The position numbers and the translations under genes are program-made. A model generated the notes under the pieces. That model saw only the letters and a list, made by a program, of their open reading frames with translations, ran no database searches and was not told the origin of the DNA. From Ceratodon purpureus (Eukaryota > Streptophyta > Bryopsida > Pseudoditrichales > Ditrichaceae): a stretch of 64,000 bases of DNA. Below are positions 1 through 64,000 of this stretch, in pieces (within the stretch, counting starts at the first letter, position 1; the number at the start of each line of letters is the position of its first letter). The stretch is from the NCBI GenBank assembly GCA_014871385.1, contig CM026426.1:16988183-17052182 (forward strand), written 5' to 3'.

Positions 1-19
1 TGAAGGTTTCATAAAGTAT

Positions 20-27
20 CCTACAGG
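20..27. repeat. Left target-site duplication of the giant hAT
   Basis: CCTACAGG directly precedes the left terminal CAAGG and is identical to the 8-mer that follows the right terminus. Eight bases is the hAT-family target duplication length. Confidence 0.92.
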
Positions 28-56
28 CAAGGTTGTCTATTCCGTCGCGACGTGAC
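28..56 (+). repeat. Left terminal inverted repeat of the giant hAT
   Basis: Imperfect terminal inverted repeat, 24 of 29 matches to the right end. It contains the palindrome CGTCGCGACG followed by GTGAC. Two copies of GTCACGAC (81-88, 97-104) follow and may be subterminal transposase sites. Confidence 0.88.
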
Positions 57-229
57 CCTCTCGCGTCATAATGTCGGGACGTCACGACGGTGTACAGTCA
101 CGACCGGACGTCCCATTCGGTCTTTATCGCGATGGCCCAAATATTTACGGCAACATTTTCACTTTTACATTTCCGCCCCGGCGACACCTCGGACAGCCGA
201 TGTCCACGTCTGCGATAAAGGTGGTCTGA

Positions 230-560
230 TACTGGTGGGCCCCAGTACCAGTCTGCTTCGTCCGCGCCACCCTGTACGATCCGATACCCAGTCCGATGTC
301 CGATCCGACATCCGCTTTCCGCCGGATCGATGCCCTGTCGTCCGACGGGCCTTCGTAATCTCGTCCGCATTCCGGCATCCCTCAAGGCGCTTATCCGCCA
401 TCCGATTGCTGTCGGCTCCGATGAAGTCCGCCACATTCTACTGCACTCCTCGTTGTCGGACCCTGGTTCGGCCACTATCCCGACATTGTACCTTCGACGG
501 CCAAGTTCCGACCTGAGTTCGGGTCCGACGCATGTCGAATTCGGATGTCCGGCAACATAT
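230..560. repeat. GTCCGA/TCGGAC word cluster, left end
   Basis: Dense short repeats of GTCCGA, ATCCGA and their complements between the left terminus and the first cargo gene. The open frames here arise from this low-complexity composition and are not supported as genes. Possible roles are transposase binding or a promoter-associated repeat. Confidence 0.6.
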
Positions 561-698
561 CCCGGTGGACTCCCATCTAATGGACTGGCGTACTATGCTA
601 CGCCTGCTTTATCTTCATGGTCGTTCTAGGAATCGGTGCATTATTTTCCACTTCGGCAACGGCTCGTTGAAACGTGACACTTTGACTGCATTTCAGCG

Positions 699-1046
699 AT
701 GGCTCACAGTGCTGGGATTCCAGGGAGTCCTATCGCCTTGTTCGGGCCAGCCCAGTTTAGGAACGATTCTGACTTTAGCGACGATGAAGAGTATTTGGCG
801 ATCGTGGAGATGGGGACGAGAGTCAGGCCGAGTTTCTTACCTGCCATCCCGGGAGACGTCTCGGAGGGCATCATCTGGAAGATGTTGATGGTCGAGGACG
901 ACGACATCGAGAACTATAGAACATGCACACTCCTCCGTTGTGTTTGCAGGGGGTGGAGGAACTTTGTGGATATTCAGCCACGTTGGTACCAGAGCCGACT
1001 TGCATTCAACCTGCGGCCTTTTATGGATTCTGAAGACGAATCCTAG
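699..1046 (+). CDS. F-box-like protein, hAT cargo
   Basis: A 115-residue frame. A consensus-like splice acceptor (gactgcatttcag) ends just before the ATG, so the start is probably right after a 5'-UTR intron. The centre (about residues 50-100) has an F-box-like layout: an acidic start, DVSEGIIWKML, then LLRCVCRGWRNFV and W/Y/RLAF, resembling the ...vcr.Wr..v... core of F-box helices. F-box proteins bind Skp1 in SCF ubiquitin ligases. The match is by eye only, and no substrate-recognition repeat follows in this frame, so the protein is short or continues in unseen exons. A similar block occurs in the gene at 61,058-61,621, outside this element. Confidence 0.5.
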   Translation: MAHSAGIPGSPIALFGPAQFRNDSDFSDDEEYLAIVEMGTRVRPSFLPAIPGDVSEGIIWKMLMVEDDDIENYRTCTLLRCVCRGWRNFVDIQPRWYQSRLAFNLRPFMDSEDES

Positions 1047-1737
1047 GATATTGTTCGTTGAAACACTAAGGTGTAGGGTACCAAACATCGCAGTTTAGTA
1101 CATCAAGATCTGCAATGCTTAGGGTTTAGCGTAGTTGCAGGTCTGCGATGGTCGGATTGGTGTCGACCATTGTCCGGCGCCTATCGGACAACGGGTCGGA
1201 CACTGCATTGCAGCCGAATAAGGCTGGTTTATCATGATATTGAATCCGTAAGTATTGGAATCATGAAACTTTAATTGTTAAATCATTGATGATACTGTAA
1301 TCATACTTGTACATGCGTGGTCACTAATAAGTTCATGATGCCAATACATGTCCGGGGCCGTCTATCAATTCTGTTCTCGAGTGATACTCGTGTGATAGGG
1401 TGTATTATGAATGATATCATACTCCCTAGACATATCGAGCGTGTTGCGTTTTATGATTATACCGTCGGCCCTGTTATAACTGCGTGTACGTCTGTTCGCA
1501 ACTTGGGATTGATTTCATAATCCAAAATCTAGGTGGATTATAAGTTTTATTGCAACTGAGAGGGAAAATTAAATGCCCATTTGGAACTATGATGATCATC
1601 GCCTCCCTTCTTCTATGTGTTGAGCGCCGTTGGTAATGCAGCACCATTGCGGAAAACGTTCGTCCTGGGTGGTGTAGCGTTGTCTATTCTCCGCGCGCTG
1701 ACCTGCACCAACCTCAACTCATTTCGAGCCGTGCCCG
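1047..1737. other. Spacer between two cargo genes
   Basis: AT-richer spacer with a few TCGGAC words near 1,150-1,200. No gene can be supported here, though an exon of the neighbouring genes could be hidden. Confidence 0.4.
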
Positions 1738-2577
1738 ATGGCTTGCTCGCGCGAGTGCCCTCCATCTTGTATGGAAGGGAGGAGCCGGTGCCTAAGCGAG
1801 TTTCTCCGATCGGACTACGAATCCGCGGATTTGCCAGTGTGGGTTGATGCAGCGAGGAGAAGGGGAGGGGAGTTTCAACATGCGAAAGATGTGCCAAGAT
1901 CCAAGGAATGTCTACGGACTTGGCTTGAATCCGTGGACGCGTTTCAGGAAGAGTATGGCCTCTTGTGTCCCGACTTCTCCGCCGTGCCCCTCATGGAGAC
2001 CCGTCTGTGGGCGTCGAACTGGGACCCAGTCGCAGTGTTGCAGTTCCAATCCGTGGCGAATTGCACAGGCATCATGCATTCGATACGGGTGCGCATTCCA
2101 GCGGAACGGGTGGTGCAAAGTGGGGTCCGGGGGGACGAGGAGGGACGGAAGATCGTGCGGACACGGAGTGGGGGTCCATCGAGCGATCGAGTGCGTGAGG
2201 GGTGTGCATGCGCGCATGCCCGATGGTGGAGGGCTGGAAGTCGGACGAGGACAACGCCACTCCGCCGGGATAGAATCAGGGGACTTGGCCAGGTTTCATT
2301 GCATATGGAAGCGGGAGGCGCTGCGCTGGAATCTCGTAGATCCATAAGGGCGGATGCAGAATCCCCTAATGCGACACGCGGATCCTCCGGTGATGCTAAG
2401 AAGCGTAAGGTGGACGAGGAGGAAGACCACTCCGAGCATGAAAGTGACGAGACTCGCAAAATGACGGACTACGAGTTCCAACGGTATTGCTGGAGAACGA
2501 TGCCTTATCTCGGTGTGATGTCGGATATTGTGAACAAACAGGAGGGTTTTCAGCAGGGTTTTTGGGAAAACGCTTGA
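1738..2577 (+). CDS. Hypothetical cargo protein with acidic C-terminus
   Basis: A 279-codon frame whose start and middle are uncertain. The stretch at about residues 25-110 looks protein-like, with aromatic- and acid-rich composition (for example RTWLESVDAFQEEYGLLCPD). The middle (residues 115-190) is Arg-rich and may be out of frame. The last 60 residues contain a KKRKVDEEEDHSEHESDE tract, where KKRKV matches a classical nuclear localisation signal, and end in an ordinary mixed sequence. I do not recognise the family. Multiple exons or one frame disturbance are possible. Confidence 0.4.
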   Translation: MACSRECPPSCMEGRSRCLSEFLRSDYESADLPVWVDAARRRGGEFQHAKDVPRSKECLRTWLESVDAFQEEYGLLCPDFSAVPLMETRLWASNWDPVAVLQFQSVANCTGIMHSIRVRIPAERVVQSGVRGDEEGRKIVRTRSGGPSSDRVREGCACAHARWWRAGSRTRTTPLRRDRIRGLGQVSLHMEAGGAALESRRSIRADAESPNATRGSSGDAKKRKVDEEEDHSEHESDETRKMTDYEFQRYCWRTMPYLGVMSDIVNKQEGFQQGFWENA

Positions 2578-2953
2578 TTTTAATAGATGAGTGTTGCAGC
2601 TGTTAATGATTCTGCTCACTACCAATCTTGGAATGCTTAACTCTGGCCTTCTCTTTCTCTGACTATTTTGTATCTGGGACGAGAATTTTTGTAAATTTTC
2701 GGCCTTACTATAATATTTATTCCCCGTTTATTATTATGCTGATCTTCCGATGATCAGAGTATATTTATGTTTTATAATGATGGAGCTATTCCGAACGTCC
2801 CCCGTAGTTTGATATCTCCTTTCTGTTTCGGAAATATCCATCCAGTGCAGTTTCTAAGCAGACATGCATCTTCCAAACTCTTATCTAATTGCTAATGCAT
2901 TGCGTCGATAACGGAGATTCTCCGTATTTAAGCGGACACTATTTACTTCGTAA
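2578..2953. other. AT-rich spacer, no gene seen
   Basis: Intergenic sequence between a plus-strand and a minus-strand frame; probably the shared 3' regions of two convergent genes. Confidence 0.4.
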
Positions 2954-3412
2954 CTACCTAGATTTCCTAGCTTGTTCGATGTCATTCTTAAGTTTCAGGT
3001 ACTTGGATGGCCAAATCGCCTCCAGTTCCTCGACGTAAGTCTTAGGCTTTGAAGTTTCGGTCTCTACGGATGCGGCTGGTCTCCCCCGCGTGTTTCTTCG
3101 TATCGGACCTATCGCGGTCGTAGCAGCGGTGGAATGCTTCCTTCCCTGTGCTCGGGATGACCTCCCATTACTACTTCCTCCGGGCTTCCCGTACTCGTTG
3201 TTGTCCTTCCACTTGCATCCCTCGTTAGCTGGAATGCATAGACCTCCCCCCAATACTTGTACCTTGTCTACGCCGATGTCCTTGTCTCCACTGCCCGCTC
3301 CTGGAGCAGTTTCCTTATCACTGTCCCGAACGACTTCGTTCCTCTCGGGATTCCAAGAGAGCAAGAACTCTAATACCTCATCCTCTAGACTAGTTATGTC
3401 ACAAGGATCCAT
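2954..3412 (-). CDS. Hypothetical 152-aa cargo protein
   Basis: Starts MDPCDITSLEDEVLEFLLSW, a plausible acidic N-terminal helix. A long Gly/Ser/Lys-rich disordered centre follows, and it ends in a helical KTYVEELEAIWPSKYLKLKN-type segment. No family is recognised. It is convergent to the 1,738-2,577 frame. Composition fits a real protein better than the shadow frame on the other strand, but there is no homology support. Confidence 0.4.
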   Translation of the reverse strand: MDPCDITSLEDEVLEFLLSWNPERNEVVRDSDKETAPGAGSGDKDIGVDKVQVLGGGLCIPANEGCKWKDNNEYGKPGGSSNGRSSRAQGRKHSTAATTAIGPIRRNTRGRPAASVETETSKPKTYVEELEAIWPSKYLKLKNDIEQARKSR

Positions 3413-3529
3413 CTTGTAACTGGAGAGGACTCGTCCACAATAACTTGCGGGCTAACTGCATCAAAAGGGACCTGTGTTATCGCACTTCCCGTTTATATAT
3501 CATGGCATACCTCGCGCACTATAGTCCGC

Positions 3530-4250
3530 CATTCGCCCTTTGCCGGACGACGCTGCCTTGGATTGAATCCGAACGTCCGTTGCCTGCTGCCCCTATCCGA
3601 CCGTACCGGATCACCATCCGCGCTAGACCGGACCGGCACAATCTCCTGCCAAAGGGCGGATGTGCGAGGTTCGTATTATCCGGCGCCGTTTTCACTGTCC
3701 AGACACAATCCGCCTTTCCGAAGTCGGATTCCGCTTCGCAAAGTTCCGACCCCTGACCTATGCTCTAGAAGAACGACGCGATATTGTTTAATCGTTCCTG
3801 TAATCAACTATGTCCGCCTTCGCCGCAGTCCTGCCCCGAGGTCGCGTCCGACCGATTCCGGAACGCGCACGTTTCGATCGGCGGACCACGTCCGAGCCTC
3901 TAATCCGTCGGGGTACCTCGTCCATGTCCGATTGCGGAGTTACCACATTCCGCAAAACGATCGGATTTCAGGTAGTCCGCCCGTCCGTGGTTGATCCATC
4001 TCCGTACATGGGCCAATCTCACGGAGTGCGAACCACCTCCCCGATGTCAGCACACGACTGCCATAATATGCAGATCCTGACCATCTTTTTCGTACAACGC
4101 GGACCAAAATCGAATCTGGTTACTGGACCGCCATCGATCCCGCCCTCGTCCGACCTCGTCCGCAACACCCGGAACAACTCCGCGATGTTCCGCTTCCTGG
4201 TCCCGGACACGCTCGGGGAGTGCCATAAAAGATGCGACTCACCACGATCT
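3530..4250. repeat. GTCCGA word cluster upstream of the transposase
   Basis: Long intergenic block full of GTCCGA, ATCCG and CCGTCCG words and complements. Overlapping frames here (for example 3,563-3,994 and 3,810-4,346) read as low-complexity Arg/Pro/Ser sequence and are rejected as genes. It lies between the divergent 2,954-3,412 gene and the transposase, so it may be a bidirectional promoter region. Confidence 0.6.
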
Positions 4251-4525
4251 GTTCTCCCTTCTTTGCACTGCGTGTCTCAGGACTCTGGGGTCTCGTCTGA
4301 GGTTATTCTGCATGAGACCCAAGTGTGCATGAGGGGTCAAGCATAGCCCACTGGAACGGACCGTCCGAACTCCATCGGAGATCTGGAACATAATCAGGGC
4401 AAGTCCATCCCTCCACCCTCGTTCAACGACGCTAGACGTGCGTTGTCGGGCGCAATTTCTGTAATAGGTCCATCTCGCCTTAAATAGTGCGTTCACCCTC
4501 CAGATTCTTGCTTTCTGTCGCAGGC

Positions 4526-7500
4526 ATGCCGCGAAGAGTAGAGGCCTGGGATCAGTGGTGGCAAGACTTGGGCGTGGTGGGTGCGAGGCCTCAGAGACAG
4601 GTTAGGTGTAGAATTTGTAATGTGACTATTGTGTACCGTCGGGATAGAATGTTCGCTCACTTTGGATACAGACCTTTAGGTGGTCCAGGTAACTACAGTA
4701 TACAAATTTGCAGGTTGCTGAGTGCGCGGGTGAGGAGGTTGTTCGTAGACTGCGGAGGTGAAGTTCCTAGAAGAGAGCCCGATGATGTTCATGACATTGG
4801 CTTGGGAGGTGACGGGGTCCCAGATCCGGTATTACCTCAAGCTCCTGATAACGAGGGGGCGCGAGCGAATGATGGGCCAGCTATGCAGGAGCCTGATATG
4901 GCACCCCAGGGTTCTCCAACCAGGGAAATGCGTCAAGTGAATCTTGTGCAAGGATTCAATGCTTCCACGAAGCTTCGATTAGATAAAGTGTGGGCGACGG
5001 CATTCTACGAAGCCAATATCCCATTCAACGTTGTTAAGCATCCTGCCTTCATTAACGCCGTTCGGGAAACAGTGCGAGCCCGCTTCCCGGCATACCTGCC
5101 GCCATCGATGAATGCTATTCGCACAAAACTGTTGAGCGCGAGAAAGGCGGAAATGGTGAGACAAGTAAGGGAACTCACGGGCAATTCCACAGAGAAATAC
5201 GGTGTTACGATATGTGCAGACGGTTGGGACAACGTCCAGAGTCGTCCTCTTCTAAATGTTATCCAGAGTGGGACTAGGGGCGACGTTTTCCTTGGAACCA
5301 TAGACACGACGGGACACTACAAAGATAGCGATTACATCGCTTCTTAGATCCGTCCGTTTGTGGAACGGGTCGGACCGCAACATGTGGTCCAAGTTTGCAC
5401 TGACAATGCTCCGAACATGCTTGGATCCAGTCGGATGCTCGAGACACGATATCCTCACATTTATGTTCAAGGGTGTGCCGCACACTGCTTGGATCTGTTG
5501 CTCGAAGATTGGGGGAAGGAGGATTGGGTGAAGCACGTAGTTAGAAAGGCGAGACTTATTTGTCTATGGGTTAGAAATCATCATTCATCAATGGCTTTGT
5601 TTCGCAGGATGTGTCCCAATCTGACCATCCGTCTGCCCGTTGAGACGCGGTTCGCGACGAATTTCATTATGATCGAGCGTCTTGTGGAACTTCGGAATGC
5701 ATTTGAGAGAATGGTCATCGATCCGGCGTTTGCAGGTATTTTAGCAACCTATCCTGATGTGAACAGCTTAGTTGGGAAGAGGGTCCGCCTATTTCGGAAG
5801 TATGTGCGTGCGGACGGTTTCTGGAACACGTGCCATAACTTCTTATACATGGTCATCCCAGTGGTGAAGGCATTACGCCTTTTTGATGGGAAGGCACCTG
5901 CAATGGGCCTAGCTTGGAGGGCGATGTACGATTTGAAGAACCACGTCCGCAGTTTTTCCTCCCATCCGTTTCGATTGAACGCGGACCTGGCAGCAGACGC
6001 CATGGTCGCATTCGACCACAGATGGGCTATGATGTTGACAGATCTTCATTGGGCAGGTGCGATGCTCAACCCGACCCTACGTGGATGGGCGCCACTTCAT
6101 AACCACGAGGAGTCGAGGATCATTTTAAACCGGGTTTTTCCCAAGTTATCCTCTAACGAGGAGAATTACGTCCAGATCCTTGTCCAGTATCAGGATTTCC
6201 TCGAGAATCGGGAGGCATTTGCTGATTCAACCGATCCCCAAGCGCACGGCACTGCTATCCACGAATGGTGGGACGCAATGGGAGGTGGAGCCCGGGCTCT
6301 CCAAACAATAGCTAGACGTATACTTGGACAGGTTTGCTCCGTGTCTGCGTGTGAGCGCAACTGGAGCATGTACTCCTACGTGCACAGCAAGGTGCGCAAT
6401 AGATTGAAACATGTACGAGCGGAGGACCTCGTGTATATCTACACGAACATTAGACTCGTTCGTCACCGCCGGGCCCCGCGTCCGGCACAGTGGTATGGCT
6501 TAGAGGAGGTTCATTCCGACGATGACCTCGATGGCGAGGATCCGGACGAGGACGACGAGGAGGAAGACGTCGGACGGGGAGGAGACCATGTAGCGGACGA
6601 TGTGGCGGACGATGCCCGCATGGATGGTGTCGGACAGGGCGGATTGGGCATGGGGGGTGTCGGACTTGCGGACGACAATCCGCCCGTGAGCGACTTTGAG
6701 GAATCCGGATCGGACGACGCTGGATCTGACGGTGACGACGGTGGCGATGTCCGGATTGCCGAGCTCTTCCACAATATGTTCGACGCAGGACATCGCCGAG
6801 ATGCGGTTGAAGATATCCTCCGCCAGGATAGTCGCGTCGGACGGCAGGCGCATGCAGGAGGTGAGCGTCGAGCTCAGAGTCCGATCAACGAAGCAGAAAT
6901 ACAGTCGGACAGAGGAGATGGTAGTCCGGCCCGGAGGATACCTATCGTCGACACGGACTTCTCGCAGCCTTGGAGTGATTCTTTGTCATTCGGCCAGAGG
7001 GATTTCGACGAGAACCTGGCAAACATGGAGGGAGAGATTCGAACAGTTTTTCAGGAGGATTTACCACCTATCAATCGCCGGAGAGATGAAATGACGGAGG
7101 AAGATTCGAGAAGGAGGATGGCCGACCAGGAAGTTCAGACCCCGTCTGAGGAAATACGCCGTCCCATAACTCGAAGCCTTGCTAGTACGTCCGGAAGTAT
7201 GGCTGTAAACCAGCAACAGCCAGCTTCTGCCCTGCTCTCCACCCCCGTTGGTAGGGGTCACATCCTTCCGCAGCAGACCTCCGGCCGGGGACGCAGACGC
7301 CGAGCAGTAGGATCTGCTGTAACCAACGGTAGCTAGCCCGTTGTTCTGACCGCGTCTTCTTCACGCAGCCGGCCCGTGCGGAGAGGGGTTCCATCTACGT
7401 CGATCCGGGACCCTGCGGCACGTGCATCTAGTTGCACGACTGGGGAAAGAGTGTCCAGTGGTCCTGCAAGGGGAAGTGTTATCCAACGAACAACAAGAGG

Positions 7501-7771
7501 TGTAAAGCGAAAGAAAAGGTTCCAGGGGACTGCGTCGCGTTTCGCCCCGTACGAACCTGACAACTCCGAAGGTAGACGAGAACTCGATGAAAATGGAATA
7601 CGCGACCCTCAAGGATCCCGTCCAACGAAGAAGCTAGTTATCACCAGAGACGATGAGTTGCGGCTAAGCACTAGAAGTCCGCGGTCTGATGACGACATGA
7701 GCACAGATGAATCCGAGGAGGACCGACGTTGCGACGAAGCCAACGACCCAACTGTTCGGATCCGAGAGTGA
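4526..7771 (+). CDS. hAT transposase (BED-like finger to hATC), interrupted by two TAG codons
   Basis: One frame runs 4,526-7,771, broken only by TAG at 5,345-5,347 and 7,334-7,336. The ATG at 4,526 follows an acceptor-like ctttctgtcgcag. The N-terminus has a BED-like finger (W-x2-W, then RCRICN and AHFGY: C-x2-C...H). The catalytic core shows ADGWDN (first Asp), VCTDNAPN (second Asp), and the GCAAHCLDLLLED C-x2-H region. The hATC block near 6,260-6,460 has EWWDAMGGG, SACERNWSMYSYVHSKVRNR (catalytic Glu in CERNWS) and NIRLVRH. After it comes an unusual extension of more than 400 codons: a very acidic Asp/Glu tract (6,500-6,600), then Arg/Ser-rich disordered sequence to RIRE. Both TAGs would restore an open frame if read as Gln. 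The family usually excises and reinserts DNA using the terminal repeats seen at 28 and 22,317. Probably inactive in this copy. Confidence 0.93.
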
Positions 7772-7809
7772 ACGCTCGCCTAGTCTTCATACTACGATAT
7801 GAGGAGACC

Positions 7810-8230
7810 TCTATTCCGTACTTATCCGAGCCGTGTCCGACAACCTCGTCACCCGTCCGCGCATGAATCGGTCTGCTCCGCGACAGATGTGCGACCTCTG
7901 TCCGCCCACGATTAATATCCCCTTTTGGTGGCTCTCCGACCTCGTCCGCCGTGGATCCTTTAGTGTTCTGTGTCTTGCCCCTCCCACTCCCCCTCCTCGC
8001 ACTCCCCTCCTCGCGCCATCCTCACTTCTGTGTCAGACATGCACTCTTCGCTACCCCAGATATGGCACTGTCCGACTCACTGTCCGGCGCCTATACTGAT
8101 TGGATGATCTCGGAGGCTACTCGTCCGATCCCGTTGCCGGATGTCCGCTGCAGGTCGGACGGGTTGCATTGTAATCTTCTTCCCCGTTTGCGTACAGTTC
8201 ACTTCCCTTCCGTGCGTATTAGAGTGCACC
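7810..8230. repeat. GTCCGA word cluster downstream of the transposase
   Basis: GTCCGAC, GTCCGCC and CTCCGACC words recur between the transposase and the AT-rich island. No gene is supported. Confidence 0.55.
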
Positions 8231-8607
8231 CTCCGCGGTCCCTCAATTTTGTCTATTTTATCTTGTTCCAAATAATAAAAATATCATTATTTCGTAGAGC
8301 ATGCATCGTGGGAAGTCCCATTTGGTATAGTATTCCACATGTGGATGTAATTGTACGTGATTTACAAACAGAGTGAGAATCTGTATTATAAAAAACAAAT
8401 GGAATAAGGAAAACATTGGAATTTTTTGGCATCCGTTTTATAAAAGCCCAAATAACAAGTTATTAAAGCGTGTGACAATCATTTACTAATTTCAGCATTT
8501 ACATTCCAAGATTCCCGTAAAATCTCTAATCTTTGGAGATATATTTTTATATTTTTTTTTTAAATGTTTGTTTATGCAACCAACACATGAGTATAGTAAT
8601 TACATTG

Positions 8608-8692
8608 ATATAACAAACATGTGCATATAACAAACATGTGCATATAAGAAACATGTGCATATAAGAAACATGTGCATATAAGAAATATGTGC
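8608..8692. repeat. 17-bp tandem repeat, 5 copies
   Basis: Unit ATATAACAAACATGTGC; copies 3-5 carry AAGAAA, and the fifth also ATATGTGC. Five units fit 8,608-8,692 exactly. Confidence 0.9.
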
Positions 8693-8739
8693 ATACGTGC
8701 TCTCTAAACCCAAATCCCATTATCCTCATTGTTACAGAA

Positions 8740-8757
8740 GGGGGGGGGGGGGGGGGG
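8740..8757. repeat. Poly-G run of 18
   Basis: Eighteen consecutive G followed by T and GGGG. It could form G-quadruplex structure and is a place where sequence length may be unreliable. Confidence 0.9.
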
Positions 8758-8790
8758 TGGGGCAGCGGTGGGGTAGTGCTACCTCACAAT

Positions 8791-8856
8791 GCGGTAAGTT
8801 GCGGTACGTTGCGGTAAGTTGCGGTAAGTTGCGGTACGTTGCGGTAAGTTGCGGTT
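8791..8856. repeat. 10-bp tandem repeat, 6.6 copies
   Basis: Unit GCGGTAAGTT alternating with GCGGTACGTT: six full units then GCGGTT. GGTAAGT resembles splice donors, but the context is purely repetitive. Confidence 0.9.
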
Positions 8857-9639
8857 AAGATTTAATTGAAACGCCTTTCATATCCAAAACTTTTTGCCTA
8901 CATATGTTAAACCTTTTGCCTACACGCCAACCAACTTTGTCACACCTAGTTAAATCGTAGTATAATTTATACGGTCGTTATATTTTTTAAGGAAATTTAA
9001 TTGTCCTCATCGGAATTGTAGTTGGACTTCTATATTATTTTTTAGTCTACTTTCGCTCTTATGCCATCTAATTGATCATTGCCACCAATTAATTTTAATT
9101 TTAATATCGTTGCAATACTCCCGTTAGTAATCACTCTGTATTTATCGTTTTTAAAACCTAAAGGACAATCTGCCACATTTGGGCTTTTTTTGAATTTGGG
9201 CATGTACGTACGTAAGTTAGCTACAAGATATTTTGGTTAGATGTTAAAAAAAAAACCCCCAAGTTTTCAGAATCAACCTTGCTTCGAAGAGGAGCTGCTT
9301 TCAGGCAGTTTTGATGAAAAATACCCTCAAAACTTTAGGGCTTAATATATTCTTTAGCCGCTCAGTATTCTATTCTGTACTCCCACCTCATTCCTTTATC
9401 ATTCACGAATTTGTTTCTATATCATACTTATTTAAACATTATTTCATAACTTCTCTATAACTTTCCCTTATTTTTATTTCTTATTAAACGCTTATTCATC
9501 CTTCTTCATTCATAGCGTTTTCTTTTCTCCATGAATTTCGTATTTTTGTTTATTCTTGGCTGCGTGGTCCGTGACAGTCGCTGTGATCGGAGAATCGGAG
9601 CGATTGAGCCATCGGAACCTGCGTTCAACACTGGGAATT

Positions 9640-9780
9640 ACGCGGTCAGTGGGTCGGACAGGTCGGGAGCGTGCTCTCGTCGGATCCAAATGCACCCGGG
9701 TTCATGCGGACGGGATGCGGAGAGCGCAGATACGAAGGTCGGACGACGGATGGCAATGTCGGATTTGAGTGGACGTTCTT
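9640..9780. repeat. TCGGAC word cluster
   Basis: GGGTCGGACAGGTCGGG, GGTCGGACGACGGA and related words about 350 bp upstream of the small gene at 10,100. The overlapping frame 9,531-9,839 is not supported. Confidence 0.5.
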
Positions 9781-10099
9781 CTTTAAGTCATGCACTAACA
9801 TGTCTCCACTCCCACCAAAACATCAGTACTCATGATTAACATGCTTGATCAAATCATTGTCACTCTTTCCCTGCTCTCGGATATCATGTCAAATGCATTG
9901 TTCAGTCATTATTCACTCATTCTTCTACAACGGCAGTCTACTGTCTAGACGGTAGATTACCTATGCTCTTCCACGATATGCGTATAGTAATTTTGGTTAT
10001 TCTTGAGACTCTCGTTTTAAAATGAACAGGGTGCGTATTTTTGAGACTGTCATTTGAGACTCCCACTTGACTCTCTTGATTTCCGCATCGTCTCGTAGC

Positions 10100-10420
10100 A
10101 TGGCCGGGAGCTCCTCGTTTAGAATGCCTAGTCCGACAGAGTCCTCCCCGCACCCTGAGACCGCCACGGATGTTTTGCAGTGGCTGCTTGTAACCCGCGT
10201 GATGCACGAGATTAGAGATTTCCGGTATTTACTAGATCACCAGGATATTGTGAGGTCTTTGTTGAATACTTCTCGTGATTTCCAGTGGACGCCCATTATG
10301 CAAGAGCAGTTCACCAACGTCAACAATGTGTTGAACTACACTTGGGTGCGACGGAGTTTACTCGCAGCCGGAGCTGCGAACTCGGGAGATCAAATTGCAC
10401 ACGGCTCGGCTCACGCGTAG
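10100..10420 (+). CDS. Short hypothetical hAT cargo protein
   Basis: A 106-codon frame chosen to start at the ATG in a good context (tagcATGGC) directly after an acceptor-like cgtctcgtag. After a Ser/Pro-rich start it becomes protein-like: DVLQWLLVTRVMHEIRDFRY, then LLDHQDIVRSLLNTSRDFQW and VNNVLNYTWVRRSLLAAG. This predicts helices with regularly spaced Leu/Trp/Tyr. No family is recognised. A further exon in the region 10,420-10,750 is possible because Arg/Ser-rich frames continue there, but I cannot support one. Confidence 0.45.
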   Translation: MAGSSSFRMPSPTESSPHPETATDVLQWLLVTRVMHEIRDFRYLLDHQDIVRSLLNTSRDFQWTPIMQEQFTNVNNVLNYTWVRRSLLAAGAANSGDQIAHGSAHA

Positions 10421-10750
10421 AGCGGAACTCCCACGAACTCGCAGACCGGATCACCCAGAAGCGCGCATCGCGAGACGGACATCCCCGCTCCAATCCGACC
10501 GGGCATATCTTCTCGGACTCTCGCCGGGGGTGGCCGAGTCGCACGGCATCGCAGAAGTCGGGAACGCCGGCTTAGTCGCGATTACGAAGGTATGCCTCCT
10601 CAACCCCCTGCTTTTCGCGGATCCACGACGCCCCGGCGCGTCACTCGCGACCAGGGAACGCAGACCGATTTCGTGGATCTTCTATCGGAGCCGGAATGTA
10701 CGTGTAACTATTAATCCATTTGTAACTGGACACTACGGAGCCATATGAAG

Positions 10751-12180
10751 TGGAACAGTTTACGGGCTTATTAGAATGGAGCGGGTATTTGCGCAATGGA
10801 AGGAGTGGTTCTGCATTCGAACGAACAATTTTGTTGAAGTATGAATCCGCCAGCGATGCAATACAACTTCCTTTGAACCCGCCTCTTTTGAGGGTCTGCT
10901 GGAGCTGCGGTGCATAATGAGCTTTGCAGTTTTTAAGCTCCATTTTGAGAACTTTTCTTCACTGTAACTTACGTCTCACAGATCCCATTTTTGCAGTTCC
11001 TATTTTTGATTTACGGAAAGTGATCCTGGGTTGGATTACTCGGCTTTTCTAATCCTGCACGAACCTTTGCTAGACATGTTGTTACTATCAGTTTATGTGC
11101 CTTTTTACTATGTATAGAACAGTGCTCTGGCAACGTCCAATAAAGTCCCAATTTCGTAAGATTCTCGTCCAATGGAGTTGGCGGCGTGCATTAAATCTCG
11201 GATCATTCATTGTCGTGATATGCAGTCCGCGTTGCGTTATGGAAATCTGGCTCTGACGGCTGTCATGTGTCTGCCTTACCCCTAATTAGTTTTTGCGTAT
11301 GTTGTGTATCCTCTTCATGTACGATACTGGTGTTCTAGCCAGGGCAATGCGTGATAGACTCTTGCATGCGGGCTTGTAATCTATCTTTTGCAATGGAATT
11401 CCTTTGCGTCAAAAATAAAATAAAATCTTGCATGCAACCTCCACCTGTATGGTTCCTTCCTTTTTTTCTCGAACACGATTCTGAATGTGCAACTGTTCAG
11501 TAAGAACTCACTGTAGAGCCGATCATCACAGAGAACTTGTTAAACGATTAATCCAACATCCGGTCGGACACGTCCTTGCAATTCAAACTCATCCTCATCG
11601 TGATCCGTAACTATAAACTTCAGGAATACCTCCGAACTAGTGATAGTTTTGTACATGTACAATGCTGCAGTATCCTATCTTTTATGTGAAAAGTCGTCCG
11701 ACGAGGACCTCAACCCCCTCTTTGAGATGAAGTTTGCTCTTTGGCACAAAAAACATCCGAGAAAGATAATGAAAAAATAATAAGGAAAACTTTAATCGAT
11801 AAAAAACCAAGCCGGATGGACGCAGCGGAACCCTGTCCCGGATGGCGTGATAATTGGGGAGCACCAAAGCTTGGAAGAGCGATACGACGGACGAGGTCGG
11901 ATGAGGTCACTCTGGAACGTTCGCGCGTGTCCGCGATGCAGCGGACTACAATCCGGATTGTAGCGCGGACTGCGGACTGCAAGCCGGACTGACAATTACG
12001 AATCGGAATGCGGATCAGTAGTCGGACTGGACGTTGGATTCCTCGTCCGAACCGCCCTCGACCTGAAAGGGAACGTTGTGCACTTGACAGGGAGCGGGGG
12101 ATGTGGAAGGGAGCGAGGAATGCGAAGGGGCAAGAGGAGGATGGGCAGTGGGTCGGGCGGGTGCGGAACGGAGAGGCGGA
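10751..12180. other. Long intergenic stretch of the hAT, no gene seen
   Basis: The first half is of mixed composition without a usable frame. From about 11,550 to 12,070 TCGGAC/GTCCGA words become frequent again, in the promoter-distal part of the gene at 12,488. Overlapping frames on both strands (11,710-12,222 and 11,996-12,358) are low-complexity and rejected. Confidence 0.5.
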
Positions 12181-12184
12181 CTCG

Positions 12185-12191
12185 TATAAAT
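12185..12191 (+). promoter_or_regulatory. Putative TATA box for the coiled-coil/RING-like gene
   Basis: TATAAAT in a GC-rich setting. A perfect donor consensus GTAAGT follows at 12,321, and an acceptor-like gttcgcag ends at 12,480, eight bases before the ATG at 12,488. This suggests a 5'-UTR intron. Confidence 0.5.
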
Positions 12192-12487
12192 GCAAGTTCG
12201 GACGCACATTCGTTCTCCACACTTCTCAACTTTTGCGCCCAGACCGCTTGCCTCTCTCTGAGTGTGCGGGCGCGCGGGGTGCGGGGTGAGCGTGGGGTCC
12301 TTGTACGACCTGAATATTCTGTAAGTACTAAATTGACCCTATTCGTGTGCTCTGTCACATTATATACTTAATGTTAATTTTTTCCCCTGAACCCAGCATA
12401 TGCGAAGTGTCCGTTTAGGGTTTAAGAGTAATCGTATCAGGATCTAACCAAGATACTGTGAGCAGGTCCGAAGTTCGCAGCACGAGG

Positions 12488-15400
12488 ATGTCCACCGGAT
12501 CGGGCACTCCCTCTAGGAGGAGGCCGAGCAGACCGGGCGGAGATGAGTCCGCCGGCGGATCGCAGTCCGCCAGTGGTTCCGGGAAGAGAGCCCGCAAAGA
12601 ACTGGATTTGCAGCTGGACGTTTTCCACAATAGAGCAATACTGGTTGCTAATGGCTAGGAGGAAGTGCCAGAGCCTTGGGACGCTGCGACGGCTATGCAT
12701 TTTGTCGACTTTCCTCATTTCGATCGGCTTTGGCCAGATAGTTCGCACGCACAACACTGTAAGTCGAAGAACGCGAAATATGCATCCTTGACAGACGTGG
12801 ACGTGAAGTGGAGATTCCTCTGCATTCTTCGGGCAATTTCCAATGAATCGAAGTGGCCCAAGAACGAGATCCCGAAGGCTATTCTTTCCCTGATGTATGC
12901 CGAGCATGTGTTGAAGAAGAAGGTCGACTGGTCTACCTTAAAGACTCCAGGCTCCACTTTCGGAGGTCTAGGAGAGAAATTGACAGCGAAGAAGCCGGTG
13001 CACATACCTTATATAGATGTGCCCGAATGGTTCAAGCGTGATCCTTCCCTCGTTGAAGATCCAGGGGGTCCGATACCGACAGACAGGGAACCGTCGAGGG
13101 CCGGGAGACCACGGCAACGCACAATACAGAATGCCACGTACGAGGATCAGATGGCTGGCATGCTCGGATCCGATTGGCAGGGAAGTGGGTCGGACCCCAT
13201 CATTGGCGGGAGTGCGGGAGAAGGGTCGGGCGCGGCGACTGCATCCCATGCGAGGGACGGGGGGAACGATCGGACGGGATCGGCATGGGGACCATCCAAG
13301 GCAGGTGAGGAGAGTTCCGGGCCAGATGTGGCTATGGTCGGATTGGAAGAAGTCGTCAACGCGACAGTAGCCTCCTTTTCTGGAGCTGACATAGACCTTG
13401 ACATGGCGCACGGTGGGATCGAGAACGCGAATCCGGGTTTAGGTAGGTTGGACGAGGGTTTGGGTGCGTCGGACGAGGGTCTGGGTGCGTCGGACGAGGG
13501 TTTAGGTGGGTCGGACCACAGATTCGATGGGAGAATCGCTCCGACGACCTCACGGGATTGGCGGATGCCCGGCTCGGAACACGGGTTATTCGGACGAGGT
13601 GCGACAACTAGCAGTGCCCATCACGATCCTCCTCAGCCGAGAGGTGCAGCAAACGTTGTATTGGGAGCAGACCCGGTAATGCGGCGTCTGCTAGAGGAAG
13701 TTTTTGCCAAACATGACGCGGACGTTCGGGAGTTTAAAAGCAACAATAGGTGGTTTGGAACTGAAGATAGAGGCTCTTCGCGTGTCCGACAGCGGGGACC
13801 AGATGGCAGGAACATCGGACATAGAGTTGATGCGAGAAAGGGACGAGGCGCTGAGATCCGTTGAGAGAGCGGAGGCACGGGCTAATGCATGGGAAAAGAT
13901 ATGAAAGCCTCCGTGTACGCAGCGAAAACGGCCGAGGACCTGACCACGCAGTTAAATGGCCAACTCACGGACGCTGAGGAACGCATAATTGCGTTGGAAA
14001 CGGAAATGAGGGAGATGAGCGTCCGACTCGAAGATGCGGAAAAGCGAGCAATAGCGGCGGAAGCCACATCCACGGAGCGGGCTGTCCGACTAGAGGAATC
14101 CGAGATACGTGCGAAGGCAATGGAAGACGAATGTCGGAGATTGTCTCGCCAACTGGAGGAGGAGAAGAAGAACACATCGAAGCAAGGAGAGATAATCCTG
14201 CGAATGGAGTCCAAAATGGAAGATCATAAGAATAAGGCTTCGGACGCAATAGCTTTGGCAAAGAAAACACAGGAAGAACTAAACGAGCTCCGGAAAGTCG
14301 CTACGACGAGCGACAACTTGATACGTGCGGAGGGGCAGAGGCGGAGAAAGAAGCAAACAATGCCAAGGTGGTGGAATTGGAGACAGAGAACCTGCGACTA
14401 CTAGAGGAGGTAACACGGCTTGGGAAGGCCACTGGCGCTGTGAATGAAGGTAATGCCAACGATGATCCAATCCAAGGCTGGTCCGAGTCATTAACTCAGG
14501 AGCAGAAGGCATTACTCGTGGGTGCGCTCCAAAAAACGGAGGATATGTACATGATCGCTATACTTGCATTAGCGGGGCGACTCAGTACGAGAAGGAATTC
14601 GAGGCAATTCAGAAAGAGGTGGACGGAGAATGGACGATTGCGACACTTGCTCCTCACCTCCTGGCCGCCTTTACAGACGATGTACCCTCCGGAATGGGAG
14701 GACAGTCGGGGATGCGGTCCGGCACGGGCAGCATTCAGTGGGAGAATGTTGCTGAGATTGATCATCACTAGAAGCGGGATCAGTAATGGGGGATGGGCAA
14801 GACCAAAGAGCTGCGGGAGGCGCTGACTTGGCCCGTCCCGCACGAAATGACAAGTGACGGAACCAATTGCATCGTGTGCTTTAATCCTTTTGGCCCGGAG
14901 GGGTGCTACCAACTGGGGACGTGCAAACATGGATTTCACCCATATTGTTTAATATCCCGATGATGATAAGAAGACGTGCGAGTCCAATCTGCTCAGCCCC
15001 TCTCCATCCTCGCCTGTATTTGATATTCGGATTGAGGGATTTCATGCCCAGGGGCTGGGCGTACGATCCAAGAGAGTTCCCAGAGAACTTTCCGCTCGGG
15101 AATTTCGAGGATAAACCAATGGAGTGGGTCTGGCAACTACACACGTCGCAGCTCGAGATGTGGTACCAATTTCAGCCTACGGACTTGCTAAAGAGACCGA
15201 AGACCATTATGCAAGCGGCCGATTTGTTGTACCCAGGGAAGCCTGTCGATGATGGAATCAGCAATACTTTTACCAGATGTGCAAACACTACTGGGACAGT
15301 AGAAAGGGCCAGCTGGTTCCAGGGGAGAATCCAATCCAGTGAATTCACAAGGATTGCCTGCGACACCTTCCGACGTATTGGCAGGATTTCCGAACTGGAA

Positions 15401-15808
15401 TAGGGATGCTAACAGTAGGGACGAGATGGTTTACGAACAGGGTTACCACACGATGCAGCTAGAGATTCTCACTTTAGAAGAATTGTTATGCAAATTCTCC
15501 CCGCTACCAAGAAGTGGCTGGATAAGAAAGGACCGAGGCCCAAGCCGAAGGAGCCATCATGTCGTCAACGCTTGCTATCGAGTGGTGCTTCGACTTCAGG
15601 AACTTCAGGGGCCACACCAAGGAGCGCGACACCGCCGGGGAATTCCACGAGGAACGCGTCACGAACCCGTTTGAACCCAAGCCAGTCGGCACCTCCCTCC
15701 AGAGTCCCGACACCGCCGATTCCGCCGTCTGAGGGCCCAACGCAACCTGGCCACAATAGTGCAGCGTCCGGATCAGGTGATACATTGCAATTAGACGATT
15801 CGGAGTGA
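12488..15808 (+). pseudogene. Coiled-coil and RING-like zinc-finger gene, broken
   Basis: Coding-like sequence continues across 3.3 kb but changes frame several times. In order: a Ser/Gly-rich start; a mixed domain around 12,660-13,050; a disordered tract with a triple DEGLGAS repeat (13,451-13,513); a long heptad-rich coiled coil from about 13,750 to 14,400 (for example IALETEMREMSVRLEDAEKR); and a cysteine/histidine finger at 14,865-14,990 (CIVC ... TCKHGFHPYC ... C), which is RING-like with an incomplete last pair. Then come EWVWQLHTSQLEMWYQF and a Pro/Ser-rich tail ending DDSE. In-frame TAG at 12,656 and 14,769 and TAA at 14,784 fit Gln codons. Frame changes lie near 13,745, 13,905, 14,330, 14,575 and 14,955 and again near the 3' end; some could be introns. 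RING fingers usually bind E2 enzymes in ubiquitin ligases, but here that is inference only. Confidence 0.6.
13451..13513 (+). repeat. 21-bp in-frame tandem repeat, 3 copies
   Basis: Unit GACGAGGGTTTGGGTGCGTCG encodes DEGLGAS three times. Each junction makes GTCGGAC, the word that is enriched in the spacers of this element. Confidence 0.85.
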
Positions 15809-15979
15809 GATGAACTCCTAGAACTCTATAGAGTGATAACCATTAACAATGTTTTATTTTCTTTCATAACTATATAACCATTGCATAAACATAACTTCAT
15901 TTGGCTTTTTCCTTTCCCGAAGACTCACCTAGAGTCACCAACGCTAAGTCTGGATATATGCCATATAAAGAGTATCATC

Positions 15980-16220
15980 CCTTCAGTCCGCGCATGCGAC
16001 CGAGTCCGAGTCCGCCCATGCGTCTGAGTCCGAATCCGCCGTGCGTCCGGGTCCGAGTCCGCCCATGCGTCCGAGTACGCGTGGTGCAATCACCGATCGA
16101 CCCACCGTTCGCATCATAAGATTGCGAGCCCATGCGGACATAGCAACCCCCGTCCGACGACCCGCCTCGTCCGCATCACAGTCCGCCAAGTCCGACTGTG
16201 CGATCCGACCAACCCGCTAA
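15980..16220. repeat. GTCCGA word cluster upstream of the kinase gene
   Basis: Tandem-like series of CCGAGTCCGAGTCCGCCCATG-type units (about 30-40 bp spacing near 15,995-16,080) and further GTCCGA words to 16,215. It ends about 115 bp before a TATA box. Confidence 0.65.
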
Positions 16221-16332
16221 CCCTAATTCGCTCACAGGCCTAGATCCTACGTCTGCCACCCGACCGATCCCTTCCAAGGGTGATCGCCAAGCAATCAGTT
16301 ATTGTCCCAGATCAATGATCTTCCTCGTCTCC

Positions 16333-16340
16333 TATATAAA
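16333..16340 (+). promoter_or_regulatory. TATA box of the kinase gene
   Basis: TATATAAA in a tcctaTATAAAggtg setting, about 240 bp upstream of the kinase ATG. An acceptor (ttttcttcttttccag) ends at about 16,565, so a 5'-UTR intron between them is likely. Confidence 0.6.
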
Positions 16341-16571
16341 GGTGTCCCTTTATTTTCCGCTCACTTTCCCATCCTCTCTAGGCCTCTCGTTGGGATCTGA
16401 GACTCTGTTGCGTCCGTCGGGACAGCGGCAGTGCGCGGGTCCGGAGGGTCAGTAGAGCACGGGACCGATTTCAGAGACAAACCCTTGCTAATTTATATCA
16501 GGGTTCTGAACTGACTCGCCTACCGAAAAACCAATTGCTGATTGTTCTGTTTTCTTCTTTTCCAGGGTACC

Positions 16572-18506
16572 ATGGCAAACGAGAGTGGACGAATACATCA
16601 GGAATGGCGATCCGACGGGAGCCCCATCGGAGCACTCGGGGTGGGCGGGGGGCGTGGCGGAGAGAGAACCAGGTTTAATCAGGAATTCACCCCGATGGAA
16701 AACCTCGGAGGAGGCCACTTGCAGCGAGCGCGGGGAACGCGGGGTGGCCATGGTTCCCGGAGTCACGGCTCTCGTGCAACCCATGGATCTGGGGGGCGAC
16801 ACGGTGCGATAGGGAGCCACGCCGCGGAAAACATCGGCAGCCAAGGCACTAGGTCTGGTCCAGCGAGCTCGGGAAGTTCTAGCGGAGTACAAGCACCCGC
16901 CATGGAAATCGTCCCGCCACCTAAACCACTACCTAGGGTATTGTGGACATCGGCACCGTCCGACCAGTGTCCGCCGTCTACTGAAGAGCGTAGGGGAAGT
17001 AAGCGGGCAGGGGGGTCGCAAGGAACGGAGTCTGGGTCGACCGCGTCCGGTTCTGAGGTTAGGAAGCACAAGCATCGGAAGAAGGTAGCCGCGTGTGACC
17101 AGCATTCCACGGAGGCTAGGCTTTGCTGTAGAAAGATAATCCTGGACTGGTTTGCAAGCCACGACATGCCATACTTGGAGAGTACATTCTTGAATGATGG
17201 TCCGGCGGGACTCGAGAAAGCTTCGAATGCTCTGAGGTTACTACTGCAGGAAGGCATGGCGGGGGATGAGTTCCAGGAGGATAGAGGGAAGAGCAATTGG
17301 GGACAGTGGATCGAGGAACAGGTGCAGGAGCCATTGTTCAATTCGACAGTGCCATTTAACATGTTGTGTGGACCTGGTTCGGGATGTAGTGGGGGAAACT
17401 CCGAGCTCCTACAGAAGCTGGAGAATTGGAAAAGAGGTGCTATCCTCGCGAAGGGGAAGGGAAGGACTACACTGCCGAAGTTTGTCGGGAGAGCTCTGGC
17501 CGACGACATCGCTTCTCGGGACAGAAACGGTCTTAAGTGGCTACCGAAGGGTTCTTACGCCATCCCCGTAGACGAAAATAGTTTTCAGGGTTCGTTTGGA
17601 ATCGTGCGAAGGGTGCGAGTTGCAGAGGCATGTTTCATCCCGGGGTGGCTTCATTTTGCAGGGAAGACCATGAAGGTGACTGACTTCAAGACAAGTCGCG
17701 ATCAACGCTCTATCGAGGCAATGTCATGTCGAGTTGATGACCCTGGTGTGATTAAGCTGCAATACCTAAACCGGAAGACGCTAGAGTCGTACTCGCTATG
17801 GTGGAACGGAGGCTCGTTGAAGAACATGCGTGCGTTCGATTTGAAATTTGGGGAAACCCATGAAATGGAACTCCTCAAAGACGCAGGTCTGGACTTCGAG
17901 GCCCGGAAGAAGCTGGTCGTTTACCGAAAAAATCGAGCTCACTTGGCCTGGGCTCTCATGTGCATTGTGGATGTGGTACACGGCGAGGAAGTGCTACACT
18001 GCGACCTGCACCCTAACAATGTCATGCTCCACTTTCCAACAGACCGTGACGGAGCTATTTTCATAGGTATATGTGACTGGGGAATGGCTTCTTTCATGCC
18101 CGAATCGGCCCCTTCGTACTACGGAGTACAGAGCAAAGACGCGATAAAGAAGCACATGGAAATGTACAGTTGTGCCGCTCCGGAGTTGTTCCATGTGCAT
18201 GGCTCTAGAGGCTCATCCCAATCCCCACGTCGCATGGCAAAGCAGCACCCTCACACGTACAAATCAGAGTCCTATAGCGTTGGAGTACTCGCAAGGCAGA
18301 TTTACAACTCCGACTCGACATCGGTTCTATTTCAGCAGAACCGCGATCCTAACGGGGTTAAGATGCGCTTTGAGCAGGGTTTAGACGAAATGACCCAGAT
18401 CAACCCGGCTGCTAGACAAACCGTCACACACGTCGTGAGGACGTTGAAGTTACCACCTTACAATCTGCAAACACCGAATATGTGTTTCCGGGACACCCAT
18501 TCATAA
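16572..18506 (+). CDS. Intact protein kinase carried by the hAT
   Basis: An uninterrupted 644-residue frame from an ATG in strong context (accATGGC) just after a splice acceptor. Residues 1-190 are Gly/Ser/His-rich and disordered; 190-330 form an unrecognised domain. The kinase domain spans about 335-630. It has a glycine loop GSFG (G340-G343), a lysine in AGKTMKV (K368 as the likely ATP-binding Lys), a catalytic loop H476-C-D478-L-H480-P-N482-N483 in place of HRDLKxxN, and a magnesium motif D502-W-G in place of DFG. The later YSVGVLARQIY resembles helix F with the usual Asp-x-Trp replaced. The essential Lys, Asp, Asn and Asp are present, but the variant HCDLHPNN loop and DWG mark a divergent kinase. 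Likely substrates are Ser/Thr or unknown. It is notable that this cargo is open while the transposase is not. Alternative: an atypical kinase captured from the host. Confidence 0.82.
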   Translation: MANESGRIHQEWRSDGSPIGALGVGGGRGGERTRFNQEFTPMENLGGGHLQRARGTRGGHGSRSHGSRATHGSGGRHGAIGSHAAENIGSQGTRSGPASSGSSSGVQAPAMEIVPPPKPLPRVLWTSAPSDQCPPSTEERRGSKRAGGSQGTESGSTASGSEVRKHKHRKKVAACDQHSTEARLCCRKIILDWFASHDMPYLESTFLNDGPAGLEKASNALRLLLQEGMAGDEFQEDRGKSNWGQWIEEQVQEPLFNSTVPFNMLCGPGSGCSGGNSELLQKLENWKRGAILAKGKGRTTLPKFVGRALADDIASRDRNGLKWLPKGSYAIPVDENSFQGSFGIVRRVRVAEACFIPGWLHFAGKTMKVTDFKTSRDQRSIEAMSCRVDDPGVIKLQYLNRKTLESYSLWWNGGSLKNMRAFDLKFGETHEMELLKDAGLDFEARKKLVVYRKNRAHLAWALMCIVDVVHGEEVLHCDLHPNNVMLHFPTDRDGAIFIGICDWGMASFMPESAPSYYGVQSKDAIKKHMEMYSCAAPELFHVHGSRGSSQSPRRMAKQHPHTYKSESYSVGVLARQIYNSDSTSVLFQQNRDPNGVKMRFEQGLDEMTQINPAARQTVTHVVRTLKLPPYNLQTPNMCFRDTHS

Positions 18507-18779
18507 ATCACATGTGAGTATGCAAAACTCCTTAGAAACGTTTTGTCCAACGCGCAAGTACCGCTTCTTAGTGGTCTGACAATTTGAATATAACTATATC
18601 ATTCTGAACACCAGGGTCCGAGTTTGCATTCGCCCAGGTTAGGCGCATAGGAGGTCATGTACCGTCTCTGAACAGATCAATTTGTAAATAGAGTTTGTTT
18701 GTCAAATTCCTGACCCCGAAGCCATGATAGAGTGATTGTAATTCCACAATATTGGGACCAGAGCCCTAAACACCCAACG

Positions 18780-19140
18780 TTTATTCCACGCCGGACCCTC
18801 CGAAAATGGTCCGGCGACGCGGACCACCCCCTTGCCCACTGCCCCCGCGGATGGTGCCCGTTCACCTCGAATCCGTGCGATCCGACACCCTCCTGCAGTG
18901 ACCATTGTCCGACATCTAGTCCGCCCACTCCGCGTACTCGTTGTGCCCGCTCTCCGATCCGTCTTACTGGTGTCCGAATCATGCCCGCTTACCAGTCCGC
19001 CCCAGCCGCGTCCGCATATCATTGCCTTCCGACTCTAAACCCCAATCCGCATCCGCCTGTCCGGCCTCAATCGTCCGCTACATTAAACCACTTCGGTCTT
19101 CAAACCTGGCGACGAGGAATGTCGGAAAGACCGGACGACT
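18780..19140. repeat. GTCCGA word cluster upstream of the second RING-like gene
   Basis: Repeated GTCCGCC, GTCCGAC, ATCCG and complements between the kinase and the last cargo gene; frames here (for example 18,732-19,235) are low-complexity and rejected. The rest of 18,507-19,700 shows no supportable gene apart from a possible leader of the downstream gene after about 19,420. Confidence 0.55.
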
Positions 19141-19735
19141 GGCCGAGAAATACGGCTCGTGTCCCGTGCTTAGGCAGAGACAATGTCACAAATCCTCTTC
19201 AACAACGTGAAATTCAAACTGTGACCAACTCATGAACGAAAATTCCCAATAGAGCTTACGAACACGAGAGTTGATCGGTGTGACACTTCAGTAGAATTAC
19301 AAGGTGCATAGATTTTTTTGAATGCAATGAATTTTGTGTTGATCCATCTATTAAACCGTCTATTACCCACAGCCTACAGGACATTTGAAACACCATATTC
19401 ATGTTGCAATGATGGAGCCTAGTTGGATACACTGAGTGTTGAAGGAGGAGTACGAAGACAGGAAGTCCTGAAAGGTATGTTGTCAAGTCACAGTCGCCAA
19501 TCCGAACTCAACCTCTCAAATCACCATAATGAGATGACCACCTTGGCGTTAAATATGGCGGCTGCCTGTAGGGGTAGCCATGGCCAGGGCAGTTCCATTC
19601 AATCCACGCCATCGCTGAGAGTTTTGGTTGGAGTCGCCATTGCATTCTGGTTCCAACTTGTAGTTCGCTGGTCTGAGGTTGCAAGGGTCCGATCGAAGAG
19701 GAGGGATATACCTGTTGCGAGTGAGAGGGGTCAGA

Positions 19736-20917
19736 ATGGGAGAAGTTGGGAAGGAGAATTACTTTCACGTGAAGGTTGGGTTGCCAAATGCAGGTTTGGA
19801 CCCCGCCTTCGACTGCAACCATGTCAGCAATGAGGAGCTAAGGTCCATATTCGGAGAGAGGGTTCCTGGGAAGGGATATCTCGTCGACGGAGCGAATTCA
19901 GGAGAGGTCAAGGCGAGAGTGTTGGAGCTGTACCCAGCAATCTCTCAAATTCCCGAGCTTCCTGCTGGTTTGTTCCTCTCGGAGAGCTTCGCGAGAGCGG
20001 TCGTTTCGGAGGTTTTCCATCGCTACCCAATGAACTGGGCAAAGTATGCGGAGGATCGCTGGAGGGGTAAGAAAATCGAGAGCGGAGACAAACTCACAGT
20101 CCTGTATCGCACCCCTGACCGGAATGCCACCTACGTCGAAATCCTCTACAAGGGCCTGGAAGCCGAGATTGCGGACGCTGAGAAGGACTTCGAGACGGCC
20201 GTGGCAGCCCATAGTGTTGGACACGAACGGGCTGCGCTTCTGAGGCAGACGGCCAAGCCACCGCTCACGGATATGGACAGGTACAAGCTTCAGATCAAGC
20301 TGAGGTGCATTGAGGAGACTATGGACTCCTCCGAGGCGAAACTGCAGAAGTGGGGGGCGATGAAGTCCGTCGTCGAAGGCTTTGCTGATGAAACATTCCT
20401 GAGGTTCTTCGAGGACGAAATCCACGGCGAAGAACAGAGAATCTTGGAGGCTGGGGAGGAAGTGCAATGTATGAAGGAGGATTTAACTGAAACGTCGGCG
20501 AGGGATCTCGCGGTGGCCATCGAGGTTGAGAAACGCCTGTCTTCTGCAAAGCAGGATGCAAGGGACAAGGTGAGGGGCTTGAAAGAAAATCTCCGCCAGC
20601 TTCAGATATGGTCGTCTACATCAATGTTCCGTGCCCCCAGTCCTCGAATCGCAGCGCCCACTCAGAACATCGACTCAATTACCCTTACAGTGCAAGGCTG
20701 CTCCCTTTGTAACCAAGGGTTTCCGGCGATGGACCTCGTGACTGCGTCGTGCGCTTGCCCATACCACCCGTGGTGCGCTGCAGTGCGGACTTCGCTTAGT
20801 CAGAACTGCGCAAGATGCGGGGAGCATTTCGCAGAGAACTGGTTGAACAGCTTCGGCTTTTTCAAGTGCGAAGGTACGTCAATGTCGCGCATGTGCATTG
20901 ATTTCCAGTATTGCTGA
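19736..20917 (+). CDS. Coiled-coil protein with C-terminal RING-like finger
   Basis: The ATG at 19,736 follows ggggtcag. The product is about 393 residues in this frame, but a donor (GAAG|GTACGT) at about 20,873 suggests coding exits into an intron there. An acceptor (tttgctacaacag) at about 21,076 opens a plausible next exon to the TGA near 21,281. Residues 1-140 are a mixed domain (for example SIFGERVPGKGYLVDGANSG). A coiled-coil-like Glu/Lys/Ala-rich region occupies about 140-305. The finger is at about 325-375: CSLC, then SCACPYHPWC, then CARC (C-x2-C ... C-x-C-x3-H-x2-C ... C-x2-C), a RING-like spacing. Architecture parallels the broken gene at 12,488-15,808. An E3 ubiquitin-ligase role is inferred only from the finger. 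Confidence 0.65.
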   Translation: MGEVGKENYFHVKVGLPNAGLDPAFDCNHVSNEELRSIFGERVPGKGYLVDGANSGEVKARVLELYPAISQIPELPAGLFLSESFARAVVSEVFHRYPMNWAKYAEDRWRGKKIESGDKLTVLYRTPDRNATYVEILYKGLEAEIADAEKDFETAVAAHSVGHERAALLRQTAKPPLTDMDRYKLQIKLRCIEETMDSSEAKLQKWGAMKSVVEGFADETFLRFFEDEIHGEEQRILEAGEEVQCMKEDLTETSARDLAVAIEVEKRLSSAKQDARDKVRGLKENLRQLQIWSSTSMFRAPSPRIAAPTQNIDSITLTVQGCSLCNQGFPAMDLVTASCACPYHPWCAAVRTSLSQNCARCGEHFAENWLNSFGFFKCEGTSMSRMCIDFQYC

Positions 20918-21282
20918 ATCCGTTGCGGAACCGAATATGAAAAACTTCCAACTTATGAGTCTGTATCTTGCATCTGATAAGCAATTTTTTTTTGAAATTC
21001 GTTTTTGACATGATACTGTGCATTAGAGTGTCCATTGCGCTGGTCCGGAACTGATATCTGAGTTTTGCTACAACAGCGCGAGTGGGGATTGGCAGTGCGC
21101 CGGATACCGGAGAGGGAGAAAAGAGGCGCAAGCATTTGAACTCGGACATTGGAGGGTGGAATTATGCGCGCAAGGACAAGTCGACCTCTACATGCCGCCG
21201 GAAATCAAAATAGTGTTTTCCACCTCCGATTTCATGGAAGACTGCGACTGTATCTCAGCGACGGAATGGATTGCATTGTGAC

Positions 21283-21659
21283 TACGCAGTGAATTTTCTT
21301 ACAGTAGCTTAGACACTTTACCTTTTTTAAACTCCCAACTGTGCATCCGAACCAGGAAAACTTTGATCAAAGACTGTTTGTAAGGAATTTTCGGACGTGA
21401 ACTCGTTTGATAACTAAGCTACTATCATGGAAGTCTTGTTTTTTATAAGGAACTTTCAGAGCTATACTCTTTCACTGACTAAACTTCTACCAAGACAGCC
21501 ATGTTTTAATGGATACATCTCGATTACAATATATAATCTGATGGAATTCAATATCGGTTTGAGAAGTAGTTGGTCAGTGTGTCACTTCAGTAGTGTCGGA
21601 TGGTTCGAATTTCATATTTGCTCGTGAAGCAGTTGAGCTGTGTGAAAATTGAAGACAAT
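21283..21659. other. 3' spacer, no gene
   Basis: AT-rich spacer after the last cargo gene; no supportable frame. Confidence 0.4.
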
Positions 21660-21965
21660 ATGTTCCCAATCACAGCATCGCGGACCACCCTGTATGTGTT
21701 CGTTCACATCGCGTCCGCCCGGTCCGAAAGCCTCCGTCCGCAATACGATCGGCATGAAGTCCGCCCACCCGGATACGCATTATCCCGCCTATAGGCCCGT
21801 CCGAGCCATGTTCCCAACACCCCACTGCATCGCGGACCACCCTGTATGTGTTCGTCCACATCGTGTCCGCCCGGTCCGACAACCTCCGTCCGCAATACGA
21901 TCGGCATCAAGTCCGCCCACCCGGATACGCATTATGCCCGCCTACAGGCCCGTCCGAGCCATGTC
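21660..21965. repeat. ~150-bp direct tandem duplication near the right end
   Basis: The block starting ATGTTCCCAA ... GCATCGCGGACCACCCTG occurs at 21,660 and again at 21,808. The offset is 148 bp at the start and 152 bp after a small indel. Both copies are rich in GTCCGCC/GTCCGA words, and similar words continue to about 22,150. Confidence 0.85.
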
Positions 21966-22288
21966 CGCCTACCAGTCCGGCCCACTCGCGGACTTCCCCG
22001 GCATTCAACGGTCGTGTTCCTCCTCAATCGTCCGCCAGGCCTAAACACGTCCGCCCCTGAACCCTAAATCGGTTGCCCGTCTCTGTCCGCCCGACTCCGC
22101 CGTCGGAACTCCTCCGGACATCCACGTCACCGTCCGGGGCCACCGCAATTCCAAGTAGGACGCCACGTAACGGGGCCGAGTAACTCTTTTACCCACGCTA
22201 CTCGCAGGACCTAAAGGACCCTACGCTGACCCCTATTGTGACGTCGGAGGACCCCCGTCACGACCCATTCAAACGTCGCGACGGAAAA

Positions 22289-22317
22289 GTCACGACCCGA
22301 CGGCATAGAAAACCCTG
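22289..22317 (-). repeat. Right terminal inverted repeat of the giant hAT
   Basis: Reverse complement of the left terminal repeat with five mismatches; the element ends ...AAAACCCTG. Just inside lie CGTCGCGACGG (22,274-22,284) and GTCACGAC (22,257-22,264). A further GTCACGAC (22,289-22,296) is inside the repeat itself. These mirror the left-end motifs. Confidence 0.88.
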
Positions 22318-22325
22318 CCTACAGG
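22318..22325. repeat. Right target-site duplication of the giant hAT
   Basis: CCTACAGG follows the terminal CCCTG immediately and is a perfect copy of the left 8-mer. Confidence 0.92.
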
Positions 22326-23550
22326 CATCTCCATAAAAAAAACATCTTCAATTGAAACGTAATTTGACCCCTACTTCTAAATCATGAAAATGAACGTTTC
22401 CAAAGTCTTAATTTCTTCATTTGGGCCCTCTATTGTCTTTAGAGGATGTTTTTTCCAATTTAAAAAACAATGTTCGGTGAAAAAAACCTAACAAAAAGTT
22501 TTACCAAAAACAATGTTTTAAAAACGTCTTGGGGACACTTTTTGCCAATCTAGGATTCCAAACACGGCCACCTGGATAATTTCTACAAGTCTAATGTACA
22601 AAAGAAGGGCCCTGCAAAGTCAAAAGTGATTTCTGTCAAAACTACAATGTAATACGGCCACTTTTTCAAATGACTGCATTCACTTTGTTCAACTTTGTGG
22701 TGTTCATAGAGGTGTCACAACTCAACAACTACGAACGCAAATTTCGGAAGTTGTAGTACATCAAGTCTACTTTGAGTATCCCAAACTTAATTTCCCATCA
22801 AGAAGTTTTAGATGCCACTTTCTAGCGTGTTTACACAACGGGCTGAAATTGGCAATGAGCTAAGCACTTTTGTGGTCCACTTTATTGTACTTCCCTCCAA
22901 CAGTATATATGGTCAGGAATAAGGACCCAAAAGGAAGTATAGTATTGAAAGGAGGTGACAAGAGCCGAGAGAATACAAGGAAAACAAGAACGCACATTAA
23001 GGATTAAGGAACATGTAAGTAAAATTAAAACAGGAGGAGGACAAGCCCTTGCAGGACTCGCCGTCTATGATCCTTGAAGTCTTCGACAGTAGGAGTTGGT
23101 CTTTGTCATTCCTGAAATTCGTTTTCTCACCCTAAATCTTAAGCAATAGAATAGGAATTAAGTCATCATGAATTACTTGAAAAAGGAGCATAATCTATTG
23201 AATTCAACTTCATAGTCCTTTGACGTAAACTACACATGGACAAGGAAGACACGTGAAAGGATGGTGAACCTAACCAATAGTTTCATTAAAACTGGAAAGG
23301 ATACCATTGATGAACAAGGAAATTGGAAAGGAAAAGGACTTACCTCACCCTTAGGAGATCAAATGTTGTAGTTATAAACTTCCTTCTCTAAGGTAGTGCT
23401 GGATAACCCGCATTGTACCTCCAAGTAAGTATTGTCGGAGCAAGTCCTTGCATTCAGAGCGAGCTTCCTGTAAATGAGGACTGTAACTATTATCAAACAC
23501 ATCAAAGGACCAGTCTTCAGTAAATTCGAATCACAATTGAAAGCCAACAC
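22326..23550. other. AT-rich flank right of the hAT, no gene seen
   Basis: Composition changes abruptly at the hAT terminus. No frame, known repeat or RNA gene could be supported. Confidence 0.4.
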
Positions 23551-23619
23551 CCACTGCAGAAAAGAAATGATAGTTCCTACATTCATAATTTCAAAGGGAC
23601 AGTCATAAGGCATAGACAA

Positions 23620-24140
23620 TGTTTGTTTTAAAAGACAGAAATATAGACACGAGTGATCAAGTAAAAAAAAGTCTGATTCAATGTAGGGAAAGACAGCATT
23701 CGACCAATGTCAGCAAACAAATTACAACCAAGAGGGCAGTCACGAGTAATGTAGATTTGGAAGTCATGTGAAGATGGACGTGATTTACTACCTGATTCGT
23801 TGAAGGTGGCAGCAGGTACCTGAGCTCCTCGTACCCCCCTAAGGATTAGACATTCTTTGTTCTAAAAGACAAAATCATAAACACAAGTAATCAAGTAACA
23901 CAAAGCATTGGAAAGCAAGATACTACTAGCGGCTTGCAAGAACACGGGTTTTCACGGATTTAATGTACGTAAACATAACTCAAAGCAGAATTCAACCAAG
24001 ACTGCAAACTGATTGCAACCTTGAAGAGAGCTGTCACGGTAATATTGAATTGGAATTCAGGAAAAGATGGACGTGATTAAGAACCTGATTCGTTGAAGCT
24101 TGCAACAAGTACCTTATGTCCTTGTACCCCCCTCCAAGTT
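23620..24140 (-). repeat. Diverged tandem repeat encoding a repeated peptide
   Basis: Two diverged copies of a roughly 250-300-bp unit lie head to tail. On the minus strand both can encode GGYxxxRYLLxxSTNQVxNHVHL, with x = KDI/EEL, QA/PP and L/V, around 24,060-24,140 and 23,770-23,855. The reading may be a duplicated exon of an unidentified gene or a chance frame in duplicated DNA. No flanking gene is recognised. Confidence 0.45.
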
Positions 24141-24299
24141 GTGCTCCAAGAACTCGTTTTCTTGCAATGAACCTTCTAAGACAAAACAACTCCTTCCTAC
24201 TAAAACCACTACACTCAAACCCACTCCCACAGTACAGCCGTGGCCCACAGGAACTCCAACACCCCCGCCCACTCCTTGGATGCACAAATTATCTCTCAC

Positions 24300-25300
24300 C
24301 TAAACTAAACAAGCTTCTCAAGCAGCGCAACAAGTCTAGGATAGAAGCTCATTCTAAGTAGCAACTCTGGAAACTCTAAAGAATAACAAGAGCCCTTAGA
24401 ATCCAAGAGCTTGCTCGGGAGGGAGACGAGTACTATAGAATTCAGGATGACTCGATAATCCTTGTACAAAGAATGACGAGGAGAGATTAATGGCCGCCGA
24501 CATCTACAATGTCAACTCCCAGTAATGGCTGCCGACACCCAAGGTGTCACATCCATTTGAATTTGTTTTTAAAACCCAAAACAAGTAGTTCCTTGGAGGA
24601 TCTTGTGCTGGCTCAGATTCTAATGAGGATCCCACAATTTAAACAATCCTACGAAGAAATAAACCGGGTTATTCCTATAGCGATACATCTCCACAGACTC
24701 GTAGGGTTCTGGAAGACCCATCCTCCACAGAATCTGCCGCAGAGTAAACACAAGGAGAATTTGCTTCTAGGTGCAGACTAAATCAAGCTCAGAAATCCGC
24801 CCCAATGAACTTCACTCATCTAGCGGTTTCCATAATCCTCAACCATATCCACAGGCCCCTAACAAACATGCACAACGAAACGAACAAGACTGTGAAACCC
24901 CTCTACGGTGGAAAACCTTGCAAAAACAGATCTATCCAAAAGGAAAGAGTGATGGGCGAGAAGGAAGACCAACGACTGAACTGAAACTCTAAACGCCATG
25001 TAGGTAGGGGACTTCTCGAGAAAATTTGCCTGGAAAATACGTGGCATGGTTGGATTTGTGCAGCTGTAGCGGGAAAACAGCTGGCAAGCCTTGATTGTAG
25101 AGTATCTAGGCGGGAAACCGAAACCAAATAACTCACTCTAACTTTATTCATTTCACACCATCAATTTCATCAAAGATTGTTAAGGAAATGCTTCTTTCAT
25201 ATTCTCAAGTATTGTATATGAAGTAATGTCAGAATTTCAGGGGTTTATAAAAGTATAATACATAAAGTAATACTTTTAATACATGTCATTATTAAATTAC
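24300..25300. other. No gene seen
   Basis: Mixed AT-rich sequence with only short frames on both strands that show no recognisable protein features. Confidence 0.35.
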
Positions 25301-25309
25301 CAAACAAAT

Positions 25310-25930
25310 TAAGAAAAAAAAACCACGCATACTAATATAGGTGGATAGTATATAAAGAATAGAATGGCTCAACGGAGACATCATATTTTTAAGGTAAAAT
25401 AAAAAAATAAAATAAAATAACACATGTCCTAATTAGATTGGCCAACAAATGGAATCTTTCTTCCAATAGTAATGTAGGTGGAAGAATATATTGGCTCAAC
25501 GATGTCATCATATTTTTAAGATAAAAATTAAAAATTAAAAAAAATAACACGTGTCCTAATTAGATTGGCCAACAAATGGAATCTTTCTTGAAATAGTAAT
25601 GTAGGTGGAAGAACATACTGGTTCAAGGGTAACATCATACTGTTAAGGTTAAATAAAAAATAAAATAAAATAACATGTGTCCTAATTAGATTGACCAACA
25701 AATGGAATCTTTCTTGAAATAGTAATGTAGGTGGAAGAATATACTCGGTCAAGGGTGACATCATATTTTTAAGATAAAATAAAAATAAAATAAAAAATAA
25801 CACGTGTCCTAATTAGATTGACCAACAAATGGAATCTTTCTTGAAATAGTAATGTAGGAGGAAGAATATACTGGCTCAAGGGTGACATCATATTTTTAAG
25901 GTAAAGTAAAAAAACAAAATGAATTAAAAA
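25310..25930 (+). repeat. 126-127-bp tandem array (left arm of a foldback-like structure)
   Basis: The block TGTCCTAATTAGATTG recurs at about 25,426, 25,553, 25,679 and 25,806, a 126-127-bp period, with a degenerate unit at the left edge. Each unit contains ACACGTGTCC, a TTGGCCAACAAATGGAATC segment, AATAGTAATGTAGGTGGAAG and a poly-A-rich joint. Confidence 0.88.
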
Positions 25931-26589
25931 TAGAAATGTCAGAATTGGTATGGCTAAGATATGAAATAATAAACAGAGGAGAGAGAGTACATCATGGTAG
26001 TATTAACGGGGCATCAAATTAGTTATACTTGGGCATTGATCCAACATCACGTGTGCATCAGGTGGTTATTAACCGGGCCTCCCTCCTTCTCGATACCATG
26101 GCACCAATATAGTTGATACTACTGTGCTAACCAGGATGTACCCGTGGATACCTGTTCGATACCCATGATACATTGGCAAGGGCAAAGTTTACTAAGGATT
26201 ATACGTAGTTATCCCATATCGTTAGTAGGGTCACCCAGGCGCGGTAATAAAAGGATTTATTTACTGTTACACCCTCGTCAGTTGGCAACCGAGTCCCAGT
26301 TCAGAGCTGGGACGAGAGAAATCAAGTGGAGTGACGTACCTTGCCCCAGACTTGGCGGAGACCGGCTCCAGCATGACACAATGCAAAATTAAATTGGAGT
26401 TGAGTCAGAAGTCCAGTTGTGGGGACCTTTTTGAAACATTTTTTAATTTTCAGAACCTTACCTCGTGAGTGAAAGAGAAAACTATATTTAAAAAAAAAAA
26501 TTAAAAACATATGTTCCAGAATCTAGGAAGAAAGGAGAACGAATCTTACGTAAGTGTTGGCATAAATCCCTTTTCGGGAATATTTAAAA

Positions 26590-27030
26590 TCTAGGAATGT
26601 TGTAAAAGAGAATTACATCGTACCTCATTTTACTAGCCAATCTTATTTTGACACGTGTTATAACTTAAGAATTCTTTTAATTATTTATTTATTTTAACAT
26701 TGGAGAATGTGATGTCATCCAATACATTTTTTATTCTTCTTCTATTATCCATCAATATTACTATTTGAGGGAACATACTATTTATTAGCCAACCGCATGA
26801 TGACACATATTCTCAATTTTTGTTTGTTTGATTTTTTTTTTATTTTTTTTTATTTTTATTTATTTTTTTATTTTTTCCTCTAATATTTTATCTCAAGACA
26901 TTGGGCAATATGATTTCATCCATCACATTATATAATGTTTTTGTACTATCCATCTTTATTACTTGGGAGGTAGGTGGAATATTATACGTGATATCCAATC
27001 TTATTATGACAGTGGTTTTTTGAAACAGAA
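26590..27030 (-). repeat. Inverted, diverged copies of the 126-bp unit (right arm)
   Basis: The order of words here is the reverse complement of the left array: GATGTCATCC, ATTCTTCT, TATCCATCAATATTACTATT, TTAGCCAACC and GACACGTGTTATA. Two to three diverged, longer units are seen. With 25,310-25,930 this forms a large imperfect palindrome around a spacer of about 660 bp. Confidence 0.6.
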
Positions 27031-27571
27031 ATCACTTATCAAGTTATCAGAACAAAAGAATTCGTTCTGGTGTACGTACTGTCTCTGGTTAGAAATGTTT
27101 CCGAGGATCTGGGCTGGTTCCAATGTATTTTTACTATTGTTGTGGAATATATAGTTTCACCAAATATTGTCGATGGATGAACTTGCACAAATAGCCGGGT
27201 TATATTCCTCTAAATCATATGAATTTCATCCAAATACATCCACACGATATTACTTTGAAAACAGTTAGCGACTGATATCAATTTGTACAATTTGATCCCA
27301 AATACAATGATCCTTAAAATAACAACATTTTCAAGTTCCTGGGTCGATCTTTCTTTACTAATCCTTTGACCAACTGAAATTCTAGGAACAGTACATCAAA
27401 CGTAACTAAACCATGTAGATCCCAAGTTACCGAATGTGACTACACCAAACCAAACTTCAAACACAGATAAATAAAAAATAACTCCTGCTCTTCAGAGATT
27501 TGTAGAGAAACCAGTACCAAGTAAAAAATAATACTAAGAAATATTCTAACCAGAGTACTATATAAAATGTA
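27031..27571. other. AT-rich spacer, no gene seen
   Basis: No supportable frame; probably the 3' flank of the minus-strand gene that ends at 27,572. Confidence 0.4.
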
Positions 27572-30500
27572 CTAGTAGAGAACCAGAAGCTGAGAATGAA
27601 TATGCTCCTGCGCCTCAGCTGTGAGCTTGTACACCTGTGTACCTCTTCGTCCTCCTTTCTGGCGATGTGTGGCTACTGGAAGATCGAATTTTGTAGCGAC
27701 CACCAAGTGAGAACAAATGAAAGTAGGTCGTTGTGGATCTTCTCTGACGTATGAATAACGACTGCTGCCCCTTTGCTTGTAGTAGGTACCTATAACAATT
27801 TGCTCTCCACGATAAACTAATTGACCCCACGTATCTTCCATCACATCTTCCTGGACACCGTGTAGAGGCTCCTGACATTGAAAAATCCAGAATTCAGGGT
27901 AGCCGGATCCATCATCTGCCAGGACAACAAAATGGTCTCCAACCTCCAATGTGGCGGCAAGTGCCTCACGAGCAGTCATGCGTGGATGTAATTGAGGTGG
28001 CTGCAAATCAAGTCGCCTCCTATCAGGCCTTGTAAGAGCTTGCGGTTCACATGGCTCTAACCGAATCAGCGAAAAAGGTTCAACAAAACCTTGATTGTCA
28101 CATGGTCCGTCCCCACCATCTAGACAAAATCTACAAAAGCAAGAGAGTCTTTGAACCTGCAAGGATGTCTCCTCAAGCCCAACACTTCGAACTTGATGAA
28201 AAGATCTAGTACCCTCTACAATGCGTGCGTTCGGTGCTTGGAACAAGTTAACGTCCACTTCCTTAATGTCATAGAAGTAGCGATATACAGATCTACGGGC
28301 GTTGCGATAACCAGCATATTCCTGGTTCATAGCCTCACGAAGGAAAGTCACTACGTCGCAGGAGTTGTGAAGTCTCACTCCGTTTGGTTTAACTTGCTAC
28401 CTGCGTAGTGCCTCCTTCACGTGAGCCCTTGCTCCATCCCATTGGCCTTTACTGTGACCCGTACCAAAATGATCCCATTGCATCATGCAGCCAAGGGGTA
28501 GCTCTTCAGATACTGTCAGAGAAGGATACCTGGCAACGAAATACAATGACTTTGCACACTTGAATTGCGAGGCACAGCCATCAGAAAAGACTATGTGCTC
28601 CACCGGGAAAAGAAACCCTTGTTCCTTCAAAAAATCTCTAGGAAGCCCAAAACAGTATTGAACAAAATTGTTATCATGCGACTTGTCATCACTGATGTAA
28701 AAGTGATACTCCGTGAGTATCTTATTCTCAGGATCCAACCCATCTCATTCAAGATGAATTCGGAATGTAATATGAACCAATATTGTCACTTGAAAACTAA
28801 ACCAATGCTGGGACTGAACTTCATTCTGCCACTTAAATGCATAGTTTTCAGCGAAATCTACAACCGAAACAATTGCATCAGGACTTAGGTTTCCCATGCA
28901 TACCTTGAACTGTTGATCCTGCCACTTTGTCTCAAAGTTGTGGACAAAAAATTCTTCCAAGTGGGATCGCAAAGATGCAACTAAGTCACACGGTGGGGTC
29001 ATCTTATGCTCCAAATGAAGTGCATGCCTGTCATTGCCGTCTTCAACCCTCCCGACGAATACCATCTCAAACAGCTTCCAGGAAACCAGAGCATTTGTAG
29101 ATTCAGATTGTTCGTTGGGGCAAATCTTCAACTTCGTAGCCCCACACAATGTACAATCATCCCGAATGCAACTTAGTGCATAAAACTCTTCATCATCATG
29201 CTTTTGGCACAGAACTTCTTCACAGAGTCTTGTAATTGAGTGAAAAGTCACCTCCGATGCTTTGCAAACACCCTCTCCACCCTCTGGTCGACACACGTCA
29301 CAATGGCAGGAGCAATTTTTGTGCACTGTTCCACGGCGCATGAAGTTCAGTGCATCCTTCAGTTCAGCCATCTGCACGTGGTATCTGCAGCAGCATGAAT
29401 TGAACTCCCGCATTCTCCGCACAAACCAAGGTTTGAGTGCTTCAAAAGAGCGCACTCCAATTTCGACGCCACTATGAGCTACTCTGAAGCGCGTGTAGAA
29501 GGAAAGCTGAGGAGGCAACATCCACAAGAATTATTAGGAAAGAAAATATAGTGAAACTTGGAACTGAAATACATGACCACAACCCCCGCCCTGTGCCTCA
29601 CCCGACGAGGGCTTATAAACAATTCTTTTGCAATATAGTTCTCTTTTGCGGCAATCTTATAAAAATTTAAAAATGACGACTTGAATTCCTGGAAACACAT
29701 TACTGTTCCTACACATTACTATTCCTAGAATAATTGTTCCTAAACTCCTTGCGACTTCAATTCCTAGGTAGACATTACTGTTCCTTGAATTACTGTTCCT
29801 TTAATTCCTAAACAGAACTGTTCCTAAAATTTCCAGAGATTACTGTCCGTTTATTATAGATCCTGAAGGTCTCAGATAAAGTAACAGTGACTGCACTCAC
29901 TGCATCGTTTCGTGATTAGCACACTGAACATGTTAGTAGTTCAGCATTACCTCGACTCCAATTGCTTGTAAAATATGATATTAATCAACTAACCCGAGGA
30001 GAAATCAAAATGAACCGAAGAACTGAAATGTGGAGAAAAAATCTAGATAAAAGTCTAGAAACTAACGGAATGAAATCATGTGTAAGCGAGTTAGTCTAAA
30101 CAAAACCAATGTGATTTCCAAAGACTGCTTTTCCTTGGTTATAGCTCAGGGCCGAGACTGAGTAACAGAGACTGCATCGACCAGTCAGTGTATCGACGTT
30201 CTTTGTAAAGTGAATATACTGGTACCTTGGACATTACCTCTACCATACACTCTATGTAACAAAAGGAGAATAATCAACTGACCTGAGATTTGGTGAGGTG
30301 ATGTGTGGGGTGGTAAATCCACTCCTTTACACCAATGCGTTTTCTTGCGACGTCTTTTCTGTTGGGACTGATTCGGGTGTTTGCTGTCCAATAGTCTTCT
30401 ACCAACTTCGTCACATGAGGAGGTAGACAGTCAACTCGCCTTTGCCGTCCACAATCCGCCCACAGGCTTTTATCTGATTTTGACTCTAACGCTAGCCTCC

Positions 30501-31027
30501 TCACCAAACCCGACTTCAAGTTTCGTCTGTGAATTCCAGTCAAAAGACTAGTCTGTCTAGCGCTAATACCACTCGAACTTAGAAGCATGGGAATGATCAC
30601 ATTCTTGGCTCGTTGTTGGTCTTTAGAATGACCACCTTTAACATACTGCCATCCCTAAGATATATTTGCCACGGCACTGTCGGCTACTTCCATGTTAGAA
30701 TAATTAAGGAGTACATTACGCCATATAGTGTGCTTCAGAATCTTCGGTATCAAGGCTCTTTGATACTCTATTCCTCTACTGCTTGTGTCATGGAACCACC
30801 TTACAGCTAAATTCTCTTGCACGAGTAGAGGACCTTTGGATATTCACCACACTGACATCACTCTCTAAATTACCCTGACACCCCCTCTGTAACCTCTCCT
30901 TCCTCCTCTCTCGGCACTTCCTCTGTCTGAGAGTTGCTTTCTCCTTATTGAGATCTAAGTTCTCCTGAGCAGCTAATTGGGCTCTGTTACCTTCTCCAAG
31001 TCGTCTATCATCTGTGCGGGGAGCCAT
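27572..31027 (-). pseudogene. Multi-exon DDE-type transposase-like gene
   Basis: Exons with GT-AG borders: 31,027-30,874 (MAPRTDDRRLGEGN..., basic RQRKCRERRKERLQ); about 30,600-30,283 ending CAG|GTCAGT (RISPNRKDVARKRIG); 29,688-29,602; and 29,506-27,572. Exon 4 holds a Cys/His cluster (CSCHCDVC, CTLC), then VVDFAENYAFKWQNEVQSQ, then IVFSDGCASQFKCAKSLYF, then FGTGHSKGQWDGARAHVKEA. From memory this order (DFAENY, FSDGxxSQFK, GHxKGxxDG) defines a widespread group of uncharacterised, probably transposon-derived eukaryotic proteins. The Asp in each block could be a DDE/D triad. The C-terminal part (27,572-28,090) is a less conserved domain ending LLVLY. In-frame TGA (28,745) and TAG (28,397) interrupt exon 4, consistent with Arg and Gln codons. 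No terminal repeats were found. It may be a decayed transposon or a dead host gene. Confidence 0.7.
29690..29850. repeat. Degenerate TTACTGTTCCT repeats in an intron
   Basis: ATTACTGTTCCTA-type words recur at least seven times with variable spacing, inside the intron between exons ending at 30,283 and starting at 29,688. Confidence 0.6.
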
Positions 31028-31506
31028 CCTATCGACTGTTACAAAAGAACAAAAGTACCTAACGATCCTACTTGCTGGAATTTTAATCTTGACGATGACA
31101 ACCACAAGGCCTGCTCCAAATTACCTGCTGCACAGGAAGTCGACCAACTCTACAGAATCATATGAGCAATTGGAATGCAGTAGATAGTTTATTAAAGAGA
31201 GTCAGCGGTGGAGTATCTACCCCCAGCTACTCAGTATACTCCACATTAACGTTTCAAAAACCTGTCGCAGATTATATAAGGCTAGTCTATCTATGTATCG
31301 CTAATCTGGCTTAAAAGCTCTAATTACAATCGATCTTCTTCATACCTAAACCACCGCAAGCAAACTTCCTTCCTGATTAGGTACCGAACCTTGTACCTTC
31401 AAAATAGGAAGTCATGATTAGAGACTGCAAAATTTTTGAAAACAAAATTAAATGAAATATGAAAGAAACCCATTAGGCATTTCAAAAGAGACATTCAACA
31501 CTTACC

Positions 31507-31866
31507 TCACCACAAGCATTTACGCATCTGTGACTGAACCTCCGAATCAAAATCGAAGTCGGGTTTTGCAACTCTAGTTTTAGGGGTTTCGGAAACATGA
31601 GTGCAATCTGAGTATATCAAACTTAATTGTGAGATTGGGGTTTGCGGCCTTATGTCCAGGAGGCTGTGGAACTCTGAATCAGTGAAACTGTGCTCCGAAA
31701 ATGATTGACTGACTTCTACTGTTTCTTCCCTCTCCCTGTAGAAATCTGTAATCAACGTCTGATAACATACCCACTCATCAACCTCTGGTTCTGTCACTCT
31801 TTCTTGTTGAAAATAATCGGTTATCAACGCTTGTGAAGCACTACCCGAACCTCGTCGTGAACCCAT
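31507..31866 (-). CDS. Hypothetical acidic ORF, possible 5' exon
   Basis: A 119-codon frame starting MGSRRGSGSASQALITDYFQ; TLITDFYREREETVEV repeats the first motif (ALITDYFQQERVTEPEV), an internal duplication of about 30 residues. It ends next to donor-like sequence (GTGAGG/GTAAGT at about 31,505), so it may be the first exon of the transposase-like gene to its 3' side. The phase does not fit cleanly. No family is recognised. Confidence 0.4.
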   Translation of the reverse strand: MGSRRGSGSASQALITDYFQQERVTEPEVDEWVCYQTLITDFYREREETVEVSQSFSEHSFTDSEFHSLLDIRPQTPISQLSLIYSDCTHVSETPKTRVAKPDFDFDSEVQSQMRKCLW

Positions 31867-32600
31867 TCCCGTAAAACTTCAAATACATCAACTGCGCTCA
31901 AGAGTAGCAGCCGCGGTTAGAGTGGAGGAGCTACGGTGAGAGAGACGACTCTATCCCGATCTGGGTGTCGTGACATGCAATTGGATCTTAATCTAACGGC
32001 AGGGATTTAAAGTTTCCAAGGAAGTTATGGTCCAAGGAATTCTCGAATTCTTAGGAATTGAGCCGTTTTCTTTTTCTATATCCTGATTCTAAAAGGACGT
32101 TAACTCCTAGGTAAACGCATTGGCATGCAATCAACAAGTACATGCCGTTAGAGGAGGGAACAACGTAGGTGCCAAAACTGGAATAATACAAAAAAGAGTT
32201 AAATTTCCTTTCCTTACTTCCACCGCCCTCATAATTCCAGAGTGGGGCCACTTCAAAAATTCTCTAGAAAATTAGTTTCAAGACTATTGCCAATTAAATA
32301 ACAATAGCAAATAGCATAAGATTGTACGCTCCAACCCAATCAATGCATCTCAAAATCTAGAACACCTTGTACTTGTAACAAGTTCCTGACTGTATGACTT
32401 CTCCTTGTGACATTCCTGAATTTTTTAATAAATTAAACTCATAGGAATACATAACACCAATAATTTCAAATTATCTCTTCATATTCTGCAAAAACAAAGA
32501 GTGCTGGAACTTGCTGGAATACAATAATAAAAAAAATTCGATTTCTGAAAACCCAATCAGAAGGTCAAAAATCACAAATTCAGGAGAATTGAGAGTGTGA
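31867..32600. other. No gene seen
   Basis: AT-rich sequence with no supportable frame, between the transposase-like gene and the gypsy fossil. Confidence 0.35.
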
Positions 32601-32649
32601 CGTTCCTACCTAGACATCCTAGGATGCTTCCCCTCCCCTTTTGGTACGC

Positions 32650-35600
32650 AAAGTCATGTTTCATGATCAGGACCGCATCGGTAAAGTTGCCCTTGGACTA
32701 TTGTATATGGCAGGGTTGTTCGTACGAAGCTAACCCGCCTAGTACTAGAGAGTCCTGAGGGTGTAGTGCCCCGAGACAGATACCTCATAATGTCTCCCCG
32801 CCAATCACCAGGGATATCTATCTCCAAACTAGCAGTTTGAATGTAAGATTCATTGAACGAGTCGTCAATTCCTTCCTCGGTAGCCTTGGAGTCACTGGAT
32901 AGATAGTCAGCTACTATGTGACATTTACCGAGGACGTAAACTATCTCAAAATCATACTCGAGGAGTATCATTATCCAGCGAGCCACGCGGCCTCTGACCA
33001 AGGGCTGATTTACCAAGTAAGACAAGCTGTGATGGTCCACCATGAAACGAAACTTGTTTCCAAGTTAATAATGGCAAAATTTTTTAACAGCATAAATCAT
33101 GGCCAAGGCTTCTCTTTCAGTTGTAGAATAATTCTTTTCTGCTTGGTTTAAGAGGCGACTTGCGTATGCCACTAGTTGGTCATATTTCCCATTTAAATTT
33201 TGGGCTAGCATGACTCCCACGGCAATGTTAGATGCATCTGTATGAACATGGAATGGTTTGGACCAATCTGGAGCAATGAGAATGGGGGCGCAGGAATAGG
33301 CTAGCTTATTCTTTTCAAGGGCGGTCTGGGCTTCCTGAGTCCAGTCTTGAGGATACTTGTATTTGGCATGGTTTAGTGCGGTGATCGGGGCGGTTATATA
33401 GGCTAACTTTTCAATGTATATTCTATTGAATTGTGACAGTCCTAACAAACGATGTATGCCTTTTTGATCCTTGGGTGGTGTGATCTCCAAGATGTCCTTG
33501 ATTTTCTAGGGGTCAGGGAGTTTTCCGTATTTACAGACAATGTATCCCAGGATTACCCCAGCAAAGAAAAGAAACATGCACTTCTCAGCATTTAAACTTA
33601 CTCCATTGGCACGACAAGCCTCGAATATTTGCCAGAGTTGAGAGACGTGATCTTTAATGTGGCCCTAAACCGTTCCATCGTCTAGGTAAATCCGAAAAAA
33701 TCTTTTCAAATATGGTCGGATTATTAATTCCATGACACGTTGGAATGTCATAAGGGCATTTTTTGCTCCGAAAGGCATTCTTTTAAACTGATACGGGTCC
33801 CATTCGGTAGAAAATGCCGTTCAATTTTTATCTTGCTCAGCCATGGCAACTTGGTAATATCCTGAAAAGCAGTCTAGAAATGAATACATTTCATAGCCTG
33901 CCACTTCATCTATAATTTCTTCCATGTAAGGCAAGGGGTAATGATCTTTCTTGGTGGCTGCATTTAATTTGCGAAAGTCCACGCAAATTCTTAGTGTTCC
34001 ATTTTTCTTGGGAATGATAACCATGAAAGACAGCCAGGGAGCGGAGTCCACTGGCGAAATAAACTTGGCCTTCAAGAGTTTGTCTAACTCGGCCTTGACT
34101 CTTTCTGCATAATTTCGGTTCATTCTGTATCTCCGTTGCTGTACCAGGGTGGCGTTGGGTACCAAATCTATAGTATGCTCCGCCAATGTTGAAGGTATTC
34201 GCTTGAGATCTTCGTGCCCTCAAGCGAAGATATCATGATATTCATGGAACAGAGCTATTGCGGCTTGTTTGACCTGTTCGAAGGCGTCGGCGTTGATCTT
34301 GATGTATTTTGGTTTTTTGTCTATTCCCAGGTTCACTAACTCAACCTTGTCCTTGGCTCCATGGGACCATCCTGTAACTACTTTGTTCTGCAGGGTCTGG
34401 TTGGCAGGGACGGCATTAACGGTAATGTTTTCTTGAAGTTCTTGGGAAAAATGAGGTGGTATATCCATTTGTCCTGCTCAGCTACCATGCTGGCCAAATG
34501 TATTTCTGCCACCGGGATTAAATTGGGGTTGGCCTGGAACACCATGGCTTCTTGTTTGGGTGATAGCCCTCCTGCCCAGCTGGTTCCAGCATTGTGTCAA
34601 ATCTGATTGGCTCGAGTCTTGGTGATGCAGCTATCTACGGGAATCACGACGCTCTTCCCTTGGCGTTGTATTCGTATCTGGTTCCTAGACCAGTCATGGA
34701 TGGCATTCATGTCTCGATACCAAGGCCGTTCTAAGATTATCGAAAAATTACTACTATGCGGCATTTCAATGATTACGAATGTAGCTGGTATCGACACACC
34801 ATGTGTAGTAATGGCTACCGTGGATAAGATACCCAAAGGTGTTACTGGGGCATCATTTGCCATTTGTATGATGAACCGGGCCAACCGTGGTGAGGGTAGT
34901 CCCAACTGTTTTCTTAGATGATTGCTCATGACATTCACCCCGGAGCCCCCATCTACTAAAACATTGGCTACTTCATGAGTTCCTAGTTGTAAATGGATTA
35001 CAGCGGCATCTGGATCCAAGGTAGTCGCATTAACTTCAATGACTTCTATGTCGGTTGTCCCTTCTGGTATGGCTGCTTGTTGTAGGTATTTTTGGAGTTC
35101 AGGGCTTAGCTTGATTAACTTGGATAATGTGATGGTAACATTCGTATCATCTAAGATCTGTTGCAAATGTGAAGGCGTGGGTGAATTTTCTAATCCTTCT
35201 TGTAAGTCTTGTCGTATCCTATGTAGTCTTTCCCAATGATTTTCTGAAAAAGGCTTTCGGTGTTCCACCACATGATTTTCCGTGGAAGCCTTGGATCGAG
35301 CAGTCACTACTGCGATACTGATAGTAGACACATTGGTTTCTACCCCATGTACTTCCGTTAGTGTGACCCCGCCCCTTCTAGGAGTTCCAGGGGCCATTTG
35401 ATTTTCCATAGTTCCTTGCTGACCTGGGTTGGAGCGATATTGGGCCCATCGCTGGTGTAACTGAGGGCACTGGCTCAGTCTATGATTTAACGAACCGCAT
35501 TCCCAGCAAACATCCCCTTGGCTTGGTTGGAACGCATCTACATTTATTTCCACTGAATACACGGCTGCCGTGGTAGGTCGAGTGCGTCGGGCATCCTCAG

Positions 35601-37483
35601 GTCGTGGTGAGGTGTTAGCGTACCAGCAACGTCCTCCATGTATTTTCCCGCAGCTGGGACAAGGAGCTAGAGGGGGCTTGTTTTCTGGTCGCAGATTTGG
35701 CAGGGGTAACAAAGGTGCATGTACTCGGTTTAAGGCCCCTAGCTCCCTGCTAATAAAATTCGCCGCTGTCAGGATGTCTTGCAAAGTTTTAACTCCGCGA
35801 ATCACAATGCCTTGTTGTATCTATGGCAACAGGCCCTTCTTGAACCATTCACAGAGGTAATCTTCTTCAGAACGCTGACTTAGTTTGTCAGCAAGCTGTT
35901 TAAACCTTTCGTAGAATTTATCTACAGGTTTGTTTTTATCCTGGGTAATGCTACCTAAAGCACGAAGGACTTGTGAACTAGTTTTTAGTTTTCTGAATTT
36001 GTCAAGAAAACTTCGTTCCATGTCTTCCCAAGTAGCATGTGAGTGTTCTGTCTCAAAATCGATATACCAATTGATATGGTTACCGAGGAATGTGGGTCCA
36101 AAAATATTTTGGAGGTCTTCATTATTGGTGACACCATTGGTCCGAGCAATAACTTTAAATCTCCTGACGTGCCAATCAGGGTCTCCTGATTCATTGAACA
36201 CTGGGTAAGAGATCTTGGGGTACTTAGTGGTTTTACTGATGTCACCTTGGCTAGGAGAAGTAGCGGCTGTGTGGTTATCCTTGGGAATCGTGGGAGATCT
36301 TAGTGCTTCAGGAAGAACTTCTGAGGCCTGGGATGTAGCATTAATAGCCTCTTGTGTTCTACTCTTTTGGAGAGTATGATACTGGGCGCCAAGTAATTCC
36401 AACTTAGCGTTAGTAGCCTCATTTTTGGCCACCAACTCGGTCATTTGTTGTTTCATCCGTTCAAGGAAATCTTTCGTAGATTCAGGGTCATCTTGTAGAG
36501 CAGCGTCCTCCACTTCATTGATTTGTTCTAGGGGGAGTTTTCTGGGAGGCATGGTGAGCGGTTTTAGTTTTCAGGGAAAACTTGGAATACCTCAGCGATC
36601 CATCCCCAGCAGGGTCACCATAATGTTATCTAGGCAAGTAAAATGGAGTTGCTACAGGTGAGGTGAGAGTCAAGGAGACCGTGAGCGCCTGTGACTAAAC
36701 TGCATGGTCAAGGGAGCTTAGGAGGAAAGCACGGTCATGGGGGCCAAGAGGGTCCCTAGGACCAGGATTCAGATCGTTCGGGGTTTAGTCAAGGCAGACT
36801 TGGGACACAAGGTGAATGGGATTCTGAGCAGAGTAGAGTATTACAGTTGCAAGACACATGAGTGCTGAGGGGTTATGGAATTGACCCTAGTCTCGGTGAA
36901 GGGAAACAAATTGTGTTAGTAAGACAAGGCAAAGGGCAGAAGGAAACAATATGCGCAACAAGGTCGGACTAGGGTTTAGAGAGGGTTCAAGCAAACAACA
37001 CGGGGAGCAATAGACAGAGCAGGGCAGGTGTGAGCAGGAAGAGAGGGTCTATTATCCGAGACACCCGTGGGCATCATGGAGCAGCGAGGCCCCAGCTTAC
37101 AAGGAAAACAAGCGAACTAAGTAGCCTGACTCAACATCAACATATCAAAACTGGAGAGTGTAAGTTTTCACCTAGCTACCCTGTTTATACTAAGTTATGT
37201 CCTATCTTTCTGCTATAAGTGCGACTTCTCTACTTCGACTGCTCCTTCCTCTGTGATAACTGCTAGTCTCCACCGCCCCTGGTTGCCTTGGTTGCCGTGG
37301 CTGTGGTAGTTAACACAAGTGTTTCTTGTATAGGGACAACGCTGAATGCCATGTAAGGAAGGATAAGGCAGGACGGCGCACCTCGGCATTTGCCGTGGCC
37401 CGCCACCGTGGACGGCCGGATTTTCCCCAGGCTTTCTACTGCCGGTTAGTTCCCCCCTCAGGAACTGCCAGTGTTACGTAACA
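32650..37483 (-). mobile_element. Ty3/gypsy LTR retrotransposon fossil, broken and truncated
   Basis: Read on the minus strand, the parts in order are a 5' LTR, a gag-like capsid region near 35.8-36.5 kb, a CCHC zinc knuckle near 35.5 kb, a retropepsin-like aspartic protease near 34.9 kb, reverse transcriptase near 33.9-34.1 kb and RNase H near 33.1-33.3 kb. No integrase and no 3' LTR were recognised, so the 3' end appears truncated. The coding region is broken at several places. Order gag-PR-RT-RH and motif style fit Ty3/gypsy (Metaviridae). Age cannot be taken from LTR divergence because one LTR is missing; it predates the 11.2-kb tandem duplication that copied part of it. Confidence 0.85.
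36624..37483 (-). repeat. 5' LTR of the gypsy fossil (copy 1)
   Basis: An 860-bp segment with matching inverted termini TGTTA...TAACA, directly upstream (minus strand) of the gag-like region. A primer-binding-site-like TGGTGACCCTGC begins two to three bases inside the element. Confidence 0.7.
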
Positions 37484-38328
37484 CTATGACTCCTTCGATG
37501 ATTGCGTGATACTTAACACTACCCACATTTGTGACACTAATTTTCTTAGACTAACCGTGTTCAAAAAAAATGACGTCATTCCAAGTCACTCGTCTTTGTC
37601 TCCTCTCCCACCTCCCTCCTGACTAGGGTTTTGAAGAAGATTAGGATTGTCTAGTGTTATCGTTGTTTGTCTACGTTGTCCCATGTTTCGCCGTCCGTGA
37701 ATGTAATCAATTTACTATTGGGAGCATGTTTTTAAGATCACGCTTGCAATGGTGTGTTGTTGCAGAGGTTTAGCGTGCACGTTGAGATACGGGTCAGATT
37801 GAATGGAGACGATTAATGTCACCTACGGTCTTCAATGTTTTGGTTTTAGGGTTTCTGTTCAAGATAGCATGCATAGCAAGAGGTCGAAAGTTGTCAGTTT
37901 AGGTCGACGTCGTGGGTCGTACGAGGGAGTCCACCGTCCTCTTGGATATGGAGACAAAGGATCGATGGGATACGAAGTGCCCTAGGTCGGTTGGCAAAGA
38001 CAAAAGCGTAGAGGTAGATCTCGGTGTCTTCGATATACACAAGCTTCAACTTCAGGCGATCAAAGAACGAGTTCAGCATCCCCCACTCGGCGTCTATGGT
38101 CGAATAGAGACCATCGAGGGGTGAATACAAAAAGTCTCACATCGTGCAACAATGTTATGTGCCTACAACGCGTGTTCAAGATTTTATTCGGGGTGTGCAG
38201 TGTGGTCGAGAAGGAGCGCAGTGCAGATTTCAACCGAATAAGGAGAATCGTTGTCCCAATCAGAGTAGAGACGGACACAAGACCGCGCTTGATTTCACCC
38301 GGTAAGTTGTTCACTGTCACAGTGTATT
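37484..38328. other. 5' region of the Mutator-like element, no clear gene
   Basis: Begins at the gypsy LTR edge. It contains TGTGACA words, a tgacgtca palindrome near 37,573 and short plus-strand frames that could include leader exons. The terminal inverted repeat of the MULE was not identified. Confidence 0.35.
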
Positions 38329-41300
38329 GTGTCGTCTTCTCTTGCTCATATTTTGTCTATTGTAGAGATTACGGGTTTTAATGTCAAATTTCGGATTTGC
38401 AGCTATAGGTGTAAGTATAGGCCAAAGGATTTCTCTCATATTGTCAAGCCAATTTTGGATGAGCTTTTGCCGAAGCCCAAGAAGAAACCTTGTACTCCCG
38501 ACTGCATTCCAGAGGGAAACTCGCTTGCGCCCACGCATAAATCCAGAGCAAAAAGAACCAAAGATCCACATGGGAGGAAACCGCCTCAAAGATTTAAGTC
38601 GAAAACACCTGTATGTGCTGGGGATGCAATGGACTGGATGTTGACAAACCCCCCTGCATTGCAGAAGAAGCGGAGAGGTAAGAAGTCGAAAGAAGGTGCC
38701 ATGGTCGAACAACCTATTCAAGAGACTATCGACGCAGTCACAACCTCACAGATTTCGGATTTGAATGAAGTGCGTGCACCCGAAGACTCTCACAATAGTC
38801 TGGTACCAGTAGTGGAAAAAAAAGGGTCTCGGAAGAAGAAAGTAACAGACTCCGGTGTGAAGTCCAGTGTCACATAGGAGGCGCCTCCTGTCAAGATGGT
38901 GAGAAGGAAGGCTTCCAAGGCAAAAGTGACTGCCTCAGAGGTGGACCTGTTTCTGGGAGTAGAGTTACAGGACCTGGACCGTCGGATCCTGGTTCAGTTG
39001 TGGATCCTGTGATAAGTTCGAAACGTACTGCAAGGAAGTATGCACCTAGGAAGAAGAAGGCATCAGCGATGTGCAAGCATCAGGGTCAGAACATCACTGA
39101 AGAGAGTACTGTAGGGGGGCAGCAGGAAGGCGTGAACGCCGTTCTTCAACATAGCGAGGGCATTGACGCGCTTCCACTGTGCGGGGTTGGGGCTCCGGTT
39201 TCAAATGACAATTCCAGTGTCACAAATACTCTTACACCACTTCTATGGGTCACGCTATGTGTCCACGGTGACGACGCATGCTCAAAAGCCACTTTAGCAG
39301 GGACAAGAGATGGGGGTAACAGAGAAGCGGTCTGTTCATGGCAACTCGAAGACATATCCCGGCTCGTACATCAAGCTAAAGCGGAGTTTAATAAGAATGA
39401 CACATTGAAGACACATGGTCGGCAAAAACTAAAGCGAGACTCAAAGAAGAAGTGGGGGGGTTGATAAAACGTGGATGCTTGGCTCAGTTCACTATAAAGA
39501 GTCTGCTTTATGCACCGCATGTATCTGAAATATGCAGAATTCAAGGTAAGCATGTCAACCGAGACGGCCTTGTCGTGCATGGCGGGATGAAGTTAGGGGA
39601 TAAGAGCGCTTTCTCAGCCCACTTCTCGACTGAAATCCGGACATTTGTAGAGGAATGTTTGCGACGTAAGGACTCTTCAAATCAAATTATGAAGAAACAT
39701 CTTGAACTTCTGAAGCACTACCAGGCGGAGGGCAGGGATATAACACAAGACTTACTGCTTACAACTAAAGATATTTGCAACATCTCTAGTAAGTTGGCTC
39801 AAGAAACTTACATGCTTCACAAAATTGACGCCTAGAGTGTTCGAATGTGGGTTCAGAGAAATTTGGATAAGGTATTTTACTATAATGAATCCAATAAGGA
39901 GAAGCTTGTTCTTGTCCCGAGCGAACTCGCAGGGGCAAATATGCCTTTTACTATTGGAATTCAAACGAAGTGGCAACGAAAAAAGATGTTAAAACATGGC
40001 CATCGTGGAGGGATTTCTGTTGATGCCACCTTCGGTACTAACAAGAAGAAGGTAATACTCTTTTTTGACTATGCATTCAATTCATTTCCTTTGTCATCGT
40101 TCTTGTTCAATCGTAAGACTTCATACCTTCCATGTTGTGAGGCTTGAATGCCTTGATAATCTGATTGGTCGCAGTTCCCTCTATATACACTGATGGTTTT
40201 TGACGAGTGGCATAACAGCATCCCTATTGCCTTCATATTCACTTCGAAAAGCGCCAAAGTGAATCTCACCCCGTGGATGAAGGCTCTAAACGCCTGAATG
40301 GTCGCTGAACAACCTCATTGGAAGCCGACTCTCTTTATTGTGGACTGCACCGAAGGAGAGATCAATGCTATAAAGTAAGTTCTCAATCCTATATACATCC
40401 ATGTGCATTCTACTCAGTACTACTACAGTAATCAGTGTCACAGTGTGTAACAATGTGTCACAGTATCACAATGTCATTCTCTACTACTATAACGTATACT
40501 ATCATCGTCATCACTTGTACTTACTTCTATTTTGTTACTGTGACACGTGGCCAAATACGGCCATCTTCCTATGCTTGTGGCATGTTAGGAGAGCGTGGCA
40601 GAAAAATTCCTGTTATGAAATTTCTGATCTGGGCCGACGAGCTGATATTATGAAGGAGCTAGGTTCTATAATGTACGATCGGAGTTCTCCACTAGGTGAA
40701 GAAGGTAAAGACTGGGCGAGAAAGAAAATTGAAGACCTGGAAAAAAAGTACCTCCAGGAATAAGAGTTCTAGGAAAACATGAAAGAGCGGCCGGTAGAAA
40801 AGGCACACATGTGGGTGGTAAGATTCCGTAATTTACACTACTGCGGTCTGGATAGAAATGCCGCTATCGAAGGGTACCATGGTTTTGCAAATTCAATTTT
40901 GAAGTTTGAATGAAGTAGGATGACAGGTAGAAGAGTAGACTAGTGCAATATTGCTTTAACCCCTAAAGGGGTCTTGTTCTCAAAATACTCAGCAGATTTT
41001 GAACCAATTTTGCATACATAATGATGATTTCAGTGGTTAAACATGTAGTGTAAAGTTGTAATTTTTTCCAGTAACCTAGACCATAGTGGATGAGGCCCCT
41101 AATTAATTTCAGAATTTCTGAAGGTATGAATCTATTTTTAGAAAAATAAAATACAGCAAAAATGCAAAGGATATGTGTTTTTTTAGTAAATACTTGTAGT
41201 GCTACATGCACAAATATTGAATGAAGCATCCAAATTTTTCAAGGATAAATTTGGCAAGTAGGGAATTTTGTGGTGAACAACATTGAAAAACTAGATCGAT

Positions 41301-42695
41301 TGAATGACAAAGAACCTGCCTTGCAAGAATTTTAGAATGCAAAGGGGGCTAATTTGAAGGATTGAATGACATACGCTGACAACATACACTGCTGGAGAAA
41401 AACCTAGATCTTGTCTTACGATGTGACACTTAAATTCCATGATGACGACACTGCCGGACATATCCAGGATGGTTGAACAAGTTAGAAAGAACTGGAAGAG
41501 CGAGTTTCAACCGATGGGGGAAGAGATGATGTGACAACAGAATATAACCAAAAAAGAATTTGTAAGTACATGGGTTACAAATATACAGAAGGCGCATTTG
41601 CTGCCACAACACTCCCAACGAACTTTACCGGCTGCATAGATCTGTCTTGTCAAGGACGCCCAACGAAGTCCTTTCCATCCAGATACGAATCCAATACAGC
41701 AGTCCAATAAGTATAATTACTGCAAAGAGCCAGAATACAAGAAATACAACACTGCAGCGCATGTACTGTATACATGCCACATCATTGATTTTTTTGACAC
41801 ATGTCATAATTAAGATTGCCACATGGCACACACTCTTATGTAATTTTCTCATGAGCACTACCCTCATAACCCATTGAAAATTAGAATACAAAAAGTCTTG
41901 CAAGCCATTCTGGCTGGATGGCCCTTTAAAGGGTAAACAGAAGATGTCTTCGACCACTACTGTTACAAGGATCTCCGAAAAGAGAAGGGTTTTGTCGACA
42001 ACAAGAAAATGCAGGACACAATGGTGGATTCTATATTGAAGGCTAGGGAAATACTTGATACTAACGTCACTTTACCTGAGATCGATGGTGACACTGCCAT
42101 AATTACGTCTACAACGCATTGTCACATGCGGTACACAGTGTACAATCTAGGATCTAAATGGAATGTTTGTAATTGTATTTGGGCGCAACATGGGAACATG
42201 TGCAAACATCATGTGAAGGTCGTTATGATGATGCATTTTGAAATTGCAGAGGAGACTATTGCACGATATTGTAGGAGAATGGCAGGTAATGTCAATGGAG
42301 GGTTACATCAATTGCTGACGTCCTGTCGAGTTCAAAATAGTGCCGCAATTGACGAATTAACACCATTAGGAGATCACACATCCGTTCTTGTGACACCTGT
42401 TCCTACTTCTCAAAGGAGGCGAGGAGTTGACCTTCCCGAGACACTACGATAAAAAATTATTCTGCTAAATGAAGAAGTTCACGGGGATGCCTTCTTACCA
42501 TAGTACCTAATCGCAGAGCTAAATCAGACACTCGGTCGACTACGAAAATTGAAAGTGGAGCAAAGGGACCGGACATTCCACCCCATGGCCGGATCCCCTT
42601 TGTTTGAGACTGTTGATGACGGAGTGGGATTCAAACTTTGTCGACGAAAGGATTTCCTCAAGCGCTTAGGGCCACCGGTGGCTCGTCGTCTTTGA
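38329..42695 (+). pseudogene. Mutator-like (MURA-type) transposase with SWIM finger, copy 1
   Basis: Coding-like segments in order: a Lys/Pro-rich N-terminus (38,329-39,464) with a frame change near 38,945; a helical domain (39,452-39,835); and the MULE core. The core starts VRMWVQRNLDKVFYYNE and has ISVDATFGTNKKK (first Asp). An intron at 40,052-40,174 follows, then FPLYTLMVFDEWHNSIPIAF and LFIVDCTEGEINAIK (second Asp). Another intron starts GTAAGT near 40,376, then LCLWHVRRAWQKN. The C-terminal part has a SWIM zinc finger at about 42,165-42,215 (CNC ... CKH, C-x-C-xn-C-x-H). The last block ends LGPPVARRL at 42,695. In-frame stops at 38,875, 39,833, 40,295, 40,761, 40,770, 42,450 and 42,501 all fit Gln or Arg codons. 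MURA transposases cut and paste MULEs with 9-bp duplications; this copy is dead. Confidence 0.82.
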
Positions 42696-44566
42696 GTAAT
42701 GTGAGCATTTCATCATCTGTGCAGTGACAGAGTCCATCCACCCTGAAGCGTGTCGATCACTCTTCATTCTCGTGACACTGTGCATACCGTCGGAGTCCAC
42801 ATAGCAAAGACCCTCCTATTCTGGTGCTCTATTTTTCTAACACTTCGTGGATTTCTCTTTAGGGTTTGTTCCTTGAGCAGACATGATTCGTGTTGGGTTT
42901 CTTCTCGAGATTGATACAATGGAGAGTTTGATTCTGAGATGTGTTCTTTTTGTGCTTTGTCTACTCTTTAGAAAGAGTTATGTAAATCCAAGGGTGGAGG
43001 TACCTTCTCATGGCCGATGTATGGTAATCGTTGAGGTTACAGTGGGACTCCTTCTAGAGGCACATCTATGCAGCGGGGGCAACGGGGTTCTTTACGAGGC
43101 CGCCGCGTTTCTATAGAGATTGACAATCCCAACCCGTTCCTGAGCGGACCTTCTTGGTGCGAGGAGTCTACCGCTGGAGACAACCACGAAAAGGAGTGGG
43201 TTCTGAAATAGTTCTACGGGGCATTGGAGAGGAGGATTGCAATAATCTAAGCAATTACAGTGCAAAGTAGAGTACGGTACCATCATGTACATTTTGTAAC
43301 AGATTTTTCCCTACAATATACATTCTTTGACTATGTCTATAGAAATTCATTTCAATGGATTAGCGGCTCCTTGTTTCTTTATCATATGTGACACTAAGAG
43401 TGCATATCAATGTGATACTATGTGTTGTGACATTACATATAGTCACTGGCTAAATTATTTCACTCGCTGTTGTGTGGCATCTCTCGTATTGGGTGTATGA
43501 TCTTAATTTTTCAACCGAGACGTTTACACATTGCTACATTGCATACAATCAGGTGTCCACATAGCATTGTTGAATGGAAAACAAAAAACTATTATTTATA
43601 TTAATCGTGATTAATATATATACATATTTTTAATTTTATTTACATGTTTAATTAAACTCGTAATATTTTAAGATATATAAATCTTTTCCTACATAGATTT
43701 ATTTGTCAACAAAGTATCCAATTTGATATTATTGTGTTTTTCTCTAGATGAATGTTGCATAAAACAAGAGTTTAAAGTTTAAAAATATGTAAACATGCGA
43801 TTCGATATTTAGCCATGTACATAATTTTTTCATTATGCTTATATCTAAATAGAGCTATGTTTTTTATCATTTTTTAATTTTAGAATAATATTATATAAAT
43901 ATTTATATGGAAGTGTGTTTGTCTTTATGTTTTTCTAATCTTTATTAAAGTTTATTTTGATACTTCTTCTTTCTAAACTCTAGAATTTGGGCAATCATAA
44001 TTTTAATGTTCATAAGTGTATATATCATTTTCTTGAGTCTAATAAATTCAAACAATTAAATCAATCATGCTTATAAATTAAAAGATTACCGACGAGTTCA
44101 ATGTTACACCTCCCTGCTGATCCGTGACATTAATAAATGGTGTCGTTTGGAGAAACGTAAATATCATCATGGCCGATCCGTCAGTATTCATTGGATATGC
44201 TAAGGTAGGAATTCAATACACATTCTTTGACTGCGATGGTAGTTTTTGTCTGGAAATATGTACATTTATTAAGGCTTGGGGTTATAAGCACACACTTACA
44301 CGAGTAGCATGCAGAACTATGGATACACAGTAAATCGCCCTGATTTGACCAAAAAATGGGCATTTCAATAAACGCGACAAAAAATGGTATACGTAATTCA
44401 GTGGACGGGAGTTTGAAAGCGAGTCGCATGTTTTTTTAATGTCACACACTGAAAGCAATAAAGCTACATACCCATACCAAAGACGGAAGTCCTCACTTCT
44501 TATGAGGTACACTGAAAGGAGCCCTAAATCTAGTGTCACGACGTTCAACGTCCATTTCCCTTACCA
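42696..44566. other. Spacer 3' of the MULE transposase, very AT-rich
   Basis: TGTGACA/TGTCACA words are scattered here (for example near 43,390, 43,430 and 44,440), and 43,560-44,090 is extremely AT-rich. Short frames (42,883-43,116 and 44,124-44,333) show no recognisable features. Confidence 0.45.
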
Positions 44567-47500
44567 GTTTAGTGCGGTGATCGGGGCGGTTATATAGGCT
44601 AACTTTTCAATGTATATTCTATTGAATTGTGACAGTCCTAACAAACGATGTATGCCTTTTTGATCCTTGGGTGGTGTGATCTCCAAGATGTCCTTGATTT
44701 TCTAGGGGTCAGGGAGTTTTCCGTATTTACAGACAATGTATCCCAGGATTACCCCAGCAAAGAAAAGAAACATGCACTTCTCAGCATTTAAACTTACTCC
44801 ATTGGCACGACAAGCCTCGAATATTTGCCGGAGTTGAGAGACGTGATCTTTAATGTGGCCCTAAACCGTTCCATCGTCTAGGTAAATCCGAAAAAATCTT
44901 TTCAAATATGGTCGGATTATTAATTCCATGACACGTTGGAATGTCATAAGGGCATTTTTTGCTCCGAAAGGCATTCTTTTAAACTGATACGGGTCCCATT
45001 CGGTAGAAAATGCCGTTCAATTTTTATCTTGCTCAGCCATGGCAACTTGGTAATATCCTGAAAAGCAGTCTAGAAATGAATACATTTCATAGCCTGCCAC
45101 TTCATCTATAATTTCTTCCATGTAAGGCAAGGGGTAATGATCTTTCTTGGTGGCTGCATTTAATTTGCGAAAGTCCACGCAAATTCTTAGTGTTCCATTT
45201 TTCTTGGGAATGATAACCATGAAAGACAGCCAGGGAGCGGAGTCCACTGGCGAAATAAACTTGGCCTTCAAGAGTTTGTCTAACTCGGCCTTGACTCTTT
45301 CTGCATAATTTCGGTTCATTCTGTATCTCCGTTGCTGTACCAGGGTGGCGTTGGGTACCAAATCTATAGTATGCTCCGCCAATGTTGAAGGTATTCGCTT
45401 GAGATCTTCGTGCCCTCAAGCGAAGATATCATGATATTCATGGAACAGAGCTATTGCGGCTTGTTTGACCTGTTCGAAGGCGTCGGCGTTGATCTTGATG
45501 TATTTTGGTTTTTTGTCTATTCCCAGGTTCACTAACTCAACCTTGTCCTTGGCTCCATGGGACCATCCTGTAACTACTTTGTTCTGCAGGGTCTGGTTGG
45601 CAGGGACGGCATTAACGGTAATGTTTTCTTGAAGTTCTTGGGAAAAATGAGGTGGTATATCCATTTGTCCTGCTCAGCTACCATGCTGGCCAAATGTATT
45701 TCTGCCACCGGGATTAAATTGGGGTTGGCCTGGAACACCATGGCTTCTTGTTTGGGTGATAGCCCTCCTGCCCAGCTGGTTCCAGCATTGTGTCAAATCT
45801 GATTGGCTCGAGTCTTGGTGATGCAGCTATCTACGGGAATCACGACGCTCTTCCCTTGGCGTTGTATTCGTATCTGGTTCCTAGACCAGTCATGGATGGC
45901 ATTCATGTCTCGATACCAAGGCCGTTCTAAGATTATCGAAAAATTACTACTATGCGGCATTTCAATGATTACGAATGTAGCTGGTATCGACACACCATGT
46001 GTAGTAATGGCTACCGTGGATAAGATACCCAAAGGTGTTACTGGGGCATCATTTGCCATTTGTATGATGAACCGGGCCAACCGTGGTGAGGGTAGTCCCA
46101 ACTGTTTTCTTAGATGATTGCTCATGACATTCACCCCGGAGCCCCCATCTACTAAAACATTGGCTACTTCATGAGTTCCTAGTTGTAAATGGATTACAGC
46201 GGCATCTGGATCCAAGGTAGTCGCATTAACTTCAATGACTTCTATGTCGGTTGTCCCTTCTGGTATGGCTGCTTGTTGTAGGTATTTTTGGAGTTCAGGG
46301 CTTAGCTTGATTAACTTGGATAATGTGATGGTAACATTCGTATCATCTAAGATCTGTTGCAAATGTGAAGGCGTGGGTGAATTTTCTAATCCTTCTTGTA
46401 AGTCTTGTCGTATCCTATGTAGTCTTTCCCAATGATTTTCTGAAAAAGGCTTTCGGTGTTCCACCACATGATTTTCCGTGGAAGCCTTGGATCGAGCAGT
46501 CACTACTGCGATACTGATAGTAGACACATTGGTTTCTACCCCATGTACTTCCGTTAGTGTGACCCCGCCCCTTCTAGGAGTTCCAGGGGCCATTTGATTT
46601 TCCATAGTTCCTTGCTGACCTGGGTTGGAGCGATATTGGGCCCATCGCTGGTGTAACTGAGGGCACTGGCTCAGTCTATGATTTAACGAACCGCATTCCC
46701 AGCAAACATCCCCTTGGCTTGGTTGGAACGCATCTACATTTATTTCCACTGAATACACGGCTGCCGTGGTAGGTCGAGTGCGTCGGGCATCCTCAGGTCG
46801 TGGTGAGGTGTTAGCGTACCAGCAACGTCCTCCATGTATTTTCCCGCAGCTGGGACAAGGAGCTAGAGGGGGCTTGTTTTCTGGTCGCAGATTTGGCAGG
46901 GGTAACAAAGGTGCATGTACTCGGTTTAAGGCCCCTAGCTCCCTGCTAATAAAATTCGCCGCTGTCAGGATGTCTTGCAAAGTTTTAACTCCGCGAATCA
47001 CAATGCCTTGTTGTATCTATGGCAACAGGCCCTTCTTGAACCATTCACAGAGGTAATCTTCTTCAGAACGCTGACTTAGTTTGTCAGCAAGCTGTTTAAA
47101 CCTTTCGTAGAATTTATCTACAGGTTTGTTTTTATCCTGGGTAATGCTACCTAAAGCACGAAGGACTTGTGAACTAGTTTTTAGTTTTCTGAATTTGTCA
47201 AGAAAACTTCGTTCCATGTCTTCCCAAGTAGCATGTGAGTGTTCTGTCTCAAAATCGATATACCAATTGATATGGTTACCGAGGAATGTGGGTCCAAAAA
47301 TATTTTGGAGGTCTTCATTATTGGTGACACCATTGGTCCGAGCAATAACTTTAAATCTCCTGACGTGCCAATCAGGGTCTCCTGATTCATTGAACACTGG
47401 GTAAGAGATCTTGGGGTACTTAGTGGTTTTACTGATGTCACCTTGGCTAGGAGAAGTAGCGGCTGTGTGGTTATCCTTGGGAATCGTGGGAGATCTTAGT

Positions 47501-48679
47501 GCTTCAGGAAGAACTTCTGAGGCCTGGGATGTAGCATTAATAGCCTCTTGTGTTCTACTCTTTTGGAGAGTATGATACTGGGCGCCAAGTAATTCCAACT
47601 TAGCGTTAGTAGCCTCATTTTTGGCCACCAACTCGGTCATTTGTTGTTTCATCCGTTCAAGGAAATCTTTCGTAGATTCAGGGTCATCTTGTAGAGCAGC
47701 GTCCTCCACTTCATTGATTTGTTCTAGGGGGAGTTTTCTGGGAGGCATGGTGAGCGGTTTTAGTTTTCAGGGAAAACTTGGAATACCTCAGCGATCCATC
47801 CCCAGCAGGGTCACCATAATGTTATCTAGGCAAGTAAAATGGAGTTGCTACAGGTGAGGTGAGAGTCAAGGAGACCGTGAGCGCCTGTGACTAAACTGCA
47901 TGGTCAAGGGAGCTTAGGAGGAAAGCACGGTCATGGGGGCCAAGAGGGTCCCTAGGACCAGGATTCAGATCGTTCGGGGTTTAGTCAAGGCAGACTTGGG
48001 ACACAAGGTGAATGGGATTCTGAGCAGAGTAGAGTATTACAGTTGCAAGACACATGAGTGCTGAGGGGTTATGGAATTGACCCTAGTCTCGGTGAAGGGA
48101 AACAAATTGTGTTAGTAAGACAAGGCAAAGGGCAGAAGGAAACAATATGCGCAACAAGGTCGGACTAGGGTTTAGAGAGGGTTCAAGCAAACAACACGGG
48201 GAGCAATAGACAGAGCAGGGCAGGTGTGAGCAGGAAGAGAGGGTCTATTATCCGAGACACCCGTGGGCATCATGGAGCAGCGAGGCCCCAGCTTACAAGG
48301 AAAACAAGCGAACTAAGTAGCCTGACTCAACATCAACATATCAAAACTGGAGAGTGTAAGTTTTCACCTAGCTACCCTGTTTATACTAAGTTATGTCCTA
48401 TCTTTCTGCTATAAGTGCGACTTCTCTACTTCGACTGCTCCTTCCTCTGTGATAACTGCTAGTCTCCACCGCCCCTGGTTGCCTTGGTTGCCGTGGCTGT
48501 GGTAGTTAACACAAGTGTTTCTTGTATAGGGACAACGCTGAATGCCATGTAAGGAAGGATAAGGCAGGACGGCGCACCTCGGCATTTGCCGTGGCCCGCC
48601 ACCGTGGACGGCCGGATTTTCCCCAGGCTTTCTACTGCCGGTTAGTTCCCCCCTCAGGAACTGCCAGTGTTACGTAACA
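44567..48679 (-). mobile_element. Ty3/gypsy fossil, partial second copy
   Basis: Duplicate of the reverse transcriptase through 5' LTR part of the element at 33,371-37,483, created by the tandem duplication and not by a new insertion. RNase H is missing because the duplication boundary cuts the polymerase region. Broken at several places, as in copy 1. Confidence 0.9.
47820..48679 (-). repeat. 5' LTR of the gypsy fossil (copy 2)
   Basis: Duplicate of 36,624-37,483 with the same TGTTA...TAACA ends. Confidence 0.7.
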
Positions 48680-49524
48680 CTATGACTCCTTCGATGATTG
48701 CGTGATACTTAACACTACCCACATTTGTGACACTAATTTTCTTAGACTAACCGTGTTCAAAAAAAATGACGTCATTCCAAGTCACTCGTCTTTGTCTCCT
48801 CTCCCACCTCCCTCCTGACTAGGGTTTTGAAGAAGATTAGGATTGTCTAGTGTTATCGTTGTTTGTCTACGTTGTCCCATGTTTCGCCGTCCGTGAATGT
48901 AATCAATTTACTATTGGGAGCATGTTTTTAAGATCACGCTTGCAATGGTGTGTTGTTGCAGAGGTTTAGCGTGCACGTTGAGATACGGGTCAGATTGAAT
49001 GGAGACGATTAATGTCACCTACGGTCTTCAATGTTTTGGTTTTAGGGTTTCTGTTCAAGATAGCATGCATAGCAAGAGGTCGAAAGTTGTCAGTTTAGGT
49101 CGACGTCGTGGGTCGTACGAGGGAGTCCACCGTCCTCTTGGATATGGAGACAAAGGATCGATGGGATACGAAGTGCCCTAGGTCGGTTGGCAAAGACAAA
49201 AGCGTAGAGGTAGATCTCGGTGTCTTCGATATACACAAGCTTCAACTTCAGGCGATCAAAGAACGAGTTCAGCATCCCCCACTCGGCGTCTATGGTCGAA
49301 TAGAGACCATCGAGGGGTGAATACAAAAAGTCTCACATCGTGCAACAATGTTATGTGCCTACAACGCGTGTTCAAGATTTTATTCGGGGTGTGCAGTGTG
49401 GTCGAGAAGGAGCGCAGTGCAGATTTCAACCGAATAAGGAGAATCGTTGTCCCAATCAGAGTAGAGACGGACACAAGACCGCGCTTGATTTCACCCGGTA
49501 AGTTGTTCACTGTCACAGTGTATT

Positions 49525-52500
49525 GTGTCGTCTTCTCTTGCTCATATTTTGTCTATTGTAGAGATTACGGGTTTTAATGTCAAATTTCGGATTTGCAGCT
49601 ATAGGTGTAAGTATAGGCCAAAGGATTTCTCTCATATTGTCAAGCCAATTTTGGATGAGCTTTTGCCGAAGCCCAAGAAGAAACCTTGTACTCCCGACTG
49701 CATTCCAGAGGGAAACTCGCTTGCGCCCACGCATAAATCCAGAGCAAAAAGAACCAAAGATCCACATGGGAGGAAACCGCCTCAAAGATTTAAGTCGAAA
49801 ACACCTGTATGTGCTGGGGATGCAATGGACTGGATGTTGACAAACCCCCCTGCATTGCAGAAGAAGCGGAGAGGTAAGAAGTCGAAAGAAGGTGCCATGG
49901 TCGAACAACCTATTCAAGAGACTATCGACGCAGTCACAACCTCACAGATTTCGGATTTGAATGAAGTGCGTGCACCCGAAGACTCTCACAATAGTCTGGT
50001 ACCAGTAGTGGAAAAAAAAGGGTCTCGGAAGAAGAAAGTAACAGACTCCGGTGTGAAGTCCAGTGTCACATAGGAGGCGCCTCCTGTCAAGATGGTGAGA
50101 AGGAAGGCTTCCAAGGCAAAAGTGACTGCCTCAGAGGTGGACCTGTTTCTGGGAGTAGAGTTACAGGACCTGGACCGTCGGATCCTGGTTCAGTTGTGGA
50201 TCCTGTGATAAGTTCGAAACGTACTGCAAGGAAGTATGCACCTAGGAAGAAGAAGGCATCAGCGATGTGCAAGCATCAGGGTCAGAACATCACTGAAGAG
50301 AGTACTGTAGGGGGGCAGCAGGAAGGCGTGAACGCCGTTCTTCAACATAGCGAGGGCATTGACGCGCTTCCACTGTGCGGGGTTGGGGCTCCGGTTTCAA
50401 ATGACAATTCCAGTGTCACAAATACTCTTACACCACTTCTATGGGTCACGCTATGTGTCCACGGTGACGACGCATGCTCAAAAGCCACTTTAGCAGGGAC
50501 AAGAGATGGGGGTAACAGAGAAGCGGTCTATTCATGGCAACTCGAAGACATATCCCGGCTCGTACATCAAGCTAAAGCGGAGTTTAATAAGAATGACACA
50601 TTGAAGACACATGGTCGGCAAAAACTAAAGCGAGACTCAAAGAAGAAGTGGGGGGGTTGATAAAACGTGGATGCTTGGCTCAGTTCACTATAAAGAGTCT
50701 GCTTTATGCACCGCATGTATCTGAAATATGCAGAATTCAAGGTAAGCATGTCAACCGAGACGGCCTTGTCGTGCATGGCGGGATGAAGTTAGGGGATAAG
50801 AGCGCTTTCTCAGCCCACTTCTCGACTGAAATCCGGACATTTGTAGAGGAATGTTTGCGACGTAAGGACTCTTCAAATCAAATTATGAAGAAACATCTTG
50901 AACTTCTGAAGCACTACCAGGCGGAGGGCAGGGATATAACACAAGACTTACTGCTTACAACTAAAGATATTTGCAACATCTCTAGTAAGTTGGCTCAAGA
51001 AACTTACATGCTTCACAAAATTGACGCCTAGAGTGTTCGAATGTGGGTTCAGAGAAATTTGGATAAGGTATTTTACTATAATGAATCCAATAAGGAGAAG
51101 CTTGTTCTTGTCCCGAGCGAACTCGCAGGGGCAAATATGCCTTTTACTATTGGAATTCAAACGAAGTGGCAACGAAAAAAGATGTTAAAACATGGCCATC
51201 GTGGAGGGATTTCTGTTGATGCCACCTTCGGTACTAACAAGAAGAAGGTAATACTCTTTTTTGACTATGCATTCAATTCATTTCCTTTGTCATCGTTCTT
51301 GTTCAATCGTAAGACTTCATACCTTCCATGTTGTGAGGCTTGAATGCCTTGATAATCTGATTGGTCGCAGTTCCCTCTATATACACTGATGGTTTTTGAC
51401 GAGTGGCATAACAGCATCCCTATTGCCTTCATATTCACTTCGAAAAGCGCCAAAGTGAATCTCACCCCGTGGATGAAGGCTCTAAACGCCTGAATGGTCG
51501 CTGAACAACCTCATTGGAAGCCGACTCTCTTTATTGTGGACTGCACCGAAGGAGAGATCAATGCTATAAAGTAAGTTCTCAATCCTATATACATCCATGT
51601 GCATTCTACTCAGTACTACTACAGTAATCAGTGTCACAGTGTGTAACAATGTGTCACAGTATCACAATGTCATTCTCTACTACTATAACGTATACTATCA
51701 TCGTCATCACTTGTACTTACTTCTATTTTGTTACTGTGACACGTGGCCAAATACGGCCATCTTCCTATGCTTGTGGCATGTTAGGAGAGCGTGGCAGAAA
51801 AATTCCTGTTATGAAATTTCTGATCTGGGCCGACGAGCTGATATTATGAAGGAGCTAGGTTCTATAATGTACGATCGGAGTTCTCCACTAGGTGAAGAAG
51901 GTAAAGACTGGGCGAGAAAGAAAATTGAAGACCTGGAAAAAAAGTACCTCCAGGAATAAGAGTTCTAGGAAAACATGAAAGAGCGGCCGGTAGAAAAGGC
52001 ACACATGTGGGTGGTAAGATTCCGTAATTTACACTACTGCGGTCTGGATAGAAATGCCGCTATCGAAGGGTACCATGGTTTTGCAAATTCAATTTTGAAG
52101 TTTGAATGAAGTAGGATGACAGGTAGAAGAGTAGACTAGTGCAATATTGCTTTAACCCCTAAAGGGGTCTTGTTCTCAAAATACTCAGCAGATTTTGAAC
52201 CAATTTTGCATACATAATGATGATTTCAGTGGTTAAACATGTAGTGTAAAGTTGTAATTTTTTCCAGTAACCTAGACCATAGTGGATGAGGCCCCTAATT
52301 AATTTCAGAATTTCTGAAGGTATGAATCTATTTTTAGAAAAATAAAATACAGCAAAAATGCAAAGGATATGTGTTTTTTTAGTAAATACTTGTAGTGCTA
52401 CATGCACAAATATTGAATGAAGCATCCAAATTTTTCAAGGATAAATTTGGCAAGTAGGGAATTTTGTGGTGAACAACATTGAAAAACTAGATCGATTGAA

Positions 52501-53891
52501 TGACAAAGAACCTGCCTTGCAAGAATTTTAGAATGCAAAGGGGGCTAATTTGAAGGATTGAATGACATACGCTGACAACATACACTGCTGGAGAAAAACC
52601 TAGATCTTGTCTTACGATGTGACACTTAAATTCCATGATGACGACACTGCCGGACATATCCAGGATGGTTGAACAAGTTAGAAAGAACTGGAAGAGCGAG
52701 TTTCAACCGATGGGGGAAGAGATGATGTGACAACAGAATATAACCAAAAAAGAATTTGTAAGTACATGGGTTACAAATATACAGAAGGCGCATTTGCTGC
52801 CACAACACTCCCAACGAACTTTACCGGCTGCATAGATCTCTCTTGTCAAGGACGCCCAACGAAGTCCTTTCCATCCAGATACGAATCCAATACAGCAGTC
52901 CAATAAGTATAATTACTGCAAAGAGCCAGAATACAAGAAATACAACACTGCAGCGCATGTACTGTATACATGCCACATCATTGATTTTTTTGACACATGT
53001 CATAATTAAGATTGCCACATGGCACACACTCTTATGTAATTTTCTCATGAGCACCACCCTCATAACCCATTGAAAATTAGAATACAAAAAGTCTTGCAAG
53101 CCATTCTGGCTGGATGGCCCTTTAAAGGGTAAACAGAAGATGTCTTCGACCACTACTGTTACAAGGATCTCCGAAAAGAGAAGGGTTTTGTCGACAACAA
53201 GAAAATGCAGGACACAATGGTGGATTCTATATTGAAGGCTAGGGAAATACTTGATACTAACGTCACTTTACCTGAGATCGATGGTGACACTGCCATAATT
53301 ACGTCTACAACGCATTGTCACATGCGGTACACAGTGTACAATCTAGGATCTAAATGGAATGTTTGTAATTGTATTTGGGCGCAACATGGGAACATGTGCA
53401 AACATCATGTGAAGGTCGTTATGATGATGCATTTTGAAATTGCAGAGGAGACTATTGCACGATATTGTAGGAGAATGGCAGGTAATGTCAATGGAGGGTT
53501 ACATCAATTGCTGACGTCCTGTCGAGTTCAAAATAGTGCCGCAATTGACGAATTAACACCATTAGGAGATCACACATCCGTTCTTGTGACACCTGTTCCT
53601 ACTTCTCAAAGGAGGCGAGGAGTTGACCTTCCCGAGACACTACGATAAAAAATTATTCTGCTAAATGAAGAAGTTCACGGGGATGCCTTCTTACCATAGT
53701 ACCTAATCGCAGAGCTAAATCAGACACTCGGTCGACTACGAAAATTGAAAGTGGAGCAAAGGGACCGGACATTCCACCCCATGGCCGGATCCCCTTTGTT
53801 TGAGACTGTTGATGACGGAGTGGGATTCAAACTTTGTCGACGAAAGGATTTCCTCAAGCGCTTAGGGCCACCGGTGGCTCGTCGTCTTTGA
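49525..53891 (+). pseudogene. Mutator-like transposase with SWIM finger, copy 2
   Basis: Same exons, motifs and in-frame stops as 38,329-42,695, shifted by 11,196. One substitution (50,530) turns a Cys of copy 1 into Tyr. Because the two copies share all stops, the gene was already dead before it was duplicated. Confidence 0.82.
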
Positions 53892-55762
53892 GTAATGTGA
53901 GCATTTCATCATCTGTGCAGTGACAGAGTCCATCCACCCTGAAGCGTGTCGATCACTCTTCATTCTCGTGACACTGTGCATACCGTCGGAGTCCACATAG
54001 CAAAGACCCTCCTATTCTGGTGCTCTATTTTTCTAACACTTCGTGGATTTCTCTTTAGGGTTTGTTCCTTGAGCAGACATGATTCGTGTTGGGTTTCTTC
54101 TCGAGATTGATACAATGGAGAGTTTGATTCTGAGATGTGTTCTTTTTGTGCTTTGTCTACTCTTTAGAAAGAGTTATGTAAATCCAAGGGTGGAGGTACC
54201 TTCTCATGGCCGATGTATGGTAATCGTTGAGGTTACAGTGGGACTCCTTCTAGAGGCACATCTATGCAGCGGGGGCAACGGGGTTCTTTACGAGGCCGCC
54301 GCGTTTCTATAGAGATTGACAATCCCAACCCGTTCCTGAGCGGACCTTCTTGGTGCGAGGAGTCTACCGCTGGAGACAACCACGAAAAGGAGTGGGTTCT
54401 GAAATAGTTCTACGGGGCATTGGAGAGGAGGATTGCAATAATCTAAGCAATTACAGTGCAAAGTAGAGTACGGTACCATCATGTACATTTTGTAACAGAT
54501 TTTTCCCTACAATATACATTCTTTGACTATGTCTATAGAAATTCATTTCAATGGATTAGCGGCTCCTTGTTTCTTTATCATATGTGACACTAAGAGTGCA
54601 TATCAATGTGATACTATGTGTTGTGACATTACATATAGTCACTGGCTAAATTATTTCACTCGCTGTTGTGTGGCATCTCTCGTATTGGGTGTATGATCTT
54701 AATTTTTCAACCGAGACGTTTACACATTGCTACATTGCATACAATCAGGTGTCCACATAGCATTGTTGAATGGAAAACAAAAAACTATTATTTATATTAA
54801 TCGTGATTAATATATATACATATTTTTAATTTTATTTACATGTTTAATTAAACTCGTAATATTTTAAGATATATAAATCTTTTCCTACATAGATTTATTT
54901 GTCAACAAAGTATCCAATTTGATATTATTGTGTTTTTCTCTAGATGAATGTTGCATAAAACAAGAGTTTAAAGTTTAAAAATATGTAAACATGCGATTCG
55001 ATATTTAGCCATGTACATAATTTTTTCATTATGCTTATATCTAAATAGAGCTATGTTTTTTATCATTTTTTAATTTTAGAATAATATTATATAAATATTT
55101 ATATGGAAGTGTGTTTGTCTTTATGTTTTTCTAATCTTTATTAAAGTTTATTTTGATACTTCTTCTTTCTAAACTCTAGAATTTGGGCAATCATAATTTT
55201 AATGTTCATAAGTGTATATATCATTTTCTTGAGTCTAATAAATTCAAACAATTAAATCAATCATGCTTATAAATTAAAAGATTACCGACGAGTTCAATGT
55301 TACACCTCCCTGCTGATCCGTGACATTAATAAATGGTGTCGTTTGGAGAAACGTAAATATCATCATGGCCGATCCGTCAGTATTCATTGGATATGCTAAG
55401 GTAGGAATTCAATACACATTCTTTGACTGCGATGGTAGTTTTTGTCTGGAAATATGTACATTTATTAAGGCTTGGGGTTATAAGCACACACTTACACGAG
55501 TAGCATGCAGAACTATGGATACACAGTAGATCGCCCTGATTTGACCAAAAAATGGGCATTTCAATAAACGCGACAAAAAATGGTATACGTAATTCAGTGG
55601 ACGGGAGTTTGAAAGCGAGTCGCATGTTTTTTTAATGTCACACAGTGAAAGCAATAAAGCTACATACCCATACCAAAGACGGAAGTCCTCACTTCTTATG
55701 AGGTACACTGAAAGGAGCCCTAAATCTAGTGTCACGACGTTCAACGTCCATTTCCCTTACCA
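53892..55762. other. AT-rich spacer, copy 2
   Basis: Duplicate of the spacer at 42,696-44,566; leads directly into the Ulp1-like gene, which is not duplicated. Confidence 0.45.
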
Positions 55763-55929
55763 GTAGACATAGAATCTCCATATAAGTGTCCTTCGGAGTA
55801 AAGGCTGTCAAGAGTGCTTTCTTCATGAGATCCTCCCTCTTGCAAGACGGCCATGTCTAGAGCTGGAAAACAGAGCACCACATTATCTGATGAAGGCGCC
55901 AATTCCAGTCACATACTTTAGAAATAGAA

Positions 55930-57856
55930 ATGCTGATTACGAAAATATGCAATGTAGGGGCTTCGGAGCACGTTAATCTTTAAATACAATAGGGTATTCC
56001 GTATCGTATGGTGTCCATATTCATAATGCCCGGCTTGCCGTAACACTTCCAATCTTACAAGCGGCACATTATACGGCTCTACGCCTCTCAAGCTCTACCA
56101 CGCGTGGGAGATCCATTCCACAAAGGCCGAGTCTCTCCCTTCCCGAAGATGGTACCTTCCCTCAGCTGAGTCCAAATACTCAACCTTGTCGTATTGAAAA
56201 ACGAGGAGTGACATGTGATCATGGTCCACCCACAGCACAAATATCTCCTTAACCTGATGCACCTTAATAGGTGATGGTGACGTCCTCCTTTAGCACACCC
56301 TCCTGGTCAGACACCAAACATCTAAATATGGAACTAACGCGCGATAGAGGAAACATAACTTCATCTCTATAGCAAGAAAGATACTGAAAATATAAACGTG
56401 ACATTACGAAGTCTACATTGTCATTTCCGAGTCGTGTCCGCACATGTCTAAGGTCTCTTATCTCTTGGAACTTCACCTTGAACTCCTTGTTCTTCTCACT
56501 GAAGAAAATGACTTCAACCGCTCCGTCCCTTCGTCCTTGTCGTCCCGGAAATGTCTACAAGAAGTCTTCCATGTGTAAGTAATTGTAGGCTTGTGACAAT
56601 GTCATGACAGCAACATCTTCAACTCCCACTATAGCACAACCTGGCCAAGGAGTTGCTGCCATGACATTTGCGAGGTCTTTCTCTTCAACACTCTCTACCT
56701 CCCCATTGACCTTCTTACACTTCTTTTCACAACGTTGAGATAAATTGACGAGCTCTGCCGCAGTGACCTCAAGATCCTCCTCTTTGTCAAATGTAGCCCT
56801 TAGGTTCCTACACACAGAGTCATTCTCCTCGCATGTATCCTCGGGTGCACTCTCTCCTAGGACTATGCTAACACCTTTGTAAGGCGTGTGGACGTTTGCT
56901 TTGGGATTCCCTTTCATCCACTGGTGGAAGCTAGGGTCTTGCAAAAAACTGGTTTCCTCAACAACTTTGTCTGCACCTGCATGCGCAATGCTGTGAAACT
57001 GGCTAAGAGTCAATAGGGGAGTCTAAAGTGGAGGTGAGCCTTGTTCCTCTAGGATCTTGCCGAGTTCGCGAAAGACTTTGGGGACTGCGTTCCCCTGAGT
57101 AGATACATGTACGGGCACGTGACATTCTGAGGATGTGACAATAGACTTCAGCATGACACCCAACGGTCCACCGAAGTGGTGAGACTCTAGAATCGCAGCC
57201 TCAATGTCAAAGATCTTTGGCTTAAGAACTGACTTATCCTCAAGAGAAGACTTTGTGTTTTGATTGTCCTCTATGACACTGATAGTCTGAATGCCGTGAC
57301 TGTCATCTGAAAGATTGCCAGTGTAAACTGTCACAGCCCCATCTGTGATACTGATGCCCTTCTCTACTGCTCTGACGTCAGAGATAGTGGGAGACCCTTT
57401 AGTTAGAGGGACAACGGTATCGCTAATCTGGACTCTTGATGGGACTAAGAACCCCTCTGTAACGCTAACACCGTTGTCGTGCAATGTGACATCGGATGGA
57501 CCCAAAGACCCATCTGTGACATTGTTTCCTCCTTCCCTGATTGTAACTTCAGAAGGTTCTGAAGAGCCTATGGTATCATTATTGCACTATTGTCCCGGCG
57601 TAACGTTGGAGTGAACACACCCTAATGGAGAGACAATGTTACCCACCTCGACGACCGGAACATCTAAACCCAGCGGGGGAATGTGATGAACCGCAAACCC
57701 TACCTCTCTAACTACTTCCCCAATCGCAACCCCAACTGTCGTCTCAGCATTCATATCTTCATAGTAGTCCACCTCGACAGTGGGTTTACACTCTACAATG
57801 GTCGTCTTCAGTAGGTTACTATTAGTCACACTACTGAGATCCGTCTTATTCCCCAT
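55930..57856 (-). pseudogene. MULE-borne protein with Ulp1/C48 peptidase-like domain
   Basis: The ATG at 57,856 starts MGNKTDLSSV. A single frame runs to about 56,270 apart from TAG codons at 57,587, 57,023 and 56,555. The N-terminal half is acidic and contains a roughly 19-residue repeat (57,315-57,580). The C-terminal part looks like a C48 (Ulp1/SUMO protease-type) domain: NDNVDFVMSRLYFQYLS, then after a frame change near 56,270 FVLWVDHDHMSLLVFQYD (His), VEYLDSAEG (Asp), W, and VLRQAGHYEYGHH (Gln). The catalytic Cys expected in the ECG-type motif is Tyr here (EYG). A further TAG is at 56,095. Some plant MULEs (Kaonashi/KI-MULE type) are known to carry Ulp1-like genes. The convergent transposase and the shared TGTGACA words support that origin. 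Dead as it stands. Confidence 0.65.
57315..57580 (-). repeat. ~19-residue tandem protein repeat
   Basis: About five units with pattern [IV]-x-[VLI]-T-[DEK]-G-x3-[PS]-S-x-V: NVTDGSLGPSDVTLHDNG, VSVTEGFLVPSRVQISDTV, VPLTKGSPTISDVRAVEKG and ISITDGAVTVYTG are the clear ones. At DNA level the GTCACAGATGGG-like core recurs. Confidence 0.65.
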
Positions 57857-57865
57857 TACGTGCAA

Positions 57866-58646
57866 AATGGGGTCTCCAAAAGGCCCCCTAAGCCTGCCCG
57901 GGTTAGGTGAATCCCCTGTCCAAAAGCCCCTCTGATGCTGGCAACGGATGCCAGAATTGCTGCCCGCACAGGTTAAAGGGCGTCTTTATGGTATCGGAAT
58001 GGGGTTGCGTGGCGTGGAGGTGTGCCTAGTGGCATCGAGGTGGCTCCGGTGTTTGGTGAACCACGACTCCTTGCATTTACTGACCTTGAAGCTCAAGTCA
58101 AATAAGAGCAATCACATGATTCATCGAATGAATGACGAGAGATTGGTGCCAACGGTTTCAAGATTCGAAGTTTGCTGCCACAACGGGAAGAAGCCATGAA
58201 GCTTGGCCGCGACTAGGTTGGTCTCCCCACCTACAAATGGGGTGAAGCAAAGTTGGGTGCGTAGAATTTGAATGTTGCAGAACCGAAGACCCCATTCTAA
58301 CGTGGAATTCAAGGAATTCGAGGGAAAGAGTGACAACTAAAATTGTGAGCGGTTTTTTACAAATTTGCGATGGCAGCAGTTATGAATTCGAGCAGGAAGC
58401 ATTGGAAGGGTGTTCTTGTAACTCCTACTGTGGTGGACTGAAACTATACTATGAGTGACGTTTTCTCTATGAGAAGTTCTAGTCGTGATCCACAGTACTA
58501 GGGTAGATGATGCTCTTCATTTCATTTTGCAATTTCCTTGAGTGGCTATGGTATGGGGTTTGGTTGTTGACAACTCAAGAGTTTTGGGTATTTGGCAATC
58601 ATAAGAACAGTTTCCTTCATACTTGCAGTCCGTTCCGTGCCATTGA
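57866..58646. other. No gene seen
   Basis: Probable 5' flank of the Ulp1-like gene and possible outer edge of the MULE. TGTGACA words stop at about 57,850. No terminal inverted repeat was recognised. Confidence 0.35.
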
Positions 58647-58682
58647 GTGCTTGAAGCACTATTTCAGATTTCTGGACTCTCG

Positions 58683-60588
58683 ATGGCAGCAAGAGTAGCG
58701 GAGCGTTCAAGCTACATTCCCCAAGTTTCGCTTGATGCACGCTATGCACCACTTGTTAGGCAAGGTTCGTTGCAATCTGAGCAACCCTGTCTATCAACTT
58801 TTCCAGCACAGAGGGCAATCAGGGTTACAAACATTGACTTGTGGACTGACGGCAGCATTTACCCGGTTGATCCAGGAACAAGGAGGCCACCTCCATTCAA
58901 AACTCTTAGGGATTGCCTAGAATTCATATGCAATGGAGAGCGAGGTCTGCATGGATATGCACGCAGATTGGAGGTTGGTGATGGAGGTGGGCCTACACGG
59001 CGTGAGTTGGAAATGTAATGCCGACATTTTAAAGAAGAACTGGCTGGCAGCATAGTGAGGCTTGACCATTACAGGGACATTGAGGATACATGCATGCAGT
59101 TGCGGAATGAATTGGAGACTACTCGTGGCGAGATGAGCAGCATGGAGAGAAATCATGGCATGAATGTGCAGGGCTTGGAGATCGAGGTGCGTCGCTTGCA
59201 GCAAGAAAGTGAATGCCTACAGGAGGGGGCCAACCCTTTTAAGGACACGCCTATGGGGATTTGACGTAGGGCTCGCTCGCTCAAGGGGATTCATGAGTTG
59301 AATCCTGGTACGGGGTGTGCAAAACGCATATTCAAGCTCATTAGAAGAGTGTTGCAACCGCATCTTATGGATGCTGTCAACGACAACAACCGAGTCAACC
59401 ATGAGAAGCAGCAACTTCATGGGGATGAAGCCTCCCAAACAAGAGCTGCTCTAGCGTTAGCAAAGATATTGTCTAGGCATGAAGGTCTAACCTTCGCAAC
59501 TCAACCATCTATGGAGCATGTTAAGACAAAGATTGCCAGCAATGTCCTTAAGGCAATTGGAAAAAGTGTAGGTCCGGGTAAAATTCTTGCTGCCTACGAC
59601 CAGCAGGGGTGTCCCGTCAAGGCTATGGTGTTATTTACCAAGCTGTGAAGGATCTAGTTTAGGCTTTGACCAAGGATATGAAATCCAACATACTACCAAG
59701 CCCCTAGCACGTGAGAAGGCTTCAGCAGGAGCTGAATGCAAACTTGCCACAGTTTATTGGCCTGTACCAGCACGCTAAGAGAAGGATGGAGCCGCCAACA
59801 GTGTTGAAGAAAACCAAGAAATTCGAGGAGCAGCGAAAGGAGGTAGTCTTGGATGAAAAGAATTCAATATTCATAGATCCTGACGTGGTCCAGCAGAGCA
59901 GGGTCATCTTTTACGGCATCACGGAATAGGGTATGTATCCTCCTTTGATCGTGCTAGTGCCTAAGTAATTGTTCGTTTGTTGTCAGCAGTCGCATTGAGC
60001 GTGGACAACAATGAAAGCTGTTTTTTATTGCATGAGACAGTCATCCTGACGCTCAGATTTTTTGCAGAGTTGGAATGGGCTCCGCTGATCTTTGTCCTCA
60101 AACTGGACGAGGCACAAATTGTGAACGGAAAAAAATTTGAATGTGCTAACATTCAGATGGACCACAAGAGGTACTTCTTAGTACAATCCGAGCAGGAGAT
60201 TTGGCCAATTGCCACATTCCAGGTCGAGAAGGAGTCCTACAATGTTCGGTCGTGGATATTTAAAAAATTGAACTTACCAGCTATGATTGCAGCAGAGTCA
60301 AATGGCCAGAGACTACAAGTCCCCCGAGTTGGTGAATTCTATGTGGAGTGGCACCTTGGAGCAGACATGAAGACAATTAAGTGCATGTATGGGCTTCAAT
60401 TTGGGCTTGCATGTGTAATGAACTGCATCTACTACGACCAAAAGAGGATTAAGTCCACAGTGGGGAGGGGAAAGTTAGCATGTGAGCGGAGAGCGGAGAG
60501 CAGAGAGCAGAGAATGGAGAGCAGAGAATTGTTATTTAGCCAAATTTTCAGAAGTAAAGTAGACCCTATGATCGTGGAAAAATACTAA
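58683..60588 (+). pseudogene. Unknown coiled-coil gene, decayed
   Basis: The ATG at 58,683 begins MAARVAERSSYIPQVSLDAR. One frame runs to 59,640, broken by TAA (59,016) and TGA (59,262). It includes a coiled coil (RLDHYRDIEDTCMQLRNELE and on) and a KRIFKLIRRVLQPHLMDAVN segment. After a frame change near 59,610 it continues VKDLV, TAG (59,660), ALTKDMKSNILPSP, TAG (59,705), HVRRLQQELNANLPQFIGLY to 59,929. A donor-like GGTATGT follows and a last segment occupies 59,977-60,588, with FQVEKESYNVRSWIFKKL and VPRVGEFYVEWHLGADMKT; its very end is a GAGAGCAGAGAGCAGAGA repeat and probably not coding. I do not recognise the family. It could be the coat of a transposon gene or a dead host gene. Confidence 0.5.
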
Positions 60589-61057
60589 AAAAAGTTATTA
60601 TTTTCTTACTTTTTTTAGTAAAGGAGTGTAATTCCGTGGAACTATGGTTTATCACAGGTAAAAACTTCTTACGTTTGTTTTCTGAGGTACAAATTAAGGC
60701 TGATGTCATGATGACGTCATGCATAAAATCCATTAGATTTGGTCCCTTATTGGATCTAGATATGAGTATTCCAGCATCATGTTTTTAGATCACAGCACTA
60801 AGTATTGCATAGAATTATATAGATAATTGTAGGAAAAACAAATTTCACAAAGCTAAATTTCATGGTATGAAAACTTTGTGGAATATTTCAAGGTTCGTGT
60901 ACAATAATCGAGCTGCAAAAACCAAGATGTATACCATGTCACAGTGCTTGTCTTCATCGTAAATTTTTCGGTCTTTAGATAAGAGCAGTGCTAGCTTAAG
61001 CGTCAAGCAACGATCTATATAAACCTTAGCAGACGTCCTTGACGTTGCATTAGCTCA
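60589..61057. other. AT-rich spacer, promoter region of the next gene
   Basis: No frame supported. ctatataaacc at about 61,015-61,025 is a good TATA candidate for the gene whose ATG is at 61,058. Confidence 0.4.
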
Positions 61058-61621
61058 ATGATTTCTTTAGGACTTAACCGTGTACTTGCTAGACAGTTGT
61101 TTGAAGGTATGGGCGATTCATTTGAGGTCGTTGCTTGTGAAATGATTTTACACCATTTGCTTAAGCGGATGGCGGATGGGCCTGACCCCTGGGATCATAT
61201 AGGTAGTAGTATAACGCAGCCTTGGACTCCTTCGACGGAAATCACGTTTGAAGACGTCGAGAACGCTCGTGCTGTGTCGAAGCTTTGGAAGCGTGGGATT
61301 GAGAGCAGTCCTGAATACGCATGCCTACGGCTAGCGAGGTGGGATTACGTTTCGCACAGGGGTCGCCATTGAATTCCAAAGGACGAATATGAAGCTAATC
61401 GATACAACATTAACTGGGATGTTTTTAGGAGTTCTTGGTCACTTGCAAATCCAATTAACAACGACAGGTTAGAGAGAACGTCCCTTGGAGAACTTACTTG
61501 CCTTGAATTAGATCTGTTGAGGTCATTGCTAAGGGCCAATGGGAATCAGGTCTTGGATGTGCCGGTAGGAGAGAAAATATCTCCTAGTGATGGTATCTGG
61601 ATCTCTCCCAAGAGTAGATAA
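61058..61621 (+). pseudogene. F-box-like gene with one in-frame TGA
   Basis: The frame from ATG 61,058 to TAA 61,619-61,621 (187 codons) is broken only by TGA at 61,370-61,372, consistent with an Arg codon (CGA). Residues about 15-90 have an F-box-like layout: DSFEVVACEMILHHLLKRM, then ENARAVSKLWKRGIESSPEY and LRLARWDY. The rest (WDVFRSSWSLANPINNDRLE ... GDGIW-like end) is unrecognised. A TATA box (TATATAAA) lies about 40 bp upstream, so the annotated ATG is close to the expected transcript start. The core resembles the hAT cargo protein at 699-1,046. Family assignment is by eye. Confidence 0.5.
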
Positions 61622-61968
61622 CATGGCTATGGTAATGGGAAATGTTGTTGATTGATAAATAAAGTAATTAGAGTATTATATATATTTTGAGCATTTCAGT
61701 TGTAACAATTCATTGTTCATGTTAGTGTTTTCTAGTGTTGTGGTGAAAATAATAGAAAAGAAACAACTTCAGAATTGAAGTGGTTTTCCGTTTAAACACA
61801 TGAGAATTGAGAGCCAAAAGGTCTTGCAGCTGTAGTCCTTTACATACACGAGAAATAGAAATACTGTAAGTGGTTTGCAATAGAATAAATGAAGGAATAT
61901 ATAATCAAATCCAATGAAATCAAATCAAAGCAGATGAAAACAATGATAGACCAAAGCCTCCTTCAAAC
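61622..61968. other. Spacer between convergent genes
   Basis: AT-rich 3' regions of a plus-strand and a minus-strand gene; nothing else seen. Confidence 0.4.
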
Positions 61969-63988
61969 TCACGACATGCTACAATCGCTTCTTCCACTCT
62001 TAGAACTCGATGACTCTGAATCTCCTTCTACAGCCTCTGCATCGATGAATACAAGGGCCCTGGGATCAAAACTAGTTGGCCAACTAGGAACATATCTAAG
62101 GGCACAAGATTGAAGCGCTTGTGCTAAGTCCTCTGCATAGTTTGGAAGTATATAAGGCTGAATCGGGCTGGAATTCAGACGCCACCATGGAGTGGACAAG
62201 GCTCATGGCCCACGTGGCGGTGTTGCCGCAACTACTGTGCAATAGAAAATCGATAGTGGTTAGATCGAGTAGGTAGAGTTGCAAACAGAAGCAATGCTAA
62301 GATAAATTACACAAAAGATAGAAAATCTAGAGTAAGACTTACACCACTTAGAGACTCTTGCTTTCTTCGGTGGTGCTTCCTTTGCTGCTGCCGGTCTAGG
62401 ATGTTTAGGAGGGCCCATGGCGGATGGTGTAGCTGTATGGGGTTTGAGAATGGCGTTGAAGATGGCTTCGTCATCCTCAAAAGCTATAATATGACGACCA
62501 ATAGCATGGCAAGCCTTGATGGAGGACCCTGAAACTCAGAGAGTAACGAAGAAGTGAGAAACTCTGGAAAAATTGAAAGGAATAATTGAGGAGGCACATG
62601 TAATGAATGGTTACATGTTCCGGCCTTCCAGCCGAGGACTATGTCGCGGGGCTTTCGAAAGCTCTCCAATTATGCTCTGCATCATCTCAGAGGCTTTTTC
62701 CCTTGGCCCTCTCCAGGGAACGTCGCCATTCATTTGTTGCGAGTCCAGATCGGTCCAGTTGAAAATGGCATCACTCTCGGTAATGTTGAGGACCCCATGT
62801 ATTATCTGGGTTTTCTTTGTTTGGAAGGAGAAATTAGATGGCGTGTGACCACCACGAACGAAGACGCGAATCTAGAACCGATTAGTCTGCAGTCAAGCAA
62901 AACTAGTGAGTGTAAACAAGCAGAAGGGTTATCACTAAGTAAAGAGAAGGAATGGTTACGATGAAGTTACCAAGTTGTCGGAGTTCGTAGGAGAAGTCAA
63001 GCCGAGTACATTGAAGCCCCACCAGTCCTTGGAAAGCACGAAGTCACTAGCCTTAGCTTCTTCGAGAATCTCCGCAGCCAGCTTTTGATGATTGTTGTAG
63101 ATGATGCAGAGGGCACCATCATTCTCCAAGTAACGATCTGCAAAATGGAAGATGTCGTACACATAATCCTTCTCACGAGAGTTCCAAGGTGGAATACTTG
63201 TGAGGGGATCGGAAACAGAAGGGACGGGAAGATTCTCAGGGATGTTGACAATGATCAAGTCGAATCCCAAATGATTCTCTTCTTTGCAACGGTCCGGAAC
63301 TTCGTTTTGGCGGCCTGCTCCGAACTTGAGGAAACAAGAAAGAAGAATTAGACACTATAAAATTAATAAAAGTGTATATATCCAAGAAATGTCCAAGGAA
63401 CGGAACACACCTTGCGAATGAAGTCTTGAGCCTTGCTCCATTCTGGGTCGCCACCCTTGTCAGAGAGCCTCTTATTTCGCTGCAACATCGATCCACAGAT
63501 GACTTGAAGACGGCAACATGTGTGGAAAGCAAAGTTCCAGCCAAAGAGGTGGTTTGAGGAAACTGTTTGGCCTTCCTCTGCTCAATCAGACTTGTGGTGA
63601 TCTCAGAAGCACTAATCGATGAAGGCGCATTCGTAGTGGTCGAAGATGGCTTGGGGACGTTTGTAGTTGGAGAAGCGTAGGGTGTCTCCTTCCCAGGTGT
63701 GGAAGACTCCGCCCCACTATCCTGTGAGACCTGGGACTTTGAACCCAGAGATCGAAGACGCCGCCCTCTCCCTCTCTTCGGTGGAGGTGCAGATGATTGA
63801 CCATGTTGTCCTTTGTCATCTTCAGAAGCTTTGGTGGAGTCTTTGACCAACGGCGCTCGAATATGAAGTAATGATTTCACATCGGCCTCAGAATCAACTT
63901 TAAACCACGGAGGCAATCTAGATACCAACATCATGCTTCCAAGTGGGGAGCTTTGTACCTCTTCAACTGCTGAGGAGAAAAGATACAC
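61969..63988 (-). pseudogene. Permuted amino-methyltransferase-like gene, multi-exon, decayed
   Basis: Minus-strand exons with GT-AG borders: >63,988-63,411, 63,324-62,971, 62,871-62,615, 62,528-62,343 and 62,234-61,969. Exon 1 is Ser/Thr/Pro/Lys-rich with PPPKRGRGRRLRS (AT-hook-like), then, after a frame change near 63,560, FGWNFAFHTCCRLQVICGSM and DKGGDPEWSKAQDFIRK. Exon 2 begins FGAGRQNEV and has LGFDLIIVNIPEN, the position of the DPPY motif IV of DNA amino-methyltransferases, here NIPE; then DIFHFADRYLENDGALCIIY. Exons 3-4 join RDIVLGWKAGT to SSIKACHAIGRHIIAFEDDE, which matches motif I (DPFxGSGT...GRxxxGxExD). Motif IV before motif I is the permuted order of many N6-adenine/N4-cytosine methyltransferases. 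Exon 5 ends in an acidic Ser-rich tail. A frame change near 62,650 and TGA at 62,203 break it. The lost catalytic signature suggests a non-catalytic relative. The gene continues past the window end. Confidence 0.55.
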
Positions 63989-64000
63989 TGGTCCAAGCCT

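Follow-up and report, generated by a model that had tools for sequence, protein, structure and literature searches.

A segment of 22.3 kb at the start of the window (the whole stretch of 64,000 nucleotides analysed here) carries a hAT transposase gene together with several other genes. The locus raises the question whether a hAT transposon can move many kilobases of its own genes as one unit. The common view of hAT elements is that they are small. The host is very probably the moss Ceratodon purpureus, or else a very close moss. We find it very likely that the segment belongs to a multi-copy hAT family of ~23 kb, which moves as one unit and brings along accessory genes with putative functions.

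Organization and ends of the element

The features of the element, by window position and strand, are as follows.

20..27, no strand: left target-site duplication, sequence CCTACAGG
28..56, + strand: left terminal inverted repeat (CAAGG here, CAGGG in other copies)
28..22317, no strand: dispersed GTCCG/CGGAC array, 172 sites across the element
81..104, + strand: two subterminal GTCACGAC motifs, left (starts 81 and 97)
4526..7771, + strand: hAT transposase gene (DUF659, Dimer_Tnp_hAT), broken
7803..9728, no strand: AT-rich block, which copy c10 lacks and c6 and c8 have at least in part
10102..10714, + strand: small open reading frame (ORF) with one in-frame stop (10418-10420), its first part without a Pfam match
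12488..15808, + strand: gene 2, coiled-coil/RING-H2 protein, broken in the window; 3' limit set from the spacing in intact copies
~14868-14996: RING domain of gene 2
15985..16076, + strand: 24-bp tandem repeat with GTCCG motifs
16572..18506, + strand: protein kinase gene, open, 644 aa (Pkinase, 4.5e-9)
19736..20917, + strand: gene 4, open, 393 aa, with a RING-like Cys/His cluster at the C-terminus of its product
21671..21938, + strand: 116-nt repeat with GTCCG, present twice (94% alike, 152 bp apart)
22257..22296, + strand: two subterminal GTCACGAC motifs, right (starts 22257 and 22289)
22289..22317, - strand: right terminal inverted repeat
22318..22325, no strand: right target-site duplication, sequence CCTACAGG

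The copy in the window spans positions 28-22317, and the perfect 8-bp duplication that an earlier note had seen on either side of it lies directly outside the terminal inverted repeats (TIRs). The TIRs agree at 24 of 29 positions, as had also been claimed, and this score is the best among 52,022 pairs of the same 8-mer at least 200 bases apart in the 64-kb window. The runner-up pair (22/29) lies inside AT-rich repeats at ~25.8-26.9 kb, and the top pairs in five mononucleotide shuffles reach 18/29 or less. In addition, the terminal 20-mer, at up to three mismatches, occurs in the 64 kb at two sites only, which are the two ends (chance mean 0.02); the same scan finds no second terminal pair within the element.

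The earlier note gave the termini as CAAGG.../...CCCTG. Of the copies compared, the window copy alone has CAAGG at its left end; all 14 copies with paired ends have CAGGG there. The sequence CAGGGTTTT... at both ends of these 14 copies matches 7 of the 8 positions of the hAT TIR consensus [T/C]AGNGNNG when compared by eye.

All four occurrences of GTCACGAC in the first 22.4 kb sit close to the element ends. An 8-mer with four occurrences in the two 300-bp ends arises in 3 of 500 mononucleotide shuffles; among as many as 300 internal pairs drawn at random, 17 contain one as well. The sharp change in GC content noted previously is clear at the right end; on the left side, just 27 bases of the window lie beyond the element, too few to show such a change.

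Copies of the unit in the genome

When the first 600 bp are used to search the genome of the host, 252 candidates emerge, 40 of which were scored. The 39 scored left ends other than that of the window are 96-99% identical to it, and 37 of them start no more than 7 bases outside the left terminus (the exceptions start 19 bases outside and 4 bases inside). Eighteen of the 40 scored copies are on the window's own contig (C6), which makes up 30% of the genome.

The 20 best other copies, chosen by left-end similarity, were examined 14.5-24.5 kb inwards. For convenience, individual copies are referred to as c1, c2 and so on. The interior is collinear with that of the window in 18 of the 20. The same right terminus is reached in 14, in c7 via a short extra stretch, and the resulting paired units measure 22,268 to 24,544 bp. 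Ten of these units are flanked by perfect 8-bp duplications, all mutually different; the other four have imperfect ones (7/8 in c2 and c16, 6/8 in c9, and 1/8 in c7). In the remaining six copies (c3, c5, c6, c12, c15, and c17), the right end is absent from the stretch examined. Two of them, c3 and c15, have no interior match there, and the other four match part of the interior. These six copies may be truncated or carry inserts; extra inserts are seen in some copies, for example c6 and c11.

The combination of collinear interiors, paired ends, and different duplications indicates that the cargo was not assembled by separate insertions at later times. The RING protein gene, the kinase gene, and the second zinc-finger protein gene move as one unit, as the earlier note had proposed: the 14 paired copies share both termini and the interior. 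The ~23-kb unit is very probably a real hAT transposon family.

Two other accounts of the copies have to be weighed. In the first, a small hAT has been swollen by later independent insertions and captured pieces of host genes, forming a Pack-hAT or a nested cluster. The absence of the AT-rich block (7803-9728) from c10 and the extra inserts in c6 and c11 would fit such a history. However, the interior is shared in order by 18 of 20 copies, the order of transposase and RING gene is kept in a divergent relative (L001, see below), and several copies have the accessory ORFs at full length. For the part with the kinase, the RING gene, and gene 4, the account is refuted by the collinear copies with different target duplications, and we regard it as very unlikely overall. 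Pack-TYPE hATs consist of captured host gene fragments without a transposase of their own, whereas this element has its own transposase inside and full-length accessory ORFs. As for the AT-rich block, it was either deleted in c10 or is an old insertion in the others, and no convincing pair of target-site duplications or TIRs that would mark a nested insertion is found in the AT-rich part. A short near-identical sequence is present at both edges of the block in the window.

In the second account, which we consider extremely improbable, a segmental duplication or an assembly repeat mimics many transposon copies, as the 21 available bases shared by c2 and c7 beyond the right end might suggest, but it is refuted for ten copies by distinct perfect duplications and unrelated flanks, and the other likeness among the 22 flank stretches compared, which are mostly unrelated, consists of a simple-repeat match between c3 and c8 and a 72% match of c20 to the window at a 50-base offset. 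The match of c20 is between its right flank and window positions 22368-22899 (546 columns), and the offset indicates two insertions at different places in related repeats. The 21 bases are identical in c2 and c7, which lie on different contigs (C8 and C6, respectively); together with the lack of a matching duplication in c7, this could reflect a rearrangement or a shared target.

Local hopping is a habit of hAT elements. The nearest copy, c1, is 99% identical to the window copy and is located ~141 kb away on the same contig, which fits local hopping.

Transposase and accessory genes

The hAT transposase reported in the earlier note is present, with Pfam matches to DUF659 (7.4e-11 and 9.4e-20) and Dimer_Tnp_hAT (3.4e-8); in the window it is interrupted by two in-frame stops (5345-5347 and 7334-7336). 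The residues D, D, and E, which we take to be the catalytic triad, are present in the window and invariant in 11 of 11 aligned relatives. With an 8-bp duplication, short TIRs, a DUF659/RNase H-type core, and a hAT dimerisation domain, the element has the hallmarks of the hAT superfamily. Among the named relatives, the one closest to the transposase is the Ceratodon purpureus protein M758_UG198100 (521 of 542 aligned residues identical). The U in this name hints at the U sex chromosome, and the contig of the window is probably a sex chromosome, judging from its size.

No full-length copy with an intact transposase is seen among those examined; support for an intact transposase comes from P0001, a protein without genomic context that is uninterrupted and identical to the window transposase at 1039 of 1063 residues, and from the open C-terminal parts in c10 and c6.

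A stop and frame changes disrupt gene 2 in the window; in c8, c10, c18, and c20 (4 of 15 copies) it is open and encodes 1,106-1,107 aa. Its RING-H2 domain is significant in L001 (4.6e-9) and below the cut-off in c8 (3e-5; 24.6 versus 27.3 bits).

The kinase gene is open in 9 of 15 copies, including that of the window. All 12 aligned relatives retain the glycine loop, lysine, glutamate, asparagine, and DWG aspartate, and 11 of them also retain the catalytic-loop aspartate, the roles of these residues being those that we presume from kinases in general. Of the variants common to at least two copies, 17 fall on the third codon position, 7 on the first, and 3 on the second, as would be expected under purifying selection. 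None of the 33 matches to the kinase bears a plant name; the single named one is from a metagenome-assembled genome (MAG) of a lichen fungus. Against solved structures, the single kinase sequence has no match, and a kinase profile gives weak matches to the kinase core. Structure models are poor for both the kinase (mean pLDDT 47.5) and gene 4 (mean pLDDT 63.8).

Gene 4 is open in 12 of 15 copies, again including that of the window. It has no Pfam match, and relatives at 37-38% identity retain the same Cys/His cluster. A profile match of gene 4 to the RING of gene 2 (probability 36%) is suggestive of a relationship. Shared variants lack a codon-position bias in gene 4 (14, 14, 14) and in the N-terminus of gene 2 (9, 13, 12).

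The accessory genes are thus inherited parts of the element, on the same strand as the transposase, and the kinase and RING-like genes of the earlier note are borne out, the latter being two in number. Its F-box-like gene is not: the match stays below threshold in two scans (E 0.0064, with 16.8 bits where 20.5 are required; E 0.076), and we reject it. In the left ends of eight copies, the longest ORFs (top five per copy) are ~120-164 aa. A viral origin is likewise rejected, as four scans of viral contigs, with the transposase, the kinase, gene 4, and gene 2, confirmed no relative. A plasmid collection contains no match to the transposase DNA or the kinase protein.

The window copy is partly decayed, with the transposase and gene 2 broken and the kinase gene and zinc-finger gene 4 open. 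Since it lacks an intact transposase and RING gene, it could be mobile only with proteins from other copies.

The association of transposase and RING gene appears to be old. L001 (CADCWO010000266.1), a contig of 6,291 bases, encodes a transposase C-terminus followed on the same strand by an 875-aa RING protein, both homologous to those of the window and in the same order. The transposase cores of L001 and the window agree at 72% of the amino acids but only 40% of the third codon positions, which points to constraint on the protein. L001 is filed under a cyanobacterial MAG, yet carries eukaryotic transposon genes; it is presumably stray eukaryotic DNA, a contamination from a biocrust eukaryote. 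In addition, one relative of the transposase (46%) and one of the kinase (44%) are each encoded on a contig 15,563 bases long. A shared contig size of at least 10 kb arises by chance with a frequency of ~0.002 in a simulation based on 118 of the 120 listed transposase matches (172 found), P0086 (no size) and P0110 (a repeat) being left out. A second shared size, 2,408, was set aside as too short for both ORFs.

The family resembles plant hATs of the Ac/Tam3 group in its 8-bp duplication, its termini near [T/C]AGNGNNG, and its DUF659 and hAT dimerisation domains (PMC6027215). It differs from them in its length of 22-24 kb and its conserved kinase and RING genes. In a 2018 survey of 276 plant hAT sequences, the longest consensus is that of Gulliver (7,144 bp), about a third of the length of the present units, and no hAT was found in Physcomitrella (PMC6027215). 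The term hAT appears nowhere in the main text of a 2019 review of giant eukaryotic transposons (PMC6431247). Among the papers listed by a literature search, with Repbase, bioRxiv, and most subscription papers outside it, none deals with a giant or multi-gene hAT from a plant or moss.

Some fungal hATs also carry an extra gene (PMC6710886; PMC12730594). As described in these sources, histone H3 carriers are ~9.5 kb and hold a captured, mostly truncated histone gene (PMC6710886), and the TET/JBP hAT7 elements have 7-bp duplications and a dioxygenase gene (PMC12730594), whereas the family of the window carries several other genes. ToxhAT, a fungal cargo element first called a hAT, has been reassigned as likely Tc1/mariner (PMC12506042).

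Like the fungal Starships, the window element is a large unit moving several genes. However, it has a hAT transposase, an 8-bp duplication, and TIRs, and a DUF3435 captain, which a Starship has near one end, is absent from the ten + strand ORFs scanned and from the six frames of 28-4487. Lanisha elements, which are cut-and-paste DNA transposons as well, are reportedly present in Ceratodon. Their transposase, in contrast, resembles EnSpm/CACTA (PMC12730594, which refers to Maumus, McDaniel and Carey 2020). Starships, for their part, are described as using a DUF3435 tyrosine recombinase (PMC12506042).

The GTCCG array and possible functions of the accessory genes

GTCCG/CGGAC is the most over-represented pentamer in the element (z 17, 100 shuffles). 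Its 172 sites compare with 56 (s.d. 7) in 200 dinucleotide shuffles, an approximately threefold excess; a third-order model, which predicts 117 sites, leaves less of an excess. The array ends with the element, the flank having 22 sites where 36 are expected. The excess peaks in three noncoding intervals (16 versus 3.2, 13 versus 2.7, and 23 versus 3.9 expected) and several tandem repeats of the element contain the motif. Among the genes, the excess is present in the transposase and gene 2 and absent in the kinase and gene 4. Fourteen other copies have 95-118 sites per 14.8-kb stretch, some flank included, and L001 has 17 versus 7.8 expected.

VANDALs are MULEs. The present element has a hAT transposase instead, and shares with them accessory genes beside the transposase and a short motif that is dense in noncoding DNA and tandem repeats. 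In Arabidopsis, the VANDAL protein VANC targets short motifs that occur in noncoding regions and frequently form part of tandem repeats (PMC5735166). The motif differs, and the two systems are likened by motif pattern, not by VANC homology.

This likeness is the basis of an anti-silencing model. The transposase would cut and paste the unit by acting on the termini and the subterminal motifs. With less certainty, one or more accessory proteins might target the GTCCG array of the element itself as well as host factors, the latter by phosphorylation and ubiquitin tagging. The outcome would be that the element stays expressed despite silencing, as VANC achieves for VANDAL. That the accessory module counters silencing is a tentative proposal, which we think possible but doubtful. 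The fuller reading, a giant self-equipped plant hAT whose array marks its own DNA and in which the kinase and both RING-type proteins make up a module for anti-silencing or host reprogramming, is put forward with the same reserve.

The chances are slightly better than even that the unit is real and its kinase and RING genes serve other ends, such as controlling transposase activity, influencing which DNA repair route follows excision, or benefiting the host. The array would then be a by-product, or a motif of the transposase or of a promoter. Several points would suit such a function: the roles of kinases and RING proteins are diverse, the array extends into the coding parts of the transposase and gene 2, and subterminal motifs with a different sequence exist. 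On the other hand, a motif that is dense over 22 kb, with its peak in noncoding DNA and tandem repeats, fits VANC-like targets better than a terminal binding site.

If the anti-silencing model is true, VANDAL-like sequence-specific anti-silencing would have been invented independently in another transposon superfamily, and the family would offer a system, probably in moss, for asking how transposons counter silencing. Whatever the function, the existence of a 23-kb hAT in many copies, its kinase and RING genes conserved, means that a hAT can carry many kilobases of its own genes. Kinase and RING ORFs of this kind, where a moss annotation lists them, may belong to transposons.

Beyond the element, the AT-rich flank contains a 127-bp tandem repeat of ~4.4 copies at 25355-25927. 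Farther downstream, at 33371-55764, two 11.2-kb units lie head to tail. They are 99.95% identical, each with retrotransposon gag/protease-like ORFs, and represent either a recent tandem duplication or an assembly effect.
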